Positions 1-64,000 of a stretch of 64,000 nucleotides of DNA are shown piece after piece. Each line of letters starts with the position of its first letter. Position 1 is the first letter of the stretch. This DNA comes from Deferribacteraceae bacterium V6Fe1 (GTDB taxonomy: Bacteria > Chrysiogenota > Deferribacteres > Deferribacterales > Deferrivibrionaceae). The position numbers and the translations under genes are program-made. Under the pieces are notes generated by a model. It ran no database searches. It worked only from the letters and a program-made list of their open reading frames with translations, and had not been told where the DNA came from. Where the stretch lies: assembly GCA_022813675.1 (NCBI GenBank), contig CP063375.1, positions 942,001 through 1,006,000 on the forward strand, given 5' to 3'.

Positions 1-45
1 GGTGATTTGAGCTTTAAAAATCATTTATCTTTGTATCAATATGTG

Positions 46-51
46 TATAAT
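46..51 (+). promoter_or_regulatory. possible -10 box upstream of trkA
   Basis: A perfect TATAAT hexamer lies about 30 bases before the trkA start. No good -35 hexamer stands 16-18 bases upstream, so this is only a weak candidate, and the true promoter may lie before the window. Confidence 0.3.
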
Positions 52-81
52 ATTTTTTTATAAAAATTTAGCAGGTGCAAT

Positions 82-1425
82 TTGAGAGTAGTTATTATCG
101 GTGCAGGGGAAGTCGGGTACAACATCGCGGAACAGCTGATTCTCGAAAAGAAGGATGTTATCCTTATCGATAAAGACCCCGAAAAAACCAAAAGAGCCTC
201 TGGTCATTTGGATTGTCTTGTTTTAACGGGCGAAGGGACTAATATCGATACTTTGAAGCAGGCAGGGATTGAACAGGCGGATATATTTATCAGCGTTACA
301 AATTCTGATGAAGTAAATATGATCTCCTGCTTTGTTGTGGCAAATGAATTTAATGTGCCGGTGAAACTGGCTCGAGTGCGCAATCTTGAATATGGTAAGA
401 CAAGAATGTTTACCAAAACAAAGATTGGAATCGATTTTGCCGTTAACCCTGAATTTGAAGCAGCCAAATCCATTGTGAAGACTGTAGAGCATGGTGCGAC
501 TACCGATGTCTTCTCTTTTGAAGACTTGGATGTTCAGTTTAGAGATGTCTATGTTGATGAAGAGTGCAATCTTGACGGGAAAAGTATAAAAGATATTAGG
601 CAGCTTGTTACGGGTGATTTTCTTATTGCGGGGATATTAAGGGATGATGATATAATTATTCCTCACGGAGAAACGGTTGTCAAAAGTAATGACCATATTT
701 TTGCCGTCGGTACAAAGAAAAGTATTTATCAGTTTTTACAAAAGAGTGGTATTAAAAGCAAAAAAATAAAAAAAGTGCTAATTATCGGTGGTGGAAGCAT
801 AGGTAGCAAAGTGGCTGAGTCGCTAAGTTTTCGCGGAAGGTCGGTTACTGTTGTCGACAGTGACTATGATGTTTGCAAAAATTTGGCTGAAAAGTTCCCT
901 GATGTAACTGTACTGCACGGTGATATTTCGGATGATTCTATTTTTGAAGATGAGCAGCTTGATGAACACGATTTGATTATTACAACTACCGATAAAGAAG
1001 AATTAAATATATTAACTGCGGTTTATGGCAAAACTCTTGGGATAAAAAGAGCTATTGCACTGGTGAACAAAGCTAATTACCTTAAGATATCGAGAAATTT
1101 AGGGATAGATGCTACCATAAGTCCAAAAATAAGCTCTGCAAGTGCTGTCTTGAGATTTATCAGGCGAGGGAATATCAAGGCAGTTCACACGATTTTTGAC
1201 GGTATGGCTGAAGCGATAGAGTTTAAAGTCTCTCCCGGAAGCTCAATAGCAAACAAGCTTGTCAAAGACCTGCATCTACCTGAAAAAACACTTATTGTCG
1301 CAGTAAATAGAAATTATGAAGATTATATCCCTGGCGGTGATTTTGAAATCAAGCCTGGTGACAATGTTATTGTGTTTGCTAAAAAAGAGTCGATAAAGAA
1401 GCTCGAAGAGTCAGTAATAGTCTGA
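82..1425 (+). CDS. trkA: Trk potassium uptake regulatory subunit TrkA
   Basis: Cytoplasmic gating subunit of the Trk potassium channel; it binds NAD(H) or other nucleotides and controls TrkH. The 447 residues have the full TrkA layout: Rossmann RCK-N domain at the start (GAGEVG at residues 7-12), RCK-C about 140-220, a second Rossmann domain from about 232 (GGGSIG) and a second RCK-C at the end. The start is TTG with an AGGTG ribosome site five bases upstream; no ATG nearby fits the conserved MRVVIIGAG beginning. The stop is one base before trkH, so the two genes are co-transcribed. Family assignment is secure. Confidence 0.95.
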   Translation: MRVVIIGAGEVGYNIAEQLILEKKDVILIDKDPEKTKRASGHLDCLVLTGEGTNIDTLKQAGIEQADIFISVTNSDEVNMISCFVVANEFNVPVKLARVRNLEYGKTRMFTKTKIGIDFAVNPEFEAAKSIVKTVEHGATTDVFSFEDLDVQFRDVYVDEECNLDGKSIKDIRQLVTGDFLIAGILRDDDIIIPHGETVVKSNDHIFAVGTKKSIYQFLQKSGIKSKKIKKVLIIGGGSIGSKVAESLSFRGRSVTVVDSDYDVCKNLAEKFPDVTVLHGDISDDSIFEDEQLDEHDLIITTTDKEELNILTAVYGKTLGIKRAIALVNKANYLKISRNLGIDATISPKISSASAVLRFIRRGNIKAVHTIFDGMAEAIEFKVSPGSSIANKLVKDLHLPEKTLIVAVNRNYEDYIPGGDFEIKPGDNVIVFAKKESIKKLEESVIV

Positions 1426-1426
1426 T

Positions 1427-2878
1427 ATGAATCTTTTAAGTGTAATTAGAGTAATTGCTGTACTTGTCATTGTCTTGTCGGCATTTATGATTATTCCTGC
1501 TGGTACTGCCATTTACTATGGTGAATATAACGTGGCCGTTGCTTTTTTGAAAACGATTGTTTTCTTTGCCGCTGTTGGTGGAATTTTGTATAAAACAATG
1601 TCTAATCGTGTAAAGCCCAACTTAGGGATAAGGGATGGATTCTTGCTTGTGACTTTAAGCTGGATTGCAATCTCCTTTATAGGTGCGATACCGTTTTATC
1701 TAAGCGGTGAAATCAAAACATTTACGGATGCCTTTTTTGAAACGGCTTCAGGATTTACTACGACAGGAGCAACAATCCTTGAAGATATAGAAGGGGTGGC
1801 AAAGTCGGCTCTTTTATGGCGTGCTTTGACACATTGGCTCGGTGGAATGGGTATTGTTGTATTGACAGTCGCGATTTTACCAATTTTAGGTATTGGTGGC
1901 TTACAGCTTGTAAAAGCAGAAGCCCCTGGGCATACGGTAGATAAACTTTCCCCGCGGATAGCCGAGACTGCAAAGATATTATGGAGTATATATGTAGGTT
2001 TGACGTTACTTCAGACGGTGTTAATGATGCTCGGAGGGGTAAGCTTTTTTGATGCGATAACCCACGCATTTGCCACAATGGCAACGGGCGGATTTTCTAC
2101 CAAGAATGCAAGCGTAACAGGTCTTAACTCCCCTTTTGTGGAGGTAGTGGTTACGATTTTTATGTTTCTTGCCGGTGTAAATTTTGCACTACATTTCAGA
2201 TTTATGACAGGCAGGTTTAAGTTTGTATTAAAAGACAGTGAATTAAGAGCTTATGTGGGTATTTTTGTAATATCTTCATTATTAATTGCTGCAAATTTAT
2301 ATCATAACTACTACCCGACTCTACAGGAAAGTCTCAGGTATGCTTTTTTTCAAGCTGCCACAATTTTGACTACAACAGGTTTTGCTTCGGCAGACTATGA
2401 AAAATGGCCGTATTTTTCTCAGGTAATACTTTTTGCTTTAATGTTTGTGGGTGGGTGCACAGGCTCCACGGGCGGAGGGATTAAGGTTTTAAGAATCGTT
2501 ACCCTTTTAAAACAGGGGCTTAATGAAATGAAATATCTTTTACATCCAAGAGGTGTATTTATTTTAAAAATCTCGGGAAATACCATTAAAAAAGATATAG
2601 TCTACGCCATATCAGGTTTTTTCTTTCTCTATATATTTACAATCCTTGTTGTCACACTAATCGTTTCTTTTACTGGTGAAGACATACTGACCTCTTTGAC
2701 TACCGCTCTTGCTACCGTGGGGAATATTGGGCCCGGATTTGGTAAAGTAGGTCCAGCCGAAAATTATGCTTTTTTTACAGATTTTATTAAATGGGTTTTA
2801 AGTTTTGCGATGATTGCAGGAAGGCTTGAAATTTATACATTTTTGGTGATATTCTTCCCTTACTTTTGGAAAAAATAA
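1427..2878 (+). CDS. trkH: Trk potassium uptake channel TrkH
   Basis: Inner-membrane channel subunit that pairs with the TrkA encoded directly upstream. The 483 residues are strongly hydrophobic throughout and show the four pore-loop repeats of the SKT superfamily, with filter-like segments TTGATI, ATGGFST, TTTGFAS and TVGNIGPGFG in order. Length matches TrkH/KtrB-type channels. The ATG begins one base after the trkA stop. The stop overlaps the preferred hypF start (TAATG), so hypF may be translated by reinitiation although its role is unrelated. Confidence 0.95.
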   Translation: MNLLSVIRVIAVLVIVLSAFMIIPAGTAIYYGEYNVAVAFLKTIVFFAAVGGILYKTMSNRVKPNLGIRDGFLLVTLSWIAISFIGAIPFYLSGEIKTFTDAFFETASGFTTTGATILEDIEGVAKSALLWRALTHWLGGMGIVVLTVAILPILGIGGLQLVKAEAPGHTVDKLSPRIAETAKILWSIYVGLTLLQTVLMMLGGVSFFDAITHAFATMATGGFSTKNASVTGLNSPFVEVVVTIFMFLAGVNFALHFRFMTGRFKFVLKDSELRAYVGIFVISSLLIAANLYHNYYPTLQESLRYAFFQAATILTTTGFASADYEKWPYFSQVILFALMFVGGCTGSTGGGIKVLRIVTLLKQGLNEMKYLLHPRGVFILKISGNTIKKDIVYAISGFFFLYIFTILVVTLIVSFTGEDILTSLTTALATVGNIGPGFGKVGPAENYAFFTDFIKWVLSFAMIAGRLEIYTFLVIFFPYFWKK

Positions 2879-5109
2879 TGGCTTGCCGCATATCTATTCG
2901 AGGTATTGTGCAAGGGGTAGGTTTTCGCCCCTTTGTTTATAATCTTGCGCTCACTGATAATCTTAAAGGATGGATTTCTAACAATACAAATGGGGTTGAA
3001 ATAGTTTTGGATTCTTCCGTTGAAACGGGGATGAATTTTTTAAATAAAATATTGGATAATCTCCCTCCGTTGGCATATGTCCTTGATTATAATGTTGAAG
3101 AGGTTGCCAGTGAGGAAAAAGCTGATAAGTTTTACATAAAGGAATCCTCTATTTGCGAAGGGGTGACATTTGTTTCCCCTGATACTTCAATTTGTGATGA
3201 CTGCAAGCGAGAGCTTTTTGATAAGAGTCACCATAAGTATCTCTATCCATTTATAAATTGTACAAATTGCGGTCCAAGATACTCGATTATTGAAAATATC
3301 CCCTATGACAGGATAAACACTTCAATGAAATACTTTGAGATGTGTGATGTTTGTAAATGTGAGTATGAAAGTGTGACAAACAGGAGATTTCACGCTCAAC
3401 CAAACGGTTGCCATTTATGCGGGCCAAAAATTTACTTTAAAAATTTTGAAGGGGATAAACTACTTGATATTGCAGCAGATTTTTTAAATAGCGGCAAAAT
3501 AATAGGAGTTAAAGGCATCGGTGGGTATCATATTATTTGCGATGCTTTTAACCTTGATGCGGTTAATAGGGTGAGAGATTTTAAAAATAGGCGGTTTAAG
3601 CCCTTTGCACTTATGGTAAAAGACAAAAATATTCTTTTACAATATGGGATTAATTTAACAAAAGAAGAGGAAAAACTTTTTGAAAGCAAAATATCTCCCA
3701 TTCTGATTAAATATGTGGATAACGATAACTTTAAACATATTAATCCTTTAGGTAAAAATATAGGGATTATGAAGGCATATACCCCTATTCATTTACTCTT
3801 GTTTGAAAGGTTCAAGGGGGATTTTCTTATTGCTACAAGCGGTAATAAAAAGGATGAGCCCATTGCAATAGATGCTGAGAGTGCTGAGAAAATTTTGGGG
3901 GATGTTTGTGACCTATTTATTCATAATAACAGAGATATTGTAAATAGGGTAGATGACTCCCTTGTAACATTTATCAAAAAGGCGCCTTATATTTTAAGAA
4001 GAAGCAGAGGGTATGCACCTCTTCCGGTGGTTATGGAAAATAGAAATAAAATACAAGTGGCGGGGCTTGGGGCAAATCTTAAAAGCACTATCTGTTTTTT
4101 GAAAGATGATTTTGCTTTTATAAGTCAGTATGTCGGGGACTTGGAAAATTATGAAACACAAAATTTTTACATTGAAGTTTATAATAGGATGAAAAATCTT
4201 TTTGAGGTTGAGCCTGAAGTTTTAATAACTGACCTGCACCCTAACTTTTTTACAACCAAATTTGCAAGCACCTTTGGAGTTAATATTTACAGTGTTCAAC
4301 ACCATGTTGCCCACATGTATGCCAATATGGCTGAAAATAATTTGAAAGATAATGTTATCGGGGTAATTTTTGACGGAGTTGGGCTTGGGGATGACGGCAA
4401 AATTTGGGGTGGTGAAATATTTGTAAAAAAAGGTAGCTTATTCCGTGAAATTCATCCTGAATACACGCCTCTTGTAGGCGGTGAGACAGCTATCAAAAAC
4501 CCTTATAGAATGTTTTTATCATATCTCGCATATTTTAATATGGATACCGGGTTTTTAAATGATAAGCAGTTGAAAGACTATAATTTGATTAAAAGAATGA
4601 TTGAGAATAATATCAACGTGATAGAAACATCGAGTATGGGTAGATTTTTTGAGGGCATAGGGGCATTCTTGCTATCTATAGAAAAAAATGAGTTTGAAGC
4701 ACATTCGGCGATTGCCCTTGAAGGGATATGCAGAAAAGATATTAATGAATTTTATGAATTTGAAATCATTGATAATGAAATAAGGATAAAAAATATAATT
4801 GCTTCCGTAATAAATGATTTCATCAATGGAGTCGAAACAGCAACAATCGCAACAAAATTTCACAACACTGTTACTCATATAGTGCTGAAATCGGCTATTT
4901 TGATGAGAGAGAAACATCTCTTGGATAAGATTTGCCTTTCCGGTGGTGTTTTCCAAAATATTTTTTTGCTGGAAAAAACAATTGCACTTTTAGAGCAGCA
5001 AGGTTTTAACGTGTTTGTGCATAAAAATATTCCGTCAAACGATGGCAGTATCTCTCTGGGGCAGGTTTATTACTTTCTTTTACATAGTGAAAAATCACAT
5101 AGTGCTTAA
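2878..5109 (+). CDS. hypF: carbamoyltransferase HypF, [NiFe]-hydrogenase maturation
   Basis: HypF makes the thiocarbamate on HypE from carbamoyl phosphate and ATP, the source of the CN ligands of [NiFe] hydrogenases. Domains in order: acylphosphatase (GIVQGVGFRPF), two zinc-finger-like motifs (CDDC...CTNC and CDVC...CHLC), YrdC-like domain (KGIGGYHIICDA) and Kae1-like domain with HHVAH and a later GGVFQN. I place the start at the ATG overlapping the trkH stop (TAATG); a TTG 12 bases upstream is possible but has no better ribosome site. No other hyp gene lies nearby, and the Ehr operon at 22.5-29.7 kb should not need it, so a true [NiFe] hydrogenase probably exists elsewhere in the genome. Confidence 0.95.
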   Translation: MACRISIRGIVQGVGFRPFVYNLALTDNLKGWISNNTNGVEIVLDSSVETGMNFLNKILDNLPPLAYVLDYNVEEVASEEKADKFYIKESSICEGVTFVSPDTSICDDCKRELFDKSHHKYLYPFINCTNCGPRYSIIENIPYDRINTSMKYFEMCDVCKCEYESVTNRRFHAQPNGCHLCGPKIYFKNFEGDKLLDIAADFLNSGKIIGVKGIGGYHIICDAFNLDAVNRVRDFKNRRFKPFALMVKDKNILLQYGINLTKEEEKLFESKISPILIKYVDNDNFKHINPLGKNIGIMKAYTPIHLLLFERFKGDFLIATSGNKKDEPIAIDAESAEKILGDVCDLFIHNNRDIVNRVDDSLVTFIKKAPYILRRSRGYAPLPVVMENRNKIQVAGLGANLKSTICFLKDDFAFISQYVGDLENYETQNFYIEVYNRMKNLFEVEPEVLITDLHPNFFTTKFASTFGVNIYSVQHHVAHMYANMAENNLKDNVIGVIFDGVGLGDDGKIWGGEIFVKKGSLFREIHPEYTPLVGGETAIKNPYRMFLSYLAYFNMDTGFLNDKQLKDYNLIKRMIENNINVIETSSMGRFFEGIGAFLLSIEKNEFEAHSAIALEGICRKDINEFYEFEIIDNEIRIKNIIASVINDFINGVETATIATKFHNTVTHIVLKSAILMREKHLLDKICLSGGVFQNIFLLEKTIALLEQQGFNVFVHKNIPSNDGSISLGQVYYFLLHSEKSHSA

Positions 5110-5170
5110 TACTCTATCTTTGCTCAACATTCTTTTATAATTCTAATTATGTTCGCCATTAGCTCACTGT

Positions 5171-5189
5171 ATGAGCGAAAAACGCTCAT
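5171..5189 (+). terminator. possible terminator after hypF
   Basis: Inverted repeat ATGAGCG-AAAAA-CGCTCAT, seven perfect pairs with a five-base loop, 60 bases after the hypF stop. Only a broken T-rich run follows, so termination is uncertain, but the position between hypF and the TRAP operon fits. Confidence 0.45.
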
Positions 5190-5276
5190 TTAATGTATTA
5201 AAATCAAAGTTTATGCATAACTATTTTGGCATATTTTTTTCATTAAACATACCAACTTTTAAAAGGAGGAATGCAT

Positions 5277-6278
5277 ATGTTGAAAAAAGTTTTATCTTTG
5301 ATGTTAGTTTTTGTTTTTGCTTTAACTGTTGGCATTAGTAAAGCAAGAGCTGAGCAAAGGCTTATAATTGCTACGGCTACAACGGGCGGGACATATTATC
5401 CTGTAGGTGTCGCAATCGGAACACTTTTGAGTATTAAACTTGCGAATTCAGATAAGATTACCGCTACTGCTATTAACTCTGCCGGTTCCGGTGAGAATAT
5501 CCAGATGTTAAACAACAAAGAAGCTGACCTTGCTATTTTGCAAGCCCTTTTTGGTTTGAATGCTTATAATGGTACCGGGCCTTATGAAGGCAAACCTGTA
5601 AAGTCTTTCAGATCAATTACTATGCTTTGGAAAAATGTTGAACATTTTCCGATTTTGGCAAAATATGTAAAGACAGGCACAATTATCGACTTGAAAGATT
5701 TTCCTAAAAAGTTTTCTATTGGTAAAAGGGGTAGTGGTACTGAAGGCTCTGGAAGGACAATCCTCTCTGCTGTAGGTATTGATCCTGACTCTCTTGACCT
5801 TGAGTATCTTGGATATAACCCGTCTGTTCAGGCTATGATGGACAATCGTATTGGCGGAGCAAATATTCCAGCAGGTGTCCCTGTATCTTCAATTACTCAG
5901 CTTTATGCACAAATGGGTGCAGATAAAGTAAAGGTGCTTGATTTTACTGATGAGCAGCTAAAACAAATTAGAGCCAAATATCCTATTTGGGTAAGATATA
6001 CTATTCCTGCAGGCACATATCCCGGCCAAAAGACAGAAATTAAAACAATTGCTCAGCCTAACTTCTTGGCAGTAAGAGAAGATTTACCTGAGGATGTTGT
6101 TTACAAGATTACTAAGACAATTTATGAAAATCTTCCATTTTTAAATAATATTCATAAAGCAACAACTGCAATGAATATCAAAGAGGCTTTGGACGGGCTT
6201 CCAGTGCCGCTTCACCCTGGTGCTGTAAAGTATTATAAAGAAGTTGGGCTTGATATACCACAAGAGCTTTTGAAGTAA
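5277..6278 (+). CDS. TAXI-family TRAP transporter solute-binding protein
   Basis: Periplasmic receptor of a TRAP transporter of the TAXI class. A signal peptide is visible (Lys-rich start, hydrophobic stretch, SKARA before residue 26), followed by IATATTGGTYYPVGVAIGTLL, the usual TAXI opening, and the GSGTEGSGRTIL region. I prefer the second ATG (5277): the AGGAGG site ends only one base before the first ATG at 5271 but seven bases before the second. TAXI proteins often bind glutamate or other dicarboxylates; the substrate cannot be read from sequence. The fused membrane subunit follows after a short hairpin. Confidence 0.93.
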   Translation: MLKKVLSLMLVFVFALTVGISKARAEQRLIIATATTGGTYYPVGVAIGTLLSIKLANSDKITATAINSAGSGENIQMLNNKEADLAILQALFGLNAYNGTGPYEGKPVKSFRSITMLWKNVEHFPILAKYVKTGTIIDLKDFPKKFSIGKRGSGTEGSGRTILSAVGIDPDSLDLEYLGYNPSVQAMMDNRIGGANIPAGVPVSSITQLYAQMGADKVKVLDFTDEQLKQIRAKYPIWVRYTIPAGTYPGQKTEIKTIAQPNFLAVREDLPEDVVYKITKTIYENLPFLNNIHKATTAMNIKEALDGLPVPLHPGAVKYYKEVGLDIPQELLK

Positions 6279-6289
6279 TGCAAATTTGT

Positions 6290-6307
6290 GGAGGGGTACT
6301 CCCCTCC
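6290..6307 (+). other. intercistronic hairpin between TRAP genes
   Basis: GGAGGGG-TACT-CCCCTCC, a perfect seven-pair GC-rich stem directly after the binding-protein stop and before the permease ribosome site. No T-run follows. A stem here could stabilise the binding-protein message or partly attenuate, giving more receptor than permease; that role is inference. Confidence 0.55.
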
Positions 6308-6336
6308 ATTTGTAGATTTATTTAAAAGGAGAAGCC

Positions 6337-8391
6337 ATGTTTTTTTTCAAAAAGAAAACACAAGAAGACATTGTTGAAGATGGTGTTCAAACGGATGCAA
6401 GTGGTGAAGCGATAACTGTCCAAAGAGTGTTTGATGGAAAGCAGCAGAAATTTCTTTATTTTTTTGGGATATGTATGTCCCTATTTCATCTTTGGGTAAA
6501 TACTGTTGGCATTATGCCTGAAATTCAGAGAAATGCAGTGCATTACGGTTTTGTTTTATTCTTAGGGTTTCTTATTTATCCGATTAATCGAACTCTTGCC
6601 AATAAAACACTAAAGCTGGACTATATATTGGCGATACTTTCTTTTTTAGTAGGGCTTTATTTGGTATTTTTTGAAGATGCCCTGCATGCTAGAAATGAAA
6701 TTCCCGTAACTATGGACTTGATTGCGGCAAGTGTGGCAATAATTTTAATGCTGGAAATTACAAGAAGGACTTCCGGTTGGTTAATCCCGATTCTTGCAAT
6801 TATTTTTATTTCATATTCACTTTTTTTAGGGAAAATAATCCCCGGGTTATGGAATTTCCCCGGTGTAACTATAGAGCGACTTTTATATAGGATGTATTTT
6901 GCACCTGACGGACTATTTGGTACAATTGCAACAATTTCATCTACGTTTGTTTTCTTATTTGTCCTTTTTGCTGCCTTTCTTATAAAATCAGGAGCCGGTG
7001 AATTTATAATTAATTTGGCAGTATCCCTTATGGGGCATACAACCGGCGGGCCTGCAAAAATGGCTGTATTTGCAAGCGGACTTATGGGTTCTGTTTCTGG
7101 GAGTGCAGTGGCAAATACCGTTGGGACAGGTTCGATAACTATACCTATGATGAAAAAGATAGGTTTTAGCCCTAAATTTGCAGGTGGTGTTGAAGCCGCT
7201 GCAAGTACAGGCGGACAGTTGATGCCGCCTATTATGGGTGCAGGTGCTTTTATCATGGCTCAGTGGACTCAGATATCTTATCTTACAATTGTTGCGGTTT
7301 CTTTTATCCCTGCAATTATGTATTTTTTGAGTGTTGCATTTTTTGTTCATTTAAGGGCAAAAAAAAGAGGTATAAAACCTATCCCTAAAGATGAATTACC
7401 GAAGTTTAGAGAGGTAATGAAAAGCGGTTGGAACTTTTTTATACCTATTTTTGCTTTGATGTTTTTACTTGTTAAAGGGTATACTCCTACGTATGCAGCT
7501 TCCATGGGTATTTTGGCAGTGGTAGTTGCCAGTTGGTTTAACCCAAAGACAAGAATGGGATTTAAAGATATCTTGGATGCACTTTATTTGGGTGCAAGAA
7601 ATATGGTAACTACCGGTGTGATATTACTTTGCTCAGGGATTATTGTAGGGATTGTTTTAATGGTTGGAATGGGTGTTAAGTTTTCCATGATGATTACTTC
7701 CATTGCCGGTGGCAGTGTTTTTTTTACAATTTTATTAATTGCACTGGCTTCTTTAATACTTGGGATGGGATTGCCAGTAACTGCATCATATATTGTTTTG
7801 GCCGTACTTGCTGCACCATCACTTGTATCACTATTGATGAAAGATTACCTAATCGCCCATTTCGGTCTTACTCCGGAGATGGCCCTTGACCCGAATGTTG
7901 TTCAGCAGATGACAGCCCTTGTGCCACCCGATGTTGCAATGGGAGCGCTTCTTGCCTCACACCTTTTGATTTTCTGGTATTCTCAAGATGCAAATGTTAC
8001 CCCTCCCGTTTGTTTGGCGGCATATTCCGCAGCGGGGATTGCAGGGAGCAAACCCCTTGAAACGGGCTTGGAGTCTTGGAAGTTGGCCAAAGGGCTTTAC
8101 ATTATTCCGCTTATGTTTATTTATGAGCCGGCCATATTATTTCAGGGACCACTGGTAACAACTATTGAAAATATTATTACCGGCACGATAGGCTTGTTTA
8201 TATTTGCGACCTTCTTTGAAGGATATTTTATAAGAGAAATAAATTGGGTCGAGCGAATAATACTTGGCGTTGCCGCATGGTTATTATTTTGGCCTGAAAC
8301 GTATTCAAACATAGCAGGTGTAGTTATTGTTATTTTGATGTGGTTATATTTGAAAAAGACCAAAGATAAATATACGCCTGCAGAGGTTTAA
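6337..8391 (+). CDS. TRAP transporter fused permease (4TM + 12TM)
   Basis: Inner-membrane part of the TAXI TRAP system, using an ion gradient to import the solute delivered by the receptor upstream. At 684 residues it is long enough for the small (DctQ-like) and large (DctM-like) subunits fused in one chain, as is usual for TAXI systems. After a charged N-terminal tail of about 45 residues come many hydrophobic segments and DctM-type motifs such as GLMGSVSGSAVANTVGTGSI and GMGLPVTASYI. The AAAGGAG ribosome site fits the ATG. Its stop is two bases from the end of the convergent NFACT gene, with no room for a separate terminator. Confidence 0.93.
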   Translation: MFFFKKKTQEDIVEDGVQTDASGEAITVQRVFDGKQQKFLYFFGICMSLFHLWVNTVGIMPEIQRNAVHYGFVLFLGFLIYPINRTLANKTLKLDYILAILSFLVGLYLVFFEDALHARNEIPVTMDLIAASVAIILMLEITRRTSGWLIPILAIIFISYSLFLGKIIPGLWNFPGVTIERLLYRMYFAPDGLFGTIATISSTFVFLFVLFAAFLIKSGAGEFIINLAVSLMGHTTGGPAKMAVFASGLMGSVSGSAVANTVGTGSITIPMMKKIGFSPKFAGGVEAAASTGGQLMPPIMGAGAFIMAQWTQISYLTIVAVSFIPAIMYFLSVAFFVHLRAKKRGIKPIPKDELPKFREVMKSGWNFFIPIFALMFLLVKGYTPTYAASMGILAVVVASWFNPKTRMGFKDILDALYLGARNMVTTGVILLCSGIIVGIVLMVGMGVKFSMMITSIAGGSVFFTILLIALASLILGMGLPVTASYIVLAVLAAPSLVSLLMKDYLIAHFGLTPEMALDPNVVQQMTALVPPDVAMGALLASHLLIFWYSQDANVTPPVCLAAYSAAGIAGSKPLETGLESWKLAKGLYIIPLMFIYEPAILFQGPLVTTIENIITGTIGLFIFATFFEGYFIREINWVERIILGVAAWLLFWPETYSNIAGVVIVILMWLYLKKTKDKYTPAEV

Positions 8392-8392
8392 T

Positions 8393-9952
8393 TTAGGTTA
8401 ATGATAAATCGTTGGCTTCTTTTTCAGTTAAGGGCTCAACGGTTATGGTTTTAAAGTTTGAGTAAGTTACAAAGCCCTCCTTTGTTTTGGGGGGCTTTTT
8501 TACGTATTTTTTGATAGTATAATCTATATTTACTTTTTTATCATTTTTTGCCTTGCTAAAATATGCGGTGATTCTGCCTGCAAAAATTAAAATATCTTCC
8601 GGAATGTCTGCTTGACTGCTACTTTTAACAATAATATGTGCGGAAGGTATTTTTTGTGCATGCATCCAAATATCCGTGTTTGATGCCATGTGAAACACAA
8701 GCTCATGGTTGGATTTGCTATTTTTACCTATTAGTATTTCATAGTCTTTGTAGCTTATCTTTTTTATCCTATCGACTATTTCCCTTTTTTTGACCTCTTT
8801 CTTTTTGTTAAAATAAGATTGATATATCAGCGCAAGCTCATTTGTTGCGGCATTTTCAATATTAAACTCTTCCTCTTTTAAGCTTAAAATATTTGACTCT
8901 ATCTCCGATATTCGATTTTCAAGCGGAGGAATACTTCTTTTTAGCTTTTTATACCTTTCAAATAGCTTTTGAATTTTTTCGTCAATATTACCCAATTTAT
9001 CGGTATCAATGGTTATCTGTTCGATACCGCTCTCAGTGTAATAATTGAGGGTAGCTACCCCTTTTTTATCTTTAAGCAGATGATAATTTGATTTTAAAAT
9101 TTCGGCCTCAAGCCTAAATTTATCATATTCTGAGGCCTTTTTTAACTCCTCTTTCAACTTTTTTAAAAGTGTTTCCTCTTTTGTAATTTTTTTGGCAATC
9201 AGATTCAAAAGTTTGTTTTTTAACGTGTTTTCGTCATTTTTGGCTTTATTTTTCGGCGTTAATGAAGATATTTTAATTTTCTGTAAAGTATCTTTTATCA
9301 TAAAAGGGTAAAATTTCCCTTTGCCGTCAATATAAAGATATTCATCATTAAGGTAATCTTTTATTGTTTTAACGGTATACTCGTACCCTTTTCCCTTTAG
9401 TAAAGTGTCTGCAAATTGTGCGGTAGGCGGATAAAAACCCTCAAGGTCGTTAAACGTTTTTATATTTTCACTTTTAATGGTATCAATGGTAAATATCTTG
9501 TTACGTTTAAAATATTGGTAAACAGCACCTACAGATATATCTCTGTCTTTATCCACATTGTTTTCAGACAGTCTAAAAATAATTTTCCGGTTTTCATTTA
9601 AGATAAAAAAGTTGGAGTTGCCGCCTATAATTTCAGCAATAAAATAAAAGTGTTCAATTTTGCCGCTTTGCTTTCTGCTGGCAATTTTGCATTCCAATAT
9701 CCTATCGTAGCCTCTTTGACTTACTTCCAAAATAGCTTGTTTTTTGTTAAAAAAGCCCAGTTTTGATAATTTTGAAACATCGGGGTTAAAAAGAATAATA
9801 TTGTTTTTAACGTCAAACAGGATAATCTCTTTCCTATCTTTATAAATATCAAGAAGAATGCCTTCATCGGTCTGATAGACAGAATTTAATTCACAAGGTA
9901 TAAAGTGTTTGCTAATAAAATTTTTGATTTTAAAAAGTGAAAGCCCATCCAT
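8393..9952 (-). CDS. rqcH: NFACT family protein, RqcH-like
   Basis: NFACT proteins (bacterial RqcH, eukaryotic NEMF/Rqc2) bind stalled 50S-peptidyl-tRNA complexes and direct alanine tailing; older annotations call them fibronectin-binding. The 519 residues show an NFACT-N part with the conserved Asp-Arg pair (GYDRILE, residues 83-84), a long coiled-coil of Lys/Glu-rich helices about 240-370, and the C-terminal NFACT-R domain with DIWMHAQKIPSAHIIVKS. The start overlaps the pilT stop by one base (TAATG), so it is translated with the pilus genes although no functional link is known. Family assignment is firm; alanine tailing here is inferred from the Asp-Arg pair. Confidence 0.88.
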   Translation of the reverse strand: MDGLSLFKIKNFISKHFIPCELNSVYQTDEGILLDIYKDRKEIILFDVKNNIILFNPDVSKLSKLGFFNKKQAILEVSQRGYDRILECKIASRKQSGKIEHFYFIAEIIGGNSNFFILNENRKIIFRLSENNVDKDRDISVGAVYQYFKRNKIFTIDTIKSENIKTFNDLEGFYPPTAQFADTLLKGKGYEYTVKTIKDYLNDEYLYIDGKGKFYPFMIKDTLQKIKISSLTPKNKAKNDENTLKNKLLNLIAKKITKEETLLKKLKEELKKASEYDKFRLEAEILKSNYHLLKDKKGVATLNYYTESGIEQITIDTDKLGNIDEKIQKLFERYKKLKRSIPPLENRISEIESNILSLKEEEFNIENAATNELALIYQSYFNKKKEVKKREIVDRIKKISYKDYEILIGKNSKSNHELVFHMASNTDIWMHAQKIPSAHIIVKSSSQADIPEDILIFAGRITAYFSKAKNDKKVNIDYTIKKYVKKPPKTKEGFVTYSNFKTITVEPLTEKEANDLSLT

Positions 9953-11010
9953 TAGCTGTTTAAAAATCTTTCAAAAGATTTTTTATCGTTTGCTTTGAGA
10001 TAAGCCTCTTCGGGGCTGATTACTTTTTGCATCAAAAAGTCCATGATGGACTGATCCATAAGCTGCATCCCGTCCCCTTTCCCCGTTTGTATCATAGAAG
10101 GTATCTGGAATGTTTTCCCCTCTCTGATAAGATTGGCAATTGCACTGTTTACAAAGAGTATTTCAAGGGCTGCTACACGTCCCGGCTTGTCACATCTTTT
10201 AAGTAGCTGTTGAGAGATAACGCCCTTCAAAGATTCGGAAAGCATTGTCCTAATTTGGGCTTGCTGCCCTGCAGGGAAGGCATCTATTATTCTGTCAACC
10301 GTTTTGGCTGCGGAGTTTGTATGCAGAGTCCCAAACACCAAGTGCCCTGTCTCTGCAGCAGTAATGGCAAGCTCTATTGTTTCAAGGTCACGCATTTCAC
10401 CTACTAAAATCACATCGGGGTCTTCTCGCAGTGCAGCTCTTAGTGCAGCACTGAAAGACTCGGTATGAGTGGATACTTCCCTGTGATTTACAAGGCACTG
10501 TTTGTTTACGTGGACAAATTCTACCGGGTCTTCAATGGTCAATATATGGTCTTTTCTTGTTGAATTGATATAATCTATCATTGCCGCAAGTGTAGTGGAT
10601 TTACCGCTACCTGTTGGTCCTGTTACCAAAACAAGCCCTCTCGATAATTTTGTAAACCGCAATATACTTTCCGGCAGTCCCAAGTCTTGAGCAGACAATA
10701 TTTTTGAAGGGATTATCCTAAAGACTGCTCCAAGCCCTCGTTTTTGGTAAAAATAGTTTGCTCTGAATCTTGCTACTCCGGGCATCTCATAGGCAAAGTC
10801 AAGGTCTTTTTTTTCAAGGAATCGTTTCTTTTGCTCTTCAGTAATTATTTCAAAAAGGAGCATTTTTAGTATATCATTTGTGAGCTCCTGATATTTTATC
10901 TCTTCCAATTCACCATGTTTTCTCACTTTCGGTTTACATCCGGCGCTCAAATGCAGGTCACTTGCATCATTTTCAATCATATATTTGAAAAAAGCATCGA
11001 TTTTAGCCAT
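9952..11010 (-). CDS. pilT: type IV pilus retraction ATPase PilT
   Basis: Hexameric motor that depolymerises type IV pili for twitching. The 352 residues carry all hallmark motifs: P-loop GPTGSGKST (131-139), Asp box with EDPVEFVH, Walker B DVILVGEMRD, His box with GHLVFGTLHTNSA, and the PilT-specific AIANLIREGK near the C-terminus. Length is typical. It overlaps by 8 bases the upstream PilB-like gene that lacks an ATPase core. A real PilB must be encoded elsewhere if the pili are to assemble. Confidence 0.95.
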   Translation of the reverse strand: MAKIDAFFKYMIENDASDLHLSAGCKPKVRKHGELEEIKYQELTNDILKMLLFEIITEEQKKRFLEKKDLDFAYEMPGVARFRANYFYQKRGLGAVFRIIPSKILSAQDLGLPESILRFTKLSRGLVLVTGPTGSGKSTTLAAMIDYINSTRKDHILTIEDPVEFVHVNKQCLVNHREVSTHTESFSAALRAALREDPDVILVGEMRDLETIELAITAAETGHLVFGTLHTNSAAKTVDRIIDAFPAGQQAQIRTMLSESLKGVISQQLLKRCDKPGRVAALEILFVNSAIANLIREGKTFQIPSMIQTGKGDGMQLMDQSIMDFLMQKVISPEEAYLKANDKKSFERFLNS

Positions 11011-11998
11011 GTTTCACCTCAAAACGGTAACCTAAGTTAGCGCAATTTTTACATTTTCCCCCTTTGCAAGATTCACACAAAACAGGGAGCAGTGAGTTTT
11101 CCGGCAGATTATCACCAAAATTGTCAATCAGATTAATAATATTGTTGCCGAGTATAAACCGCTTGAAAGAGATAAAGTTATAACCCGGTAAAGGGAGTTC
11201 AGACTTAAAAATATTAAGTTTCCCGTAGTAATTTAGGTCAGTGAAAAGGGGCATTTTGTCAGGAAATATGCCGAATATATTTATAATATTAATACTGGAT
11301 AATTCTAAAATAGGATAGACAAAAAGGGCAAATCCTTTTGAATTTGTAAATGACTCATAAAAGTATCCGTATTCAAGTCTATTAAAATATTTTAGTATCT
11401 CTTCCACACTGACATGGCCAAAGTCCAAATCGTATATTTTTTGAAATGCAAATGAGCCTGAAACGTTAATTTTTAATGTATCGTCCTGTATAAAATCGAT
11501 GCGGTAAAAAGCCGTTTCTTTCAAACTTGTTAACAGATTATCAAGGGATTCTTCAAGCTTGCCCAAATAAAAGTATTTTATATGCTGCAGTTTATCCAAA
11601 ATATCTTTTGATGAACAGGCGGATACACTTACATTTTTGCCAGTTATCTCTTTAAATCTGTTAATTGCTTCAAAATTGAAAGGGTCGTTTGTCGCAACTG
11701 AAATTTCATTATCTGTTTCATACAGGGGGATAATTCTGTTGTTGATAAGAAAATCTTTGGAAAATTTCTTTATTAGGTCATCATCAAGAATGGTATCTCT
11801 TAAAAATACAAAAGGGATATTAAGCTGCTTGCTTATGAGATATTGTATATCATCTTCGGCTACCTTTCCAAGCTCTACCAAGATTTCTCCGATTCTCTTT
11901 TTTTCCCCTTTGTTTTGTAGCCTCAAAGCTTCGTCTAAATCAGCCTGAGTTATAAGTTTGTATTCAAGGAGCAAATCTCCCAAATTTTTTTTATTCAT
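11003..11998 (-). CDS. PilB/GspE-like protein without ATPase core (MshEN domain)
   Basis: The N-terminal 140 residues are a clear T2SSE/MshEN domain (NLGDLLLEYKLITQADLDEAL, then RIGEILVELGKV), the part of PilB, MshE and GspE that can bind cyclic-di-GMP. The middle weakly resembles the PilB N2 domain. There is no Walker A, Asp box or Walker B. The C-terminus keeps a four-cysteine cluster (CESC..GKCKNC) where PilB has its zinc motif. I chose the ATG at 11998, with GGAG six bases upstream, over an ATG 48 bases earlier. It is co-transcribed with pilT and a TPR gene. It is probably a regulatory pseudo-ATPase; function is inference. Confidence 0.7.
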   Translation of the reverse strand: MNKKNLGDLLLEYKLITQADLDEALRLQNKGEKKRIGEILVELGKVAEDDIQYLISKQLNIPFVFLRDTILDDDLIKKFSKDFLINNRIIPLYETDNEISVATNDPFNFEAINRFKEITGKNVSVSACSSKDILDKLQHIKYFYLGKLEESLDNLLTSLKETAFYRIDFIQDDTLKINVSGSFAFQKIYDLDFGHVSVEEILKYFNRLEYGYFYESFTNSKGFALFVYPILELSSINIINIFGIFPDKMPLFTDLNYYGKLNIFKSELPLPGYNFISFKRFILGNNIINLIDNFGDNLPENSLLPVLCESCKGGKCKNCANLGYRFEVKHG

Positions 11999-13019
11999 TA
12001 TCATCTCCGAAAGGCTCTTCATTGCCAAACTGCTCATCATATTCACTTAATATTTCATCACACAACTCGTAATTTTTGCTGGCTGCAATAAGATTAACCT
12101 GTTGCATAAGCTCTGTAAGAGTCTTCTTGTTTACTTTGTAGCTGTTTAGGATAATATTTCTCATATTTTCTTCTTCCCCGATACATATGGATATATTATA
12201 TTCTATCACGGCTGCAAGGAGTTTTGGATTTAAATATTCAAATTTTTCATTGTTTAGAAATATCAAAAATTCTGCGGCTTTTTCTATCTCAAATCTAAAA
12301 TAACCTCTCAAAGACATCCCTTCCACAATCATTCTAAGTGCTGAGGTATAAGTTTGGGGCAGAAAATTGATACGCCCGATATTTTTAAAGAAAATTTCCT
12401 TTCGGTAGTCTCTATAATTTTTTTCAATTTCATTAATCTCGTAAAGCGTATCTTCCGCGATATAACTGTCAGGGAAATTTCCAAGTGCCACAAAGATTAT
12501 CTTTCTTGCATTTTCAAAATGGCCTTTGGATACGTAAGCCATTGCCAAATCAGCAAAACTTTGAGGCTCGAGCTTTTTCTCTTTGACAAGCTTTCTGTAA
12601 AGTGCGTCCGCTTTTTTATTTTCCCCTGAAAGCACATAGCTCCACATGAGCTGAATTAGGATATTTGTGTTGCCAGGGTTTAATTTCAAGTTGGTATTGA
12701 TTAATTTTGCAGCCATTGTTGTATTTTGTTCAAACATGTAAACGTTGGCGAGATTGTAATTTGCTTCATAGCAGCCCGGATGAAGTTTAATGGCGGTATT
12801 GAAATACCTTTTTGCTGCACTGAATTGTCCGGTAAGGTATCTTATTTTTCCAAGAAGCGAGTAAAAGGATGCCCTTACCTTATTGTCATAATTAGTGTTT
12901 GATAAGAGTCTTTTCAGCATCTTTTCGGCGGTATCAAACTCATACTCACCAATCAGATATTCAATTTTTTCAAAAAGTCTTTTTGAGAAAAATCCCGATT
13001 TATTTTTAATTTTTTGCAT
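11991..13019 (-). CDS. tetratricopeptide-repeat protein
   Basis: No enzyme signature is visible. The 342 residues are helical with TPR units from about residue 20 to 190 (for example SLLGKIRYLTGQFSAAKRYFNTAIKLHPG and the following YEANYNLANVYMFE unit). The rest is helical with no family I recognise, and the tail is acidic. There is no signal peptide, so it is probably a cytoplasmic scaffold. As first gene of the run leading to the PilB-like protein and pilT (8-base overlap), it may act in pilus assembly or control; that is inference from context. Confidence 0.75.
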   Translation of the reverse strand: MQKIKNKSGFFSKRLFEKIEYLIGEYEFDTAEKMLKRLLSNTNYDNKVRASFYSLLGKIRYLTGQFSAAKRYFNTAIKLHPGCYEANYNLANVYMFEQNTTMAAKLINTNLKLNPGNTNILIQLMWSYVLSGENKKADALYRKLVKEKKLEPQSFADLAMAYVSKGHFENARKIIFVALGNFPDSYIAEDTLYEINEIEKNYRDYRKEIFFKNIGRINFLPQTYTSALRMIVEGMSLRGYFRFEIEKAAEFLIFLNNEKFEYLNPKLLAAVIEYNISICIGEEENMRNIILNSYKVNKKTLTELMQQVNLIAASKNYELCDEILSEYDEQFGNEEPFGDDNE

Positions 13020-13133
13020 GAGCTTGTTTTATAGGAAAATGAAATTTTGTCAAATTTTAGTTTTGAGTGTTTTATATTTTTCTGTTAAAATTCCTAAAAG
13101 TGCTTAGTTTGGTGGGAAATAGCAGAGGTGCGA

Positions 13134-13772
13134 ATGTATATAGGTTTGACGGGTAATATTGCCTCCGGGAAGAGTACGGTGGCTAAAATGTTTGAAACGC
13201 TTGGATGTTATACTATCGATGCGGACGAAATCAGCAGAAAAGTTATGAAAAAGGGGGAGGCTGCATATAACGGTGTAGTTGAATTTTTTGGTAAGGATAT
13301 CCTTAACAGTGAATGTGAAATAGACAGAGGGCGACTGAAAGAGATTGTTTTTAATAATCCTGAGAAAAAAGAAGTGTTAGAAAAGATTGTCCACCCGGCT
13401 ATTTTGGAATATGAAAGGAAGCTTGTTTCAGATATCAAAGGGAAAGATGACAAGGCGATAATTTTGACTCAGGCGGCGTTGATAATAGAAAAGAAGACTT
13501 ATGACAGATTTGATGCAGTGATGGTTGTATATGTTGATGAAGAAACACAGTTGCAAAGACTTTTGCAAAGGGATGGGATTGATAAAGATTTGGCCGTTAA
13601 GATAATCAAATCCCAAATGCCTCAGGAAGAGAAATTAAAATATGCGGATTTTATCATTGATAACAGCAGAAATTTGGACTTTACAAAATCGGAAGTTGAA
13701 AGGGTATTTGAAGCCATAAAAATCTATAAATATTGCCAAAGGCAGCTGAAAAAGAAATCAGGAGAGATATAA
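13134..13772 (+). CDS. coaE: dephospho-CoA kinase
   Basis: Last step of coenzyme A synthesis, phosphorylating the ribose 3'-OH of dephospho-CoA with ATP. The protein opens with MYIGLTGNIASGKSTVAKMF, the CoaE P-loop, followed by IDADEISRKVM and the family's VVYVDEETQLQRLLQRDG segment. I use the ATG at 13134, six bases after an AGAGG site, rather than the in-frame GTG six bases earlier that overlaps this site. It is a single-gene transcription unit between two minus-strand operons. Confidence 0.93.
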   Translation: MYIGLTGNIASGKSTVAKMFETLGCYTIDADEISRKVMKKGEAAYNGVVEFFGKDILNSECEIDRGRLKEIVFNNPEKKEVLEKIVHPAILEYERKLVSDIKGKDDKAIILTQAALIIEKKTYDRFDAVMVVYVDEETQLQRLLQRDGIDKDLAVKIIKSQMPQEEKLKYADFIIDNSRNLDFTKSEVERVFEAIKIYKYCQRQLKKKSGEI

Positions 13773-13775
13773 TGT

Positions 13776-13800
13776 TAAAAAAGCCCCTTTTCAGGGGCTT
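13776..13800 (-). terminator. intrinsic terminator of the htpG operon
   Basis: Perfect stem AAGCCCC / GGGGCTT with a six-base loop. Read on the minus strand it runs into six T residues just after the htpG stop, a classic Rho-independent terminator. On the plus strand only a short A/T run follows, so it may also serve coaE weakly. Confidence 0.85.
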
Positions 13801-13803
13801 ATA

Positions 13804-15660
13804 TTAAATATTTTTTTCCATAAATTCTGATATTTTTGAGGCAAAGTTTGACGGGTCTACCGGTTTTTCACCGTTTAAAATTAGTGCAAGGTCATAGATT
13901 AGCTGGCTATACTCTTTAATTTTGGAACTTTTGGGGTCAACTTCATACAGAGATTTGACCTTTTGCATTACAGGGTGGGAGAGATTGATTTCAAGAATCT
14001 TTTTGGAATTTGGAGCAGCTTGCCCTAATGACTCAAGTAGTCTTTTCATAGTCTCATCCATCTCATTTTCATCACCTACAAGACAGCATAAGGAGTTTTT
14101 GAGCCTGATACCCGCCTTTACATCCGAAACATAATCTTTTAAATCATCCTTAATCCTTTCTAACAAATCTTTATATTCCTTTTCCTTTTCTTCCTTCTCT
14201 TTTTTGATATTTTCATCAATTTCAAGGTCACCTTTAAGAATGGATTTAACCTTTTTCTTTTTGTATTCCATTAGTGCGCTCATGATGATGCCATCTATTT
14301 CATCTGTCATAAATATTACATCTATCCCCTTGTCTCTGAAATATTCAAGGTGCGGGGACTGCTTGATTTCTTCAAGAGAATCGCCTGTGATATAGTAAAT
14401 TTCATTTTGCTTTTCTGCCATATTTTCGATGTAAGTATCAAAGTCGATTTTCTTTTCCTCATTTTTCAAGGAATTAAATATCATTAATTTGGCAATCTCT
14501 TCCTTTCTCTCAAAGTCATAATGAATCCCCTCTTTTAGGACGTTTCCAAATTCTTTGTAAAATCTTTCATACTTTTCGAAATCGTTCTTTTTAATCTCAT
14601 CCAATTTACCTAATATTTTTTTGGTTATATTGTTTCTTATCTGGGTCACAATCCTGTTATTTTGAAGCATTTCTCTTGAAACATTCAAAGGCAGGTCATT
14701 AGATTCCACTACCCCTTTTACAAACCTTAAATACGTAGGGATTAAATCTTCGCAGGCATCCATAATCTGAACTTTTTTTACATAAAGACTTGGTCCCATT
14801 TTGTATTCTTTATAGTAAATATCAAAAGGTCTTTTGGACGGAATATACAACAATGCGGTAAACTCCAAAGTCCCTTCCGCCTTAAAGTGAATGTAATCTA
14901 AAGGCTCATTGAAATCATGGGATATATGCTTATAAAATTCTTTATACTCTTCCTCTTTGATGTCCGATTTGTCTTTCATCCAGATTGCTTTCATGGAGTT
15001 GAGAGTCTCTTCCTCAGCCTTTTTATCTTTTTCAACTTCCATTACAATAGGATATTCGATGTAATCTGAATATTTCTTGACAATTTCCCTTATCTTCCAT
15101 TCGTCAAGGTATTCATCTGCATCGTCTTTGAGATGAAGAATAATGTCTGTCCCGGAATTCTCCTTTTCAGCAGCTTCTATTTCATAATTTCCGTCAGCTT
15201 TTGAAGACCATTTTACAGCCGTATCTTCGCTTACTTTTTTGGTAATGACATCTATCCTGTCCGCAACCATAAATGCGGAGTAAAACCCTACACCAAATTG
15301 ACCGACTAAGTTTATATCACCTGTTTCTTTAACCTGCTTTATCATCTCCATAAATTCTTTTGTGCCCGATTTGGCAATTGTGCCGAGATTGTTGATGACA
15401 TCATCTTTACTCATCCCGATACCGTTATCTGAAATTGTGAGGATTTTTTTCTCTTTATCGGGGGTTATTTTGATTTTAAAATCGTTTGAGCTTAGTTTAA
15501 TCTGATTGGTAAGGCTCAAATATCTTGCCTTGTCGATAGCATCCGAAGCGTTTGATATCAGCTCCCTTAAAAAGATATCCCTGTTTGAATATAGTGAATT
15601 GATTACAAGATTCAAAAGCTCTTTGACTTCGGCTTTAAATTCGAACTTTTCTGCTGCCAT
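13804..15660 (-). CDS. htpG: molecular chaperone HtpG (bacterial Hsp90)
   Basis: ATP-dependent dimeric chaperone of the cytoplasm. The 618 residues contain the GHKL ATP site (ELISNASDAIDKARY, DNGIGM, GQFGVGFYSAFMV), the middle domain with LYVKKVQIMD and LPLNVSREMLQ, and the C-terminal dimerisation region. A highly charged stretch about 480-505 is rich in Glu and Lys. A strong AAGGAGGAG site precedes the ATG. Last gene of the minus-strand run that starts at 21.8 kb, followed by a good terminator. No heat-shock promoter was seen in the 14-base gap to larE. Confidence 0.97.
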   Translation of the reverse strand: MAAEKFEFKAEVKELLNLVINSLYSNRDIFLRELISNASDAIDKARYLSLTNQIKLSSNDFKIKITPDKEKKILTISDNGIGMSKDDVINNLGTIAKSGTKEFMEMIKQVKETGDINLVGQFGVGFYSAFMVADRIDVITKKVSEDTAVKWSSKADGNYEIEAAEKENSGTDIILHLKDDADEYLDEWKIREIVKKYSDYIEYPIVMEVEKDKKAEEETLNSMKAIWMKDKSDIKEEEYKEFYKHISHDFNEPLDYIHFKAEGTLEFTALLYIPSKRPFDIYYKEYKMGPSLYVKKVQIMDACEDLIPTYLRFVKGVVESNDLPLNVSREMLQNNRIVTQIRNNITKKILGKLDEIKKNDFEKYERFYKEFGNVLKEGIHYDFERKEEIAKLMIFNSLKNEEKKIDFDTYIENMAEKQNEIYYITGDSLEEIKQSPHLEYFRDKGIDVIFMTDEIDGIIMSALMEYKKKKVKSILKGDLEIDENIKKEKEEKEKEYKDLLERIKDDLKDYVSDVKAGIRLKNSLCCLVGDENEMDETMKRLLESLGQAAPNSKKILEINLSHPVMQKVKSLYEVDPKSSKIKEYSQLIYDLALILNGEKPVDPSNFASKISEFMEKNI

Positions 15661-15674
15661 CTGCTCCTCCTTAT

Positions 15675-16427
15675 TTAATAATCTATGTGTATATGTTTGT
15701 CAGCGTATTGGAATTTAATAACTTTTTTTAAAAATTCAATATCTGATTTGTCAAGTTTTCTAAGTTTTTTAAACTCAACTTTTATGTTGTCCCCGACTCT
15801 AACCCTTATGCCGGGATAAATATCTCTCAATCTGTCTTCAATCTTTTCTATTTTTATAATGTCTTCGCTTTGTATGGGATTATTTAATATTCTTGTTGCT
15901 ATGCAAGATTCGTCGTGAAAATGGATACTTTTAAAAGTGTTATTTACAATCTTAAGTGAGTCGGACTTTGTAAGTCCAAGCTCTTTTAAAGGGGATACGA
16001 CGCCATATTCTTTGACAGCCTTCATCCCGGGTCTGTAATCATTCAAATCGTCAAGATTTGTGCCATCAAAGATGACGTCAATTTTTTCAGATTTTTTGAT
16101 TTTGTTTATATGAGCTAAAATGCTTCTTTTGCAGTAGTAACATTTTTGTTCGTTATTTTTTATAAAATTATCATCGTAATCGATATAAAACGGTTTCCAG
16201 GCTACACAAAGGGCATCGGCTATCAGTCTTGCATTATCAATTTCATAGCGAAAGACATGATTATTTACACATGTAACTGCCAAGATATTTTCCGGTGGCA
16301 GATGTTCACAAGTGAGTTTTAAAACGGCGGCACTGTCTGCACCGCCACTTAATGCCACAATGGCACTTTTAAACCTTTTAAAAAAAGTCTTCAATAAATC
16401 CCCCGCCAAGGAGTATGTCATCCTCAT
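15675..16427 (-). CDS. larE: LarE-family ATP-dependent sulfur transferase
   Basis: PP-loop enzyme of the LarE/NAD-synthase-like type. LarE adenylates and thiolates the nicotinic-acid-derived precursor of the NPN nickel-pincer cofactor used by lactate racemase and relatives. Motifs seen: PP-loop ALSGGADSA (25-33), KCYYCKRSIL with Cys96 and Cys99, and DESCIATRI with Cys175, where the sacrificial cysteine lies in LarE. The frame opens at an ATG 50 bases inside mnmA; a TTG at 16394 after a GGGGGA stretch is perhaps the real start. No larA, larB or larC lies in the window, so the partner enzyme is unknown. Confidence 0.82.
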   Translation of the reverse strand: MRMTYSLAGDLLKTFFKRFKSAIVALSGGADSAAVLKLTCEHLPPENILAVTCVNNHVFRYEIDNARLIADALCVAWKPFYIDYDDNFIKNNEQKCYYCKRSILAHINKIKKSEKIDVIFDGTNLDDLNDYRPGMKAVKEYGVVSPLKELGLTKSDSLKIVNNTFKSIHFHDESCIATRILNNPIQSEDIIKIEKIEDRLRDIYPGIRVRVGDNIKVEFKKLRKLDKSDIEFLKKVIKFQYADKHIHIDY

Positions 16428-17409
16428 AAACTGCCGCTACTTGTCCGGGTGCAGGGAAAGATTGAGGTCTGTCGAAAAGGAGAAATGCTCTGTTTTCGGG
16501 ATGAATTTCCACAAGACAACTTTCTTCTTTCATTCTGTATCTAAGTTTTGCTTTGGCTTTAAATATTTTTTTATCCGTACTAAAAATTGCATCTCTAATC
16601 TTTACCCCTTTTATGCTGCTGTCCGTTTTTCTACAGAGGATAATATTATTTGTAATGGGGTCAATGCTCTTTACATATAAAGGCTCGTGGTATGAAAGCC
16701 CCAAACCTTTCCGCTGGCCTACCGTATAAAGCTCTATTCCGTTGTGTTTGCCGAGAGATTTCCCGTCAAGGATAAAGTCACCTGTCCTGAAATTGTTTAC
16801 GTTAATCTTATTTTTGAGATAATCCCTGTAGTCTCCGCCTTCCAAGAAGCATACGTCCTGACTGTCTTTTTTATCGTGGACACTTAGCCCATATTGCTCG
16901 GCAAGTTTTCTTACAGTAACTTTGTCCATCTCACCGAGAGGAAATTCGATTACATCTAATTGGTAATTTTCCAAAAGTGTCAAGTAATAGGACTGGTCTT
17001 TTTTCTTGTCCAAGCCTTTTGCTATAAATGGCTTGTCATTTATATATATTTTTCTTGCATAGTGCCCGGTAACAATTTTTTCACAATCATATTTGAGCAT
17101 TTCGCTGTGGAGATAATTGAATTTACCGAATCTGTTGCAATACGCACAGGGATTAGGTGTTTTCCCCCGTCTGTAGGTGCTGATAAAGTAGTTTATGATG
17201 TCCCTTTTAAATTCATTTGAGTAGTCGGCCATATGCCATTTGATACCTATCTCTTTTGCCATCTTTTCGGCATCAGACAGGTATTTTTCCTGTCCGTCAA
17301 AAAGTTTTAGTGTTATTCCTACGACTTCGTACCCTTTTTCCTTCATCAAATATGCGGACAACGTACTGTCTACACCGCCACTCATAGCAACGATAACTCT
17401 TTTACTCAT
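16378..17409 (-). CDS. mnmA: tRNA-specific 2-thiouridylase MnmA
   Basis: Thiolates U34 in the wobble position of tRNAs for Lys, Glu and Gln. The P-loop AMSGGVDST is at residues 8-15. The nucleophile is in TPNPCAYCN (Cys88) and the persulfide-carrying partner in SQDVCFLEGGD (Cys187). GHYAR and DQSYYL are also present. Length 343 is slightly short for the family (about 360) but complete through the C-terminal beta-barrel GQVAAVYEDDILLGGGFI. It overlaps larE by up to 50 bases, putting two PP-loop sulfur transferases side by side. Confidence 0.95.
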   Translation of the reverse strand: MSKRVIVAMSGGVDSTLSAYLMKEKGYEVVGITLKLFDGQEKYLSDAEKMAKEIGIKWHMADYSNEFKRDIINYFISTYRRGKTPNPCAYCNRFGKFNYLHSEMLKYDCEKIVTGHYARKIYINDKPFIAKGLDKKKDQSYYLTLLENYQLDVIEFPLGEMDKVTVRKLAEQYGLSVHDKKDSQDVCFLEGGDYRDYLKNKINVNNFRTGDFILDGKSLGKHNGIELYTVGQRKGLGLSYHEPLYVKSIDPITNNIILCRKTDSSIKGVKIRDAIFSTDKKIFKAKAKLRYRMKEESCLVEIHPENRAFLLFDRPQSFPAPGQVAAVYEDDILLGGGFIEDFF

Positions 17410-17432
17410 TTTGACTCCTAATTTATTGGTAA

Positions 17433-18017
17433 TTAAAGTTTGTTGTTTAAAATTGCAAGTGCCGCCAACAGTAGATTATCAGCTATAAAATCAGGTTTTT
17501 TAGTCCATTTGTGACAATCATTTTCAATTTCACCGGCACCGTAGCCTGTCTTTACCATAATTGTCTTACACCCTGCATTTATCCCCATCTGGATATCTGT
17601 ATATTTATCGCCAATCATGTACATATTATCTCTGTCAACTGGCAGTGCATTGATTGCATCATCAATCATTTTGGTTTTTGGTTTTCTGCATTCACAGTCA
17701 ACGTTATATTCAGGTATTTTAGACCCTTTGTAGTGTGGGCAGTAAAATATTCCGTCTACATCTGTTCCGTTTTCTTGTAAAATTTTTCTCATTTTATTGT
17801 GAATTTTTTCCAAAAAACTTTCCGTAAATATACCCCTTGCTATCCCGGCCTGATTTGTAATTACCACAACCAAATATCCGTTATCCCTTAATAATTTTAT
17901 TGCTTGAGACGCAAATGGGTAGACTTCAAAATTGTCAAGGCTGTTAATATAGCCTGCATCCCTGTTAATTGTGCCGTCTCTGTCAATAAAGACTGTAGGT
18001 TTTTTCATCATCCCCAT
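17433..18017 (-). CDS. gmhB: D-glycero-D-manno-heptose-1,7-bisphosphate 7-phosphatase
   Basis: HAD-superfamily phosphatase in the ADP-heptose pathway for the LPS inner core. Motif I FIDRDGTIN carries Asp12 and Asp14; VVVITNQAGIARG is motif II and MIGDKYTDIQMG the acidic motif. The GmhB zinc ligands are visible as CPH...DCECRKP. Length (194) is right. The start overlaps the lpxL-like gene by 35 bases; M3 or M4 are alternative starts. No other heptose genes (gmhA, hldE, waaC) lie in the window. Confidence 0.92.
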   Translation of the reverse strand: MGMMKKPTVFIDRDGTINRDAGYINSLDNFEVYPFASQAIKLLRDNGYLVVVITNQAGIARGIFTESFLEKIHNKMRKILQENGTDVDGIFYCPHYKGSKIPEYNVDCECRKPKTKMIDDAINALPVDRDNMYMIGDKYTDIQMGINAGCKTIMVKTGYGAGEIENDCHKWTKKPDFIADNLLLAALAILNNKL

Positions 18018-18876
18018 CTTTTTTCACCCGTTTAAACCTTTTGTGAATAAGATACCACTGGTCAGGGTATTTTTTTATTATATCTTCGTAAACCATATTG
18101 ATTTTTCTGGCTACGTCAAGTATTCGATCTTTTGGTTTTAATGTTTTGTCAGGCAAAATAGGGTCGTAGCAAATAAATTTCAATTTGTCATTTTTTTCTC
18201 TAATACAAAACAAAGGGATGATGGGAATATCTTTTTTAACGGAAAGGATGGGGATACCGGCAATAAAAGATGCTTTGTGACCAAAAAAATCTACATAAAT
18301 TGCATCTTTTCCCAAAGCACTGTGGTCAAGCAGAGTCCCTATGACCGTATTTTGGTTTGCAATTTTTGCTATTTCAAATGCAATATTTCGGTGGCTAAGA
18401 TAAGTGATATTTTCATCTGCCCTGAATTTTCTAATTAAATCGTCCACATCCTTGTTTTTGATTCTTCTGCCTACAATACAGGTTTGTTTGCCATATTTTA
18501 GGGAAAATATTTTTGCTACCAGCTCCCAAGAGCCTAAGTGAGCACCTGCTACAAAGTAAGAGCCGTACTTTTTATTAAAATCCGATAATTTTTGCTCCGT
18601 TTCTAAGTCAAATTCCACATTCTTTTCAAGAAAATCTTTGTCTATCTTTTTTGTATGAAAAATTTCAAGAAAAGCCGAAAACGAGTTTTTAAAACTTTCT
18701 TTAGCAACTTTTTTGGGGGAATATACTCCAATTATCTCGGCATTTTTGACAGCAACCTTTCTTCTGCCGGGGAGCAAATAATATGCTACAAGGCCTAAAA
18801 ATCGACCGGTCTTTATGAGAGAGCGATAGCTCAAAGATTCAAATATTTTGGTTAGTATTAAAATCAGTATCTTCAT
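17983..18876 (-). CDS. LpxL/HtrB-family lipid A acyltransferase
   Basis: Inner-membrane enzyme that adds a secondary acyl chain to Kdo-lipid A. The catalytic HxxxxE is in AGAHLGSWELVA, and the family's CIVGRRIKNKDVDDLIRKFR and DHSALGKDAIYVDFFGHKA blocks follow. A short hydrophobic segment anchors the N-terminus. The neighbouring waaA makes its Kdo-containing substrate, which supports the call. Whether it transfers lauroyl, myristoyl or another chain cannot be told. It overlaps waaA by 38 bases and gmhB by 35. Confidence 0.88.
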   Translation of the reverse strand: MKILILILTKIFESLSYRSLIKTGRFLGLVAYYLLPGRRKVAVKNAEIIGVYSPKKVAKESFKNSFSAFLEIFHTKKIDKDFLEKNVEFDLETEQKLSDFNKKYGSYFVAGAHLGSWELVAKIFSLKYGKQTCIVGRRIKNKDVDDLIRKFRADENITYLSHRNIAFEIAKIANQNTVIGTLLDHSALGKDAIYVDFFGHKASFIAGIPILSVKKDIPIIPLFCIREKNDKLKFICYDPILPDKTLKPKDRILDVARKINMVYEDIIKKYPDQWYLIHKRFKRVKKDGDDEKTYSLY

Positions 18877-20071
18877 TTTTTAAAAAGTTTACAATCTCTA
18901 TTATAGGCTTTTCGGCAATAGCTTTAGTTTCTGCGATAAAACCCTCAAAATCTGCATTTGTAAATTTATCCGCTTTCAAATATTCCAGCATATCGTTTTC
19001 ATTTTCAACGGTAAATACGATATTGTATTTTTTGGCAAGTTCGAAAATTTCCGTAAAATTTTGCATATGTTTTCCGACAGCGACTACTTTTTTAAATATT
19101 AATGCTTCATAAATATTATGCCCGCCTACATTTACGACAGAGCCGCCTACGAAGACCTTTTGTGCACAACTGTATAGATTTTTTAATATCCCGAAGCTGT
19201 CCACAATAATAACTTTTGTTTTTTTATCTTCCGACAATAAAGATGTGTCAAAAGGCTCGGAAAATATCTCAAAAACCTCTTTTACCCTGTTTAAATGTCT
19301 TGGAGCAATTATCAGGTGGTCAAAGTTATCCTTCACCTTTTCAAAAACAGATTTTATAAAAGTTTCTTCCCCTTGATGTGTGCTTGCCGCAAGAAATATT
19401 TTTCCATTAAATTCGAAGTTGTTGTCAGAAGACTCAATATTTATAACTTTTATGTTACCTATGTCAGATATATTATTTTGACTATCAAGGATGTCAGCAA
19501 GCCTTTCGGCGTCGATTTTACTTTTTGCAAAGATATGCTCAAAGTTACTTAACAGCCTTTTAAATATTGGTTTGAATAGCTTGTATTTTGGATAACTTCT
19601 CTCTGACAATCTGCCGTTTACAAGGATAAGTCTTGCATTTTTATGAGCGGCAAATATCAGATTGGGCCAAAGCTCTGTATCAATGATCAAAAAATATTTT
19701 GTGTTTAAAAATGATGTAAGATATTTGATGGCAAAGTAATTTTCCAGGGGGAGTAAGAATATGAAATCGGCATTGAGATTTTTGAGTGCCACATCTTTAC
19801 CGGTAGCAGTGACGGTTGAAACAGCTATATTATAACCTGGCATTTCCTTTTTTATTTTTTCTATTAATGATTTGACACTCAAGACCTCGCCGACGCTTGC
19901 ACAATGAATCCATATGGTTTTGTCAGGTTTTTTGTCAAAAACAATAAACCCGAATCTTTCAAAATACCATTTTTCCTCTTTTCTCTTCAGTGCCACCAGA
20001 TATCCTATTGGCAAGATTAACGGCAAAAGAGCAATAAGCAAGATATTATACAAAATCAGGAGAATTTTCAC
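18839..20071 (-). CDS. waaA: 3-deoxy-D-manno-octulosonic acid transferase
   Basis: GT30 glycosyltransferase that attaches Kdo from CMP-Kdo to lipid IVA at the inner membrane. An N-terminal membrane anchor is followed by IWIHCASVGEVLSVKSLI, the conserved acid-base region, then FLLPLENYFAIKY, DTELWPNLI and LVNGRLSERSYPKY. The C-terminal CMP-binding half contains FVGGSVVNVGGHNIYEAL. Length 410 is typical. It lies in a compact LPS-core run with overlapping ends on both sides. Confidence 0.95.
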   Translation of the reverse strand: MKILLILYNILLIALLPLILPIGYLVALKRKEEKWYFERFGFIVFDKKPDKTIWIHCASVGEVLSVKSLIEKIKKEMPGYNIAVSTVTATGKDVALKNLNADFIFLLPLENYFAIKYLTSFLNTKYFLIIDTELWPNLIFAAHKNARLILVNGRLSERSYPKYKLFKPIFKRLLSNFEHIFAKSKIDAERLADILDSQNNISDIGNIKVINIESSDNNFEFNGKIFLAASTHQGEETFIKSVFEKVKDNFDHLIIAPRHLNRVKEVFEIFSEPFDTSLLSEDKKTKVIIVDSFGILKNLYSCAQKVFVGGSVVNVGGHNIYEALIFKKVVAVGKHMQNFTEIFELAKKYNIVFTVENENDMLEYLKADKFTNADFEGFIAETKAIAEKPIIEIVNFLKNEDTDFNTNQNI

Positions 20072-20675
20072 GTGTCAACTCTAACATACTTTTTTGCAGT
20101 TCTTCAAGGGAATAATCGATACTTTCTTTGGATGTATCTTTGTCTGCGATAATAGGTTTCCCATAATATACTTTAATTTTTGAAAAAGGGTAAGGGACTA
20201 TGAATCTGTCCCAACTGTTAAATTTAAATACTTTTCTTGCATGGCACACTACGGGTATTATGACCTGGTCTGTTATTTTGGCAAGAAAAACGGCACCCGG
20301 CTTAGCAACAAGTCTTGGTCCTTTCGGCCCGTCAATGGTAATTGCAGCACTTAGATTCTTTTTGACCATTATCCGTTTGCAGCCGATTATGGCTTTTGTC
20401 CCGTTTCTGGAAGAAGAGCCCCTGGAGGTGTCAAACCCAAATTTGTTAAGGAGTTTTGCTGCAATCTCGCCGTCTTTACTTTCCGAAACGATAGTAATTA
20501 TATTTCTGTGTTTGTAAAGATATACGAAAGGGAAAAGTTGCCCGTGCCAAATGGCAAAGACAATTCTTTTCCCTTTTAACAAATCTAAATTTTCAGTGCC
20601 GTACTCCTTATATCTAAAGGTAGATGAGTAGGCTTTTATTATAAAATATGCCAGAGAGAATAAAATTTTTTCCAT
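20046..20675 (-). CDS. DUF374 lysophospholipid acyltransferase-like protein
   Basis: The 209 residues belong to the DUF374 branch of the PlsC-like acyltransferases: FAIWHGQLFPFVYLY with the catalytic-type His, SESKDGEIAAKLLNKFGF, SRGSSSRNGTKAI, and ITIDGPKGPRLVAKPGAVFLA. In some bacteria DUF374 proteins (LpxX/LptA-context genes) sit with lipid A genes, as here next to waaA and an lpxL-like gene. A lipid A or phospholipid acyl transfer role is likely but the substrate is unknown. It overlaps waaA by 26 bases. Confidence 0.82.
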   Translation of the reverse strand: MEKILFSLAYFIIKAYSSTFRYKEYGTENLDLLKGKRIVFAIWHGQLFPFVYLYKHRNIITIVSESKDGEIAAKLLNKFGFDTSRGSSSRNGTKAIIGCKRIMVKKNLSAAITIDGPKGPRLVAKPGAVFLAKITDQVIIPVVCHARKVFKFNSWDRFIVPYPFSKIKVYYGKPIIADKDTSKESIDYSLEELQKSMLELTRENSPDFV

Positions 20676-20682
20676 CTATTAT

Positions 20683-21774
20683 TTATAAAACAGCCTTTAC
20701 CGTGTTTGCAATAACTAATACCTCTTCATCTTCAAGATAAGGGTTGATAGGGAATGATATGACTTTTTCAGCCAAATATTCCGCTACCGGCAAATCCCCT
20801 TTATTATAGTTTAGATTGTTGAATGCTTTTTGCAAATGCAACGGGACGGGGTAATAGATAGCCGAAGCAATCTCGGAGCTGCTTAACGCTTTCATTATTT
20901 CATCCCTTTTTTCTGCCACTACCGTAAATTGATGATACACATTTGTGGCATTATCAGTCTCTTTTTGATATTTTACAATATCACCCATATACTTTTGGTA
21001 AAGTTTTGCCACGTTTCTTCTTTCCTGGTTAAAACGGTCGATATGTTTAAGTTTGACGCTTAATATTGCCGCCTGAATATCATCAAGCCTTGAATTAAAC
21101 CCGATAACTTCATGGTAATATCTTGTGTATGAACCATGATTTCTGAGGGCAATGAGTGTTTTGTAAATTCCTTCGTCATTTGTTGTTACAAGTCCGCCAT
21201 CACCGTAGCATCCCAAGTTTTTACTGGGGAAAAAGCTGAAACATCCGGCATCACCGATATTGCCTGTTTGTTTCCCTTTATATGTGGCTCCAAAAGATTG
21301 AGCACAATCTTCTACTACTTTTAAATTGTGCTTTTTGGCTATGGCGAGGATTTCATCCATATTTGCAGGATTGCCAAAAAGATGCACCGGCAAAATAGCC
21401 TTTGTTTTGTCGGTTATTTTACTTTCTATCTGCTTGACATCGATATTAAATGTCTCTGCATCCACATCTACAAAGACAGGCTTTGCACCACAATACACTA
21501 TAGCTTCCGCTGTAGCTATAAATGTAAAAGGGGTAGTGATAACCTCATCCCCTTCCTTTATGCCGATTGCCTTTAACGCAAGGTGCAGAGCATCCGTTCC
21601 GCTTGCCACACCAACAGCATATTTGCACCCTAAATATTTTGCGGCTTCTTCTTCAAATTTTTTTACATTTGGACCCAAAATAAACATTGTGCCATTGATG
21701 GAGTTGTCAACAGCCATCTTTATTTCATCTCCGATATCGTTTAATTCCCTTTTTATGTCGAGCATTGGTATCAT
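20683..21774 (-). CDS. DegT/DnrJ/EryC1/StrS-family sugar aminotransferase
   Basis: PLP-dependent aminotransferase of the sugar type, usually converting a keto-sugar nucleotide to an amino sugar. Seen: ASGTDALHLALKA, EDCAQSFGA with Asp156, and FFPSKNLGCYGDGG with the PLP lysine Lys185. AGGAGG sits five bases before the ATG, which fixes the start. First gene of the LPS-core run, directly behind a strong promoter. Similar proteins include WecE-, WlbE- and PerA-like enzymes; the exact sugar is not readable. Confidence 0.88.
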   Translation of the reverse strand: MIPMLDIKRELNDIGDEIKMAVDNSINGTMFILGPNVKKFEEEAAKYLGCKYAVGVASGTDALHLALKAIGIKEGDEVITTPFTFIATAEAIVYCGAKPVFVDVDAETFNIDVKQIESKITDKTKAILPVHLFGNPANMDEILAIAKKHNLKVVEDCAQSFGATYKGKQTGNIGDAGCFSFFPSKNLGCYGDGGLVTTNDEGIYKTLIALRNHGSYTRYYHEVIGFNSRLDDIQAAILSVKLKHIDRFNQERRNVAKLYQKYMGDIVKYQKETDNATNVYHQFTVVAEKRDEIMKALSSSEIASAIYYPVPLHLQKAFNNLNYNKGDLPVAEYLAEKVISFPINPYLEDEEVLVIANTVKAVL

Positions 21775-21804
21775 ATATGCCTCCTGACTAAATTTAAGCT
21801 TAAC

Positions 21805-21833
21805 ATTATATTTGAACTTTTTATGTTATGCAA
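21805..21833 (-). promoter_or_regulatory. sigma-70 promoter of the LPS-core/htpG run
   Basis: On the minus strand TTGCAT, a 17-base spacer and a perfect TATAAT, about 30 bases upstream of the aminotransferase start. It probably drives the compact series of eight minus-strand genes down to the htpG terminator. Confidence 0.75.
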
Positions 21834-21959
21834 TAGTTTGTGCGTGTAATATTACTTTAATTTTTGAGCATGTTACTAATATGTAATTTGATACCCATAC
21901 CTATTTGGAGGATAGTTTATTTATAGTTTTATGGCTACGTTAATGTACGCAGAGTTTAG

Positions 21960-22322
21960 TTATTGTGAGGCAAGCCAGTCTTTTGCTTCTTGCACTGTGT
22001 TGAAAAGCTTAAGGTTGTTTCTGCCTGTAAACTTCATAACTATTTGGTAAACTAATTTTTTTAAGCCAAATACCCCTACTACGGCGCCTGCCTTTACGTA
22101 TGGTTTGTTTTCAGCGGCAAATTCTTTGATTGCTTTGTTTGTGCGGTCATTGGATTCCGTATTTGTTACATCGACAAGTGTGAGCAGTACATCTTTTTTT
22201 AAGCGTCTTACAATATTTCTTGCGTCTTCAAGGGTTTTCATAAATTCTTCTTCATTGCAACCCGAAAAATCAAAAAAGATTATCATTTTATCTTTGTGTT
22301 TCCAAAAGTTGATTCTTTCCAT
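21960..22322 (-). CDS. small STAS/SpoIIAA-like protein
   Basis: A protein of about 120 residues with alternating beta strands and helices: KMIIFFDFSGCNEEEF, VLLTLVDVTNTES, AVVGVFGLKKLVYQIVMKFTGR and LKLFNTVQEAKDWLAS. This pattern fits the SpoIIAA-like or STAS-type fold seen in small stress or regulatory proteins. The open frame extends 25 codons further, but a promoter lies inside that extension and GAGGA sits five bases before the ATG at 22322, so the shorter start is chosen. Function unknown. Confidence 0.65.
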   Translation of the reverse strand: MERINFWKHKDKMIIFFDFSGCNEEEFMKTLEDARNIVRRLKKDVLLTLVDVTNTESNDRTNKAIKEFAAENKPYVKAGAVVGVFGLKKLVYQIVMKFTGRNNLKLFNTVQEAKDWLASQ

Positions 22323-22350
22323 ATGTTCCTCAAATAACGTTTTATTTGAG

Positions 22351-22379
22351 TGTATAGTGAATAGTCGTTCAAATGTCAA
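22351..22379 (-). promoter_or_regulatory. sigma-70 promoter of the STAS-like gene
   Basis: Minus-strand TTGACA, 17-base spacer, TATACA; the expected transcript starts about 20 bases before the ATG at 22322. It supports the shorter start for this gene. Confidence 0.75.
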
Positions 22380-22457
22380 GTAATTATTCTTATGCACATC
22401 AAGGGCTTATGTTAAGTTTAAATAAAATATTGTAATTTTATGTGAAATACATATTTT

Positions 22458-22505
22458 TAGCAAAAAGAAGTTACATTGAGCTATTGATGTAGTGATTTTT
22501 TGCTA
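22458..22505 (-). terminator. imperfect stem-loop at the end of the Ehr operon
   Basis: Outer arms TAGCAAAAA / TTTTTGCTA pair perfectly, inner TACAT / ATGTA pair around a ten-base loop. The structure begins at the stop codon of the last operon gene. It lacks a clean T-run after the stem, so it may be a 3'-end stabiliser rather than a strong terminator. Confidence 0.45.
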
Positions 22506-23252
22506 AACTTTCCCTAAGAATTTTAACAAAGATATAAGAATTGTAGCCGGATGTGGAGGGCAGCCGGGGATAAAAAGGTCAACTTCCAATAATTTGTCAA
22601 CCCCGCCAACAACTTCGTCAGAATTGAAAAAAGGACCGCCGCTTATCGCGCAAGCACCGCATGCTATGACAATCTTGGGTTTTGGTGTAGCATCATAGGT
22701 TTTCATTAACGCTATTTCCATATTTTTTGTAATAGGGCCTGTTACCAAGATACCGTCTGCATGCCTTGGGGAAGCTACAAACTGAATTCCAAATCTCCCC
22801 AAGTCCCAGCCTATTGTGCCAAGCACATTTACGTCAGCTTCACAGGCATTGCAACCGCCTGCACTCACCTGTCTTAGTTTTAAGGATTTCTTCAATAATC
22901 TTTTAAATAAGAATTGTTTGGTGGATTTATCGATTTTTCTTTTTTGATTTGTGATTATCAGGTCATTTCTGTCTGTGGTGCCAAGAGTATACTCTTTTGA
23001 AAAATGAATATTATTTGTGTGTTTCAAACATTCCCCGCAAAAAATACATTTGCCGAGGTCGATACCTATTTCATCATTTCGGCAAATAAAAGCATTTGTC
23101 GGGCAAAGCTGTTGCAAATATTCCAATTCGTTTTTTGTCATGTTTGATATTTCTGGCAAACCCAAAAATTTTTCCGGCATATTTTGAGTATCAAAAGGAA
23201 ATTTTATTGTTCTGTATCTTTGATATAATCTTTCCTTTAACACGTTAAACAT
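22503..23252 (-). CDS. Ehr/Hyf complex small subunit, ferredoxin-like domain fused to NuoB-like domain
   Basis: Iron-sulfur subunit of the membrane complex encoded upstream. Residues 45-80 hold a ferredoxin-like cysteine set (Cys50, 57, 69, 72, 75 in CIFCGECL). Residues 130-240 are a HyfI/NuoB-type small subunit with four cluster ligands (Cys134, Cys137, Cys201, Cys231: GGCNAC, CAISGG, GCPPHP). In E. coli Hyf the HyfH ferredoxin and HyfI are separate; here a shortened HyfH-like piece precedes HyfI in one chain. Electrons should pass from the ferredoxin clusters to the N2-like proximal cluster. Last gene of the operon, 11 bases after the large subunit. Confidence 0.87.
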   Translation of the reverse strand: MFNVLKERLYQRYRTIKFPFDTQNMPEKFLGLPEISNMTKNELEYLQQLCPTNAFICRNDEIGIDLGKCIFCGECLKHTNNIHFSKEYTLGTTDRNDLIITNQKRKIDKSTKQFLFKRLLKKSLKLRQVSAGGCNACEADVNVLGTIGWDLGRFGIQFVASPRHADGILVTGPITKNMEIALMKTYDATPKPKIVIACGACAISGGPFFNSDEVVGGVDKLLEVDLFIPGCPPHPATILISLLKFLGKV

Positions 23253-23263
23253 ATACTCTCCCC

Positions 23264-24745
23264 TTAAAGATCAAACCCGCAATATGAAAGATTAAAGCTT
23301 TTATTACAAAGCGGAAAATCGGATATCCCTTCATTTCTTACAACATATGCCAGCCCATTCCAGTTATGAAAAGACGGGTCGACTATTTTATACCTTAAAA
23401 GCTTTCCGGCCTCATCTGTAATTGCAACATGGCATATTTCACCCCTAAACCCTTCGCTAAAGCTTATCGAAACTGTATTGGGATAAAGCTTACTGTTTGT
23501 ATTAGGTTTGGGGGCATTATCGTTAATGTTGTTTGCGATGTTCGTAAGAATGGATAAAGAAGTGAGTATCTCTCTATGTCTTACGAGACCTCTTGCCAAA
23601 ACGTCTCCATTAAGATCGTCAGTTTGAATCTCTTTAAAGTATTTATCGTATAGCAAAAATGGAAAGTCTTTTCTGATATCGTTGTTGATTCCGCTTGCTC
23701 GGCGATGTAATCCTACTATCCCCATTTCCATGGCAATCTTCTTAGGTAATACCCCCGTATTGTCAAACCTGCTCATTACCGAAGGGGTATTCCATAACAT
23801 TTCTATTGCACCCAGGAGGTTTGGCCTTGTTGCTTCAATCTTTTTTATAATTTTTTCAAAAAGGCTTTTTTCTACCTTTTCACCGCCAAATTCGAGCATA
23901 CTCCTGCCAAACCTGTTGCCACACAAGTCTGCAGTCATATTTAAAAAATCACCCCTTATTCTCCCACAGTAAGATGCGGTAGGTAAAAAGCCTATATCAG
24001 TGGCAAGTCCACCGAGGTCTCCTACATGGTTGGCAATCCTTTCAAGCTCCAATGCAGCCATCCTTTTAAGCTTTGAGTCAGTTTCAGTATCGATTCCTGA
24101 TAAATTTTCCAAATTTGCAAGATAGCAGATTGTATGTGCAATAGTTGAATCGCCTGAAGCGGTTTGGATTTTGTAAAAACTATCTTTATATGGTCCGCCG
24201 ATTAAAGATTTTTCTATACCCCTGTGTTGATAACCAAGAGATATTTCCAGCGAAAGCACCTTTTCTCCGTAGCAGTTAAACCTGAAGTGTCCCGGCTCTA
24301 TGATTCCTGCATGTACTGGTCCCACACCCACCTGATGAGTCTCATGTGAATCTATTTCGTAAAATTCCATATCACCGATATCGTAATTTTGCCTTTTACC
24401 CTCAAACGGTTTGTGAAATCTCAATGGCTTGAGCTTATCACCATTTATTGCATCCGGATACTGTTCGAAAATTTCTCGTTCAAAATTGTAAATTTGCGGA
24501 ATCTTGGGAGTAATGGAGTTTAGTTTTTTATTAACTTTAGCAGCAAATACTTCAAACTCTTTTTTTTCATCAAACATTATTATGGCAACGGCATTTAATT
24601 TATCTCTGTGCTTGTAGACAAAATAAGATGCTATCCGCCCTGAGTTTTCAACGGAACTGATAATTTTTTCTAAAAAATCGTCAGAGGCAAGAAACGGCAG
24701 GTTTTCCAAATTTATTATAGCAGGGTTTTGTTTGATTTTAACCAT
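23264..24745 (-). CDS. Ehr complex large subunit (HyfG-like, NiFe ligands missing)
   Basis: A fused NuoC/NuoD-type subunit of 493 residues, homologous to HyfG/HycE. The N-terminal 110 residues match NuoC and the rest NuoD/hydrogenase large subunit (GYQHRGIEK, HQVGVGPVHAGIIEPGHFRF). Where hydrogenases have RVCGIC the protein reads TASGDS (Ser197 and Ser200 replace cysteines). Where they have DPCxxC it reads DPSFHN (456-461). All four nickel-iron ligands are therefore absent. This is the known hallmark of energy-converting hydrogenase-related (Ehr) complexes, which cannot bind the NiFe centre. The real electron acceptor or donor is unknown; a quinone-like site as in complex I is possible. Confidence 0.9.
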   Translation of the reverse strand: MVKIKQNPAIINLENLPFLASDDFLEKIISSVENSGRIASYFVYKHRDKLNAVAIIMFDEKKEFEVFAAKVNKKLNSITPKIPQIYNFEREIFEQYPDAINGDKLKPLRFHKPFEGKRQNYDIGDMEFYEIDSHETHQVGVGPVHAGIIEPGHFRFNCYGEKVLSLEISLGYQHRGIEKSLIGGPYKDSFYKIQTASGDSTIAHTICYLANLENLSGIDTETDSKLKRMAALELERIANHVGDLGGLATDIGFLPTASYCGRIRGDFLNMTADLCGNRFGRSMLEFGGEKVEKSLFEKIIKKIEATRPNLLGAIEMLWNTPSVMSRFDNTGVLPKKIAMEMGIVGLHRRASGINNDIRKDFPFLLYDKYFKEIQTDDLNGDVLARGLVRHREILTSLSILTNIANNINDNAPKPNTNSKLYPNTVSISFSEGFRGEICHVAITDEAGKLLRYKIVDPSFHNWNGLAYVVRNEGISDFPLCNKSFNLSYCGFDL

Positions 24746-26180
24746 TGGTTACCCCCAACAGTAAAAGGGAATCTTTTATTGTTTTGAGAATATTGTGTGG
24801 AAAGTAAAATAAAGGGATTAAAAGGATTGCAAGCAAAAACAGTTCTGACAATAACATTGCCTTTGTCGGTTTGAACTCTTTTAACTGCTTGTTGGCTTCA
24901 CTTTGTGCTCCGTAGGCGATATTAATCCCCGCTCTGATTATCCCTACAAAAATAAATCCCAATAAAATTATTACGGTTAAGGTCGCTGCATTATAATCAT
25001 ATTTAAAACCATAAAGAAATATATAAAACTCACTGATGAATAGGCTAAAAGGGGGGGAACCTGCTGCCGCAAACAAACCCAAAATAAAAATCCAGCCCAT
25101 TGTAGGGGAGATAGACATCAACCCGCTTATATTTGGAATTTTTTTATTACCGTATACCCTCTGTATGTCAGCTGCATTTAAAAATAATACACCTTTTGCA
25201 ATGGTATTAAAAACAATATGCAGTAAACTTCCGAAAATTGCCATCTTCCCTATGCCAAGCCCAACGGCAATTATCCCTACATGCTCTATGGAAGAATAAG
25301 CAAGCAGTCTTTTTAAATCCTTTTGATTTGATATAAAAATAGCTGCAATTGCCAGCGACAAAATCCCCAGTATAAGTAAAATATGGCTGATATAGACTAA
25401 AACTTCACTCTTAGAAAGTATCTGATAAATTCTTAAAAAGCAAAGTGCAGCCAAACTTACAAGTCCGCCTGACAATAGCCCCCCTATAAGCCCGGGAGCT
25501 TCTCCGTAGCTGTCAGGTTTCCACCAATGAAAGGGGACAAGCCCTATTTTTGACGAATAGCCTATTACCATAAAAAGTGCAGAAAAAAACAACCATTTCG
25601 TATCCATTTTTGGAACTATACTTTGCAGCTTTAAAAAATTAATAGTCCCTTGCCCATCTGTTTGAAGTGCGGTAAATCCGAGCATATATGTTCCGAGCAA
25701 AGCTACGGCAATGCCCGTTGAAGTAAGAAGTATAAACTTCCAAGTAGCTTCAATGGAAAATTTGGTTTTATTGAAATATATAAGTGGTGTGACTGACAGT
25801 GTCGCAGCTTCCATCGATGCCCATAATATTCCAAAATCTTGTGCCATACATGCAAACTGAGCTGCCAAAAGATTTGCCATCATTGAAATAATAAAAATCC
25901 TATTTCCTCTATCTGAGCGTATTTTTAGGTAATTTGAAGCATACACTGACAATGAAAAGAAAAGTATTGAATAGGAAAGATAGATAATTTTGCCGATGCT
26001 GTCAAATTTTATATAATTGGGGAGCAGAGAATGGTCAACGTATTGAAAAATGTAAATGCTATAGACAAAGTTGAATAAGCCGCATATCAAAATGATTATA
26101 GGCCTTTTTTTATCATCATTAATTAAGATGCTCAGAATTGTTAGTGCAAGTATTACGCCTATAAATACCAGAAGATACAT
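24738..26180 (-). CDS. Ehr/Hyf complex antiporter-like subunit (HyfF/NuoN-like)
   Basis: Polytopic protein of 480 residues from the NuoL/M/N-Mrp antiporter family. Visible family blocks are WKPDSYGEAPGLIGGLLSGG, LLAYSSIEHVGIIAVGLGIG and GLFAAAGSPPFSLFISEFYI, with conserved Lys and His of the ion path. Its place before HyfG matches HyfF in the Hyf operon. It overlaps its neighbours by 1 and 8 bases, so translation is coupled. It should form part of the ion-translocating arm. Confidence 0.87.
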   Translation of the reverse strand: MYLLVFIGVILALTILSILINDDKKRPIIILICGLFNFVYSIYIFQYVDHSLLPNYIKFDSIGKIIYLSYSILFFSLSVYASNYLKIRSDRGNRIFIISMMANLLAAQFACMAQDFGILWASMEAATLSVTPLIYFNKTKFSIEATWKFILLTSTGIAVALLGTYMLGFTALQTDGQGTINFLKLQSIVPKMDTKWLFFSALFMVIGYSSKIGLVPFHWWKPDSYGEAPGLIGGLLSGGLVSLAALCFLRIYQILSKSEVLVYISHILLILGILSLAIAAIFISNQKDLKRLLAYSSIEHVGIIAVGLGIGKMAIFGSLLHIVFNTIAKGVLFLNAADIQRVYGNKKIPNISGLMSISPTMGWIFILGLFAAAGSPPFSLFISEFYIFLYGFKYDYNAATLTVIILLGFIFVGIIRAGINIAYGAQSEANKQLKEFKPTKAMLLSELFLLAILLIPLFYFPHNILKTIKDSLLLLGVTNG

Positions 26181-26827
26181 TATTCATCCCTCAAACTTTT
26201 GAGTTGAGTAACATCTATTGAAGAAAATTCTCTATCAATATGATTCAGTATTATCCCCATAATGAATATACCAACTATTAAATCGAGCAAAAAACCTAAT
26301 TCAAGGGAAAAAGGTATATGTCGGGCAATTAGAAAACCAAATATAAATACCCCGTTTTCAAGCACCAAATATCCTATTACGGATGAAATTGCTTTTATTC
26401 GTGATATTATGATTATAAAAGCTACATATATTGTAGAGATTGATACTTGAATGAAGTAGGTGCTGCTATGTTCGCCGTTTACGGGGAGTAACTTTGAGAA
26501 GACAAATATTAATGTTGTACCTATTGCCGCTATAACGACACTGTGCATAAAGCTGATAAAGTTTTCCACTTCAAGGTTTATTTTTACCTTTTTCAGTGAT
26601 GTCATTAAAAAAAGAGGGATTAGGATACCCTTTGATACGATAAGGAAAATAACGACAACGATTGAATGCAAAGCAACCTCTTCATACAAAAAAATAGGGA
26701 TAATACCCAAGATAAAGCCTTGTAAGGCAAGAAGTCTGATATGAAATCTTATTCTGCTGCTTCCCAATATCCCAAAATTAAGCAGCAATACAACTATAAG
26801 CAGCTGGTTGACTACAAAATTTTCCAT
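26180..26827 (-). CDS. Ehr/Hyf complex membrane subunit HyfE-like
   Basis: Hydrophobic protein of 215 residues with about six membrane segments, carrying the HyfE pattern (an NuoK-like core preceded by extra helices; YLVLENGVFIFGFLIA resembles the NuoK segment with its buried Glu). The operon order HyfB, HyfC, HyfE, HyfF, HyfG, HyfI supports the name more than residue identity does. Starts two bases after the HyfC-like gene. Confidence 0.82.
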   Translation of the reverse strand: MENFVVNQLLIVVLLLNFGILGSSRIRFHIRLLALQGFILGIIPIFLYEEVALHSIVVVIFLIVSKGILIPLFLMTSLKKVKINLEVENFISFMHSVVIAAIGTTLIFVFSKLLPVNGEHSSTYFIQVSISTIYVAFIIIISRIKAISSVIGYLVLENGVFIFGFLIARHIPFSLELGFLLDLIVGIFIMGIILNHIDREFSSIDVTQLKSLRDE

Positions 26828-26829
26828 AG

Positions 26830-27735
26830 TTACTCCAAAGTTAAAAACATTCCAATCCCTGCAAGCACGACTACAATGATTTGAAAAGTAGGTATCTTTT
26901 TCAATTTAATTCTTGCCATGGTGGATTCGATAATTCCTATTACTACTGCAACAGTAAGCATGCCAAAGTAGTAGAATAAGAAGTTTGCCAAAATATTGTT
27001 AAAGTTAAACGGAAAAACGACATGAACAATGATTGATATGAATGCAAACATTTTTAAAAGTGCGGATATTTCCATTATTCCAAGGAGCGGACCGCTGTGG
27101 TCCAGTATCATTACCTCATGTATCATTGTTAGTTCAAGGTGGGTATTAGGGTCATCTATCGGTATTCTGCTATTCTCCACAAGAATAATTATAAAAAGTG
27201 CAACTGCAATTAGCAGAAAGCCAATTCCGCTTGTCATCCACAGGTTTGGTGATATTTGGGCAAAGCTGTTTTCAAATGATATTAAGCCGCTTTTGCCCAC
27301 GATTGCCATTAATGCTAAAAACAATGCAGGTTCAGACAACATAGAAAATGTGGCCTCTCTTGCAGAGCCCATCCCTTCAAAGCTTGAGCCAGTGTCAAGA
27401 GCAGCCAAAACCATAAAAAATCTGCCAAGTGCCATCATATATGCGACAAAAATTATATCACCGTTAAAAGAAAAAAAACTGTCATTAGCAATGATAGGGA
27501 TAAAGAGAAGCGTCATTATTGAAGCTGTCAGAGTAACTATTGTCCCGAGTATAAATATAATGCTTGTATCTTTGCTAATTGTTATCTGTTTTTTAAATAA
27601 TTTTATCAAGTCGTAGTACGGTTGAAAAAACGGTGCGCCTTTTCTCCCTGCGAAAAAGGCTTTTACCTTTACAATAGTGCTGAAAATAAATACAGGCGCA
27701 GTAAGTATAGATATTAAAGAAAGTATTTTCACCAT
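26830..27735 (-). CDS. Ehr/Hyf complex subunit HyfC-like (NuoH family)
   Basis: Membrane subunit of 301 residues homologous to NuoH/HycD/HyfC, which joins the soluble arm to the membrane arm. Seen: KVKAFFAGRKGAPFFQPYYDLIKLF near the start, GSSFEGMGSAREATFSMLSEPALF, and VENSRIPIDDPNTHLELTMIHEVMILDHSG, a signature of the family. Overlaps the HyfB-like gene by 7 bases. Complex I-type function at the soluble/membrane interface is well supported. Confidence 0.93.
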   Translation of the reverse strand: MVKILSLISILTAPVFIFSTIVKVKAFFAGRKGAPFFQPYYDLIKLFKKQITISKDTSIIFILGTIVTLTASIMTLLFIPIIANDSFFSFNGDIIFVAYMMALGRFFMVLAALDTGSSFEGMGSAREATFSMLSEPALFLALMAIVGKSGLISFENSFAQISPNLWMTSGIGFLLIAVALFIIILVENSRIPIDDPNTHLELTMIHEVMILDHSGPLLGIMEISALLKMFAFISIIVHVVFPFNFNNILANFLFYYFGMLTVAVVIGIIESTMARIKLKKIPTFQIIVVVLAGIGMFLTLE

Positions 27736-29696
27736 ATCAAAATCACTCCGTATATCACAAGGGATACAATGGCTATAAGTTTGTAGAGAAGATAAAGATT
27801 AAGATTTCCGGCCTGCAATTTTCTTATTGGGGATAATATGTTGCCTAAAAATTTGAAGAACGGCAAAATTGTATTGTCAAGAAATACATCGGGAACATGA
27901 GATTTAAAGTATACCCTTTCAGGGAAAATCCCTCTTACCTCTTTGCGATGAAAATGCGTATTTAAGATAAAGTTGAAGATGCCTGAAATAATTTCGGCAA
28001 AAGAAGTAGCTGTGTATCTAAACTTGTGATTTGGTTTTATATAGCCGCACCCCCATGTTTCTTCGGCATATTCTATTTTATTTTTGAAAATTAATTTGAA
28101 TACCAAAAGTCCAAAAATCAATAACACATAAAAAATCGCAATAAACATACTTAGCTCTTTAAATGGGAAATACCTGATAAGGTCAAAATGGTGACCTGTT
28201 ATTGTATAAATTGCATCTTCAAGCGGAGATTTTAAAATATAAGGAAAAATTCCAAGGCTTACACATATAAGAGCAGGTATGCCCAAAGATATTTTCAGAG
28301 AAAAAGGCTCTTGAAATTTACTTTGGGGAGTATTTTGTAGATTTGGGTTAGAGCCCATAAATACTGCACTGTTGACCTTTAAAAAGCACGCTGAAGCGAG
28401 TCCTCCTATAAGTGCAAGAGCCGGAATCCCCATCAGCTGTAAGAAATTTAGTGGCAACAGGCTGCTTTTGCTAATAATCGCAAACATCCCGAGATATATA
28501 AATAACTCGCTGACAAATCCGTTAAAAGGTGGAAGACCTGATATGGAAGCCGATGCTATTAAAAAAGTACCGAATGTAAAAGGGATTTTTTTGCCAAGTC
28601 CCCCCATTTCGTCCATCTGTCTTGTCCCTGATGCGTTGATAATAGCACCGGCACCAAGGAATAGAAGAGATTTGAAAGTGGCATGGTTTAAAATGTGGAA
28701 TATTGAGCCTGTAAAGCCCAAAACCATAGCTATATCATTGCCTGTGGACATGCCGGCAAGACCAAGCCCAAAGCCCATAAGTATTATGCCTATATTTTCT
28801 ATGCTGTGGTATGCAAGCAACCTTTTTATATCATGTTGACCAATTGCAAGCACGACCCCGATAATTCCAGAGGTAATACCGGCTGCAAATATTATTAGTC
28901 CCCAATATAAAGGTGGGTTATTGAAGAAAGATAAAAATCTGATGATTCCGTATACTCCCATTTTAATCATAAGTCCCGACATTATTGCCGAAACACTGCT
29001 TGGGGCATTTGCATGGGCTGAAGGTAGCCAAATGTGAAGCGGTAAAATTCCAGCCTTTATCCCAAATCCAAGCAAAGTAAATATAAAAATACCGATACCC
29101 AGTGTCGTATTTGCGTCCAGAGAACCTGCTTTGGGGAAATCAAAAGACCCCGTATATTTATAAATCAAAATTGACGCGACAAATATTAAGAAAGTGCAAA
29201 AATGAGTTAATATTATGTATAGCTTTGCGGCATCTCTGACTTCATGGTGCTTATGCTCGGTTATAAGCAAGAAAAATGCGGAAACGGCCATGATTTCCCA
29301 AAATATTAGCAACATTATAAGGTTTTTTGCCAACACAATCATTACCATTGCAAAGGTCATCAACGGGAAAAATATGCTTGTAATCGTCCACTCTTTTTTA
29401 TGACCTGATTCAGGAAAGTAATAAAAAGAGTAAAGAAATGCGCAAACAGAAATTATGGAAAGGGGTATAAGGAAAAATTTGCTCAGACCATCAATCTGAC
29501 CGGAAGCTTGGCAAAAAAATGTGTTTATCCGGATATTAAAATTATAGCCTGGAAAAACACCTACAATAAATACGTAGGTAAATATGGCTGTAAAGAGTGA
29601 GACAAGTATACCCTGATTCTTAATTTTTTGTGTCACCAATGCAATAATGACAAACAAACCGCAAAAAATTAAAAACAGGTCCCCTGTGCTCACCAT
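27729..29696 (-). CDS. Ehr/Hyf complex antiporter-like subunit HyfB
   Basis: Large polytopic protein (655 residues) of the NuoL/M family and the first gene of the operon. Motifs: FWEIMAVSAFFLLITEHK, LPLHIWLPSAHANAPSSVSAIMSGLMIKMGVYG, LLAYHSIENIGIILMGFGLG and SGLPPFNGFVSELFIYLG. The C-terminal extension of about 150 residues after the core is typical of HyfB. It provides an ion-pumping module. The promoter at 29752-29780 lies about 60 bases upstream. With HyfF it gives the complex two antiporter-like subunits. Confidence 0.92.
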   Translation of the reverse strand: MVSTGDLFLIFCGLFVIIALVTQKIKNQGILVSLFTAIFTYVFIVGVFPGYNFNIRINTFFCQASGQIDGLSKFFLIPLSIISVCAFLYSFYYFPESGHKKEWTITSIFFPLMTFAMVMIVLAKNLIMLLIFWEIMAVSAFFLLITEHKHHEVRDAAKLYIILTHFCTFLIFVASILIYKYTGSFDFPKAGSLDANTTLGIGIFIFTLLGFGIKAGILPLHIWLPSAHANAPSSVSAIMSGLMIKMGVYGIIRFLSFFNNPPLYWGLIIFAAGITSGIIGVVLAIGQHDIKRLLAYHSIENIGIILMGFGLGLAGMSTGNDIAMVLGFTGSIFHILNHATFKSLLFLGAGAIINASGTRQMDEMGGLGKKIPFTFGTFLIASASISGLPPFNGFVSELFIYLGMFAIISKSSLLPLNFLQLMGIPALALIGGLASACFLKVNSAVFMGSNPNLQNTPQSKFQEPFSLKISLGIPALICVSLGIFPYILKSPLEDAIYTITGHHFDLIRYFPFKELSMFIAIFYVLLIFGLLVFKLIFKNKIEYAEETWGCGYIKPNHKFRYTATSFAEIISGIFNFILNTHFHRKEVRGIFPERVYFKSHVPDVFLDNTILPFFKFLGNILSPIRKLQAGNLNLYLLYKLIAIVSLVIYGVILIW

Positions 29697-29751
29697 TACA
29701 TTTTATCCTTACAACCTCATATTATAAATTCTACAATATTAGCGCTTTTGT

Positions 29752-29780
29752 TTAATATTCTTCAAGTATAGTTTTGTCAA
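29752..29780 (-). promoter_or_regulatory. sigma-70 promoter of the Ehr operon
   Basis: Minus-strand TTGACA, 17-base spacer, TATTAA, in the only gap of the region (between the SulP gene and the HyfB-like gene). Spacing is ideal and the -35 box perfect. Confidence 0.7.
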
Positions 29781-29802
29781 ACATTTTTTAGCCTGCGTAA
29801 TC

Positions 29803-31491
29803 TCATTCTGCATATTTCTTCGCTATTGATAGTGCCTTATCAATATGGTCTACTATATTCTCTTCACCGATGATTTTATCTACTCCGCCTTGAATAAGCA
29901 GCTTTTTGACATACGGAGATACCCCTGAGAGTATGACATTTGTACCATGTTTTTTGTATTCGCTACATATTTCAGTTAGAGCATGCATACCGGTGGCATC
30001 TATCATAGGGACATATCGCATACGTAAGATGAAAACTTTAGGGTATGCCTCTAACGAAGTGAGGACGCTTTTTACCTTATCGGCCACACCAAAGAAAAAT
30101 GGGCCGCTAAGCTCGTAAATTTCCACATTTTTTGGCACTACTTTGTTGGCAATCGCATCTTTGTCATCCATTCCGTCATCCATTGAGTCTTCAGCAACAT
30201 CCAAGGTTATATTTAGTTTGCTTACGGCGGTTAAGCTGATCATCCTACGCATAAATAAGAGTACGGATAACAACATACCCAACTGAACGGCAACGTTTAA
30301 ATCTACCATGACGGTTAATAAGAATGTAGTTAAAAATACTGCGATATCACTTTTTGGTGCTTTAAACAAATTTTTTATATGCTCAAGTTCACTCATGTTA
30401 TAAGCTACTACTATGAGTATCCCGCCTAATGTGGCAAAAGGTATTTTTACAATTACAGGAGATAACAGCAACATAAACAGTAAAACCCAGATTGCATGGA
30501 AGATTCCGCTTATAGGAGAGTACGCGCCGTTTTTGATATTTGTGGCTGTTCTTGCTATTGTACCTGTAGCGGGGATACCACCGAACAATGGGGATGCAAT
30601 ATTGGCAATTCCTTGGGCAACAAGCTCCATATTTGACCTATGTTTATCCCCTGTCATACCGTCAGCAACTACCGCACTCAAAAGGGATTCAATAGCACCT
30701 AAAACCGCGATGGTGATTGCATCGGGGATGAGTGCCTTTATCTTATCAATTGTTATGTTTGGAAATGTAGGGGTTGGTAGACCGTTTGGTATGGAGCCGA
30801 ATCTGTCTTGAATCGTTTCAATAGGAAGCTTCAAAAGGTAAATTACTGCTACACCAAATACGACTGCTAAGAACGGGCCGGGGATTTTCATTGTAATCTT
30901 TTTAGAGTAAACAATAATAAGAATAGATACTATACCTACTATTGTGGCAGAAAGGTTTATATTGCCTATATGTTTTGAATACTCAACCAGTTTTTCAAAA
31001 AATTCAGCGGGCACCTTTTTTATGCTCATTCCGAAAAAATCGTTTAGCTGAGTTACAAATATTATGACAGCTATCCCTGCACTGAAACCTTTTGTGACAG
31101 GGTAAGGGATAAATTTTATCACAGTCCCAAGCTTCAATAAGCCCATAAGAATTAAAATAAGTCCTGCCATGATACCTGCAATCAAAAGGCCATCAATGCC
31201 CTGTCTGTAAATTATACCGTAAATTATAACTATAAATGCACCCGCAGGCCCTCCTATTTGATATCTGCTTCCTCCAAAGAAGGAGATAAGAAAGCCGCCA
31301 ATAATTGCAGTATAAAGCCCTTTTTCAGGGGAAGCACCGCTTGCAATTGCAAATGCCATTGACAAAGGAAGGGCAATGATTGCGACAATCAGACCACTAA
31401 TCATGTCTGATGAGAGATTTTTCATCCCGTATCTATGCTTAAGGACGGAAAAAAGTGAAGGTTTAAATTCGCTGAAATATCCGGATTGCAT
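29803..31491 (-). CDS. SulP-family anion transporter with STAS domain
   Basis: SLC26/SulP secondary transporter of 562 residues. The N-terminal membrane part begins with NLSSDMISGLIVAIIALPLSMAFAIASG and GGSRYQIGGPAGAFIVIIYGI, the SulP signature region; about 12-14 membrane segments follow. A cytoplasmic STAS domain occupies about 440-560 (VEIYELSGPFFFGVADK, VPMIDATGMHALTEIC). Substrate could be sulfate, bicarbonate or a dicarboxylate; sequence does not decide. AGGATAT precedes the ATG. Its 3' end is next to the Ehr operon promoter. Confidence 0.92.
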   Translation of the reverse strand: MQSGYFSEFKPSLFSVLKHRYGMKNLSSDMISGLIVAIIALPLSMAFAIASGASPEKGLYTAIIGGFLISFFGGSRYQIGGPAGAFIVIIYGIIYRQGIDGLLIAGIMAGLILILMGLLKLGTVIKFIPYPVTKGFSAGIAVIIFVTQLNDFFGMSIKKVPAEFFEKLVEYSKHIGNINLSATIVGIVSILIIVYSKKITMKIPGPFLAVVFGVAVIYLLKLPIETIQDRFGSIPNGLPTPTFPNITIDKIKALIPDAITIAVLGAIESLLSAVVADGMTGDKHRSNMELVAQGIANIASPLFGGIPATGTIARTATNIKNGAYSPISGIFHAIWVLLFMLLLSPVIVKIPFATLGGILIVVAYNMSELEHIKNLFKAPKSDIAVFLTTFLLTVMVDLNVAVQLGMLLSVLLFMRRMISLTAVSKLNITLDVAEDSMDDGMDDKDAIANKVVPKNVEIYELSGPFFFGVADKVKSVLTSLEAYPKVFILRMRYVPMIDATGMHALTEICSEYKKHGTNVILSGVSPYVKKLLIQGGVDKIIGEENIVDHIDKALSIAKKYAE

Positions 31492-31523
31492 ATATCCTCC
31501 AAGGCAAGATAATTTTGGAAGCT

Positions 31524-31552
31524 CAATTACTCCTAATAAAATAAGTTGTCAA
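31524..31552 (-). promoter_or_regulatory. possible promoter of the SulP gene
   Basis: Minus-strand TTGACA with a 17-base spacer to TAATTG, about 35 bases before the SulP ATG. The -35 box is perfect but the -10 box is poor, so confidence is limited. Confidence 0.35.
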
Positions 31553-31668
31553 ATGGATTCTTATATGTTGTGTAAAAAGGTTACAGATTGTTTCCTTATT
31601 ACACATATCAAATTAGTATGGATTTTGTAAACTGTTTATTTATTAGTATATTATGGATTTGGCAAGTT

Positions 31669-31685
31669 TTGGCACGTGCTGTGCT
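31669..31685 (+). promoter_or_regulatory. sigma-54 promoter of the Gly/Met-rich exported protein
   Basis: TTGGCACG-TGCT-GTGCT: the -24 GG and -12 GC are exactly ten bases apart and 12 of 13 key positions fit the RpoN consensus (YTGGCACG-N4-TTGCW). A TATAAT overlaps just downstream but its nearest TTGGCA lies 22 bases away, too far for sigma-70. Transcription would begin near 31696, about 25 bases before the ATG. Confidence 0.72.
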
Positions 31686-31720
31686 CTATAATAGGCACAA
31701 CAAACAAATAGGAGGCAGTT

Positions 31721-32158
31721 ATGAAAAAACTAATTTTAATTTCAGGAGCTATTATGATTTCGGCAGCTCTGGCTTTTGCCCATGGCGGGTATGCAGGTGG
31801 TCAAGGTTACGGTATGATGGGTGGCCAAGGCTATGGACCTGGTATGATGGGTGGTTACGGTTACGGGATGATGGGTGGTCAAGGTTACGGTTATGGCCCC
31901 GGAGGATGCCCTGGACAATTCCAAAACGGTAATGCCAAACAGCTGACTGAAGAGGAAGCTGTAAAGAGTGTCCAAGAGATAATTAGCAAAAACTTTAAAG
32001 GTTATGAAATAGTCAAAACCGAAAAGTTTAATATGCCTATGGGGACAATGTATGAAGTAGAAGTCAAAGATGCCGCAGGTAACGAGTCTGACTTTCATGT
32101 AAACCCATGGGGCAATGTTATGGGACCATTTGTAGATAATAAAGCAGATGAAAAGTAA
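31721..32158 (+). CDS. exported Gly/Met/Tyr-rich protein with PepSY-like C-terminus
   Basis: A signal peptide (MKKLILISGAIMISAALAFA) precedes a low-complexity stretch of about 40 residues built from GYGMMGG and GQGYG units, with one Cys. The C-terminal 75 residues (TEEEAVKSVQEIISKNFKGY, then MYEVEVKDAAGNESDFHVNPWGNV) look like a PepSY-type fold. Methionine- and glycine-rich tracts of this kind occur in periplasmic metal-related proteins; metal binding is inference. GGAGG lies eight bases before the ATG. It is followed by a strong terminator and a SHOCT-domain membrane protein. Confidence 0.75.
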   Translation: MKKLILISGAIMISAALAFAHGGYAGGQGYGMMGGQGYGPGMMGGYGYGMMGGQGYGYGPGGCPGQFQNGNAKQLTEEEAVKSVQEIISKNFKGYEIVKTEKFNMPMGTMYEVEVKDAAGNESDFHVNPWGNVMGPFVDNKADEK

Positions 32159-32164
32159 GTAAAA

Positions 32165-32189
32165 GGCGGGGTTTTGCCCCGCTCTTTTT
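32165..32189 (+). terminator. intrinsic terminator after the Gly/Met-rich gene
   Basis: GCGGGG-TTTTG-CCCCGC followed by TCTTTTT, a textbook Rho-independent terminator just after the stop. Any expression of the SHOCT gene from the sigma-54 promoter would be by read-through. Confidence 0.88.
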
Positions 32190-32201
32190 AAGGAGATAGT
32201 T

Positions 32202-32429
32202 ATGATGTATGATTTTTATGGAGGTCACGGTTTTATGTGGATTTTCGGAATGGGAATTTGGATAGTAGCAATCATTTTTGTGTTGTTACTACTTTTTAAG
32301 ATTCCTGGCATGCTGTTTTCAAAAAGCGATAGATACGATGATGCTTTTGAAACTTTGAAAGCAAGATATGTCAAAGGTGAAATCACTGAAGAAGAGTTTG
32401 AAAATATGAAGAGGGTATTAAGGAAATAA
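32202..32429 (+). CDS. small membrane protein with SHOCT domain
   Basis: A protein of 75 residues with one membrane segment (about 12-37) and a C-terminal SHOCT motif (DDAFETLKARYVKGEITEEEFENMKRVL). SHOCT domains are short helical oligomerisation modules found at the ends of many small membrane proteins; no activity is known. AAGGAGATAGTT precedes the ATG. The N-terminal FYGGHGFMW echoes the neighbour's glycine/methionine style, and such pairs recur, so they may act together. Confidence 0.8.
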   Translation: MMYDFYGGHGFMWIFGMGIWIVAIIFVLLLLFKIPGMLFSKSDRYDDAFETLKARYVKGEITEEEFENMKRVLRK

Positions 32430-32571
32430 ATTTCTGTATTAATCAACCGTTCTGCAAGGTATTTTCTGAGAGGATGTTTTTTTGATTTGCTCTTTTGTGA
32501 AAGGAACAATTTTGAATATTTGCCAACACATTAACAAAGCAAAGTTTTCTGACAGCATTGGCTAATTTTTA

Positions 32572-34038
32572 CTGGCATCACCCCATTTTTACATAAGAAA
32601 TGTTATTTGACAGGTATTTATAATTGATAATGCCTCCAAGATGTTGTATTATGATTTTAACGAAAAAAGCAACAATAACAACAAAATGGAGGCAGTTTAT
32701 GATAGGTGAAATTACTAAAAATGTGAAGGGAAAAATGTTAAACACTACAAGAAACCTTCATGATTATCTCACAAAGCCGCAACAAAAGTATATTCTTGAG
32801 ATTATTTCAGGTTGTTTTGCTACTCGCAGTTTAAATCTTACTGCCATATCTGGTTATTTAAATGAGAAGTGTGGAATTAAACACACATTAAAGCGGTTGC
32901 AAAGAAATACATTTAATTATTCACATCTACTTGCTATTTCAAATGCATATAATATTGATTACGCACTTAAAGAAACAGAATCAGATTCCAGGTTAATAAT
33001 ATCAATTGATGGTGGAGATTTGGTTCACAATTATGGTAGAAACTTTGAGCTTATTGGTAAAGTCCACGATGGTAGTAGTGGTCGTATTGCTAATGGCTTC
33101 CATTTAAATCATGCAGTGTGTTATAGCCCCAGTAGCAAACGTTTATTTTCATTATATTTAGATGCTTATAGTTCTAAATCTCAAGACTTTAAAAGTGAGA
33201 ATACAGAGACCTTAAATATGCTGGATAAATTAAAAGATAAGTTTCGAAATAAGGGTTTATTTGTATTTGATAGGGGTTATGACAGGGGAGTAATTTTAAG
33301 ATATCTTCTTCGAGAAGATTTAAATTTTGTTATTAGGAGCACAGGTAAGAGGCATTTAGAATATAAGGGCGAGAAGATGTCAGTATATAAAATTTGCAAT
33401 GGTATAATAAACAGGCGTTACAAGAAGGGTGGTATTTCTTATGGTTATGCAAAATGTTACTACAACAATCGAGCAGTTACAGTTATTAGTGTGAGCTTTC
33501 ATGGTAATAAGAATAAACTTTATTTTTTATGTGAAGGCCACATAAGTAGCAGTAAGGAGGCTTACTTTAGGATTAAATCTTATTTTAAGAGATGGAAAAT
33601 AGAAGAAAGCTATAGATTTATGAAACAGCAATTTGGGCTGGAAAAGTGTCTTGTGAGGAAGTTTGAATCTTTAAAGACTATATTATCGTTAGTATCCTTT
33701 TGTTGGAATGTATTAAGCCAAATAGAGAAAGATACAATTGTTTCAAAACTTTTAGAGAATATGGCAAAAAGGGAGAAATTTAATAGTAAGGGTAAGGTTG
33801 TATGTAAATTTATTTATTATCGAATTTCAGATGGGTTAATGAACTTGTTATTATCATCTAAAGAACGACTTTTTAGGTTTAGGGAAAAGATTTATGAATC
33901 AGATAAAGTGTGTTATTTTAAATTGGATTATTATTTTAAGATTAAGGAAAAAAGACATCGGATTAATGAGTTAGGAAAAATGAAAAGAAAGAAAAGTTTA
34001 CTTGTAGCTTAAAGGTGCAAAAAATGGGGTGATGGCAG
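32572..34038 (+). mobile_element. IS4-type insertion sequence, copy 1
   Basis: A complete element of 1467 bp. Terminal inverted repeats of 19 bp differ at one position (CTGGCATCACCCCATTTTT against CTGCCATCACCCCATTTTT). The 9-bp target duplication TAATTTTTA lies at 32563-32571 and 34039-34047. One transposase gene fills it. The insertion is 60 bases upstream of tRNA-Arg and breaks no recognisable gene. Confidence 0.9.
32699..34012 (+). CDS. IS4-family DDE transposase, copy 1
   Basis: A DDE transposase of 437 residues. Catalytic-region landmarks: first Asp in IISIDGGDL, second in FVFDRGYDRG, and the Glu helix in RWKIEESYRFMKQQFGLEK, which is the IS4-type Y-x-R-x-K-like signature. The ATG at 32699 follows GGAGGCAGTTT; the frame stays open 75 bases upstream but that part overlaps the element's left end. 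The frame is intact, so the element may be active. Its relative at 36.7-38.1 kb is clearly homologous but diverged. Confidence 0.92.
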   Translation: MIGEITKNVKGKMLNTTRNLHDYLTKPQQKYILEIISGCFATRSLNLTAISGYLNEKCGIKHTLKRLQRNTFNYSHLLAISNAYNIDYALKETESDSRLIISIDGGDLVHNYGRNFELIGKVHDGSSGRIANGFHLNHAVCYSPSSKRLFSLYLDAYSSKSQDFKSENTETLNMLDKLKDKFRNKGLFVFDRGYDRGVILRYLLREDLNFVIRSTGKRHLEYKGEKMSVYKICNGIINRRYKKGGISYGYAKCYYNNRAVTVISVSFHGNKNKLYFLCEGHISSSKEAYFRIKSYFKRWKIEESYRFMKQQFGLEKCLVRKFESLKTILSLVSFCWNVLSQIEKDTIVSKLLENMAKREKFNSKGKVVCKFIYYRISDGLMNLLLSSKERLFRFREKIYESDKVCYFKLDYYFKIKEKRHRINELGKMKRKKSLLVA

Positions 34039-34108
34039 TAATTTTTACAGTTGACAATTTCAGTAAAAAACACTACAAGGTGCCTAAATCTTTGAATTTT
34101 CGAAGAGT

Positions 34109-34182
34109 GCCCTCGTAGCTCAGGAGGATAGAGCACAGGATTCCTAATCCTGGTGTCAGAGGTTCGAGTCCTCTCGGGGGCG
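34109..34182 (+). tRNA. tRNA-Arg (anticodon CCU)
   Basis: A cloverleaf fits: acceptor GCCCTCG / CGGGGGC with one G-U pair, anticodon stem CAGGA / TCCTG around loop TTCCTAA (anticodon CCT), T-arm AGAGG-TTCGAGT-CCTCT, discriminator G. CCA is not encoded. A seven-T run follows directly and can end transcription. It stands at the junction between the chromosomal core and the polysaccharide cluster. Confidence 0.95.
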
Positions 34183-34197
34183 TTTTTTTGAGGTCTA

Positions 34198-34334
34198 CGT
34201 TCAATGTTCAATGTTAAAACGTGTAAACGTTACAACACAATTATTCGTGACTGTGAAACGTGAACCTGGAAGCGGAAAACGAATTACGAATTACAAATTA
34301 CGAATTGCGGGTCACCTTGAACTTTGAACTTAAG
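34198..34334 (+). repeat. degenerate 7-bp tandem repeats upstream of the sugar dehydrogenase
   Basis: Two tracts: GTTCAAT, GTTCAAT, GTTAAAA near 34198-34220 and GAATTAC, GAATTAC, AAATTAC, GAATTGC then CTTGAAC, TTTGAAC from 34281 to 34334. Units are seven bases and drift from one to the next. It belongs to the dispersed heptamer family found throughout 34-64 kb. Confidence 0.75.
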
Positions 34335-34346
34335 AAAGGAGCAGCT

Positions 34347-35654
34347 ATGTCACTTCGTACGAACAATATAAAAATTGCTGTAATAGGGCTTGGTTATGTT
34401 GGTCTCCCCTTGGCTGTAGAATTTGCCAAGAAATTTAAAGTCGTAGGCTTTGATATAAATGGCAAAAGGGTCAAAGAATTAAGTAACTGTAAAGACATTA
34501 CAAATGAGGTTACGGGTGATCAGCTTAAAGAGGTGTTGACTAAAGAGTTTGATGCCAATAATTGTGGCCTTAAAATTACCGATAATATTGACATAATAAA
34601 AGATTGTAACTTTTATATTGTAACAGTCCCAACCCCGATTGACAGACACAAAAATCCTGATTTGAGACCTCTTATCAGTGCCAGTGAAACAGTGGGAAAG
34701 GTTTTAAAAGAAGGGGATATCGTTGTTTACGAATCGACAGTTTATCCTGGTTGCACCGAAGAGGATTGCGTGCCGGTTTTGGAGAAATTTAGCGGATTAA
34801 AATATAATGTAGATTTTTTTGTAGGGTATTCACCTGAAAGGATCAATCCCGGGGATAAAGAGCACACATTTTCTAAGATTAAAAAGGTAGTGTCAGGCAG
34901 CACAAAAGAGGTGGCTGATATTGTAAATAATATTTATTCTCAAGTGGTAGTGGCAGGTACATTTGTGGCATCTTCAATCAAAGTGGCTGAGGCTGCCAAG
35001 GTAATAGAGAATACTCAAAGAGACATTAATATTGCTTTTATCAATGAACTTTCAATGATTTTTGACAAGATGAATATCGACACATTGGAGGTGCTTGAGG
35101 CTGCCGGTACAAAGTGGAACTTTTTGCCATTCAGGCCTGGTCTTGTAGGCGGTCACTGTATCGGAGTTGACCCATATTACCTTGCACATAAGGCAGAGGA
35201 GCTTGGATATCATCCGGAGATGATTCTTGCCGGCCGTAGGATAAATGACTACATGGGGTTATATGTTGCCAATCAGGTAGTAAAACTAATGATTAAAAAA
35301 GGGTATACGATAAAAGGTGCAAGAGTATTGGTGCTTGGCATCACATTTAAGGAAAATTGTCCTGATGTGAGAAACACAAAGGTAGTGGATGTTATAAATG
35401 AGCTAACCGACTTTGGCTGTAATGTTGATGTATACGACCCTTGGGCTGATAAAGAGGAGGTAAAAAGGGAATATAATCTTGAGCTAATTCAACATTCAAC
35501 ATTAAACATTCAGCATTACGATGCCATTATTCTTGCAGTTGCACATAAAGAATTTAAGGAAATTGAAAAAGAATTGTCAAAATCATCTGCTAATGTTGTA
35601 ATTTATGACATAAAGGGATTCTTTGATAAGGAAATTGTGGATGGGAGGCTGTGA
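34347..35654 (+). CDS. UDP-N-acetylhexosamine 6-dehydrogenase (TviB/WbpO type)
   Basis: NAD-dependent oxidation of the C6 hydroxyl of a UDP-HexNAc to the uronic acid, a precursor for surface polysaccharide. Rossmann motif [16 protein letters not shown], then [29 protein letters not shown] with the catalytic-type Cys region, [28 protein letters not shown] with the active Cys in GGHC. This matches TviB/WbpO better than Ugd. The ATG at 34347 has AAGGAG upstream; the longer frame only reads through heptamer repeats. A repeat-derived insertion ([10 protein letters not shown]) lies near residue 385. First gene of the cluster. Confidence 0.9.
35487..35519 (+). repeat. in-frame heptamer insertion in the UDP-HexNAc dehydrogenase
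   Basis: ATTCAAC units (ATTCAAC, ATTCAAC, ATTAAAC, ATTCAGC) inside the coding frame give [10 protein letters not shown] just before the conserved [10 protein letters not shown] block, in a surface-loop position. Confidence 0.7.
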
Positions 35655-35660
35655 ATTTAT

Positions 35661-35698
35661 AGCACTAAGTGCTAAGTAATAAGTAATAAGTATTTTAC
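35661..35698 (+). repeat. heptamer tandem repeat (GTAATAA type)
   Basis: GTGCTAA, GTAATAA, GTAATAA, GTATTTT immediately after the dehydrogenase. The reverse-oriented counterpart (TTAGCAC, TTAATAC, TTAACAC, TTATCAC) lies at 39150-39178, so the two tracts bracket the segment 35.7-39.1 kb. Confidence 0.7.
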
Positions 35699-35759
35699 AA
35701 TTTAACTTAGTAGTTAGAAGCTAATGCTTGATGCTTATCTTGAAAAAAGGAGATTATCT

Positions 35760-35911
35760 GTAGAGTTATTGGGCAGAGGCTTAAGATTGGGTGTATTGAG
35801 GAGATAGCATACAGAAACGGCTGGATTACAAAAGGACAGCTGTTAAAATTGGCTGATAGCGTTATCAAAAGTGGGTATGGTGAGTATTTGAAGAGAATGG
35901 CAAACGTTTAA
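35760..35911 (+). pseudogene. 3' remnant of an rmlA (glucose-1-phosphate thymidylyltransferase) gene
   Basis: Translation of 35764-35911 reads [17 protein letters not shown] and ends [13 protein letters not shown], the RmlA C-terminus. In another frame just upstream VELLGRG matches the RmlA segment that normally lies about 30 residues earlier. An internal deletion joined the two pieces. The intact rmlA is at 60.1 kb. This marks an earlier dTDP-rhamnose module lost from this end of the cluster. Confidence 0.8.
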
Positions 35912-35942
35912 CTCAAGTGGTCAAAAAGCTGATTAGCTCCCC

Positions 35943-36708
35943 TTATGAAATTTTTTCCCACTCAAAATTTATTACATTCTTTTGTTCAGAGCTAAATTCG
36001 ATGCCGATAAGATAGATTTGTTTGCCTTCATTTAAATATTTTTCGGCATAATTTCTCTCTTTGATTTGCCTTAAAGCTTCCCCTTTTTGGCCGTCAACTT
36101 TAAATTCCAAGATATAAATCTTATCTTCTGCAAAAAGTGTCAAATCTATCCTGCCCTTATTTGTAATATCCTCACCGATTATATTTATCCCAAGGGATGC
36201 AAGATAAGCATAAATCACGCTAGCATAATAGCCTTCATATAAACTGATATTATTTTTTGTGAAATTTGTATATGGAATTGAGGCAAATAGTGAAATTAGA
36301 TTATTTTTTACTATGTTAAAATCAGCGTTATGTAAAGCATTAAAAGTTTGATTTTGAATATATGTTACTTCCTTATGATTAAAAAAATAGCGAAGAATAT
36401 AATCATTTAATGATATCTGGACTTCAAGGTTTGGTATCTTTAGCTTATATTCTATAGACCTGCCTGTATCAATCATCTGCTCAATCGTCAAATAACCCGA
36501 TTGATAAAGTATCACTTCCAAATCAATATTTTCTATATCAAAGCTGGAAAGCAACTTATCATCTACAATCAAATTTGCAAGCTTTGGCAAAAAATAATTT
36601 CTCTCCTTTATTAATTTTATTAAAAAAGATGGAGTCCCTGTTTCAAACCAATAATTTCTAAATAAAAATTCATTGCTTATAAATTGCAAAATATCAAACG
36701 GATTATAC
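35943..36708 (-). pseudogene. 3' half of IS-split AAA-ATPase/PD-(D/E)XK gene
   Basis: C-terminal part of a gene cut by the IS at 36709-38175. It contains the PDDEXK_9-type nuclease-like end: GRIDLTLFAEDKIYILEFKVDG with the Asp and E-x-K. Removing the IS and one copy of the target duplication restores an uninterrupted frame into the 5' half (reading NVYNPFDILQFISNE across the join). The whole protein would be about 515 residues, normal for the AAA-ATPase_like/DUF1703 family. Members are multi-copy in many bacteria with no settled function. Confidence 0.88.
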
Positions 36709-38175
36709 CTGCCGTCACCCCATTTTTTGCACCCTTATGCCACGAGTACACTTTTCTTCCTTTTCATATTTCCTAAGCCATTAATAGTCTGTCTCTTTTC
36801 CCCTAACTCCAAATAAAAACTTATCTTAAAAAAGCTAACCATATCAGACTCATAAATTTTTTTCCTAAAATCAAATAGCTTTTTCTCCAGCAATAACAGT
36901 AAATTTCTTATCCCGTCAGAAATACGATAATAAATAAACCTACACACAACCCTACCTTTCCTATTGACCTTTTCCCGTTTAGACATCCTATCCAACATTT
37001 TTGCAGCAATCGTATCAGACTCCACCTGACTTAATACATTCCAACAAAATGAAACTATCGACAATATCGTCTTAAGTGACTCAAATCTCCTCACAAGGCA
37101 TTTCTCCATTCCAAACTGTTGCTTCATAAATCTATAACTCTCTTCAATACGCCACCTCTTAAAGTATGACTTAATAATAAAATATACTTCCTTACTCTTA
37201 CTCATATGACCATTACAAAGAAAATATAACATATTCTTATCTCTACTACATTTAACACTGACAACGGTAACGGCCATACCTTTATAAAAACACTGGGCAT
37301 AACCGTAAGAAATACCGCCATTCTTGTAACGCCTGTTAATATAATTCTCACAAAGTTCCGATACCGACACACCTTTACCCTTATAATCTACATGTCTTAC
37401 ACCTACACTCCTTACAATAAAATTTAATCCATGCCGAAGAAGATATCTTAAAATAATTCCACGATCGTAACCACGGTCAAACAAAAATAAGCCTTTAGAA
37501 ATATACTTATCCCTCAACATATCAAGCATCTTAAATGTCTCCGAATTCTCACTTGTAAACTCATTAGAATTGCTGCTGTATACATCAAGATACAGTGAAA
37601 ATGTCCTCCCTGATAATGGGCTATAGCATACTGCATGATTTAAATGATAGCCTGGAGAAATACGACCACTACTACCATCCCTCACATTAGATATTAGCTC
37701 AAAGCTCTTACCATATGAATGGCTCAAATCTCCACCGTCAATTGATATTAATAATTTATCTTCTGACTTAGTCTCTTCGTATACATAATCAATATTATAA
37801 ACATTAGAAATAAAACCCAAATTCGAATAAGAAAATGTATTCCTTTGCAGTCGCTTAAGTGTATGTTTCACTCCGCTTTTTTCATTGAGATAGCCTGATA
37901 TTTGCGTAAGGTTCAAACTCTTGGTTGCAAAACATCCGGATAACATCTCAAGCAAATACTTTTGTTGGGGCTTTGTAATATAATCATGAAGATTTCTTGT
38001 GATGTTAAGCATTTTTTCCTTCACATTTTTAGCAATTTCACCTATCATAAACTGCCTCCATTTTGTTGTTATTGTTGCTTTTTTTGGTAAAAATAACATA
38101 CAACATTTTGGAGGCATTATCAATCGTAAATAACTGTCAAATATAACTTCTTATATAAAAATGGGGTGATAGCAG
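36709..38175 (-). mobile_element. IS4-type insertion sequence, copy 2
   Basis: About 1467 bp with ends CTGCCGTCACCCCATTTTT and, from the other side, CTGCTATCACCCCATTTTT, the same termini as copy 1. The target duplication is GATTATAC (8 bp) or GGATTATAC (9 bp), depending on one ambiguous G at the right end. It is inserted in the AAA-ATPase/PD-(D/E)XK gene in the same orientation as that gene. Confidence 0.9.
36735..38048 (-). CDS. IS4-family DDE transposase, copy 2
   Basis: Full-length 437-residue homologue of the transposase at 32.7 kb, with the same DDE landmarks (LISIDGGDL, FLFDRGYDRG, RWRIEESYRFMKQQFGMEK). The two differ at many positions through the whole length, so they are sister elements, not a recent duplication. 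Start chosen at the ATG after GGAGGCAGTTT, as in copy 1. Frame intact. Confidence 0.92.
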   Translation of the reverse strand: MIGEIAKNVKEKMLNITRNLHDYITKPQQKYLLEMLSGCFATKSLNLTQISGYLNEKSGVKHTLKRLQRNTFSYSNLGFISNVYNIDYVYEETKSEDKLLISIDGGDLSHSYGKSFELISNVRDGSSGRISPGYHLNHAVCYSPLSGRTFSLYLDVYSSNSNEFTSENSETFKMLDMLRDKYISKGLFLFDRGYDRGIILRYLLRHGLNFIVRSVGVRHVDYKGKGVSVSELCENYINRRYKNGGISYGYAQCFYKGMAVTVVSVKCSRDKNMLYFLCNGHMSKSKEVYFIIKSYFKRWRIEESYRFMKQQFGMEKCLVRRFESLKTILSIVSFCWNVLSQVESDTIAAKMLDRMSKREKVNRKGRVVCRFIYYRISDGIRNLLLLLEKKLFDFRKKIYESDMVSFFKISFYLELGEKRQTINGLGNMKRKKSVLVA

Positions 38176-38962
38176 GATTATACACATTATCTTTTAAAAA
38201 ATTATAACCATTATACCATTTTTTTACCTTCTCCAAATCCACATCTTTAAAATAAGGCATAAATGAGGTTTCTATATCTTTTTGAGTATAGCCGCAGATA
38301 TTGCCATATTTCGGATTGAGGGAGATATCCGTGAGCATATTGAGACCGCTAAAGATAGATGCCTTGGAAAATTTGCTCACGCCTGTCAAAAATGCAAATT
38401 TGATATAGGCATCTACACCTTTTAAAACAGAATATAAACCTTTTATATATTCCCGATGCTCTTTTGCTTGCTCAATATTATCTAATACATCTAAGATAGG
38501 TTTGTCATACTCATCTATTAATACGACTACTTTTTGATTATATTTTTCTGAGGCTTTTTGAATAAGCTCTTCAAAACAAATAGATAGGTTATTTTTCTCT
38601 TCACAATTTATTTTGAGCCTTTCTTGATTATCTTTTAAAGATTTTCTTACCCTTTCTTTCAAAGACTGTAGGGACAAAAGATCTCCTCTGAAATCTATAT
38701 GTATTACCGGGTATTTTTCATCCCAATTCCACTTGTCATAAATATACAGACCTTCAAAAAGCTTTTTGTCGCCTTCAAATAATTCTTTTAATGTATCAAG
38801 AAATAAAGATTTACCAAATCTGCGAGGACGGGATAGGAAAACATATTTGTATTCTTGAGTTAGTTTATAAGCTTCTTCAGTTTTATCAATATAAATGTAG
38901 TCCCCTTCAATTATTTCACTAAAGGTTTGAATCCCTATAGGGAGCTTTTTTAATTTTTGCAT
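38176..38962 (-). pseudogene. 5' half of IS-split AAA-ATPase/PD-(D/E)XK gene
   Basis: N-terminal ATPase-like part: IGIQTFSEIIEGDYIYIDKT, Walker A-like SRPRRFGKSLFLDTL, Walker B-like KVVVLIDEYDKPILD, and the GYNF.....YNP motif at which the IS entered. The truncated frame continues about 20 residues into the IS (to 38120). GGAGA lies eight bases before the ATG. Without its nuclease-like end the product is probably inactive. Confidence 0.88.
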
Positions 38963-39045
38963 AATTGTCTCCGCAGTAAATAATGCTTCTTTTCACAAAA
39001 TATAAGTGAAAATATTGAATTAGGCAAGGGGGATGCTCGCGGAGT

Positions 39046-39224
39046 TAGGAATTATGGACTTTGGATTATGGATTTTAAATGATAATGTTAGTCTTACGGG
39101 CTTGTAAAGATTGTTAGCAGTCAAAATAAACAATATGCTTATAACTTGCTTAGCACTTAATACTTAACACTTATCACTAACGTAGAACGTAGAACGTAGA
39201 ACCTTGAACATTGAACGTAGAACT
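39046..39224 (+). repeat. two heptamer tracts in the gap before the ComEA gene
   Basis: TGGACTT, TGGATTA, TGGATTT at about 39055-39078, then from 39144 TTAGCAC, TTAATAC, TTAACAC, TTATCAC, TAACGTA, GAACGTA, GAACGTA, GAACCTT, GAACATT, GAACGTA. The gap 38963-39249 holds nothing else that I recognise. Confidence 0.75.
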
Positions 39225-39249
39225 ATTATACCTGGGGGCTGTTTTTATT

Positions 39250-39510
39250 TTAGTTGCAATCAGCTCCTACGCAAATACTATCTTTGTTATTCTCTATAAA
39301 TTTATCCCCGATTCCTTTTACATTTTTTAATTCGTCAATAGACGCAAAAGGTTTTACTTTTCTTGCTTCAATTATCATTTCGGCCTTTTTCTCTCCAAGC
39401 CCTTTTAACTGCACCAGCTCTTCTTTAGATGCGGTATTTATATTTATTTTTGCCAAAGCAAAACTTGTGATAAGTATTACAAAAAGTATTATTAATATAA
39501 GATTTTTCAT
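39250..39510 (-). CDS. ComEA-like exported helix-hairpin-helix protein
   Basis: An 86-residue protein with a signal peptide (MKNLILIILFVILITSFALA) and a double helix-hairpin-helix domain: ININTASKEELVQLKGLGEKKAEMIIEAR, then IDELKNVKGIGDKFIE. This is the DNA-binding module of ComEA, which binds incoming DNA in the periplasm during transformation. Small stand-alone forms like this are common. AGGAGG precedes the ATG. A role in DNA uptake is likely but no other competence gene is in the window. Confidence 0.85.
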   Translation of the reverse strand: MKNLILIILFVILITSFALAKININTASKEELVQLKGLGEKKAEMIIEARKVKPFASIDELKNVKGIGDKFIENNKDSICVGADCN

Positions 39511-39660
39511 TCAAACCTCCTACACATTAGCCCCCATTGGTAAAATTCAATCATAAAGAATCTTATTTTTCAAATAAAAGTTAAAATATTTGACGAATTG
39601 TCATTCATTTTTTAGTGGTGCATAATGCGGGAAGTGGAAAACGTGTAAACGTTATGCTAC

Positions 39661-39699
39661 CGTGAACTGAATCACGAATCACGGACTGAGAATCACGGC
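39661..39699 (+). repeat. heptamer tract upstream of yefM
   Basis: GAATCAC, GAATCAC, GGACTGA, GAATCAC preceded by CGTGAAC: the same style of drifting 7-bp units, ending nine bases before the yefM -35 box. Confidence 0.6.
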
Positions 39700-39707
39700 T
39701 TTTTATA

Positions 39708-39741
39708 TTGACATTTAGGAAGTTGTACAATATTGTGTACA
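39708..39741 (+). promoter_or_regulatory. yefM-yoeB promoter with twin TGTACA operator
   Basis: TTGACA, 17-base spacer, TATTGT. Two TGTACA hexamers (39724-39729 and 39736-39741) flank the -10 box 12 bases apart centre to centre. The E. coli yefM-yoeB operator also has palindromes with TGTACA cores, so YefM/YefM-YoeB autorepression here is likely. Confidence 0.8.
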
Positions 39742-39765
39742 TATATAGGTTTTAGAGGTGTATTT

Positions 39766-40020
39766 ATGGAAACAATCTTTTATTCAAAAGCCAGAGAAAA
39801 ACTTGCTGAGCTAATGGATAAAGTCTCAACAGATCATGTGCCCATTACCATTGTTCGCCGGAATAAAGGGAATGTTGTACTGATTTCTGAAGAAGACCTG
39901 CGTTCGTATGAAGAGACTGCATATTTGTTAAAAAGTATTACAAATGCTAGTAGACTTCATGAGTCAGCTCAGGAATTGTCTGAAGGCAAAGGGTATAAAA
40001 AACAATTAATTGAAGATTAG
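39766..40020 (+). CDS. yefM: antitoxin YefM (Phd/YefM family)
   Basis: An 84-residue antitoxin with the N-terminal DNA-binding Phd/YefM fold (METIFYSKAREKLAELMDKV, then VPITIVRRNKGNVVLISEEDLRSYEET) and a charged, probably disordered tail that would neutralise YoeB. I use the ATG at 39766 after AGAGGTG; the open frame extends 33 bases into the promoter, which rules out the longer version. The stop directly abuts the yoeB ATG. Confidence 0.92.
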   Translation: METIFYSKAREKLAELMDKVSTDHVPITIVRRNKGNVVLISEEDLRSYEETAYLLKSITNASRLHESAQELSEGKGYKKQLIED

Positions 40021-40275
40021 ATGGATATTATTTTTTCATCAAATGCATGGGAAGATTATCTCTATTGGCAGGAAAATGATAAAAAGATATTGCGAAAGAT
40101 TAACGAGCTCATAAAGGCAATTGAACGAGAACCTTTCCAAGGCCTTGGAAGCCCTGAACCGCTCAAGTTTCAATTATCCGGTTATTGGTCAAGAAGGATA
40201 AATTTGGAGCATAGGCTTGTTTACACTGTTAAAGATGATAAGATACTAATTCTCCAATGTAGGTACCACTATTGA
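40021..40275 (+). CDS. yoeB: toxin YoeB (RelE-superfamily mRNA interferase)
   Basis: An 84-residue toxin that cuts mRNA in the ribosomal A site. The sequence carries the YoeB pattern: DIIFSSNAWEDYLYWQENDKKILRKINELI, PFQGLGSPEPLKFQLSGYWSRRINLEHRLVYTV and the C-terminal CRYHY containing the catalytic-type His-Tyr. Starts immediately after the yefM stop, so the pair is translated together. Confidence 0.95.
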   Translation: MDIIFSSNAWEDYLYWQENDKKILRKINELIKAIEREPFQGLGSPEPLKFQLSGYWSRRINLEHRLVYTVKDDKILILQCRYHY

Positions 40276-40568
40276 AAGGGAACTAAAAAGTAAAGTCTGC
40301 CAGTTGGATGATATCCTCAAAAATTAGACTTACGGATCACGCAATTTTCCATTTGACATTTCTAATATTTTTCATTATATAGCTCACTGTTACATTGATT
40401 GGGACATAATTTTACAAGTTATTTAATGTCCCGGGTAGTTATTAAATACACATACACAATTAACTTACAGTTCGGTTGCAATCTATGCGGTAGTAGTGTA
40501 TACTGCCATCAACATTGTTCTAAGAGCCAATTAAAACGGGTGGCCTCGGCGGTAGCGTGACGACGAAC
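40276..40568 (+). other. non-coding gap after yoeB
   Basis: No gene is visible in these 290 bases. The only structure I see is GGGACAT...ATGTCCC (40401-40432) with an 18-base loop, too loose for a terminator call. The stretch 40520-40565 is GC-richer than its surroundings. Confidence 0.4.
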
Positions 40569-40603
40569 TGTTCAAAGTTCGGCGTTCAATGTTCAACGTT
40601 AGG
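40569..40603 (+). repeat. left heptamer flank of the four-helix gene at 40.6 kb
   Basis: CTGTTCA, AAGTTCG, GCGTTCA, ATGTTCA, ACGTTAG. It reads as the reverse complement of the tract that follows the gene at 40995, forming an inverted flank around the open reading frame. Confidence 0.75.
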
Positions 40604-40636
40604 GTTTTTAATTTCGATTTTCAAGGTTAAAAGGAT

Positions 40637-41002
40637 ATGAGGATTGAAAGGTTTGAAGATATTGATGCATGGAAAGAGGGAAGGGAGCTTGTGAAAGTAA
40701 TTTACGAGTGTTTTAAAGATAATAAAGATTATAATTTTAAGGATCAAATTCAAAGAGCGGCTATTTCTATAATGTCAAATATTGCAGAAGGTTTTGATAG
40801 AGGTTCTAATAAAGAATTTATTCAATTTTTTGTGATTGCTCGAGCTTCAGCTTCTGAAGTGAGAAGTTTATGTTATGTAGCATTAGATAATGAATATATA
40901 TCAGAACAAATGTTTGAAGATTTAAAAGAAAGGTGTTTAAAAATAAATAGTCTAATAAATGGTTTTATTCGTTATTTAAAAAACTCTAACAGACAACGTT
41001 GA
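40637..41002 (+). CDS. four-helix bundle protein (S23/IVS type), copy A
   Basis: A 121-residue member of the TIGR02436 four-helix family: FEDIDAWKEGRELVKVIYE, DQIQRAAISIMSNIAEGFDRGSNKEFIQFF, ASASEVRSLCYVALD. These proteins were first known from 23S rRNA intervening sequences and resemble Avd of diversity-generating retroelements; no rRNA or reverse transcriptase is nearby. The last codons (SNRQR) already lie in the right-hand repeat tract. Inverted heptamer tracts flank it. A nearly identical copy, frameshifted at the end, is at 63.6 kb. Confidence 0.9.
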   Translation: MRIERFEDIDAWKEGRELVKVIYECFKDNKDYNFKDQIQRAAISIMSNIAEGFDRGSNKEFIQFFVIARASASEVRSLCYVALDNEYISEQMFEDLKERCLKINSLINGFIRYLKNSNRQR

Positions 41003-41112
41003 ACTTTGAACGTAGAACGTAGAACGTAGAACTTAGAACTTAGAAAGTTGAACTTAGAACCTTGAACGTAGAACGTAGAACATAGAACATTGAACCTTGA
41101 ACCTTGAACTTT
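40995..41112 (+). repeat. right heptamer flank, about 17 units
   Basis: The longest tract: GTTGAAC, TTTGAAC, GTAGAAC (three), TTAGAAC, TTAGAAA, GTTGAAC, TTAGAAC, CTTGAAC, GTAGAAC (two), ATAGAAC, ATTGAAC, CTTGAAC, CTTGAAC. The first base pairs of each unit vary while GAAC is constant. It ends just before the manC ribosome site. Confidence 0.85.
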
Positions 41113-41126
41113 TCACGGAGGTTAAA

Positions 41127-42575
41127 ATGCTAAACCTAATCTTATCCGGTGGCAGTGGGACGAGGCTGTGGCCTTTGAGCAGGCGGCTGATGCCCAAACA
41201 GTTTTTAAAGCTTTTTGATGACAAGTCACTGTTTCAGTTGACTGTTGAGAGAAATATAAAAGTGTGCGAAAAATTTTTGGTGATTTCAAACGAAGAGCAA
41301 TATTTTTTGGCATTGGATCAGATAGAAGAGCAAGCATCACTTAATATACAAAATTCAACATTTAACATTAGCAATGCAAAATTCATCCTTGAGCCTTTTG
41401 GCAGAAACACTGCCGGTGCAATCGCCTTCGGTGCATTTCATTGCGACGAAGATGAAATACTTTTTGTGACTCCAAGCGACCATTTGATAAAAGATGAAAA
41501 TAGATATATCGAAGCCATAAATAAAGCCAAAGCTTTGGCAGAGCAAGACTATCTTGTGACATTTGGCATTACTCCGGACTGCCCAAATACAGGGTATGGG
41601 TATATTCAAGCAAAGCCTGAATTAAATGATAAATTGGGAATTTTGAATGTTGAATTATTTCACGAAAAACCAGACTTAGATACAGCAATCAAATATTTAG
41701 AAGAAAATTCAAAATTTAACAATCAGTATTCAGTATTGTTTTTGTGGAATAGCGGTATGTTTATGTTTAAAGCGGGTGTCTATCTTGAAGAGCTCCAAAA
41801 ATATGCTCCCGAAGTATACGAATCAAGTAAATTGGCTTATGAAAATGCAAAAAAGATAAATGGCAATCAGCTTAGGATATTAGACAGATATATGGAAAAG
41901 ATTCCAAATATCAGCATAGACTATGCTGTCATGGAAAAGAGCGATAAGATAAAGGCAATCCCAGGTCAGTTTGAATGGAGCGATGTCGGCAGTTTTGACA
42001 GTCTAATAGAAAATATCGATATAAAAAGTAACGAGCTTACCACTGAGGTAGATAGTAAAAATAATTTTTATTATACTGATAATAATAAAAAGGTAATCTC
42101 TACGATTGGCCTTGAGGGTTATATCGTTATTGATACAAATGATGCACTTTTAATAGCTAAAAAAGGACAAACCCAAAAAGTAAAAAATATTGTTGAAAAA
42201 CTTAAAATTCAAAATTCAAAATTAATAATTGAACATAGCAAAGTAAATCGCCCTTGGGGCACATATGAAGTATTGATAGATGAAGAAAAATATAAGATAA
42301 AAAGGATTATGGTAAAGCCTGGCAAGAGATTGTCTTTGCAAAAGCACTTTCATAGAAATGAGCACTGGATAGTGGTAAGTGGCACCGCAGAGGTGCAAGT
42401 GGGGGATAAAACATTTCTTGTAAGACCTAATGAAAGTACGTATATAAAGATGGGCGAAGTACACAGACTAGGTAACCCAGGCCATATGCCGGTAATACTT
42501 ATCGAAGCTCAAGTGGGTGAATATACTGGTGAGGATGATATAGTTAGGATTGAGGATGATTTTGAGAGGGATTAA
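41127..42575 (+). CDS. manC: mannose-1-phosphate guanylyltransferase / mannose-6-phosphate isomerase
   Basis: Makes GDP-mannose from mannose-1-phosphate and GTP; the C-terminal cupin isomerises fructose-6-phosphate. N-terminal LILSGGSGTRLWPLSRRLMPKQFLKL, ILEPFGRNTAGAIAFGA, FVTPSDHLIKD and WNSGMFMFKA; C-terminal RPWGTYEVL, KRIMVKPGKRLSLQKHFHRNEHWIVVSGTA. The ATG at 41127 has CGGAGG upstream. Three peptides coded by ATTCAA-type heptamers interrupt conserved blocks (before ILEPFGRN, before WNSGMF, before NRPWGTYE). All keep the frame, so the enzyme may still work. Confidence 0.93.
   Translation: MLNLILSGGSGTRLWPLSRRLMPKQFLKLFDDKSLFQLTVERNIKVCEKFLVISNEEQYFLALDQIEEQASLNIQNSTFNISNAKFILEPFGRNTAGAIAFGAFHCDEDEILFVTPSDHLIKDENRYIEAINKAKALAEQDYLVTFGITPDCPNTGYGYIQAKPELNDKLGILNVELFHEKPDLDTAIKYLEENSKFNNQYSVLFLWNSGMFMFKAGVYLEELQKYAPEVYESSKLAYENAKKINGNQLRILDRYMEKIPNISIDYAVMEKSDKIKAIPGQFEWSDVGSFDSLIENIDIKSNELTTEVDSKNNFYYTDNNKKVISTIGLEGYIVIDTNDALLIAKKGQTQKVKNIVEKLKIQNSKLIIEHSKVNRPWGTYEVLIDEEKYKIKRIMVKPGKRLSLQKHFHRNEHWIVVSGTAEVQVGDKTFLVRPNESTYIKMGEVHRLGNPGHMPVILIEAQVGEYTGEDDIVRIEDDFERD
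41340..41374 (+). repeat. in-frame heptamer insertion 1 in manC
   Basis: Codes SLNIQNSTFNISNAK directly before the conserved FILEPFGRNTA. Units are variants of ATTCAAC/ATTTAAC. Confidence 0.7.
41704..41739 (+). repeat. in-frame heptamer insertion 2 in manC
   Basis: Codes ENSKFNNQYSVLF just before WNSGMFMF, where the family normally has a short Y-x-W-type linker. Units AATTCAA, AATTTAA, then CAGTATT twice. Confidence 0.55.
42201..42237 (+). repeat. in-frame heptamer insertion 3 in manC
   Basis: Codes LKIQNSKLIIEHSK in the linker between the transferase and cupin domains, directly before NRPWGTYE. Units AATTCAA, AATTCAA, AATTAAT, AATTGAA. Confidence 0.7.
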
Positions 42576-42591
42576 CTTAATTGTAACTGTT

Positions 42592-42626
42592 GGATTATGA
42601 GTTATAAATTATGAATGATGAATTGG
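42592..42626 (+). repeat. heptamer tract between manC and gmm
   Basis: GGATTAT, GAGTTAT, AAATTAT, GAATGAT, GAATTGG: five drifting 7-bp units in the 143-base gap. Confidence 0.6.
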
Positions 42627-42719
42627 TCTTTTATGTTGATTTAGGTGTTGGACTGTTTTATATGTTGAAAACAGCTTTTTGCAAAGTTAAAATTTTAGGA
42701 AATTTTACTAAAATTCACA

Positions 42720-43178
42720 ATGATGAGTAAGTTGAGTTTGGATATTTTTAAACTTGTTGTACAAAACTCTCCGTTAGTCTCGATAGACTTTTTGGTGGTG
42801 AACAATAACAGATACTTGTTAGGTAAAAGAAAAAATCCACCGGCAAATGGTTTTTACTTTACAGTCGGCGGGAGAATATTTAAAAATGAAAAAATTGAAG
42901 ATGCACAAAGGCGTATTTTGAAAGAAGAATTGAATATAAATGATGAAATAACATCGAGGAGTAAATTTTTAGGTGTTTTTGAACATTTTTATGATGATAG
43001 TATTTTTGGTAATAATATTAGTACACATTATGTAAATTTGGCTTATTTAGTTGGGATTAAAATACCGGATAATTTACCAGATGTTCAACATAGTGAATAT
43101 GTTTGGTTTACTAAAGATGAGATAATGAAAAATGAAAAAATACATAATTATGTAAAATTATATTTTGAGAGGGTTTAA
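42720..43178 (+). CDS. gmm: GDP-mannose mannosyl hydrolase (Nudix)
   Basis: Nudix-family enzyme that hydrolyses GDP-mannose or GDP-glucose to GDP and sugar, tuning GDP-mannose levels for fucose synthesis. Diagnostic for this subfamily: VSIDFLVVNNNRYLLGKRKNPPANGFYFTVGGRI, with the modified Nudix box lacking the usual Glu pair (AQRRILKEELN). M2 at 42723 is an equally good start. Its stop directly precedes gmd, the usual gmm-gmd-fcl order. Confidence 0.88.
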   Translation: MMSKLSLDIFKLVVQNSPLVSIDFLVVNNNRYLLGKRKNPPANGFYFTVGGRIFKNEKIEDAQRRILKEELNINDEITSRSKFLGVFEHFYDDSIFGNNISTHYVNLAYLVGIKIPDNLPDVQHSEYVWFTKDEIMKNEKIHNYVKLYFERV

Positions 43179-44363
43179 ATGTCAAAGAAGATAGCTTTAA
43201 TAACAGGGATTACAGGTCAGGATGGTTCATATTTGGCCGAATATTTACTTTCGAAAGGCTATGAGGTTCACGGAATTAAAAGAAGGACTTCACTTTTTAA
43301 TACAGAAAGAATAGACCATTTGTACAAAGACCCTCATGAGGAGAAGACCAATTTTTATCTTCACTATGGTGATTTGACCGATAGCTTAAATGTGACAAGT
43401 GTGGTTCAAAAGGTCAAGCCTGATGAGATTTATAATCTTGCGGCTCAGTCTCATGTGGCAGTAAGCTTTGAACAGCCTGAATATACCGCCCAGATTGATG
43501 CCGTGGGCACATTAAGAGTATTGGAAGCAGTAAGACTGTTAGGGTTAGCTGAAAAAACAAAAATTTACCAAGCATCCACATCTGAGCTTTATGGTAAAGT
43601 ACAGGCAATTCCACAAAATGAAAAGACACCCTTTTATCCTCGCAGTCCATATGGTGCAGCAAAGATATATGCTTACTGGATTACAGTAAACTATAGAGAA
43701 TCTTACAATATGTTTGCATGCAATGGGATTCTTTTTAATCATGAATCACCTGTAAGGGGTGAGACATTTGTTACAAGAAAAATCACACGAGGCTTATCTA
43801 GAATATTTCTTGGTCTTGATAAAAAAATATACCTTGGCAACCTCAATGCCAAAAGGGATTGGGGGCATGCGGAAGATTTTGTAAAAGGGATGTATTTGAT
43901 ACTACAGCAGCCTGAGCCGGATGACTTTGTATTGGCAACAGGTAAGACTACAGAGATAAGAGAATTTGTAAGGAAATGCTGTGAAAAATTAGGGTGTAAC
44001 ATAGAGTTTACTGGCAGCGGAGTTGATGAAAAAGGAATATTAAATAATGTTGAATTTTCTATGTTGAATGATAAATTAAAAGAAATTAGAGTGAATGAAC
44101 AAATAATTCAACATTTAACATTAAAAATTAAAAATTTAATTGGCAAGCCAATTGTTGAAGTTGACCCAAGATATTTCAGGCCTGCGGAGGTTGACATACT
44201 CCTTGGCGATGCTACTAAAGCCAAAGAAAAGTTAGGTTGGGAGCCAAAGAAAACCCTCGACGATTTAATTAATGATATGCTCAAATATGACCTTGAAAAG
44301 AGCTACAGAGAGCTAGTGTTGAAGCAGCATGGATTTGATATTCAGGGAAGCTGTGGGGTGTGA
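43179..44363 (+). CDS. gmd: GDP-mannose 4,6-dehydratase
   Basis: First step from GDP-mannose to GDP-L-fucose (or GDP-rhamnose/perosamine). SDR motif [17 protein letters not shown], then [42 protein letters not shown], catalytic STSELYGK with [12 protein letters not shown], and [19 protein letters not shown]. It is about 35 residues longer than usual because a palindromic repeat insertion splits the segment between DEKGI and [15 protein letters not shown]. That loop lies close to the tetramer contact region, so effect on activity should be tested. Confidence 0.94.
44041..44150 (+). repeat. palindromic heptamer insertion inside gmd
   Basis: Left arm holds AATGTTGAAT and ATGTTGAATGA (44045-44071), right arm ATAATTCAACATTTAACATT (44103-44124), with a spacer of about 30 bases. 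The insertion keeps frame and adds about 35 residues. Because the left arm is in the orientation that would give TGA in frame if perfect, it survives only as partial units. Confidence 0.7.
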
Positions 44364-44470
44364 AGAGGTGAGTAGAGGTTAATAAGCGTTAGTAGGGGTT
44401 AATAGGGGTTAGTAAGGGTTAATAGGGGTTAGTAAGGGTGAGTAGGGGTGATTAGGGGTAGTGTGGGGTG
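44364..44470 (+). repeat. left repeat flank of the four-helix gene at 44.5 kb
   Basis: About nine units of 10 bases: AGTAGGGGTT, AATAGGGGTT, AGTAAGGGTT and variants. This is a different unit length from the heptamers but takes the same place, directly before a four-helix gene. AACCTCTACA-type units (the opposite strand sense) lie at the other end. Confidence 0.8.
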
Positions 44471-44474
44471 CAAA

Positions 44475-44912
44475 ATGAGGAATTGGAAGGATTTGATTGT
44501 TTGGCAGGAGTGCCATAAGCTGGTGATTGAAATTTATAATTTGATGAAAAGTTTTCCAAAGGATGAAACGTTTGGATTATGCTCTCAAATAAAAAGAGCG
44601 GCAGTTTCAATTCCAACAAATATTGTAGAAGGACACTCAAAAAGCTCAAATAAAGAATTTGTAAGATTTTTGTATATTTCTAGAGGTTCTTTAGAAGAAT
44701 TGAAATATTTACTTTATTTATCTAAGGATTTAGGATTTATTAATCTACAAGACTATGGATTATTAGAGGAAAAATTATCCAAAATTGGCTATCTTTTAAA
44801 TAATTTTATGAAATCACTAAACAAAACCTCTACAACCTCTAATACTTCTACAACCTCTAAAACCTCTACAACCTTTACTAACCTTAAATTAGCGGAACTT
44901 CCCAATGAATAA
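44475..44912 (+). CDS. four-helix bundle protein (S23/IVS type), copy B
   Basis: Family motifs WKDLIVWQECHKLVIEIYNL, CSQIKRAAVSIPTNIVEGHSKSSNKEFVRFLYISRGSLEEL. It is a distinct lineage from copies A and C. The ATG at 44475 is preferred: upstream is only repeat. The last 30 residues (NKTSTTSNTSTTSKTSTTF) are read through the right-hand repeat tract, so the original stop has been lost or the tail is repeat-made. The stop overlaps fcl by 8 bases. No function shown; perhaps tied to the repeats that flank it. Confidence 0.88.
   Translation: MRNWKDLIVWQECHKLVIEIYNLMKSFPKDETFGLCSQIKRAAVSIPTNIVEGHSKSSNKEFVRFLYISRGSLEELKYLLYLSKDLGFINLQDYGLLEEKLSKIGYLLNNFMKSLNKTSTTSNTSTTSKTSTTFTNLKLAELPNE
44822..44890 (+). 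repeat. right repeat flank of the four-helix gene at 44.5 kb
   Basis: ACCTCTACA-type 9-base units (ACCTCTACA, ACCTCTAAT, ACTTCTACA, ACCTCTAAA, ACCTCTACA, ACCTTTACT) coding a Ser/Thr-rich tail. Reverse complement AGAGGTT matches the start of the left flank (AGAGGTTAATA). Confidence 0.75.
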
Positions 44913-46122
44913 GAATAGCAAAATAGCAGTTTTTGGAGCAACTGGCCTTGTGGGCAGCGCTATTGTGCGAAAATTGTTTGAAAAAGGATATACAAATATT
45001 ATTGCAAATTATCATAACAGAAAGCCAAATAATTCAACATTCAACATTCAACATTCAACATTAAATACAAATTCTATCGAGTGGATAAGGTTAGACTTAT
45101 TGGATTTTGTTGCTGTAAAAGAATTTTTTGAAGCAAAAAGACCAGAGTTTGTATTTCTTGCTGCAGCAAAAGTTGGAGGAATAGTTGCAAATAATACTTA
45201 CAGAGCCGACTTTATATATGAAAACCTTCAGATTCAAAATAATGTTATCCATAATGCATATAAATATGGGGTTAAAAAATTACTTTTTTTAGGTAGTACC
45301 TGTATCTATCCGAAGGAATGCCCTCAGCCAATCAAAGAGGAATACCTTCTAACAGGTCCACTTGAATATACAAATGAACCATATGCCATAGCAAAAATAG
45401 CAGGCATTAAGATGTGTGAGAGCTTTAATCTTCAATATGGCACAAACTTCATCTCAGTAATGCCAACAAATCTTTATGGAGAAAATGACAACTTTGACCT
45501 TGAAAAATCTCATGTCCTGCCAGCTCTTATTAGAAAGATACATCTTGGGAAATGTTTAGAAGAAGAAAACTTTGAAGCTATAAGAAAAGATTTGGATAAA
45601 AATCCAATTGAAGGTGTAGATGGAAGAGCAAGTAAAGAAGAGATTTTAAACATATTAAAAAATTATGGTATTTCATTCAAAATTCAAAATTCAAAATTCA
45701 AAATTTCCGTAGAAATTTGGGGATCGGGAGAACCGAGACGCGAATTTCTATGGAGTGATGATATGGCAGATGCCTGTGTGTATCTTATGGAGCAAGTCAA
45801 TTTCGAAGATATCATTAAACAAAACAATTCAACACTCAAAATTCAACATTCAACATTATCAAATGAGTTTTTTAACGAAGGTAGAAACACTCATATTAAT
45901 ATCGGCACCGGCAAAGATATCTCTATAAAGGATTTAGCATATCTAATAAAAGATATTATTGGCTTTAAAGGTGACTTTTGCTTTAATACACAAAAACCAG
46001 ATGGGACGATGAGAAAAGTGACAGATGTGAGCAAGCTACACTCTCTTGGATGGAAGCATAAGGTAGAGTTGGAAGAGGGGATTAAGAGGGTTTATGGGTG
46101 GTATTTGGAGAATGAGAAGTAA
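44905..46122 (+). CDS. fcl: GDP-L-fucose synthase
   Basis: Epimerase/reductase giving GDP-L-fucose from the gmd product. Motifs: AVFGATGLVGSAIVRKL, FLAAAKVGGIVANNTYRADFI, FLGSTCIYPKECPQPIKEEYLLTGPLEYTNEPYAIAKIAGIK with catalytic Tyr and Lys, PTNLYGENDNFD, VWGSGEPRREFL-like block. At 405 residues it is about 90 longer than typical. Three heptamer-coded inserts and a lengthened segment near 205-255 account for this. All inserts are in frame. Confidence 0.92.
   Translation: MNKNSKIAVFGATGLVGSAIVRKLFEKGYTNIIANYHNRKPNNSTFNIQHSTLNTNSIEWIRLDLLDFVAVKEFFEAKRPEFVFLAAAKVGGIVANNTYRADFIYENLQIQNNVIHNAYKYGVKKLLFLGSTCIYPKECPQPIKEEYLLTGPLEYTNEPYAIAKIAGIKMCESFNLQYGTNFISVMPTNLYGENDNFDLEKSHVLPALIRKIHLGKCLEEENFEAIRKDLDKNPIEGVDGRASKEEILNILKNYGISFKIQNSKFKISVEIWGSGEPRREFLWSDDMADACVYLMEQVNFEDIIKQNNSTLKIQHSTLSNEFFNEGRNTHINIGTGKDISIKDLAYLIKDIIGFKGDFCFNTQKPDGTMRKVTDVSKLHSLGWKHKVELEEGIKRVYGWYLENEK
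45029..45075 (+). repeat. in-frame heptamer insertion 1 in fcl
   Basis: Four near-perfect ATTCAAC units coding NNSTFNIQHSTLNTNS before the conserved LDLLD segment. Confidence 0.8.
45674..45705 (+). repeat. in-frame heptamer insertion 2 in fcl
   Basis: Four perfect AATTCAA-type units (ATTCAAA repeated) coding FKIQNSKFKI before the WGSGEPRREFLW block. Confidence 0.8.
45826..45860 (+). repeat. in-frame heptamer insertion 3 in fcl
   Basis: ATTCAAC, ACTCAAA, ATTCAAC, ATTCAAC, ATTATCA coding NSTLKIQHSTLS, before the HINIGTG block. Confidence 0.8.
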
Positions 46123-46185
46123 AAGGTGAGAGGGAAGAGGTAAGAAGTGAGAAGTAAGAAGTGAGAAGTGAAATGTGAGAGAGTT
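46122..46185 (+). repeat. left heptamer flank of the four-helix gene at 46.2 kb
   Basis: GTGAGAG, GGAAGAG, GTAAGAA, GTGAGAA, GTAAGAA, GTGAGAA, GTGAAAT, GTGAGAG. Its inverse (TTCTCAC/TTTCACG) follows the gene. Confidence 0.85.
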
Positions 46186-46548
46186 ATGAAAACACATAAG
46201 GATTTGGATGCATGGAAGGAGGCTATAATATTGGTAAAAGAAATATATGGGTTAACTTTATCTTTTCCTAAAGAAGAAATATATGGTTTGACTTCTCAGA
46301 TTAGAAGATGTGCGGTTTCAATTCCAAGTAATATAGCAGAAGGTGCAGCTAGAAATAGCACCAAGGAGTTTATACAGTTTTTATATATTGCATTAGGATC
46401 ATGCGCTGAGTTAGATACTCAATTGATAATTGCAAAAGAATTAGGATATATTAACGAAGAATGTCTGGAATTGTTTAGCAAAATAGAAAGAATTAAAAGT
46501 AAGATTTTAGGACTCATCAGGTATCTGAGGAACAAAAATGTCAAATAA
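46186..46548 (+). CDS. four-helix bundle protein (S23/IVS type), copy C
   Basis: A 120-residue family member: THKDLDAWKEAIILVKEIYGLT, SQIRRCAVSIPSNIAEGAARNSTKEFIQFLYIALGSCAELDTQLIIAKELGYI. ATG at 46186; the frame open upstream of it is repeat. Inverted GTGAGAA/TTCTCAC tracts flank it at once on both sides, the clearest example of the arrangement in the window. Function unknown. Confidence 0.9.
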   Translation: MKTHKDLDAWKEAIILVKEIYGLTLSFPKEEIYGLTSQIRRCAVSIPSNIAEGAARNSTKEFIQFLYIALGSCAELDTQLIIAKELGYINEECLELFSKIERIKSKILGLIRYLRNKNVK

Positions 46549-46783
46549 CATTTCACGTTTCACATCTCACTTCTCACGTTTCACTTCTCACGTTCAACGT
46601 TTAATGACTCATCCCGGCTTCTGCCGCTACAGTGCAAACACTGCCTGGCTTTTTGCAGAAAAAATTTTACGTATGGTTGTGGGGCTTTTTGTAGGAGTTT
46701 GGGTTGCGAGGTATCTTGGACCTAGCAAATACTGGCTTTTAAGTTATCAAACAGATTGTGGAAAATATATAAAGATTTGCTAA
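46538..46783 (+). pseudogene. 5' remnant of a wzx-type O-antigen flippase
   Basis: After a repeat-coded start the frame reads HPGFCRYSANTAWLFAEKILRMVVGLFVGVWVARYLGPSKY, the beginning of a polysaccharide flippase of the MATE/MVF type. The match ends near 46735 and the rest is unrelated. The 35 bases after that lead to the rfbF ribosome site. The break marks where the tyvelose cassette replaced the older genes; a complete flippase lies at 51.9 kb. Confidence 0.8.
46543..46605 (+). repeat. right heptamer flank of the four-helix gene at 46.2 kb
   Basis: CATTTCA, CGTTTCA, CATCTCA, CTTCTCA, CGTTTCA, CTTCTCA, CGTTCAA, CGTTTAA: reverse complement of the left flank units. Read through in the next frame it supplies the N-terminal SRFTSHFSRFTSH of a truncated flippase gene. 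Confidence 0.85.
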
Positions 46784-46817
46784 AATCATTTAGATTAAAT
46801 GTAGGAGGAGATTTTAA

Positions 46818-47591
46818 ATGAAAGTAGTTATACTCGCTGGTGGATTTGGAACAAGATTAAGTGAAGAGACTGATGTAAAACCAAAGCCTATGGTAGAAAT
46901 AGGAGGAAAACCTATTTTATGGCATATCATGAAGATTTATTCTGCTTATGGTTTTAATGATTTCATCATATGTCTTGGATATAAGGGTTATATAATAAAG
47001 GAATATTTCGCAAATTATTTCCTTCATATGTCAGATGTGACAATAGATTTGAAAAATAACCAAATGGAGATACATAATGTAAAAGCAGAACCATGGAAGG
47101 TAACGCTTGTGGATACAGGATTAAACACAATGACAGGTGGACGAATAAAAAGAATTCAGTCTTATATTATGAATGAAACATTTATGTTAACGTATGGTGA
47201 TGGTGTGGGGGATATAAACATAAAAGAGCTTTTAGAATTTCATAAAAAGCATGGCAAATATGCAACACTTACAGCTGTTCAACCATCAGGAAGATTTGGA
47301 GCGTTGGATTTAAATGAAAATGAAGTTAAAGCATTTGAAGAGAAACCTAAAGGGGATGGATCTTGGATAAATGGAGGATTTTTTGTCCTTCAACCTCAAA
47401 TTTTTGATTATATTAAGGGAGATGATACAATTTGGGAAAAAGAACCTCTTGAAAATCTTGCAAAAGCTGGACAACTTATTTCCTATAAACATACAGGTTT
47501 TTGGAAGCCAATGGATACATTAAGAGATAAAAGAGAATTGGAAGCTTTATGGCAATCAAAAAATGCACCTTGGAAGGTATGGAATGAGTAA
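46818..47591 (+). CDS. rfbF: glucose-1-phosphate cytidylyltransferase
   Basis: Makes CDP-glucose from CTP and glucose-1-phosphate, opening the CDP-3,6-dideoxyhexose pathway. Nucleotidyltransferase motif VVILAGGFGTRLSEETDVKPKPMVEIGGKPILWHIMKIYS and MLTYGDGVGDINI, with NGGFFVLQPQIFDYI; length 257 equals RfbF/DdhA. GGAGGAG precedes the ATG. The stop overlaps rfbG by 8 bases. From here to 54.2 kb the DNA is more AT-rich with heavy AAA/ATA/AGA use and has no heptamer tracts. Confidence 0.95.
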   Translation: MKVVILAGGFGTRLSEETDVKPKPMVEIGGKPILWHIMKIYSAYGFNDFIICLGYKGYIIKEYFANYFLHMSDVTIDLKNNQMEIHNVKAEPWKVTLVDTGLNTMTGGRIKRIQSYIMNETFMLTYGDGVGDINIKELLEFHKKHGKYATLTAVQPSGRFGALDLNENEVKAFEEKPKGDGSWINGGFFVLQPQIFDYIKGDDTIWEKEPLENLAKAGQLISYKHTGFWKPMDTLRDKRELEALWQSKNAPWKVWNE

Positions 47592-48705
47592 TTTTGAAAA
47601 TTTATTTAACGGTATTTATAAAAATAAAACTATTTTAGTAACAGGACACACAGGATTTAAAGGTAGTTGGCTTGTTTTTTGGCTTTTGCAAATGAAAGCA
47701 AAAGTTATAGGATATTCAAAAGATATTCCATCAAATCCTAATCATTTTGAATTATTGCAAAAAAATGGACTTTTAGTAAATTTACTAGATATAAGAGGAG
47801 ATATTAGAGATAATGAAAAATTAGAAGAAGTTTTTATGAATTATAAACCTGATATAGTGTTTCATCTTGCAGCTCAGCCATTGGTTAGATATTCTTATGA
47901 AAATCCTATTGAAACATACGAGACTAATGTAATTGGGACATTAAAAGTATTTGAAGCTTGTAGAAAAGTAAGAGTAAAAGCAATAGTAAATATTACCAGT
48001 GATAAGTGTTATGAAAACAGAGAATGGGTTTGGGGATATAGAGAAAACGATCCAATGGGTGGATATGATCCATACAGCTCAAGTAAAGGTTGCGCCGAGC
48101 TTATAACCACAAGTTATAGGAATTCATTTTTTAATTTAAAAGAGTATGGTAAGACGCATAACACATTGCTTGCAAGCTGTAGAGCAGGAAATGTAATAGG
48201 TGGAGGTGATTGGGCAAAAGACAGGCTTATCACAGATATTATGGTAGCAGTTAGCAAAAATGAAAAAGTAAAAATTAGAAACCCAAAGGCAACAAGGCCT
48301 TGGCAACATGTCCTTGAACCACTCAGTGGTTATTTAATGATTGGACAAAAACTTTTAGAAGGTAAAAAAGAATTTGCAGAAGGTTGGAATTTTGGGCCAT
48401 CAGATGAAGGGGCGATTACTGTTGAAGAAGTAGTTAAAAATATTAAACAATACTGGGAAAAGATAGATTATGAACTCAATACTGATGAAAAACATCCACA
48501 TGAAGCAAATCTTTTAAAACTAGATTGTTCAAAAGCACATATCAAACTAAAATGGAAAGATGTTTGGGATAGTCAAAAAACTTTTGAAGTTACAACAAAC
48601 TGGTACAAAGCATTTTATGAAAAAAATATTATACTTACCTTAAAAGATTTAGAAGATTATATTATAGATGCAAAATCAAAACATATTGAATGGGCAGTAC
48701 AATGA
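47584..48705 (+). CDS. rfbG: CDP-glucose 4,6-dehydratase
   Basis: Converts CDP-glucose to CDP-4-keto-6-deoxyglucose. Extended SDR: TILVTGHTGFKGSWLVFWLL, HLAAQPLVRYSYENPIETYETNVIGTLKV, TSDKCYENREWVWGYRENDPMGGYDPYSSSKGCAELI with catalytic Tyr and Lys, CRAGNVIGGGDWAKDRLI. The ATG at 47584 inside the rfbF end (ATGAGTAA) is the translation-coupled start; the open frame is 21 bases longer. Ends ATGA-overlapped with the next gene. Confidence 0.95.
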   Translation: MSNFENLFNGIYKNKTILVTGHTGFKGSWLVFWLLQMKAKVIGYSKDIPSNPNHFELLQKNGLLVNLLDIRGDIRDNEKLEEVFMNYKPDIVFHLAAQPLVRYSYENPIETYETNVIGTLKVFEACRKVRVKAIVNITSDKCYENREWVWGYRENDPMGGYDPYSSSKGCAELITTSYRNSFFNLKEYGKTHNTLLASCRAGNVIGGGDWAKDRLITDIMVAVSKNEKVKIRNPKATRPWQHVLEPLSGYLMIGQKLLEGKKEFAEGWNFGPSDEGAITVEEVVKNIKQYWEKIDYELNTDEKHPHEANLLKLDCSKAHIKLKWKDVWDSQKTFEVTTNWYKAFYEKNIILTLKDLEDYIIDAKSKHIEWAVQ

Positions 48706-49577
48706 CCATACTTTTAACAGGCGCTACAGGTTTTTTAGGTGGTCATCTATTAGAAAGACTTTTACAATTAGATTATAATGTAGTGATCTTAAAAAGAAGC
48801 TTTTCCAATACCTGGCGAATAAACCACCTTTTAGATAAAGTTAAAAGTTATAATATAGATATAGTAAATTTTGAAAAACCTTTTAAAGAAAACAAAATTG
48901 ATGTAGTTATCCATACCTCTGCGAGTTACGGAAGAAAAAAAGAAAAAGTATCAGATATTGTAAATACAAATCTTATGTTTTCTTTGAGACTTTTAGAGAC
49001 AGCTACATTTTTCAATACTGATACATTTTTCAATACTGATACATTATTAAATAAGTATCTAAATCATTATTCTTTATCTAAAAAGCAGTTTATAGAATGG
49101 TTAAAATATTTTAGCTATAAGATAAAAGTTATAAATCTAAAGATAGAACATATGTATGGCCCAAAAGATGATGAAACAAAATTTGTAACTTGGTTAATAA
49201 ATCAAATGTTGCAAAATGTTTCAAGTATTGATTTTACAGAAGGAAAACAAAAAAGGGATTTTATATATATAGATGATGTTGTTGATGTATATTTGTTAAT
49301 GTTGGAAAAATATAAAGATTTTAAATCATTTACCGAATTTGATGTAGGAACAGGAAGCCAAATAGAACTTAAAGAGTTTATATTGAAGATTTATAATGAA
49401 GTAAAAAAAATAAAAAATATAAATACACAATTAAATTTTGGAGTTTTACCATATAGAGAAGGTGAATTTATGGAAATAAATGAAAATGTAAAGCCACTTT
49501 ATGAATTGGGATGGAAACCAAAAATATCATTAGAAGAGGGTATAAAAAATACTATAAAAGGGATATTAAATGGGTAA
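48702..49577 (+). CDS. CDP-paratose synthase-like reductase
   Basis: SDR of about 291 residues: ILLTGATGFLGGHLLERLL, VVIHTSASYGRK, NTDTLLNKYLNHYSLSKKQFIEWL with catalytic Tyr/Lys, LKIEHMYGPKDDE, RDFIYIDDVVDVYL. This is the RfbJ (abequose) / RfbS (paratose) type, reducing CDP-4-keto-3,6-dideoxyglucose. Because a CDP-paratose 2-epimerase gene follows, paratose synthase is the better guess. An 18-base duplication (ACATTTTTCAATACTGAT twice) repeats the FFNTDT residues just before the active site. Confidence 0.85.
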   Translation: MTILLTGATGFLGGHLLERLLQLDYNVVILKRSFSNTWRINHLLDKVKSYNIDIVNFEKPFKENKIDVVIHTSASYGRKKEKVSDIVNTNLMFSLRLLETATFFNTDTFFNTDTLLNKYLNHYSLSKKQFIEWLKYFSYKIKVINLKIEHMYGPKDDETKFVTWLINQMLQNVSSIDFTEGKQKRDFIYIDDVVDVYLLMLEKYKDFKSFTEFDVGTGSQIELKEFILKIYNEVKKIKNINTQLNFGVLPYREGEFMEINENVKPLYELGWKPKISLEEGIKNTIKGILNG

Positions 49578-50904
49578 GAAAGAACAATTAAAAAAAGAAA
49601 TTTTAGAAAAAGTAAAAGAATATTATGAATTAGTGCATAAACCAGCTCAAAGTCAAAAATTTATAGAAGGAAAAAGTAGAGTTAATTATGCAGGAAGAGT
49701 TTTTGATGACAATGAAATGATTAATTTAGTAGATAGTGGCTTAGATTTTTGGTTAACTTATGGAAAATATTCAAAAGAATTTGAAAAGAAGTTAGCTAAT
49801 TTTCTTGGAGTAAGATTTAGTTTAACTGTAAATAGTGGAAGTAGTGCAAATTTACTTGCTTTTTTTGCTTTAACTTCACCACTGCTAAAAGATAGGCGAA
49901 TAAAAAGAGATGATGAAGTTATCACTGTTGCTGCTGGTTTTCCTACAACAATTGCGCCAATAGTTCAATATGGGGCAGTTCCTGTATTTGTAGATATGGA
50001 ATTAGAGACTTTTAATATTGATGTAAGTCAAATAGAAAAAGCAATAACACCAAAAACGAAAGCCATAATGATAGCCCATACTCTTGGGAATCCATTTAAT
50101 ATTGAAAAAGTGAAAGACATTTGTGATAAGTATAATTTATGGTTAATTGAAGATAATTGTGACGCACTTGGCTCTAAATACAAAGGTAAATATACTGGGA
50201 CATGGGGAGACATAGGAACAAGTAGTTTTTATCCTCCTCATCATATAACTATGGGAGAAGGTGGAGCAGTTTATACAAATAATCCACTTCTAAAAAAAAT
50301 ACTTCTTTCAATGAGAGATTGGGGAAGAGATTGTTGGTGTGAAAGTGGAGTAGATAATACATGCGGACATAGATTTACTCAAAAATTTGGAAAACTTCCA
50401 TTAGGATATGATCATAAATATGTATATTCTCATTTTGGATTTAATTTAAAAATTACAGATATGCAAGCAGCGATTGGTGTTGCTCAACTTGAAAAACTTC
50501 CTGAGTTTATTAAAAAAAGACAAAAAAATTGGCAAATGCTTTATGATGGATTAAAAGATATTGATGAATTTATTTTAGTTAAACCTCAAAAAGATAGTGA
50601 AATAAGCTGGTTTGGTTTTTTAATAACACTGAAAGATGGAGTTAAATTTTCAAGAAACGATTTAGTTAAATATCTTGAAGATAATAATATTCAAACAAGA
50701 AATCTTTTTGCTGGGAATATGTTAAAACATCCAATGTTTGAAAGTTTAGAAGAAAATAGAGACTACAGAGTCATAGGAGACTTACCAAATACAGATAAGA
50801 TTATGAATGATAGTTTTTGGATTGGTGTTTATCCGGGTATGAGTGAGGAGGCGATTGATTATATGATCGAAAAAATAAATAAATTTGTAGAGGTAAACAA
50901 ATGA
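49570..50904 (+). CDS. rfbH: CDP-4-keto-6-deoxyglucose 3-dehydrase (E1)
   Basis: PMP- and [2Fe-2S]-dependent C3 dehydrase of dideoxysugar synthesis. It has aminotransferase fold but the PLP lysine is replaced by histidine ([12 protein letters not shown], His224), the hallmark of E1. The cluster pattern C-x57-C-x1-C-x7-C is exact at Cys197, 255, 257 and 265 ([12 protein letters not shown]). Length 444. The reductase partner (E3, RfbI/DdhD) is not in the window. Overlaps both neighbours. Confidence 0.95.
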
Positions 50905-51920
50905 AATATTTGATAACAGGAGGATGTGGTTTTTTAGGATCAAACATTGCAAGTGAAATATTAAAAAGAGGAGCTAAACTCATAATTTTTGATTCACTGT
51001 ATAGATATGGCAGCTATCAAAACCTTGAATGGCTCAAATCTCAAGGTGAGTTTGTGTTTATACATGGCGATATACGCAATGCTAATGATGTTGAAAACAC
51101 TATAAAAATCTATAAGCCGGATGTAATCTATCATCTTGCTGGTCAAGTAGCCATGACTACTTCAATTGCTGATCCTCGTATGGATTTTGAAGTAAATGCT
51201 GGAGGGAGCTTTAATCTTTTAAATGCAGTAAGGCTATATAATCCTGAAAGTATAGTCATTTACTCATCAACTAATAAAGTCTATGGTGATTTAGAGCAAT
51301 TTACATATGAAGAGACAGAAACTAGATATAAATGTATAGATAAACCAAACGGATTTGACGAATCAACATCCCTTGATTTTCATTCACCTTATGGATGTTC
51401 TAAAGGAGCAGCAGATCAGTATATGCTTGATTTTTATAGAATTTATGGAATAAAAACGGTTGTTTTTAGACACTCATCCATGTATGGAGGTAGACAGTTT
51501 GCTACTTATGATCAAGGCTGGGTAGGATGGTTTATCCAAAAAGCTGTAGAGATTAAGCAAGGTAAACTAAAAGAACCATTTACTATTTCAGGGAATGGTA
51601 AACAAGTAAGAGATTTATTGTATGCAACCGATTGTGTAGATTTATATTTAAAAGCTTCAGAAAAAATAGAAGACATAAAAGGAAAAGTTTTTAATATTGG
51701 TGGTGGGATTGAAAACTCTTCATCATTGCTTGAACTATTTTCATTTTTGGAACAAGAGCTTGATATAAAAACTACATATACAAAACTACCACCAAGAGAA
51801 AGTGATCAAAAAGTTTTTATTGCTGATATATCAAAAGCAAAAGAGCTTATAGGCTGGGAACCAAAGGTTTCTAAGGAAGATGGCATTAGAAAAATGATTG
51901 AGTGGGTAAGAGGAAAATAA
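50901..51920 (+). CDS. tyv: CDP-paratose 2-epimerase (CDP-tyvelose synthase)
   Basis: Converts CDP-paratose to CDP-tyvelose. Extended SDR of 339 residues: [118 protein letters not shown]. These blocks are typical of RfbE/Tyv. It completes a tyvelose pathway with the four genes before it. ATGA overlap with rfbH. Confidence 0.92.
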
Positions 51921-53243
51921 TTGAGCTACAGAATGTTTGAAAATAGAACAAAAAACTATTTTAAGCAGGTAAGAGGTTCGTTGATATTTAAATTATTGTC
52001 CATTATAAGTAGTTTTTTAATCATTTCTTTAATGATAAAGTATTTAGGGAAAGAGCAATATGGAATATGGAGTACACTTCTTTCAATTGTTTCATGGGTA
52101 GTTCTTTTTGATGTAGGTATTGGCAATGGATTAAGAAACAAAATATCCGAATCTCTTGCGAAAGATGATAAAAAAGAAGCGCAAAATTACATATCAGCAG
52201 CTTATGTAATTATAGGACTTATCTCGATGTTTTTATTAGGTATTTTTTTAGTAATAAGTAATTTTATATCTTGGCAAAATGTTTTTAATACTTCTATCCT
52301 TTCAAATAGTGAATTAAAGGATATTGTTAACATAACAGCAGTTTTTTTATTTGTTAATTTTTGGCTAAGTCTCATTAATCAGGTATTTAATGGTTTGCAA
52401 AAAACTTCGATAGTAGTTTTTAATCAGTTTCTATCGAATGCTTTTGCTTTAATCTCTGTATATATTCTTTACTCATATTTTGAAAGTTCGCTTTTTAACT
52501 TGGCGTTTGTGTATGGAATGTCTTTAGTTATGTCAAGTCTCTTATTGTCATTATGGTTTTATGGTAAAAATAGAGATTTAGTTCCAAGAATCAAAAATTA
52601 TGGGAAAAAATATGTTAAATCCATTACATCATTGGGCTTTCAATTTTTTATTATACAAATAGCGGTCATTGTAATATTTACAACTGATAAGATTTTAATA
52701 ACCCAATTGTTTGGACCAGAGTATGTAGCAAGTTATGATGTAGTTTTTAAACTCTTTAGTGTTATAACTATTGTCCATTCATTACTCATGGCGCCTTTGT
52801 GGTCTGCTTACAGTGATGCTTATCATAGAGAGGATTTTGCTTGGATTAGAAAAACTATTAAAAATCAACTAAAATTATATGCTCTTTTTGTGTTAGGAAC
52901 TATTGTACTGATATTTTTGGCAAAAAAAATTATATATCTGTGGATAGGTAATAGTGTGCAAGTAGATAATATGTTGATTATAGCAATGGGAGCTTTTGTA
53001 TTAGTCTCTACTTGGAATAATTTATTTGCATATTTTATAAATGCAACCAACAATTTAAAGATACAAATAATTACTTCAATTATAGCTATGATTATAAATA
53101 TTCCACTTTCAATCTTCATTGTAAAAAAATATAACATAGGTACTTATGGTATTGTAATTGGTACAATTATATCATTATTATTTTTTGCAGTTTTTGGTTC
53201 TGTACAATCATTTAAATTAATAAAGGTTCAGCATGCAGAATAA
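51921..53243 (+). CDS. wzx: O-antigen flippase Wzx
   Basis: Polytopic membrane protein (440 residues, about 12 segments) of the MVF/PST flippase family that moves lipid-linked repeat units across the inner membrane. N-terminal LIFKLLSIISSFLIISLMIKYLGKEQYGIWSTLLSIVSWVVLFDVGIGNGLRNKI is characteristic. The TTG start directly follows the tyv stop with AGAGGA upstream; an ATG 12 bases on is the alternative. It replaces the broken flippase gene at 46.6 kb. Confidence 0.87.
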   Translation: MSYRMFENRTKNYFKQVRGSLIFKLLSIISSFLIISLMIKYLGKEQYGIWSTLLSIVSWVVLFDVGIGNGLRNKISESLAKDDKKEAQNYISAAYVIIGLISMFLLGIFLVISNFISWQNVFNTSILSNSELKDIVNITAVFLFVNFWLSLINQVFNGLQKTSIVVFNQFLSNAFALISVYILYSYFESSLFNLAFVYGMSLVMSSLLLSLWFYGKNRDLVPRIKNYGKKYVKSITSLGFQFFIIQIAVIVIFTTDKILITQLFGPEYVASYDVVFKLFSVITIVHSLLMAPLWSAYSDAYHREDFAWIRKTIKNQLKLYALFVLGTIVLIFLAKKIIYLWIGNSVQVDNMLIIAMGAFVLVSTWNNLFAYFINATNNLKIQIITSIIAMIINIPLSIFIVKKYNIGTYGIVIGTIISLLFFAVFGSVQSFKLIKVQHAE

Positions 53244-54186
53244 CTTAGTAAGTATTTTAGTCCCAGTATATAATAGAGAAACACTAATAGAAGAAACAGT
53301 ACGAAGTGCATTAAATCAAACTTATAAAAATTTTGAAATAATAATTGTGGATAATAAAAGCACAGATAAAACTTGGCAGGTTTTAGAAAAGTTAGCGCAT
53401 AAGGATAAAAGAATAAAAATATTTCAAAATGAAACAAATATTGGACCTGTAAGAAATTGGAAACGATGTATTGATGAAGCTAGTGGAGAGTATGGAAAAA
53501 TACTTTGGTCTGATGATTTGATAGCTCCAGAATTTTTGGAAAAAACGGTTTCATTTTTAGAAAATAGTGATGTGGGTTTTGTATTTACAGGAACAGAGAT
53601 ATTTGTAGATGGTACAGATAAAATGGACAATCAGTACTTTATAGGTGAAACAGGGCTATATGATAGTGAAAAATATATTGACGGTGCTTTGTTTAGTGGA
53701 GGCTATCCCGTTTCTCCAGGATGTGCATTATTTAGACTTAAAGATTTGAAGCAAAATTTGCTTATTGATATACCCAATAAAGTTGGAAGTGACTTCTCTA
53801 TGCATGCTATTGGTAATGATTTATTAATATTTCTTCTTGCAGCACATCAATATAAAAATTTTGCTTTTGTTAATGAAAAATTATCTTTTTTTAGAGCTCA
53901 TAAAGACTCTATTAGTATTCAATCTAATAATGGTAAACTTCCATTACATTATAATTTGGCAGCAGCTTATTTTGTAGAAAATTATAGAAAAGATTTAATT
54001 GATAAAATGAATTCGAATATTTGGATAAATATTAAGCGGTATTCAATTGCAGCCCAAAAGTATAACATTGATGCAATTGAAAAATTTTACATGAAAAATA
54101 AGGATTATAGATTGGACTATGTTTATTTATTTAATAAAATATTTAGGGGCTTATTAAAAAGAATAGGATTTTTAAAATACTTATAA
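53233..54186 (+). CDS. glycosyltransferase family 2
   Basis: GT-A fold transferase of 317 residues: VSILVPVYNRETLIEETVRSALNQTYKNFEIIIVDNKSTDKTW and ILWSDDLIAPEFL as the DxD region. The C-terminal 100 residues contain a DFSMHAIGNDLLIFLLAA segment. Placed directly after the tyvelose genes and wzx, so it may add the tyvelose or an adjoining sugar; donor and acceptor are unknown. Overlaps wzx by 11 bases. Confidence 0.88.
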   Translation: MQNNLVSILVPVYNRETLIEETVRSALNQTYKNFEIIIVDNKSTDKTWQVLEKLAHKDKRIKIFQNETNIGPVRNWKRCIDEASGEYGKILWSDDLIAPEFLEKTVSFLENSDVGFVFTGTEIFVDGTDKMDNQYFIGETGLYDSEKYIDGALFSGGYPVSPGCALFRLKDLKQNLLIDIPNKVGSDFSMHAIGNDLLIFLLAAHQYKNFAFVNEKLSFFRAHKDSISIQSNNGKLPLHYNLAAAYFVENYRKDLIDKMNSNIWINIKRYSIAAQKYNIDAIEKFYMKNKDYRLDYVYLFNKIFRGLLKRIGFLKYL

Positions 54187-54288
54187 AGAATAAAGATAGG
54201 ATGTTATGGAGGAATAGCACTGTAACTTGTTTGCAGAGTTTTTAAAGATCGTTAGAAAGATGATTATAAAACTTAAGAGGAGAATTGA

Positions 54289-54756
54289 GTGTTCCAGTAT
54301 GTTAATTTTGGATTAGAATTATATAAAAATTATAAAAAAGATATTAGTTTGAAAAAAGCTTTAAATGATAACTTGATTAGGGAAATAAACTATAATATTT
54401 TAATTTTCGGTGAAATGGAAAAAGTAGAAAAGGACAAATTGAAAAAGTTAATAAATTTATTAGAAACAAACTATTATGATTATTTAGTCAATTCCTTTGT
54501 TAATGTTAGAGAGTTAGTAAAAGATAGAAAAATATCTATTGATGAGAGTAAAATAAAAAATAAAAATTTTTTAAAATGGATTGGCAAGGATCCATCTTTT
54601 ATAGATATTTTAGAAAAAGTATATTTGAGAATCAAAGTTTTAAAATCTTTGGCTAAAGTCGATATAGCACGAAGAAAGGATAGTTATCAGTATGTTAAAT
54701 TGTTATTGTTGGTTTTGAAAAAGGAATTATTCGTGATTCGAGATTTGTATAATTAG
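54289..54756 (+). CDS. hypothetical helical protein
   Basis: I do not recognise this 155-residue protein. It is Lys- and Leu-rich, apparently all-helical, has no signal peptide or membrane segment, and no Cys. The GTG start follows AGAGGAG by six bases. It stands alone between the tyvelose cassette and a broken four-helix gene, in the AT-rich accessory part. It could be a cargo gene of a defence or repeat-related kind, but nothing supports a specific role. Confidence 0.55.
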   Translation: MFQYVNFGLELYKNYKKDISLKKALNDNLIREINYNILIFGEMEKVEKDKLKKLINLLETNYYDYLVNSFVNVRELVKDRKISIDESKIKNKNFLKWIGKDPSFIDILEKVYLRIKVLKSLAKVDIARRKDSYQYVKLLLLVLKKELFVIRDLYN

Positions 54757-54938
54757 TAATAATTTATAGTGAGATGAGCATGTGGAATTGATTATAAGGA
54801 TTTGGAAGTATGGAAGAAAAGTATTACTTTAATTAAATCTATTTATAGAGTTCGTAATGGTTTTCCACAGGAAGAAAGGTATGGCTTGGTTGATCGAATC
54901 AAAAGAAGTGCAGTTTTAATTTCTGCTAATATTGCTTG

Positions 54939-55242
54939 CCCTGTGGAATAAAATGTTTTATGTGTATGTGTTGCAGAGTGAAAAAGATATGAAATTTTAT
55001 GTTGGTATAAATCAAATTTACGTGAGAGAGTTAGCAGCACAAAAATGCAAACGTAAAATCAACTAAACATAGGAGACTACTAAAATTGATTTATTATGAA
55101 GCTTGTATTAGTCAAAAAGGCGCATTGAAAAGAGAAAAATATTTAAAATCAACTTACGGAAAAAGATATATAAAAAATAGATTAAAAAATTATTTGGATA
55201 CTATAGAATAATTGAATTTGATGTTTTTGATATTCCACAGGG
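54939..55242 (+). mobile_element. 304-bp GIY-YIG mini-element with 12-bp inverted repeats
   Basis: Bounded by CCCTGTGGAATA (54939-54950) and its perfect reverse complement TATTCCACAGGG (55231-55242), and almost filled by one small GIY-YIG gene. It interrupts the four-helix gene at its conserved SANIAEG codons. No clear target duplication is seen. Mobility driven by the nuclease, as for homing-type elements, is inference. Confidence 0.8.
54953..55211 (+). pseudogene. GIY-YIG endonuclease gene, frameshifted
   Basis: Starts MFYVYVLQSEKDMKFYVG (the Y-V-Y and Y-V-G forms of GIY-YIG). After CKRKIN the frame hits a stop; shifting by one base recovers TKHRRLLKLIYYEACISQKGALKREKYLKSTYGKRYIKNRL, with the catalytic Glu (YYEA). 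One extra A near 55058 explains the break. Small UvrC-N-type proteins of about 85 residues like this are very common as stand-alone genes in bacteria. Confidence 0.85.
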
Positions 55243-55454
55243 TAAAGGGAGTGGAAGAAATGCTGCAAAGGAATTCATACAATTTTTATATATTTCATTA
55301 GGTAGTGCCTATGAATTGGAAACACATTTAATAATATCAAGATAAGTTTGATTTTTGAAAGATATTGATGATATAATAGAACAAATTAATGAAATTAGAA
55401 AAATGCTGAATGGATTAATCAATTCTTTAAAGAACAAGGTGATCAAAAATGAAT

Positions 55455-55512
55455 AATCAACAATTTATTTCCAATAATAACTATCACAATAAACTATCAA
55501 CTATCACTGACA
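55455..55512 (+). repeat. possible heptamer tract after the disrupted four-helix gene
   Basis: ACTATCA units (AACTATC, ACTATCA, ACTATCA) in an AT-rich stretch, the place where other four-helix genes have their right flank. The left flank of this copy (near 54750-54775, AGTAATAATTTATAGTGAG) matches only loosely. Confidence 0.45.
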
Positions 55513-55636
55513 AATACTCTTACTAAATTTAATTACAAAAAATATATTTTTTCCAATGAATGATAGAACTTTAAATTAATTAAAATGAAAAATGGCCATA
55601 ATTTAATATTATTATTCATAATAAAAGGAGTTTGTC

Positions 55637-55944
55637 ATGGAAAATAATTCTAAAAAGAGTAATGAAATTAAAATGAGTAAAGTTTTAAAGAGTAAAAGAT
55701 TGTTGTATGAAAACCATAAACTAATTATTAGTATAATGCCCCTAAAAATTTAATTGCATTCGATGAGCAATCTTTCGATAAATATAGTATAGATTTTAAA
55801 AATATTGAAAATAGTAGCCAGTTTTTAATTATTGATGATGTTGTGGGGACAGGAGCTACTTATTGCGAATTAATGTATAAATTATATAATTTCAACAAAA
55901 AAATGAATTATTTTTTAGCAATTGTTAAGGATGTAAAAAGATGA
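55637..55944 (+). pseudogene. phosphoribosyltransferase remnant
   Basis: An ATG with AAAGGAG opens 38 codons and stops at 55753. In another frame from about 55729 the translation APKNLIAFDEQSF leads to QFLIIDDVVGTGATYCELM, the PRPP-binding motif of type I phosphoribosyltransferases, and ends at the TGA that overlaps the next ATG. A large internal deletion and frameshift are the simplest explanation. Its coupling to the SLOG-like gene shows they once formed one operon. Confidence 0.72.
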
Positions 55945-56585
55945 AAAAAGTATTTATTAGCGGCTCTATGGCTATAAAAAAACTTGATAATTTAGTATTG
56001 AAGAGCTTAGATAGAATAATTTTGAATAAATTACAAGTTTCAGTAGGTGATGCAGGTGGTGTGGATAAGTTGGTTCAAGAATATTTTTGTGCAAAAAAAT
56101 ATTTTAATGTAGTTGTTTATACTATTTTAGATAACCCGAGAAACGTATCATGTGATTTTTTCCAAATTAAAAAAGTTGATACTGGAAATTTAAAAGGTAG
56201 GATTGCTCAAGAAAAAAAAGATGAGTCAATGACAAAGGATAGTGAGTATTCTTTTGTAATATGGGATGGTAAAAGTAAAGGGAGTTTAAATAATATTTTG
56301 AGAGCTTTAAGAGCCGATAAAAAAGTAAAAGTGTTCTATGAAAAAGAAAAAAGATTTTTCAGAAATGAGGAACTAAATATTGAATACATACAAAAAATAT
56401 TTTATGAAAATAATGGACTTGGGTTAAAAGAATTGGCAGCACATTCTAATTTGTCACTGTCGTGTATAAAAGAAATTGTAAAGGCTTACCCGCAATTTAA
56501 AATAATCAGTTATTATAAAGGGAGAGAACAAGTGAAATATTCTTTAGAATTGATTAATGTTATAGCAAAAGAAATTAAATTGTAA
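55941..56585 (+). CDS. SLOG-like (YspA-type) nucleotide-processing protein
   Basis: 214 residues. The N-terminal 130 residues show a Rossmann-like SLOG pattern: VFISGSMAIKKLD, SVGDAGGVDKLVQEYF, SFVIWDGKSKGSLNNILRAL (compare G-D-A-x-G-x-D and W-D-G-x-S-x-G of YspA/YpsA relatives). The C-terminal 65 residues look like a winged-helix or similar DNA-binding end (LGLKELAAHSNLSLSCIKEIVK). SLOG proteins are known from nucleotide-signalling conflict systems, often with phosphoribosyltransferases, as here. The partner is broken, so the system may be dying. Confidence 0.72.
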   Translation: MKKVFISGSMAIKKLDNLVLKSLDRIILNKLQVSVGDAGGVDKLVQEYFCAKKYFNVVVYTILDNPRNVSCDFFQIKKVDTGNLKGRIAQEKKDESMTKDSEYSFVIWDGKSKGSLNNILRALRADKKVKVFYEKEKRFFRNEELNIEYIQKIFYENNGLGLKELAAHSNLSLSCIKEIVKAYPQFKIISYYKGREQVKYSLELINVIAKEIKL

Positions 56586-56600
56586 AAAAAGGAAAAAGTA

Positions 56601-57839
56601 ATGAACAATCCACAAGTCAGGAATACCAAATCCCGATTTACCAATCACCCATCACGGCTCCTATATAAACTAATTGACGACACTTACTTAGACGAAAATG
56701 GCAAAATAAAAGAAGAATATAAATTTAGCATCAATATTCCAAAATTCAAAATCCAAAATTCAAAATTAATTGGAAAGCCTGAGGATAAATTTGAAACCAT
56801 GCTTTTTTTGCCTGAAGGAGAAGGAAGGAAAGGAGAAGGTGGTTTAAGAACAAAGGGATATTTTAAATTTTCATACGAAAATTTAATGGTAAATGATGAA
56901 TGCTTGATTATGGATGAAAGTAAAAAAGATAATATTAGTGATAAAAATAAAATTCAAAATCCAACATCTAAAATTCAACATTCAAAAAAGTGGTACATAG
57001 TCGACCACGACGGCAACCCAGTTGAGCCCGCTCCTGACTACATTCAAACACAAATAACCTCTCACCTCTCACAGCTCACCTCTCACAGCTCACCTCTCAC
57101 GTCACTGCCCCTAATCACTGTCATCACTGTTGTCTACAATGGCGAAAAATACCTTGAAGAGACCATTCAAAGCGTAATAAACCAAACCTATCCAAATGTA
57201 GAATATATTATAATAGATGGTGGCTCAACTGACGGAACACTTGATATAATTAAGAAGTATGAAGATTATATTGATTACTGGGTGAGTGAGAAGGATAATG
57301 GAATTTATGATGCGATGAATAAGGGAGTGGATGTTGCACTGGGTAAATGGGTGTATTTTTTAGGGTCTGGAGATATTTTTTATAGTTCCCATGTTTTAAA
57401 ATCTATTTTTATCGATCTTAAGGATTTGGGATCTGCCTTTATTCTTTTTGGGGATATTATTTATGACGATGGTAGATTGTTTAAAAGTCGATACGGTACA
57501 AGTCTTTATTATAGAAATACAATACATCACCAAGGAGCATTTTATCGACGAAAGTTATTTGATAAATTTCGCTATCAAAGTAATTATATTGTTTCTGCAG
57601 ATTACGAATTAAATTTAATGCTTTTTTGTAATAAAAATCCTTCTTTAAATGTGAAAATTATAATAGCAAAATGCAATAATGAAGGTATTTCTAATCAAGT
57701 AAACTTACGGGGATATATTGAAGAAATTGAGATTAGACATAAATATCTGGGGAGAATAAATTTACTGAAATACGATTTGTTGACATTGCTGAGGTATTTA
57801 ATTAAGAGGTTTTCAAAAAATGTATTACTACGTAAGTGA
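56601..57839 (+). CDS. glycosyltransferase family 2 with repeat-laden N-terminal extension
   Basis: The catalytic GT-A domain runs from about residue 172: LITVITVVYNGEKYLEETIQSVINQTYPNVEYIIIDGGSTDGTLDII, NGIYDAMNKGVDVALGKWVYFLGSGD; C-terminal HHQGAFYRRKLF and SADYELNLML match the WcaA/colanic type. The first 170 residues are not a known domain and include three repeat-coded segments (FKIQNSKLIG, KIQNPTSKIQHSK, QITSHLSQLTSHSSPLTSL). The usual short lead of such enzymes is 5-10 residues, so the real functional part may begin near 170. Overlaps the polymerase gene by 20 bases. Confidence 0.85.
   Translation: MNNPQVRNTKSRFTNHPSRLLYKLIDDTYLDENGKIKEEYKFSINIPKFKIQNSKLIGKPEDKFETMLFLPEGEGRKGEGGLRTKGYFKFSYENLMVNDECLIMDESKKDNISDKNKIQNPTSKIQHSKKWYIVDHDGNPVEPAPDYIQTQITSHLSQLTSHSSPLTSLPLITVITVVYNGEKYLEETIQSVINQTYPNVEYIIIDGGSTDGTLDIIKKYEDYIDYWVSEKDNGIYDAMNKGVDVALGKWVYFLGSGDIFYSSHVLKSIFIDLKDLGSAFILFGDIIYDDGRLFKSRYGTSLYYRNTIHHQGAFYRRKLFDKFRYQSNYIVSADYELNLMLFCNKNPSLNVKIIIAKCNNEGISNQVNLRGYIEEIEIRHKYLGRINLLKYDLLTLLRYLIKRFSKNVLLRK
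56739..56768 (+). repeat. in-frame heptamer insertion 1 in the 56.6-kb glycosyltransferase
   Basis: AATTCAA, AATCCAA, AATTCAA, AATTAAT coding FKIQNSKLI. Confidence 0.75.
56950..56988 (+). repeat. in-frame heptamer insertion 2 in the 56.6-kb glycosyltransferase
   Basis: AATTCAA, AATCCAA, CATCTAA, AATTCAA, CATTCAA coding KIQNPTSKIQHSK. Confidence 0.75.
57047..57107 (+). repeat. in-frame heptamer insertion 3 in the 56.6-kb glycosyltransferase
   Basis: ACCTCTC, ACCTCTC, ACAGCTC, ACCTCTC, ACAGCTC, ACCTCTC, ACGTCAC coding a Thr/Ser/His/Leu-rich linker right before the GT domain. This unit resembles the TTCTCAC flank of the 46.2-kb four-helix gene rather than ATTCAAC. Confidence 0.8.
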
Positions 57840-59148
57840 AATTCTATTAATTGGTTTTTTTGTTTTTATTCTGGTGTTTCTAATACTTCGTTATTTAACA
57901 AAGATAGCGAGAATTTCTGAATTTGATTCTTTGGGGATCCTTAATATTAATGTTGCTACTTCCGTCGTTTTACTAATTGCTTTTTTTTTACAAGGATATA
58001 TACATTTTTCATCTTTGCTACAAATCTCCATACTGATCTTTTCCTTTTATCTTGGCATTTATCTAACGTCACTAGTTTGTGTCCCAATCTTGAAGAAAAA
58101 TCGCCGATCTGAAGCTTTAGAGATGTTTGCTTATGATAATTTGAGAATCCTGAATTTAGTTAACATGCTTCTATTGTTCGTGATTACGAGTGGCTACCTT
58201 AGTTTTATCCTATTCCAAACTTATAGTATTCCAGATGCCAGACTTTTGGTATCTAAATCATTACGTGTGATCGATATAGTACGTATTGGTGTTTCTTCCG
58301 TTTTCCCTTATTATGCCATAGGGTTATATTTAATAACTAAACGCATAATTTTTCTGTTGTTTATTTTTTTGGCAGTTATGGTCGAATTTTTTTCTGGTTC
58401 CAAAGGTTTTCTCCTACAATACATTGTTGTTTTTTTTACTTTAGACGCTCTTTTCAATGGGAAAAGAAACATAAAATTCTATTTTAAGTCTTTATATCTT
58501 TTTGGTATATTTATTGTAAGTGCGGTTGTAGTTAAAATATTTTGGGGAAGCACAATCAAGCAAGCTTTCATGGGAGTAGTAGATAGAATCGTTTCCGCGG
58601 GTGATATTTACTATTATGCTTTTATTTCTGGAGATTATACAAAACTATTTGGACAATATAACTTATTGTATTATATTTTACATCCTTTTACTTCAATCAT
58701 TGGTATTAGGGGATATGAGTGGCCAATAGGAGCACTAATTAAATCTACCGCAGGATTAGAGGTCAATGGTACAGGACCTAATCCTCATTTACCTATACTT
58801 GTGCTAGTTCTTATGAATGGGAACTATTTCCTGAGTTTGTTATTTTCGTTTTTAGTAGGTTGTTTTGTTTGTATCTCTAGGGTTTTTGCGCTGAGTTTTA
58901 TTAGCATGAAGAAATATCCTCCTTATTGGAGGATAGCCTTTTTTTCTGTTTTTTTCAGTTCTGTTTCATCTTTATATGTAGATATTGGTTCTTTTCAGTT
59001 TTATTTGATAGGTACTTTTGTGATTACTTTGATTTTTAGTATCTTTTATGAATTTATTTTGGGATTGAAATATAAAAGAAATAAACCTATTAAGTTTGTA
59101 AGATTTGAGAAGGAACAACAGACTTTTAGGCCTATGCAACCAAGATAG
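57820..59148 (+). CDS. O-antigen polymerase, Wzy-like
   Basis: Polytopic membrane protein (442 residues, about 12 segments) with a long periplasmic-type loop around 255-320 (YEWPIGALIKSTAGLEVNGTGPNPHLPILVLVL), the pattern of oligosaccharide repeat-unit polymerases. Only one such protein occurs in the cluster with wzx and glycosyltransferases, which supports Wzy. Wzy sequences diverge so far that residue identity cannot confirm it. Codon use is more mixed (more TCC, CGT, CTG) than its neighbours, hinting at separate transfer. Confidence 0.7.
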   Translation: MYYYVSEILLIGFFVFILVFLILRYLTKIARISEFDSLGILNINVATSVVLLIAFFLQGYIHFSSLLQISILIFSFYLGIYLTSLVCVPILKKNRRSEALEMFAYDNLRILNLVNMLLLFVITSGYLSFILFQTYSIPDARLLVSKSLRVIDIVRIGVSSVFPYYAIGLYLITKRIIFLLFIFLAVMVEFFSGSKGFLLQYIVVFFTLDALFNGKRNIKFYFKSLYLFGIFIVSAVVVKIFWGSTIKQAFMGVVDRIVSAGDIYYYAFISGDYTKLFGQYNLLYYILHPFTSIIGIRGYEWPIGALIKSTAGLEVNGTGPNPHLPILVLVLMNGNYFLSLLFSFLVGCFVCISRVFALSFISMKKYPPYWRIAFFSVFFSSVSSLYVDIGSFQFYLIGTFVITLIFSIFYEFILGLKYKRNKPIKFVRFEKEQQTFRPMQPR

Positions 59149-59160
59149 GAGAAGTTTGCA

Positions 59161-60000
59161 ATGAAAAAAACTATAGAATTGACAATATCTATAGTCTTAT
59201 ATAAGAATAATATAGAGCAGATTAAAAAATCCATTTATAGCGTTTTAAAATCAAAACTGAACTTTAAAATTTATCTTGTAGATAACTCTCCTACTAGTGA
59301 TTTAGAAATTTTAAGATCTGTTGACAGTAAAATTGAGTATGTATTCAATAATGCTAATTTGGGTTTCGGTAAAGCTCATAATATAGCTTTAAGGAAATCA
59401 ATAGAAGAAAAAGTACCTTACCATCTTGTTTTAAATCCAGATGTGTATTTTGGTGAAGGTGCATTAGAAGAATTATACGATTTTATGGAAAAAAACAAAG
59501 ATATTGGTTTAGTTATGCCGAAGATTTTATATCCTAGTGGTGAAATTCAATATCTTTGTAAGCTATTACCAACCCCTTTTGATTTGTTTGGTAGGAGATT
59601 TTTAAATTTCCAACCATTTAAAAACTATATAGAAAAAAGAAATGAAATTTATGAACTAAGGTTTACCGGTTATGATAAGATAATGGAAGTCCCTTATTTA
59701 TCAGGTTGTTTTATGTTTTTAAGAACGTCTGTTTTAGAAAAAGTAGGTTTATTTGATGAAAATATATTTATGTATTTAGAAGATACTGATTTATCTAGAA
59801 GAATACATAAAGTAGCAAAGACCGTATTTTATCCAAATACATATATTTATCATGAGTATGAAAAAGGTTCATACAAGAATTGGAAATTGTTAACCTATCA
59901 CATAAAATCAGCTATTTATTATTTTAATAAATGGGGATGGGTTTTTGATAAAGAAAGAAATCAAATGAATAATAGAGCGAGGTTGAAGCTTAATATTTGA
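59161..60000 (+). CDS. glycosyltransferase family 2, rhamnosyltransferase-like
   Basis: 279 residues of the WbbL/RfbN-like GT2 group: LTISIVLYKNNIEQIKKSIYSVL, LVDNSPTSDLEIL, NANLGFGKAHNIAL, HLVLNPDVYFGEG, YLSGCFMFLRTSVLEKVGLFDENIFMYLEDTDLSRRI. Next to the complete dTDP-rhamnose gene set, so transfer of L-rhamnose is likely; that is inference from context and subgroup. AGGAGAAG lies upstream of the ATG. Confidence 0.88.
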   Translation: MKKTIELTISIVLYKNNIEQIKKSIYSVLKSKLNFKIYLVDNSPTSDLEILRSVDSKIEYVFNNANLGFGKAHNIALRKSIEEKVPYHLVLNPDVYFGEGALEELYDFMEKNKDIGLVMPKILYPSGEIQYLCKLLPTPFDLFGRRFLNFQPFKNYIEKRNEIYELRFTGYDKIMEVPYLSGCFMFLRTSVLEKVGLFDENIFMYLEDTDLSRRIHKVAKTVFYPNTYIYHEYEKGSYKNWKLLTYHIKSAIYYFNKWGWVFDKERNQMNNRARLKLNI

Positions 60001-60051
60001 ATTAAAACAGTTAAATATATAAAAATTATTAGATATTTTTAAGGAGCTTTT

Positions 60052-60936
60052 ATGAAAGGAATAATCTTAGCCGGTGGTAGTGGGACGAGATTATACCCAC
60101 TGACTATGGTGACAAGTAAGCAACTTTTGCCTGTATATGACAAACCTATGATTTATTATCCTTTGTCAGTATTGATGCTGGCAGGGATAAAAGATATTTT
60201 GATTATTTCAACACCTTATGATTTACCAAATTTTGAAAGATTATTGGGTAGTGGTGAGCAGTACGGCATAAACTTATCATATGCAGTTCAGCCATCACCT
60301 GATGGACTTGCTCAGGCTTTTTTGATAGGTGAAGATTTTATTGGAGACGATAGTTGTGCGATGATTTTGGGTGATAATATATTTTATGGAAGCGGACTAA
60401 CCAGCCATTTAAAAGGCGCAGTCAAAAATTCTGAAAATGGCAGGGCTACCATCTTTGGCTATTATGTGAATGACCCTGAAAGGTTTGGTATTGTTGAGTT
60501 TGATGCAAATGGTAAGGTGATATCTGTTGAGGAAAAACCCAAAAAACCAAAATCTAACTACTGTGTCACAGGGCTGTATTTTTATGATAACCGTGTAGTA
60601 GAGTTTGCAAAAAAAGTAAAACCGTCAGATAGAGGGGAGCTTGAAATTACAGATTTAAATAAGCTGTATCTTGAAGATGGGACATTAGATGTCAAATTGC
60701 TTGGAAGAGGTTACGCGTGGCTTGATACAGGTACCGTTGATTCATTGATAGATGCTGCTGAATTTGTAAAGGTACTTGAAAAGAGACAGGGGATAAAAAT
60801 AGCAGCTATTGAAGAGATTGCTTATCACAATGGTTGGATAGATAAGAATACTTTGCTTGTCGCGGCTAAAAAGTATGGTAAATCACCATACGGTGAGCAT
60901 TTGAGAAAAGTGGGGGAAGGCAAAATTATTTATTAG
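60052..60936 (+). CDS. rmlA: glucose-1-phosphate thymidylyltransferase
   Basis: First enzyme of dTDP-L-rhamnose synthesis. [87 protein letters not shown] and the C-terminal [11 protein letters not shown] are all diagnostic. Length 294 is standard. AAGGAGC precedes the ATG. The remnant at 35.8 kb is from a second, differing copy. Confidence 0.97.
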
Positions 60937-60973
60937 CTAAAGATGGTTACTTATTAATAGTTTGGAGTTTAAA

Positions 60974-62368
60974 ATGAAGGTAGAGAGCACTGTTTTGAAA
61001 GGTGTATTAATAATAGAAACTGACTGTTTTGGAGATAATCGTGGCTGGTTTACCGAAAGCTATAATAAAGAGAGATTTGCAAAATATGGTTTGGATACAG
61101 ATTTTGTGCAAGATAATCATTCTTATTCTACCCAAAAAGGTGTGTTGAGAGGTATTCATTTTCAAAATAATCCTAAAGCTCAATCAAAGCTTGTCAGGTG
61201 TACTAAGGGGAAGATTCTTGATGTAGTTGTGGACTTGAGGAAAGGGTCAGATACTTACAAAAAATGGATTGCTGTAGAACTGAGTGAGCAAAATAGAAAG
61301 CAGATTTTTATACCAAAAGGCTATGGACATGGCTTTGTAACTCTTACGGATAATGTTGAATTACAATATAAGGTAGATGAGTATTATTCTAAAGAGTGTG
61401 ATAGAAGTATAAAATATAATGATCCCGAATTAGGGATTAATTGGGGTGTTGAAAATCCTATTTTATCGGAGAAGGATGGCAATGCACCATATCTTAAAGA
61501 TAGCGATTGCAATTTTAGTATTAAAGTTCTTGTTACGGGCGTCAATGGGCAGCTTGGTTATGATGTGGTACTAAGATTAAAAGAATTGGGGATAGATGTA
61601 ATTGGCGTAGATGTGAATGATTTTGATATTACTGATGAGATTCAAACTGTCCAAAATATTTTAACAATAAAACCTGATGTAGTGGTGCATTGTGCCGCTT
61701 ATACTGCTGTGGATAAAGCTGAGGAAGAGAGAAATAAATGCTATTCTGTAAATACTGTTGGTACTAGAAATATTGCATTAGCATGTAAAGAGATTGATGC
61801 AAAGATGGTCTATATCTCTACAGATTATGTTTTTGATGGCAAAGGGGTGGAGGCTTTTGATGAAAATCATGATACATGTCCGATTAATTATTATGGCTTT
61901 ACCAAAGCAGAAGGGGAGAAGATTGTTGATGAGATACTTAATAAATATTTTATAGTAAGAACATCTTGGGTATTTGGGATTAACGGAAACAATTTTATAA
62001 AAACGATGTTAAAGCTATCAGAGACTAAAGATACATTAAAAGTAGTAAATGACCAATATGGCTCACCTACTTATACAAAAGATCTTGCGGAGCTAATTTG
62101 CGATATGATTCAGACTAATAAGTATGGTGTGTATCATGGAACAAATGAAGGTTATTGTAGTTGGTATGAGCTTGCAGTAGAGATATTCAAGATTTCAGGG
62201 AAAGATGTTAATGTAATTCCTGTACCTTCTGAAGAGTACCCCACTAAGGCGGTAAGACCAAAAAATTCTCGTCTATCAAAAGGGAATCTTGATGCTAATA
62301 ATTTTAAAAGATTGCCTGATTGGAAAGAAGCTGTTAAAAGGTATATAGATTCTTTAAGTGAAGTTTAA
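60974..62368 (+). CDS. rmlCD: bifunctional dTDP-sugar epimerase / dTDP-4-dehydrorhamnose reductase (RmlC-RmlD fusion)
   Basis: One chain of 464 residues joins the last two steps to dTDP-L-rhamnose. RmlC (about 1-180): FGDNRGWFTESYNKERF, DNHSYSTQKGVLRGIHFQ with the catalytic His, RCTKGKILDVVVDLRKGSDTY. RmlD (about 185-464): KVLVTGVNGQLGYDVVLRL, DVVVHCAAYTAVDKAEEE, YISTDYVFDG, PINYYGFTKAEGE, VRTSWVFG. The linker is only a few residues. I use the ATG at 60974 after GGAG; a TTG lies 12 bases upstream. Confidence 0.95.
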   Translation: MKVESTVLKGVLIIETDCFGDNRGWFTESYNKERFAKYGLDTDFVQDNHSYSTQKGVLRGIHFQNNPKAQSKLVRCTKGKILDVVVDLRKGSDTYKKWIAVELSEQNRKQIFIPKGYGHGFVTLTDNVELQYKVDEYYSKECDRSIKYNDPELGINWGVENPILSEKDGNAPYLKDSDCNFSIKVLVTGVNGQLGYDVVLRLKELGIDVIGVDVNDFDITDEIQTVQNILTIKPDVVVHCAAYTAVDKAEEERNKCYSVNTVGTRNIALACKEIDAKMVYISTDYVFDGKGVEAFDENHDTCPINYYGFTKAEGEKIVDEILNKYFIVRTSWVFGINGNNFIKTMLKLSETKDTLKVVNDQYGSPTYTKDLAELICDMIQTNKYGVYHGTNEGYCSWYELAVEIFKISGKDVNVIPVPSEEYPTKAVRPKNSRLSKGNLDANNFKRLPDWKEAVKRYIDSLSEV

Positions 62369-62466
62369 GCATAGTAATTTTTTATTATGAGAGGATCTCT
62401 TTTGTTGCTTCAAACGCATAATTTAAAACAAAAGTGATAATATGTTTATCTTAAAAAGGAGGTATT

Positions 62467-63591
62467 GTGAGCTACAATAATTACAATATATTAGTTACTG
62501 GTGGAGCAGGTTTTATTGGATCAAATTTTATTAGGTACCTTTTTGAAAAAGTAAACTTTGATGGAATAATTGTAAATTTTGATCTTCTGACATATGCCGG
62601 TAATTTAAAAAATCTTGAAGATATTTCCGAAAAATATAGCGGGAAAAATTATTTTTTCGAGCATGGAGATATCTGTGATAAAAAAAGAGTAGGAGAAATA
62701 TTTGATAAGTATGATATAAATATGGTGGTACATTTTGCTGCCGAAAGTCATGTGGACCGTTCTATACTGGGACCTGAAGAGTTTGTAAGGACAAATGTTC
62801 AAGGTACATTTACTCTTTTAGAAGCTGCACGCACATACTGGCTAAATAACAATGGCAAATCAGACAAAGCAAAGCTAACATTCAACATTCATAATTCTTC
62901 ATTAACAAAACGTTTTCATCATATTAGTACAGATGAAGTGTATGGTTCTCTTGGCGATATGGGCTATTTCTACGAAACGACGCCATATGACCCAAGGAGC
63001 CCTTATTCTGCTTCAAAAGCGGCATCGGATCATTTAGTAAGAGCTTATTACCATACTTATAATCTTCCGGTTACTATTTCCAACTGTTCAAATAATTATG
63101 GTCCTTACCATTTTCCTGAAAAATTGATTCCTCTTATGATATTGAATATGTTGGATGAAAAACCTTTGCCTGTATATGGTGATGGTAAAAACATTAGAGA
63201 TTGGTTATATGTTGAAGACCATTGTAGTGCTGTGTGGAAGATTTTGACAGAAGGTGAGGTTGGAGAGACATATAATATAGGAGGGGAAAATGAGTGGGAG
63301 AATATCAAGCTTGTAAATCGGTTATGTGAGATTGTTGCAAACAAAATGGGTAAGGATAAAGATTATTATAAAAAGCTTATTACTTTTGTAAAAGACAGAC
63401 CAGGACATGATAGAAGATATGCAATAAATTGTGATAAAATTAAGAATAAGTTAGGATGGAAACAAAGTGTAGATTTTGAAAAAGGGCTTGAAAAAACTGT
63501 GAATTGGTATCTAAACAATAAAGAATGGGTAGAGACCGTAAAGTCTGGCGAATATAAAAAATGGGTAGAGATGAATTATGATAAAAGATAA
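62467..63591 (+). CDS. rmlB: dTDP-glucose 4,6-dehydratase
   Basis: Second enzyme of the rhamnose pathway. ILVTGGAGFIGSNFIRYL, HFAAESHVDRSILGPEEFVRTNVQGTFTLLEA, FHHISTDEVYGSLG, YDPRSPYSASKAASDHLVRAYYHTYNLPVTISNCSNNYGPYHFPEKLIPLMI. GTG start with AAGGAGG upstream. At 374 residues it is about 20 longer than usual because of a heptamer-coded insert (AKLTFNIHNSSLTK) just before the conserved RFHHISTDEVYG. It ends the rhamnose module. Confidence 0.96.
   Translation: MSYNNYNILVTGGAGFIGSNFIRYLFEKVNFDGIIVNFDLLTYAGNLKNLEDISEKYSGKNYFFEHGDICDKKRVGEIFDKYDINMVVHFAAESHVDRSILGPEEFVRTNVQGTFTLLEAARTYWLNNNGKSDKAKLTFNIHNSSLTKRFHHISTDEVYGSLGDMGYFYETTPYDPRSPYSASKAASDHLVRAYYHTYNLPVTISNCSNNYGPYHFPEKLIPLMILNMLDEKPLPVYGDGKNIRDWLYVEDHCSAVWKILTEGEVGETYNIGGENEWENIKLVNRLCEIVANKMGKDKDYYKKLITFVKDRPGHDRRYAINCDKIKNKLGWKQSVDFEKGLEKTVNWYLNNKEWVETVKSGEYKKWVEMNYDKR
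62871..62915 (+). repeat. in-frame heptamer insertion in rmlB
   Basis: CTAACATT, CAACATT, CATAATT, CTTCATT units coding LTFNIHNSSLTK immediately before RFHHISTDEVYG. Confidence 0.65.
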
Positions 63592-63620
63592 ACGTTCAAT
63601 GTTCCATGTTCAACGTTATA
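63592..63620 (+). repeat. left heptamer flank of the four-helix gene at 63.6 kb
   Basis: CGTTCAA, TGTTCCA, TGTTCAA, CGTTATA. The inverse (ACGTTGAACT) begins after the gene at 63990 and runs off the window edge. Confidence 0.75.
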
Positions 63621-63632
63621 TGATGAAAGTGT

Positions 63633-63996
63633 ATGAGGATTGAAAGGTTTGAAGATATTGATGCATGGAAAGAAAGAAGGGAGCTTGTGAAAGTAATTTA
63701 CGAGTGTTTCAAAGATAATAAAGATTATAATTTTAAGGATCAAATTCAAAGAGCGGCTATTTCTATAATGTCAAATATTGCAGAAGGTTTTGATAGAGGT
63801 TCTAATAAAGAATTTATTCAATTTTTTGTGATTGCTCGAGCTTCAGCTTCTGAAGTGAGAAGTTTATGTTATGCAGCATTAGATAACGAATATGTATCTG
63901 AACAAATGTCTGAAGAAATAAAGAAAAATTTTTAAAAATAAATAGCCTAATAAATACCTTTGTTCGTTACATAAAAAGCTCTAGCAGACAACGTTG
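63633..63996 (+). pseudogene. four-helix bundle gene (S23/IVS type), copy E, frameshifted near the end
   Basis: Near-identical to copy A at 40.6 kb over about 330 bases, with scattered point changes. The frame stops at 63935 after EEIKKNF; reading one base over gives LKINSLINTFVRYIKSSSRQR, the normal C-terminus. A small deletion in an A/T run is the cause. It could still yield a shortened four-helix protein. Heptamers flank it as for copy A, and the direct orientation of the two copies brackets 23 kb of the cluster. Confidence 0.85.
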
Positions 63997-64000
63997 AACT

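Follow-up and report, generated by a model that had tools for sequence, protein, structure and literature searches.

Heptamer tracts translated in frame in a polysaccharide cluster

The window analyzed here is a stretch of 64,000 nucleotides from Deferribacteraceae bacterium V6Fe1 (CP063375.1, positions 942,001 to 1,006,000). It includes a single polysaccharide cluster in which ATTCAAM heptamer tracts are translated in frame in six enzymes: a UDP-HexNAc dehydrogenase, manC, gmd, fcl, a GT2 glycosyltransferase and rmlB, the last being the weakest case. Each tract was scored by its matches to (ATTCAAN)x4 (maximum 24 positions), and length gains over solved homologues were taken from alignments. 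AlphaFold models, built on 7-8 sequences, are modest (pLDDT 73 and 65).

35487-35517, plus: UDP-HexNAc dehydrogenase tract; 22/24; ~+6 aa versus 4R16
41339-41373, plus: manC site 1 (NIQNSTFNISN); 20/24; ~+9 aa versus 2QH5
41640-41663, minus: manC antisense-oriented heptamer stretch, in frame (GILNVELF); minus-strand ATTCAACATTCAAA match at 41642-41655; +8 aa segment missing from most homologues
41707-41735, plus: manC site 2 (ENSKFNNQYSV); 20/24; ~+9 aa versus 2QH5 and most homologues
42197-42230, plus: manC site 3 (KLKIQNSKLII); 21/24; length equal to homologues lacking the repeat in the alignment
44042-44072, minus: gmd antisense-oriented heptamer stretch, in frame (NNVEFSMLN)
44106-44139, plus: gmd tract; 21/24; entire segment +20 aa versus 1DB3
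45032-45065, plus: fcl site 1 (NSTFNIQHSTLN), following strand beta2; 24/24; ~+22 aa versus 7ANH; loop pLDDT <50
45675-45705, plus: fcl site 2 (FKIQNSKFKI); 24/24; ~+9 aa versus 7ANH; predicted beta-hairpin, E256-261/E264-272
45827-45857, plus: fcl site 3 (NSTLKIQHSTL); 23/24; ~+16 aa versus 7ANH; pLDDT <50
56737-56767, plus: GT2 glycosyltransferase tract 1 (KFKIQNSKL), in the N-terminal part (GT2 domain starts at residue 173); 21/24
56949-56985, plus: GT2 glycosyltransferase tract 2; 21/24
57057-57103, plus: GT2 glycosyltransferase tract 3, unit TCTCACC (SHLSQLTSHSSPLTS), like the downstream arm of IVP element 3; own-cluster IVP arm match 26, resampling P 0.000
62880-62907, plus: rmlB weak tract (FNIHNSSL); 19/24; +5 aa versus 8DU1

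Period-7 tracts were found at all positions of the original prediction, with scores of 19-24 of 24 and, as it had held, the repeat family lies in frame in several unrelated enzymes, mostly in loops that many homologues lack, with no heptamer tract in the 46.8-54.2 kb cassette. It had missed GT2 tract 3 and the two antisense stretches in manC and gmd. Its statement that every tract lengthens its protein is borne out at most sites (~+5 to +22 aa) and fails at manC site 3 (42.2 kb), where we count no added insert because the length is that of the homologues. A repeat of 18 bp, read in frame, is present in the cassette at 49.0 kb.

As background we sampled 400 kb of this genome, read on both strands and taken as separate stretches rather than a genome tiling. 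It held two positions scoring at least 20 and none scoring at least 21, so manC sites 1-2 and rmlB are regarded as weak tracts. The exact double unit ATTCAAMATTCAAM has 11 matches in the 2.36-Mb genome, every one of them within the window and intragenic. Coding period-7 tracts number 9 in the 57.5 kb of window ORFs versus 1 in the ~370 kb of ORFs sampled, a ~58-fold enrichment. We give almost no credence to the idea that these are ordinary family loops whose A/T-rich codons are periodic by chance: the loop at fcl site 1 is naturally long in another fcl subfamily and rmlB gains just 5 aa, but a 7-bp periodicity of 21-24/24 is never attained in the genome sample. This reading is refuted for fcl, gmd, the dehydrogenase and the glycosyltransferase, and may still hold for rmlB.

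Free-standing IVP genes between inverted arrays

Five free-standing 23S-rRNA-IVP genes (four-helix bundle, PF05635), three of them intact and two broken, also lie in the cluster, flanked by reverse-complement tandem arrays. Six of the seven IVP matches in the genome fall in the window.

40573-41112, plus: IVP element 1; arm GTTCAAN 40573-40602, IVP ORF 40637-41002, arm AACGTWG 40995-41112; PF05635 6e-33; arm complementarity 26.0 versus mean 12.0
44352-44890, plus: IVP element 2, gmd/fcl junction; arm GGTTAGTAGG 44367-44459, IVP ORF end 44912, arm AACCTCTAC 44823-44884; PF05635 1.4e-38; complementarity 20.5 versus 12.1
46129-46591, plus: IVP element 3, after fcl; arm AGAAGTG 46129-46178, IVP ORF 46168-46548, arm CACTTCT 46548-46591; PF05635 5e-40; complementarity 29.0 versus 12.5
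54808-55342, plus: broken IVP gene; the interrupting ORF is GIY-YIG-like, decayed and has inverted ends
63587-64000, plus: second copy of element 1, after rmlB; arm GTTCAAT..., frameshifted IVP, arm running beyond the window end

The window IVP proteins match PF05635 above the curated cut-offs (E 6e-33 to 5e-40) and have a PDB relative, 2GSC; the IVP at 44448 also matches DivGenRetAVD at 2.9e-11, under that model's cut-off. A general reading of the window ORF list recognized neither a reverse transcriptase nor a TR/VR pair near these elements. The downstream arm of element 2 encodes the C-terminal tail of its IVP ORF, and element 3 folds as RNA with a z of -3.7 (0/100 shuffles). The intergenic units of the window (GTTCAAN/AACGTWG, ATTACGA, ATTATGA, AGAAGTG and that of the upstream arm of element 2) are related to the in-gene unit yet different from it, and the claim that the intergenic tracts are the same repeat is not strictly accurate.

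IVP genes are associated with heptamer arrays. Across 33 IVP elements of the phylum, arm self-complementarity was 21.1 versus 11.9 between elements (maximum 16.1 in 20,000 permutations, P<=5e-5, somewhat optimistic because the set contains near-duplicates). The cleaner test comes from 67 IVP loci of more than 20 phyla, with 19.8 versus 11.6 across elements (permutation maximum 14.0, P<=5e-5) and 10.8 in control stretches 1.2 kb outside the loci. The scan of the multi-phylum collection was seeded with a three-row IVP alignment and its yield of 80 loci is consequently skewed towards relatives of IVP 3. Direct matches are also common to both flanks of IVP loci, since some flanks hold complete hairpins on either side.

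Tandem tracts number 78 in 133 flank bins within 250 nt of an IVP versus 53 in 979 bins farther away, making them ~11 times denser, and their periods near IVPs are 7 (48), 14 (14) and 8 (11). A unit consensus GTRANNN was obtained independently from the upstream arms (4.4 bits, null maximum 3.3) and the reverse-complemented downstream arms (5.0 bits, null maximum 3.6). Among 106 IVP elements, period-7 arms lie upstream in 40, downstream in 38 and on both sides in 22; many loci have no detectable arrays on both sides. Elsewhere, IVPs have neighbors such as cas6/cas4, nrdA/nrdB and tra genes, and on plasmids of Nostoc, Calothrix, Trichormus and Pseudanabaena they lie between heptamer arrays (AGTAGGG/CCCTACT etc.). 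Within the phylum, ATTCAAM pairs occur in 7/9 IVP-bearing versus 8/42 IVP-less genomes (Fisher P 0.0014). In one IVP profile with 13 seed rows, two rows had been read on the wrong strand; a single spurious hit was discarded, and the remaining hits agree with a separate IVP search. Three heptamer arrays at ~850-857 kb lie away from any IVP gene.

Units and junctions in relatives

The same loops carry different heptamers in relatives (ATTCAAC, ATCACMG, TATTTGT, CAAGTAG/CTACTCA), and the notion of a single fixed repeat family is not supported. At fcl site 3 of genome G006 and fcl site 2 of G010, a complete inverted array pair, devoid of an ORF, is read in frame (fold z -5.6 and -4.0). Homologues were also expected to lack these residues wherever the DNA repeat is lacking, and this fails in part. 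Residues do occur at the sites outside the genus, but in G006 they are encoded by identical DNA heptamers at fcl sites 1 and 2 and in gmd, and by a different heptamer hairpin at fcl site 3; other lineages have an ordinary loop or none. The gmd|fcl junction holds four IVPs in four genera that are 27-47% identical, fall in separate clades and are non-orthologous; the window's gmd is 64-93% and its fcl about 70-78% identical to the genes around them. In G049 this junction is empty and the gmd stop overlaps the fcl start.

When in-gene units were compared with the IVP arms of their own cluster, 10/34 tracts from all genomes compared scored above the random set (P<0.05; the manC site 2 row is void, its coordinates being off by ~20 nt). 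The fcl1, fcl2 and gmd tracts of G006 match the adjoining IVP arm, ATTCAAC. No ATTCAAM tract of the window matches a resident arm above chance, the nearest, GTTCAAN, being one base off. We rejected the proposal that every in-gene tract repeats the unit of a resident arm, as only the TCTCACC tract does so in the window. That all in-gene tracts are hairpins was likewise rejected for the window, where they fold no better than shuffles; strong hairpins occur only in relatives. A search for a target-site duplication or an exact empty/filled pair for an in-gene tract found none.

In-gene tracts next to IVPs are also found in other phyla: HisF of a Nitrospirae MAG has a 36-aa segment with LSPITHHPLPITS, and a Bacteroidales UDP-GlcNAc 2-epimerase and capsule epimerase carry tracts as well. 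As 8- and 12-bp repeats stand beside true heptamers in the underlying list of in-gene tracts, it serves here only for examples checked by eye.

These comparisons bear on two alternatives. The arrays could be contingency loci: because 7 is not divisible by 3, they would act as frameshift switches and make polysaccharide enzymes phase-variable. Contingency loci are classically sugar and surface genes, two of the fcl arrays run without a mismatch over 4.4 units, and heptanucleotide SSRs phase-vary the HMW adhesins via the promoter (PMC8262952). We nevertheless consider such switching improbable: the arrays are short, several are degenerate, HisF is not a surface gene, and the length of fcl site 1 is conserved between families despite strongly diverged third positions.

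The other alternative is independent slippage, in which heptanucleotide SSRs expanded locally in tolerant loop codons and the proximity of IVPs is coincidental or reflects another SSR-rich site. PMC4679880 cites heptanucleotides as the most frequent of the long SSRs in the majority of bacterial genomes surveyed, with polymerase slippage proposed; the absence of a length gain at manC site 3, the lack of a match between window units and resident arms and the arrays away from IVPs also agree with it. We find it rather unlikely, since six unrelated genes within a single 28-kb cluster share an identical or near-identical unit and the exact double unit occurs nowhere else in the genome, and local expansion sits poorly with the ~58-fold excess over sampled ORFs and the complete in-frame inverted pairs of relatives. 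Moreover, fcl site 1 is nearly identical and equal in length in G000 and G006, with third positions elsewhere only 48% identical (one genome per species).

A proposed origin and known systems

The in-frame peptides, read as additional surface segments of the enzymes, look like offcuts of the IVP hairpin element. On balance we favor the view that they stem from solo arms or hairpins of this family that are translated and were retained where stop-free and tolerated in a loop. A full element would consist of an arm, an IVP ORF as sole gene (PF05635, an Avd-like four-helix bundle) and a reverse-complement arm. As the arms are reverse-complementary, its transcript should be able to form a long hairpin whose loop contains the ORF, resembling the 23S rRNA IVS. 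Elements would insert at junctions of neighboring genes, and single arms or ORF-less hairpins may also land within genes. Those surviving as extra residues would be the ones that kept frame, hit a tolerant loop and lay mostly in the stop-free orientation: ATTCAAC has no stop in any frame, and its complement GTTGAAT yields TGA. Units might later be homogenized and slowly replaced via slippage, conversion or re-insertion, which would account for the different heptamers at the same loops in relatives. The peptides are most likely passengers with no effect or a mild one on the enzymes.

Some observations speak against an IVP origin: ATTCAAC deviates from the GTRANNN consensus, and the window's ATTCAAM tracts are unmatched to resident arms, with arrays also found away from IVPs.

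The IVP element family is widespread and little studied, many bacterial phyla carrying copies between, and sometimes inside, genes. We know of no function for the 23S-IVP/S23p family. Our data connect it with heptamer repeats in over 20 phyla and supply a testable partner for both: a candidate nucleic-acid hairpin for the IVP protein and a candidate carrier for the repeats. It is conceivable, if not quite an even prospect, that phylum-spanning hairpin elements (a free-standing IVP between inverted GTRANNN-type arms) are the source of many unexplained bacterial heptamer families, and that ORF-less derivatives repeatedly add in-frame peptides to enzymes of housekeeping and of surface sugars, chiefly in the orientation free of stops and frequently at the same loops.

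The 23S rRNA IVS is located within a helix of the 23S gene, and RNase III cuts it out of the transcript. Those with an S23p/IVP ORF (PF05635, TIGR02436) encode the same protein family as the window elements and likewise place the ORF in the hairpin loop of complementary ends. In Coxiella, heptameric repeats (GACAGAT) of strain-variable number immediately precede the S23p ORF (PMC4990558). The window copies differ in lying entirely in a polysaccharide cluster instead of rRNA, with IVPs elsewhere at protein-gene junctions and also on plasmids. Their arms are long tandem arrays with element-specific unit and period, and ORF-less pieces are translated inside protein genes. IVP and the Avd of diversity-generating retroelements have been described as homologous (PMC10053308).

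Heptameric SSRs of cyanobacteria (STRR/GGGGAYT), Xanthomonas (GGGAATC) and Beggiatoaceae (TAACTGA) are likewise 7-bp direct repeats, mostly intergenic (PMC4692102, PMC4679880), and tandem 7-bp direct repeats exceed chance in the window, the property defining STRR/LSSR repeats. The passages of these two papers available to us tie none of them to an IVP gene and report G-rich heptamers as under-represented in coding regions. Our literature search, with most subscription journals outside its reach, found no paper connecting free-standing IVP genes with heptamer arrays.

Rickettsia palindromic elements, ~150-bp elements with a conserved peptide, are recognized by in-frame entry into many unrelated genes (PMC10969869), a likeness shared by the six enzymes here (rmlB weakest). 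That the tracts are small mobile repeats of this kind, unrelated to IVPs, as originally predicted, is very improbable: they have no common flanks and no conserved ~150-bp body (or palindromic one of ~100-150 bp), only single tandem heptamer tracts in common, with a unit that varies between genomes at the same site, and IVP arms bear the same kind of array. Nor is it supported that those elements are the only close precedent, the free-standing 23S-IVP arms of the same cluster being nearer to the tracts. The cluster stands beside them as a second natural case of repeat DNA in frame in many enzymes, in which one repeat is swapped for another at the same loop within a single order.

Heptamer-coded segments in enzymes of the cluster

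Tandem repeats in the window are led by far by a period of 7, with its multiples 14, 21 and 28, and shuffled window sequence holds no such tracts. Six host genes carry them in frame: UDP-HexNAc dehydrogenase, manC, gmd, fcl, a GT2 glycosyltransferase and, weakly, rmlB. The tracts named in the original prediction are indeed present and match four ATTCAAN units at 19–24 of 24 positions, whereas the same scoring over 400 kb of this genome (both strands) gave two positions at ≥20 and none at ≥21. All 11 matches to ATTCAAMATTCAAM in the 2.36-Mb genome are intragenic and lie within the window, and ORFs hold 9 period-7 tracts per 57.5 kb in the window vs 1 per ~370 kb of ORF sampled in 20 stretches spread across the genome. 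The main rival explanation is that heptamer slippage, independent at each site, produced the tracts; their restriction to one cluster speaks against it, though not decisively.

Absent from the original list were a third in-frame glycosyltransferase tract, with unit TCTCACC, and antisense heptamer stretches translated in frame, one in manC and one in gmd. ATTCAAM contains no stop codon in any forward frame, but its complement GTTGAAT includes TGA, so that antisense copies can be translated over few codons only, which fits the observed cases. The 46.8–54.2 kb cassette, correctly described as heptamer-free, holds an 18-bp tandem repeat instead (49004-49053, in frame, NTDTFF) in a reductase/epimerase ORF (48690-49577).

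Length gains read from alignments with solved relatives
fcl, 45032..45065, 45675..45705 and 45827..45857 (sites 1–3): about 22, 9 and 16 residues (7ANH)
gmd: 20 residues (1DB3)
manC, 41339..41373 and 41707..41735 (sites 1 and 2): about 9 and 9 residues (2QH5)
UDP-HexNAc dehydrogenase: 6 residues (4R16)
rmlB: 5 residues (8DU1)

The claim that every tract lengthens its protein fails at manC site 3 (42197..42230), where no residue is gained. In AlphaFold models, built on input alignments of 7–8 rows, fcl sites 1 and 3, like manC site 1, fall in low-confidence loops, and fcl site 2 in a confidently modelled beta-hairpin extension. We consider the tracts, their frame and their loop positions established.

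Other genes in the window include a pair of diverged IS4-like transposase genes, 32624-34012 (+) and 36735-38123 (-), which flank the dehydrogenase at the cluster start; a putative YefM/YoeB-type toxin-antitoxin pair, judged only by eye (39766-40320, upstream of IVP element 1); and a 468-aa ORF that reads as an rmlC-rmlD fusion (60962-62368).

Inverted heptamer arrays around IVP genes

The cluster encodes three four-helix-bundle ORFs of the 23S rRNA intervening-sequence protein type (23S_rRNA_IVP/TIGR02436; IVP) and two broken copies; the window holds six of the seven IVP matches in the whole genome. Tandem arrays border every intact window IVP, the upstream array being the reverse complement of the downstream one:
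40573..41112, element 1
44352..44890, element 2, between gmd and fcl
46129..46591, element 3, after fcl

The predicted RNA fold of element 3, with the ORF in its loop, beats 100 of 100 shuffles (z -3.7).

This arrangement extends well beyond the window. Across the phylum, 33 full-length IVP elements show a flank complementarity that averages 21.1 within an element vs 11.9 between different elements, above the best of 20,000 permutations (16.1). A single scan of 84,980 species genomes yielded 80 IVP loci from >20 phyla. For the 67 that were usable, self-complementarity reaches 19.8 vs 11.6 (best permutation 14.0), and control stretches 1.2 kb away give 10.8. Direct matches between flanks are likewise raised, because some loci have whole hairpins on each side. 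Tandem tracts, most commonly of period 7, number 78 across the 133 bins closest to the ORF (≤250 nt) vs 53 across 979 bins farther out. Phase-aligned upstream arms give the unit consensus GTRANNN (4.4 bits; null maximum 3.3), recovered again from reverse-complemented downstream arms (5.0 bits; null maximum 3.6). Cyanobacterial plasmid IVPs, found in the cas6/cas4 gap, the nrdB/nrdA gap or among integrase and tra genes, have heptamer arrays at both sides in 6/6 cases, mostly inverted and direct in Pseudanabaena. These comparisons establish the arm complementarity, the consensus and the association with IVP, the last of which also argues against independent slippage.

The seventh genomic IVP (339,488-339,805; stretches L033 and L152) has 8-bp, not 7-bp, arrays on both sides, and both congeners have a locus of this kind (L042; L043). 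Three AACGTWG arrays of the element-1 arm kind lie at about 850-857 kb of the genome (L019 10378-17108) with no IVP gene detected nearby; could they be orphan arms? Just beyond the window are two near-perfect intergenic arrays in stretch L021: ATCACTT, ~17 units (1215-1338; genome 1007.2 kb), and ACTTAGA, ~12 units (2420-2506; genome 1008.4 kb). A GIY-YIG-type ORF of ~290 bp (FYVYVLQSEKDKKFY...) interrupts an IVP gene of three genomes, each time at the same codon, after NIA/NIV:
Window 54937-55240
L136 12291-12590
L149 8363-8661

Its ends are the inverted repeats CCCTGTGGAATA / TATTCCACAGGG; it is open in genomes G010 and G011 and decayed in the window, and resembles a small element of the homing type, nested within the IVP gene.

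Turnover of tracts and IVPs among relatives

An IVP lies between gmd and fcl in the window's genome (G000) and in G006, G010 and G014, which represent four families of one order. The four are non-orthologous (27–47% identity, different clades); in G049 the junction is empty, the stop of gmd overlapping the start of fcl. All three fcl loops hold ATTCAAC-type arrays in G000, as do the loops at sites 1 and 2 in G006; G010 has ATCACMG arrays in these loops, G014 has other short repeats, and the loops are ordinary or missing in other lineages. These differences between relatives at fixed sites are equally established. Complete in-frame hairpins without an ORF occupy G006 site 3 (CAAGTAG/CTACTCA; fold z -5.6) and G010 site 2 (fold z -4.0), and such whole hairpins also speak against slippage. 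Because the site 1 array is almost identical in G000 and G006 despite 48% third-position identity outside the arrays, the sequences point to homogenisation or exchange, not passive descent.

ATTCAAM pairs occur in 7/9 genomes of the phylum that bear an IVP vs 8/42 that lack one (Fisher P 0.0014). Of 34 in-gene tracts, ten beat random sets in their match to own-cluster arms at P<0.05; G006 accounts for three of these, fcl of G010 for one, and further ones come from other phyla, while among window tracts only the TCTCACC tract does so. This sharing of units with arms in relatives also counts against slippage. In other phyla, genes adjoining IVPs hold similar in-frame tracts: a UDP-GlcNAc 2-epimerase and a capsule epimerase in Bacteroidales, and HisF of a Nitrospirae MAG (L192 3341-3451), directly downstream of an IVP, where a segment of 36 residues with heptamer code at its end (LSPITHHPLPITS) separates two blocks contiguous in 4EVZ. 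The phenomenon therefore extends past sugar enzymes, though these are frequent hosts.

Possible origin and known elements

We propose that the IVP element gave rise to the in-gene tracts, as offcuts or in ORF-less form, that insertion rather than local expansion alone would have placed them, and that the IVP protein may act on the arms. The IVP protein family, rRNA intervening sequences (IVSs), heptameric SSRs and in-frame Rickettsia palindromic elements are already known. In the literature, covered incompletely, we found no paper joining free-standing IVP genes with inverted heptamer arms and no report of heptamer-coded peptides in enzymes. The Coxiella 23S IVS has complementary ends and is excised by RNase III, and heptameric repeats in variable number precede its S23p ORF (PMC4990558). 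We regard this IVS as the best independent pointer to heptamers being part of IVP elements.

What the first reader, a model, noticed from the sequence alone, without database searches (positions are those of the whole stretch)
40569..41112. Four-helix-bundle genes sit inside inverted pairs of tandem heptamer tracts
Seen directly: copy A is flanked by GTTCAAC-type units on the left and GTTGAAC-type units (the reverse complement) on the right. Copies C (46.1-46.6 kb, GTGAGAA / TTCTCAC) and E (63.6 kb to window end) show the same arrangement, and copy B a looser one with 10-/9-bp units. Unit sequence differs between copies, but each flank pair matches itself. This suggests one unit (inverted repeat tract, S23/IVS-like gene, inverted repeat tract) that moves or drives repeat spread, comparable in logic to RAYT/REP elements. 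The family is known; a repeat-linked function is not one I know to be described.
Basis: partly seen in the sequence, partly recalled or inferred. Interest (0 to 1): 0.85.

Follow-up and report, generated by a model that had tools for sequence, protein, structure and literature searches.

The report
Mobile four-helix-bundle gene in inverted repeats
Across at least a dozen bacterial phyla, a small gene known so far mainly as a guest in ribosomal RNA genes sits between neighbouring operon genes inside two short-repeat tracts that mirror each other, and the whole package is swapped as a unit, which points to an undescribed kind of mobile element.

Summary
In the window, PF05635/TIGR02436 genes A and C, and E once the genome beyond the window is read, lie between tandem ~7-bp tracts of which the right is the inverse of the left; B is a looser 10/9-bp case. 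In 131 family genes from many phyla, 60% have matched inverted flanks, against 2.8-4.6% of other ORFs in the same loci and 1.6% of mispaired flanks.

The package [left tract - gene - inverted right tract] fills the gap between the stop codon of one operon gene and the start codon of the next. At groES|groEL in a Chryseobacterium genus search, several different packages, three with and others without the gene, occupy the same junction, while flanking DNA stays up to 97% identical. Arms match only within a package and do not co-evolve base by base afterwards. The left tract runs in 7-nt phase into the upstream gene's last codons; the right tract does not run detectably into the downstream gene.

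Best reading: a mobile "intervening-sequence cassette", of which the known 23S rRNA IVS is one special case. Movement chemistry is unknown. Repeat-driving by the protein is not shown, and RNA-stem selection was tested without support.

The parts
40570..40600 (+). copy A left tract, units GTTCAAC-type
   Evidence: TRF; sequence
40637..41002 (+). copy A, four-helix-bundle (PF05635/TIGR02436) gene, 121 aa
   Evidence: Pfam 6.1e-33; NCBIfam; 93% DNA identity to copy E from 7 bp before the ATG into the right tract
40995..41109 (+). copy A right tract, inverse of the left (GTTGAAC/GTAGAAC); ends 18 bp before the ATG (41128) of the manC-type gene
   Evidence: TRF; sequence; manC-type gene
44367..44459 (+). 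copy B left tract, 10-bp units GGTTAGTAGG, in phase with the end of the gmd gene
   Evidence: TRF; sequence; gmd
44448..44912 (+). copy B four-helix-bundle gene (true start probably an ATG near 44475)
   Evidence: Pfam 1.4e-38
44825..44884 (+). copy B right tract, 9-bp units AACCTCTAC, read as the C-terminal tail of the ORF
   Evidence: TRF
46108..46180 (+). copy C left tract GTGAGAA-type; phase runs into last codons and stop of the fcl-type gene that ends at 46122
   Evidence: TRF
46168..46548 (+). copy C four-helix-bundle gene (ATG at 46186)
   Evidence: Pfam 5.1e-40
46551..46602 (+). copy C right tract TTCTCAC-type
   Evidence: TRF; predicted long-range stem with left tract
63594..63617 (+). 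copy E left tract GTTCAAT-type
   Evidence: TRF
63633..63935 (+). copy E four-helix-bundle gene, shortened by frameshift; right tract starts about 63990 and continues past the window end
   Evidence: Pfam 7.8e-29; L037
54781..55430 (+). copy D, broken four-helix-bundle gene interrupted by a GIY-YIG-like ORF between 12-bp inverted repeats (54939-54950, 55231-55242)
   Evidence: PF05635 halves at G000:996796-996936 and 997244-997414; sequence

Best explanation
PF05635/TIGR02436 genes outside rRNA are usually the core of a small mobile cassette of about 450-550 bp: left short-period tandem tract, one gene for a pentameric four-helix-bundle protein, right tract that is the inverse of the left. The cassette lands between the stop codon of one operon gene and the start codon of the next, usually in the sense direction; it is gained, lost or exchanged as a unit, and the gene can be lost to leave a gene-less inverted pair. 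Shown: enrichment, position, orientation bias, swaps at one junction, arms matching only within a cassette, strong purifying selection on the protein in one lineage. Inferred: matching arms are laid down when a cassette is installed, with the left tract grown in phase from the 3' end of the upstream gene (its stop codon) and the right tract made as an inverted copy; the protein, related to DGR Avd, holds or guides nucleic acid while host replication or recombination enzymes do the chemistry. The 23S rRNA IVS is the same kind of cassette in helix 45.
For: Enrichment 60% vs 2.8-4.6%, in each of the larger phyla sampled. Left arm starts a median 4 bp after the upstream stop, right arm ends a median 9 bp before the downstream start (automatic ORF starts); 101 of 116 co-oriented with both neighbours vs 567 of 757 ORF triplets. 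Copies A and E: 93% identical, homology begins 7 bp before the ATG and ends in the right tract, contexts unrelated, same arm unit. groES|groEL in a Chryseobacterium genus search: three deep FHB clades plus gene-less inverted pairs at one junction, flanks up to 97% identical between different contents. fadB|fadA: two unrelated FHB clades with two unrelated arm sets. Arms match inside a type (diagonal 19-35) and mostly not across types (11-24; only FHB2 and FHB3 clearly share a unit), while own and swapped pairs within a lineage score alike. Left tract in phase with last two sense codons of the upstream gene: 0.41 vs 0.26, p=1.8e-4; right side p=0.12. Left arms have stops in all three sense frames in 42 of 80, shuffled 17, opposite strand 16; G>C skew in 74 of 79. 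dN/dS about 0.04. Within G003 an empty gmd|fcl junction with 5 bp, and a filled one at another locus. G011 has the gene with heptamer arms inside its 23S rRNA.
Against: No integrase, transposase or RT travels with the gene, so the movement step is unexplained. Swaps at groESL could come from recombination between species rather than new insertion. Phase with the upstream gene can also mean that the tract grew into the gene end by slippage. About 40% of family genes lack clear matching arms. No strain-level empty/filled pair at an orthologous site without any tract was found; the 'empty' groES|groEL junctions still hold tract pairs, and the TCTGACA-type pair is only weakly above background.
Confidence: 0.68

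Rival explanations
1. RNA-level intervening sequence: the arms are kept complementary because they pair in the transcript, so that RNase III removes the gene-bearing loop, as in 23S rRNA IVS.
For: Copy C folds into a long stem joining both tracts (z -3.8); the gene is mostly in sense orientation; rRNA IVS of Coxiella is excised by RNase III (PMC4990558).
Against: Arm mismatches show no excess of G-U-compatible changes on the sense strand (192 sense vs 211 antisense); own arms pair no better than arms swapped between orthologues, so no compensatory evolution is seen.
Confidence: 0.2
2. Landing pad: inverted tandem tracts arise by themselves at operon junctions by slippage and template switching, and the gene later lands in them.
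For: Gene-less inverted pairs exist at groES|groEL; solo tracts lie inside polysaccharide genes of the window and are scattered in G003.
Against: Copies A and E carry the same arm unit to unrelated places; strict tracts are nearly absent from random samples of the same genome; arms change together with the gene clade at fadB|fadA.
Confidence: 0.15
3. Concerted evolution: one old insertion per junction whose two arms are kept alike by gene conversion or quasi-palindrome correction.
For: The same junctions recur across genera (gmd|fcl, fadB|fadA, fadA|fadE).
Against: Within a lineage own and swapped arms match equally well, and arm switches coincide with unrelated or deeply diverged FHB clades.
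Confidence: 0.08
4. Composition or repeat artefact: AT-rich slippage-prone DNA that happens to surround small genes.
For: Local cluster of heptamer tracts in the polysaccharide locus.
Against: Small-ORF controls from the same loci 4.6%, mispaired flanks 1.6%, shuffles 0%; effect seen across many phyla.
Confidence: 0.02

Closest known systems
23S rRNA intervening sequences with S23p ORF (Coxiella, Leptospira; PF05635)
   Same: Same protein family, inverted-repeat ends, gene in sense orientation; the Coxiella IVS has 2-3 tandem heptamers GACAGAT upstream of the ORF (PMC4990558); mobility of IVS was already guessed there.
   Different: Here the host site is a protein operon junction, many copies per genome, arms differ at each locus, gene-less forms and swaps; no earlier paper found links the family to inverted tandem tracts generally.
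REPIN/RAYT (TnpA-REP) systems
   Same: A single gene between inverted repeats, plus gene-less inverted pairs elsewhere.
   Different: RAYT is a Y1 HUH nuclease and REPs are a fixed sequence; FHB has no such domain and the unit changes from locus to locus.
Avd of diversity-generating retroelements
   Same: Homologous fold; copy B scores against bAvd and Avd models below their cut-offs.
   Different: No RT, template repeat or variable repeat was seen beside the cassettes; several FHB-rich genomes give no RVT_1 hit.
MITEs and short tandem repeats (STRR; TAACTGA repeats of Beggiatoaceae, PMC4679880)
   Same: Short heptamer direct repeats between genes.
   Different: Those are direct arrays, not matched inverted arms around a gene family.

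Membership tests
PF05635/TIGR02436 four-helix-bundle protein | score above curated cut-off | tested here: met
   A 113.7, B 131.8, C 136.4, E 100.5 bits vs 33.8; TIGR02436
23S rRNA IVS | location inside 23S rRNA | tested here: not met
   Window copies lie between polysaccharide genes; met for G011 copies
23S rRNA IVS | inverted ends forming a stem around the ORF | tested here: met
23S rRNA IVS | RNase III excision | not testable with these tools
   needs RNA data
RAYT/REP | Y1 HUH transposase linked to the repeats | tested here: not met
   No Y1_Tnp match in the window proteins scanned; none in G000 or G009
DGR | reverse transcriptase with TR/VR beside Avd | tested here: not met
   RVT_1 gave no match in G001, G003, G004, G016 despite FHB genes (some are drafts)
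insertion sequence / transposon | fixed terminal inverted repeats and target duplication | tested here: inconclusive
   Arms are inverted but locus-specific; no clean orthologous empty site to read a duplication

The most novel reading that the evidence does not exclude
A new class of mobile element that builds its own ends from the target: on insertion behind a stop codon, the 3' end of the upstream gene is amplified as a 7-nt tandem tract and copied in inverse on the other side, so that each copy wears locus-specific ends, with a non-enzymatic pentameric ring protein as its only gene.
Probability: 0.3. Interest if true: 0.95.

Novelty: new variant of a known kind. Interest (0 to 1): 0.8.

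Why it matters
PF05635 is a common family of unknown function, and rRNA intervening sequences have had no accepted origin since they were found. If the family is the core of a mobile operon-junction cassette, both puzzles meet: rRNA IVS become one landing site of a widespread element, and the question how an element without an enzyme moves and makes matching inverted short-repeat ends becomes testable. It would also explain many odd heptamer tracts (and the peptides they encode) in the window's order, Bacteroidota and others, and how operons tolerate insertions.

Tried and rejected
RNA-stem selection by G-U asymmetry: none. Base-by-base arm co-evolution: none. RT or Y1 transposase as an obligate partner: not supported. 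Solo tracts as a dense genome-wide background: not in random samples of G000. Phage carriage: no hit in 50,697 phage records; plasmid hits mostly cyanobacterial. Clean empty sites at groES|groEL: most of the 21 short junctions still hold tract remains. Reading recent duplicates in G004/G011 as having wholly different arms: closer reading shows shared inner units, so dropped. The GIY-YIG end motif as a wider element: the two other exact hits among relatives lack the partner repeat. Literature: no paper found that links the family to inverted tandem tracts.

Full report
What is there. The window is G000:C1:942001-1006000 of a 2.36 Mb genome in one contig. Between 39 and 64 kb a polysaccharide locus (manC-type, gmd, fcl-type, nucleotidyl transferase, glycosyl transferase genes) holds four-helix-bundle (FHB) genes A, B, C, E and a broken copy D; one more copy lies at 339 kb. 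A, B, C and E match PF05635 and TIGR02436 far above cut-off. TRF and direct reading confirm the inverted tandem tracts around A and C, the looser case B, and the left tract of E; the right tract of E was read in the flanking genome.

Is it more than chance. FHB genes were collected by protein similarity only, so the flanks did not steer the sample: relatives of the window genome and 80 loci from named genomes. For 131 genes the left flank was aligned with the reverse complement of the right flank. A score of 30 or more is reached by 60%, against 2.8% of 534 control ORFs from the same loci, 1.6% of mispaired flanks and none of 655 shuffles; both flanks carry 5-12-bp tandem periodicity in 43% vs 1.7%. 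With small ORFs (80-200 aa) as control it is 4.6% (Fisher p=2.5e-29). By phylum, 29 of 49 Bacteroidota, 4 of 7 Thermodesulfobacteriota, 3 of 3 Bacillota, 2 of 3 Nitrospirota, 2 of 3 Pseudomonadota and single loci of several others pass; Cloacimonadota 0 of 2 and Balneolota 0 of 1 do not. Some loci are orthologues or duplicates, so the p-value is formal; the effect size is the point. The unit is mostly 7 bp, sometimes 6-10, and differs from locus to locus.

Anatomy. Left arms begin a median of 4 bp after the upstream stop codon and right arms end a median of 9 bp before the downstream start, with starts called by a simple ORF rule; 101 of 116 FHB genes with close neighbours are co-oriented with both, against 567 of 757 ORF triplets. 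So the cassette fills operon junctions: gmd|fcl in several families of the order, fadB|fadA and fadA|fadE in Bacteroidota, groES|groEL in a Chryseobacterium genus search (gene names read from the flanking peptides). Left arms are C-poor, with G>C skew in 74 of 79, and hold stop codons in all three sense frames in 42 of 80 (17 in shuffles, 16 on the opposite strand). In elements with a clear period-7 tract, the last two sense codons of the upstream gene match the tract in phase (0.41 vs 0.26, p=1.8e-4, n=45, consensus taken only after the stop); codons 2-3 of the downstream gene do not significantly match the right tract (p=0.12, n=43; lag analysis). Examples: copy C, ATGAGA|AGTAAAA|GGTGAGA|GGGAAGA|GGTAAGA|AGTGAGA (stop TAA in unit 2); copy B, GGTGTGAAGA|GGTGAGTAGA|GGTTAATAAG (gmd stop TGA in unit 1).

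Movement. Copies A and E are 93% identical from 7 bp before the ATG into the right tract and share nothing outside. In the genus search around G060 each junction has its own FHB clade, but fadB|fadA has two unrelated clades and groES|groEL three deep ones. Species with different groES|groEL contents have flanking groES/groEL DNA up to 97% identical (FHB1 vs FHB2 96.9%; FHB1 vs gene-less 96.8%). Twenty-one short junctions are not bare: most still hold inverted tract pairs of other units, clear for the TTGTACA type, weaker for the TCTGACA type (all 21 against background spacers p=1.6e-4). Arms pair with each other inside a cassette type and mostly not across types (only FHB2 and FHB3 clearly share a unit), whereas inside one lineage swapped arms pair as well as own arms. 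Matching is therefore a property of the cassette at its installation and is not maintained base by base. The G003 genome has both a filled gmd|fcl junction and, at another locus, an empty one with 5 bp between stop and start; these are paralogous, not orthologous.

Function and mechanism. The protein is real: dN/dS about 0.04 at groES|FHB|groEL. Its relatives with solved structures are 2gsc and 2rld, each with five chains; the Xanthomonas S23p is described as a homopentamer of four-helix bundles (PMC4990558), and PF05635 resembles DGR Avd (PMC10053308). The median pI of about 8.0 (IQR 6.5-8.9) is only mildly basic. RT and Y1 transposase matches are missing from several FHB-bearing relatives, so neither is an obligate partner as far as these partly draft genomes tell. 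An RNA stem can form, but neither G-U asymmetry nor covariation supports selection on it. My reading: a cassette that moves with help from host replication or recombination, the ring protein binding nucleic acid; left tract grown from the target end, right tract its inverted copy. Position, swaps and arm matching are shown; target-built arms and the protein's role are inferred.

Relation to known things. G011 has the same gene with heptamer arms inside its 23S rRNA; position arithmetic puts it near helix 45, where the Coxiella IVS lies, and that IVS has tandem heptamers upstream of the ORF (PMC4990558). So rRNA IVS and operon cassettes look like one kind of element. RAYT/REP and DGR membership fail on defining parts, though the gene-plus-miniature logic resembles REPINs (PMC3116915, PMC8266576, abstracts seen). 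The literature held here is open-access only, so a description elsewhere cannot be excluded.

Noticed in passing
window 54781-55430; L048 ~12100-12800; L059 ~4180-4880: Three FHB genes in three genomes (G000, G009, G016) are interrupted at the same conserved codon site (NI[A/V] | EG) by a GIY-YIG-like ORF bounded by an inverted repeat CCCTGTGGAATA / TATTCCACAGGG (right end slightly different in G016): a nested, apparently site-specific insertion.
   Followed up: partly
window 35487-35517, 45032-45062, 45675-45705, 45827-45857, 56731-56767, 56949-56987, 57057-57100: Solo short-period tracts sit inside polysaccharide genes in an orientation that stays open when translated (ATTCAAC gives NIQHSTF-like peptides in all frames); possible scars or offshoots of the cassette arms.
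   Followed up: partly
L223-L242, L203-L222: FHB genes between groES and groEL and in the fatty-acid operon are kept across many genomes of a Chryseobacterium genus search; a benefit to the host is possible.
   Followed up: no
window 39733-40276: Phd/YefM antitoxin gene followed by a YoeB-like toxin ORF (by eye) just upstream of copy A.
   Followed up: no
G058: 19 partial PF05635 matches in close opposite-strand pairs in one genome of another phylum; not examined.
   Followed up: no
G009:C9:253565-255004: A weak FHB match lies next to an RVT_1 gene, a likely true DGR Avd-RT pair, distinct from the cassettes.
   Followed up: no

Follow-up and report, generated by a model that had tools for sequence, protein, structure and literature searches.

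What is a segment of 304 bp, made up almost entirely of one small GIY-YIG gene and closed by perfect inverted ends, doing inside an unrelated four-helix gene? Patescibacteria and Bacteroidota commonly carry small stand-alone GIY-YIG genes, most of them unexplained, and the initial annotation of the window (the whole stretch of 64,000 nucleotides analysed here) proposed from this single case that at least some of them are compact mobile elements. Our analysis supports that proposal: ends of this type recur, empty sites exist and target duplications are present. The segment is probably a dead copy of a compact mobile element whose only gene codes for a small Slx1/UPF0213-like GIY-YIG nuclease, with the nuclease as the likely mover. 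That a family of mobile elements exists is strongly supported by the sequences; that the GIY-YIG enzyme moves them is an inference, and the most likely reading. The window contains the following features:

54936-54938: imperfect left-end extension, TTG
54939..54950, + strand: left terminal inverted repeat CCCTGTGGAATA, exact 12-mer
54953..55211, + strand: decayed GIY-YIG nuclease gene, from ATG at 54953 to TAA at 55211; PF01541 match on its 3' part; intact relatives in L011 and L012
55231..55242, - strand: right terminal inverted repeat, exact reverse complement of the left, exact 12-mer
reaching 55245: imperfect right-end extension, TAA
54796..54938, + strand: host PF05635 four-helix gene, 5' part, ending ..SANIA; profile positions 1-47, 1.7e-12
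55243..55414, + strand: host PF05635 gene, 3' part, with two in-frame stops; profile positions 48-106, 2.1e-12

The perfect 12-bp ends are exact at both places, and the 12-mers have exactly two copies in the whole 2.36-Mb genome, both of them the ends of this segment, where base composition predicts 0.14 copies genome-wide. Together with the flanks (54936-54950 and 55231-55245) the inverted repeat has one mismatch in 15. The segment between them is a single GIY-YIG gene splitting a PF05635 four-helix gene, as first described from the letters, with the qualification that the nuclease gene is frameshifted: its frame is broken at about 55005-55045, between an N part MFYVYVLQSEKDMKFYVGI.. and a C part ..KSTKHRRLLKLIYYEACISQKGALKREKYLKSTYGKRYIKNRLKNYLDTIE, and its PF01541 score is 23.2 bits against a cut-off of 22.6. 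Read in the host frame, the left end codes for ..CPVE followed by the stop TAA; since the host frame thus ends immediately within the left end, an intein was rejected. An intron or other known RNA was likewise rejected: seven relatives gave no Rfam match at the gathering score, and positions 54700-55500 of the window gave none at E<=1.

Excision of the 304 bp in silico restores the host frame, as had been claimed, although the join is not the one then given, SANIA-EGKG, which is off by about a codon. The rejoined gene reads NIA-CK-GSGR where an intact PF05635 paralogue of the same genome reads NIA-E-GAAR, so the true join was probably ANIA-E-GSGR, and the insertion was, to judge from this alignment, probably imprecise by a few bases. 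The site deduced from intact relatives, GC[TGAA]GGG, fits the TNNA target described below, and the right junction, TAAA, fits the TRAA flank of the family; the left flank is imprecise and there is no clean 4-bp duplication. By its sequence, then, the window copy is a dead element with imprecise junctions. Besides the interrupted host, its genome carries five PF05635 genes, one of which contains a stop. Of the seven PF05635 matches in the genome (counting the host halves separately), six lie within about 24 kb (window positions ~40655-63935), amid sugar-transfer genes, and one of those in the window (L007) has an in-frame TAA. A PF01541 search of the genome found no other small GIY-YIG gene, the sole other match being a 609-codon frame that is probably uvrC.

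Could this be chance or ordinary gene decay, in which a stand-alone GIY-YIG gene happens to adjoin a broken four-helix gene and the repeat is a coincidence? The decay of both genes in the window would fit such a history. A search for relatives in 50 genomes of the phylum speaks otherwise: two genomes from another family of the order (L011 and L012) carry intact GIY-YIG open reading frames (94 and 92 aa, counted from their first start codons) at the same PF05635 codon as in the window and between the ends CCCTGTGGAATA and TATTCCACAGGG. The rarity of the 12-mer, the flanking pairs, the pattern-only scan and the 4-bp duplications presented below add to this, and we give chance or decay almost no credence. 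Between the loci in the window, L011 and L012, identity is 46-49% for the host halves and 60-64% for the GIY-YIG C-terminal parts that were compared. Independent arrival accounts for this difference better than a single ancient insertion, although element genes may simply evolve more slowly. A second copy of the N half in L012 (2651-2884) was considered as an empty site and rejected, being truncated.

A scan of 84,980 species genomes yielded 80 GIY-YIG loci, most of them from metagenome bins, in Bacteroidota, Balneolota, Rhodothermota, Patescibacteria, Omnitrophota, Planctomycetota, Verrucomicrobia and other phyla. Many of these loci have inverted ends of one kind, ACCCYGT...ACRGGGT and variants. 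Under a strict rule (a CCCNG-type pair with at least 6 exact bases, which misses copies with a stop codon inside the right end), such a pair flanks the GIY-YIG frame in 34 of 83 cases against 0.12 expected. The elements are about 265-320 bp long and share the end core CCCNGT...ACNGGG. Exact ends of the window type are rare, with a single match in 395 Bacteroidia genomes (L020). The 12-mers thus recur around other GIY-YIG genes in L011 and L012, with related ends in many phyla. Carriage by phages or plasmids was rejected: L033, used as a single query, had no match in either the phage or the plasmid collection, and window-type pairs were absent from the viral contigs.

The junctions of these elements carry the signature of transposition. 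Exact 4-bp target duplications, mostly TNNA, are present in 46 of 101 elements. In the first set there were 27 4-bp direct repeats in 76 elements (permutation mean 3.0, maximum 9 of 2000 permutations), and in an independent set of MITEs 19 in 25 (mean 3.1, maximum 10 of 5000); lengths of 2 and 3 were not enriched and longer ones were nearly absent. Of the MITEs, 33 of 45 have the duplication, whereas it is clean in only 12 of 53 full-length copies of the first set; many of these read TT|YACCCC...GGGGTR|AA (TTYA...TRAA) instead, and in the window type a few bases are lost or gained. Among the 101 elements the flanking 4-mer fits TNNA 68 times on the left and 71 times on the right, whereas one 4-mer further out the figures are 5 and 5; TATG also recurs often as a target duplication.

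Several host genes are hit repeatedly: (i) xerC-like recombinases, at LGHKxV^KTT or HT^LRH; (ii) PF05635 genes (the window, L011, L012, L020 and L023); (iii) tRNA genes; and (iv) the starts of folD-, mreB- and nusB-like genes, these host gene names being read from sequence. Uninterrupted forms are available for the first two, the target sequences being GTTAAAACG in xerC and GCTGAAGG in PF05635. Joining TT^AA restores NVKT in L021, SVKT in L033 and HTLRH in L036, and for the xerC of L021 a 91%-identical Fodinibius relative has a clean empty site, uninterrupted AAAAATGTT^AAAAC. In Algoriphagus 4-5 host bases are absent at the insertion site, and uninterrupted Algoriphagus homologues of the host exist. 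Together with the PF05635 paralogues, these provide the uninterrupted host forms whose lack had been named as grounds for abandoning the original claim.

Junctions also fall on the start codon of an open frame in 27 of 94 cases; shifted positions give 3-7 of 76-94. GTG or ATG is often rebuilt from the element's last base and the duplicated TGAA, so that the downstream gene survives, and the excess at start codons may reflect selection rather than targeting. For one element flanked by TTCA (L181), no copy stands at the corresponding gene start in two related genomes (G516 and G517), but their upstream sequence is different, so that TTCA is here a putative duplication. Four GIY-YIG genes (L066, L087, L088 and L090) immediately precede intact tRNA genes (Val, Ser, Cys and Cys), and the 5' half of the tRNA is repeated beyond the GIY-YIG gene, as if an insertion in the anticodon region had been followed by restoration of the gene. 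About 150 nt downstream of the L021 element, behind the same xerC, we observed what remains of the end of a further GIY-YIG gene (..GKRYLRNRMKKYFNEHNF) and, after it, TTTCTAACGTGGTAA.

Would homing suffice for all this? The nuclease would then only cleave uninterrupted alleles (four-helix, xerC or tRNA), repair by recombination would copy its gene in, and the ends would be regulatory or protective, as a transcript hairpin or a source of stop codons. Several observations favour it: the same conserved codons are hit repeatedly, insertion in xerC is clean at TT^AA, the element is oriented as its host in the interrupted genes examined, and copies associated with tRNA genes have a second copy of the tRNA 5' half on their upstream side. 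However, homing requires homologous flanks and creates no duplications, whereas here 4-bp duplications of varying sequence occur at many unrelated sites, insertion is dispersed over start codons and promoter-like TTGACA sites, and copies without a gene share the same ends, with up to 34 pairs per genome. The duplications and the MITEs make homing alone insufficient, and we regard it as an unlikely account of the family.

The initial annotation had suggested looking for inverted end pairs at a set spacing and asking what they enclose. The pattern CCCCGTTAGA, 225-285 bp, TCTAACGGGG (pairs about 250-300 bp apart), which takes no account of proteins, matched 11 times among 379 Patescibacteria genomes, in 8 of them, and never in the reversed control; 8 of the 11 pairs enclose an intact GIY-YIG frame and 3 are non-coding. 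One of these three, L185, lies at the 3' end of a tRNA gene and shows a 4-bp duplication. When the same ends were sought at MITE spacing, 35 of the 379 genomes had such pairs, up to 34 per genome, and the control again had none; all 8 genomes with full-length pairs are among these 35 (hypergeometric p = 2e-9). Spacing between paired arms is mostly ~65-130 bp or 263-297 bp. The duplications, the MITE-like derivatives and the insertions at tRNA genes, start codons and xerC go beyond anything claimed for the locus originally.

Some further arrangements were noticed. In two genomes (G060 and G059; L163-L173) MITEs lie in TTGACA/TGTCAA with duplications TTGA or TCAA, a target resembling a -35 promoter box. 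Arrays of GGGGCGTGCCCCGTTAGAAATTT units (L169, L172 and L161) lie near GIY-YIG genes that have no clear enclosing ends (L052, L069 and L082). In G372, MITEs are nested, the TCCCGTTAG type within the CCCCGTTAG type (L241 and L242). Two MITE-like elements (L209:1460-1690, and L150 at G066:C3:20802-21206) have CCCCGTTAGA ends around a complete tRNA gene (Val and Thr, respectively) and interrupt what appears to be another tRNA gene, seemingly in the region of the anticodon loop; L209 has a second right end after the next tRNA half.

Terminal inverted repeats, a short duplication and MITEs are the usual signature of conventional transposases, and we know of no GIY-YIG nuclease that makes 4-nt staggers or performs strand transfer. 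On these general grounds a different, unseen transposase could recognise the ends and move both the GIY-YIG units and the MITEs, with the nuclease as cargo. Against this, no larger element with these ends was seen: in the few wider arm pairs that were read (G372 and G213) there was no transposase, and the pairs enclose ordinary or toxin-antitoxin-like genes. Moreover, the nuclease is catalytically conserved, and 8 of 8 genomes with full-length pairs also hold MITEs. We consider a separate transposase quite improbable, a shade more so than homing alone.

What is this nuclease? The intact relatives score 61-64 bits with the Pfam GIY-YIG profile PF01541 (cut-off 22.6), and the catalytic residues Y6, Y17, R27, H31 and E63 are conserved in 81-83 of 83; no NCBIfam model exceeded its cut-off and no PHROGs family matched. 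The AlphaFold model has a pLDDT of 90.8. By profile and fold the nearest solved proteins are UPF0213 BH0048 and Slx1 (matches to UPF0213/YhbQ and Slx1: 1zg2, 2.9e-12; 7cq2, 1.1e-5), with I-TevI and UvrC weaker. The class of the ends follows the GIY-YIG tree across phyla, with 13 changes against 27.7 when shuffled (0 of 200 shuffles as low), as is also expected of a passenger travelling with its ends. Identical GIY-YIG proteins occur in two Rhodothermota families, Salinibacteraceae and Rhodothermaceae (L013 and L014); the right flank at these loci resembles a gene for a Y1 (REP-type) transposase. Where the element lies inside a host gene, the host frame stops close to the nuclease start (between -10 and +8 nt) in 12 of 13 cases, which are not independent; other frames do so in 9 of 26. 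This suggests translation coupled to the host gene.

We therefore prefer the GIY-YIG protein as the mover, the simplest reading since it is the only gene, is catalytically conserved and has no other mover-like gene beside it between the ends. In the mechanism that we propose, the palindromic ends would be cut or nicked by the nuclease, perhaps while extruded as hairpins or branched structures; that Slx1 cleaves branched DNA suggests, by analogy, extruded ends as the substrate. The nuclease would also make a cut in the target staggered by 4 nt, leaving host polymerase and ligase to complete the join, and would move MITEs in trans. Inside genes, the left end stops host translation beside the GIY-YIG start codon, and translation of the nuclease is probably coupled to that of the host gene, as the position of the stops suggests. 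Favoured conserved sites (PF05635 NIA-E-G and xerC) may in addition be reached by copying in the manner of homing, since the junctions there are mostly without a clean duplication.

In its boldest form, to which we give about even chances, the proposal is that a GIY-YIG (Slx1-like) nuclease of ~85 residues is a transposase, a new enzyme class of DNA transposition, in the smallest known autonomous transposon (~265-320 bp), that it also drives MITE families in streamlined bacteria, and that it inserts at start codons, tRNA genes and recombinase genes. Were the nuclease the mover, transposition would gain another enzyme class and, with it, its smallest autonomous element; many of the repeats in streamlined genomes would then have an explanation. 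For part of the stand-alone GIY-YIG genes the ends, the target motif, the length of the duplication and the dependent MITEs are now defined, which makes the role of the enzyme testable with one small protein and short DNA. The family is widespread and apparently undescribed: no description was found in our literature search, whose coverage excluded preprints and most subscription papers, and a 2006 survey of the GIY-YIG superfamily, searched as text, does not mention inverted ends.

How do these elements compare with known systems? Like the insertions in rRNA genes of the CPR, which are mostly LAGLIDADG, many in group-I-intron-like sequences, with few GIY-YIG (PMC11270868), they are endonuclease-bearing inserts in conserved genes of Patescibacteria, but they give no intron RNA matches; a 2024 study of the CPR rRNA insertions judged GIY-YIG to lie outside spread by homing. 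With REP/REPIN elements and their RAYT (TnpA-REP) Y1 transposases (PMC3116915, PMC2817692) they share many short palindromic copies alongside a small nuclease gene with matching ends. In contrast to these, the enzyme here matches GIY-YIG in Pfam and not HUH/Y1, the 4-bp duplications are clean and the nuclease gene lies inside the same ends. GIY-YIG homing endonucleases, whether free-standing or borne by introns, such as I-TevI and the T4 Seg proteins, have in common with our family the GIY-YIG core, the catalytic residues, insertion in conserved coding motifs and empty alleles, including identifiable uninterrupted cognate sites (xerC and PF05635). Nevertheless, the nuclease here has ~85 aa without a separate DNA-binding domain and is nearer to UPF0213/Slx1 by fold and sequence, spread is not confined to homologous sites without duplication, and inverted ends, 4-bp duplications and MITEs are foreign to homing. 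The structure-specific nucleases UPF0213/YhbQ and Slx1, nearest by profile and fold, are to our knowledge housekeeping genes not bounded by inverted ends. DDE insertion sequences with MITEs share terminal inverted repeats, a fixed short duplication (here 4 bp) and non-autonomous palindromic derivatives; they differ in that our element has no known transposase (DDE, HUH, tyrosine or serine), its only gene being a GIY-YIG nuclease in a total of ~265-320 bp, and the smallest insertion sequences of which we know are roughly 0.7 kb. The standing of these elements as a new class rests on the GIY-YIG protein being the mobilising enzyme; otherwise they are elements of the TIR/MITE type.
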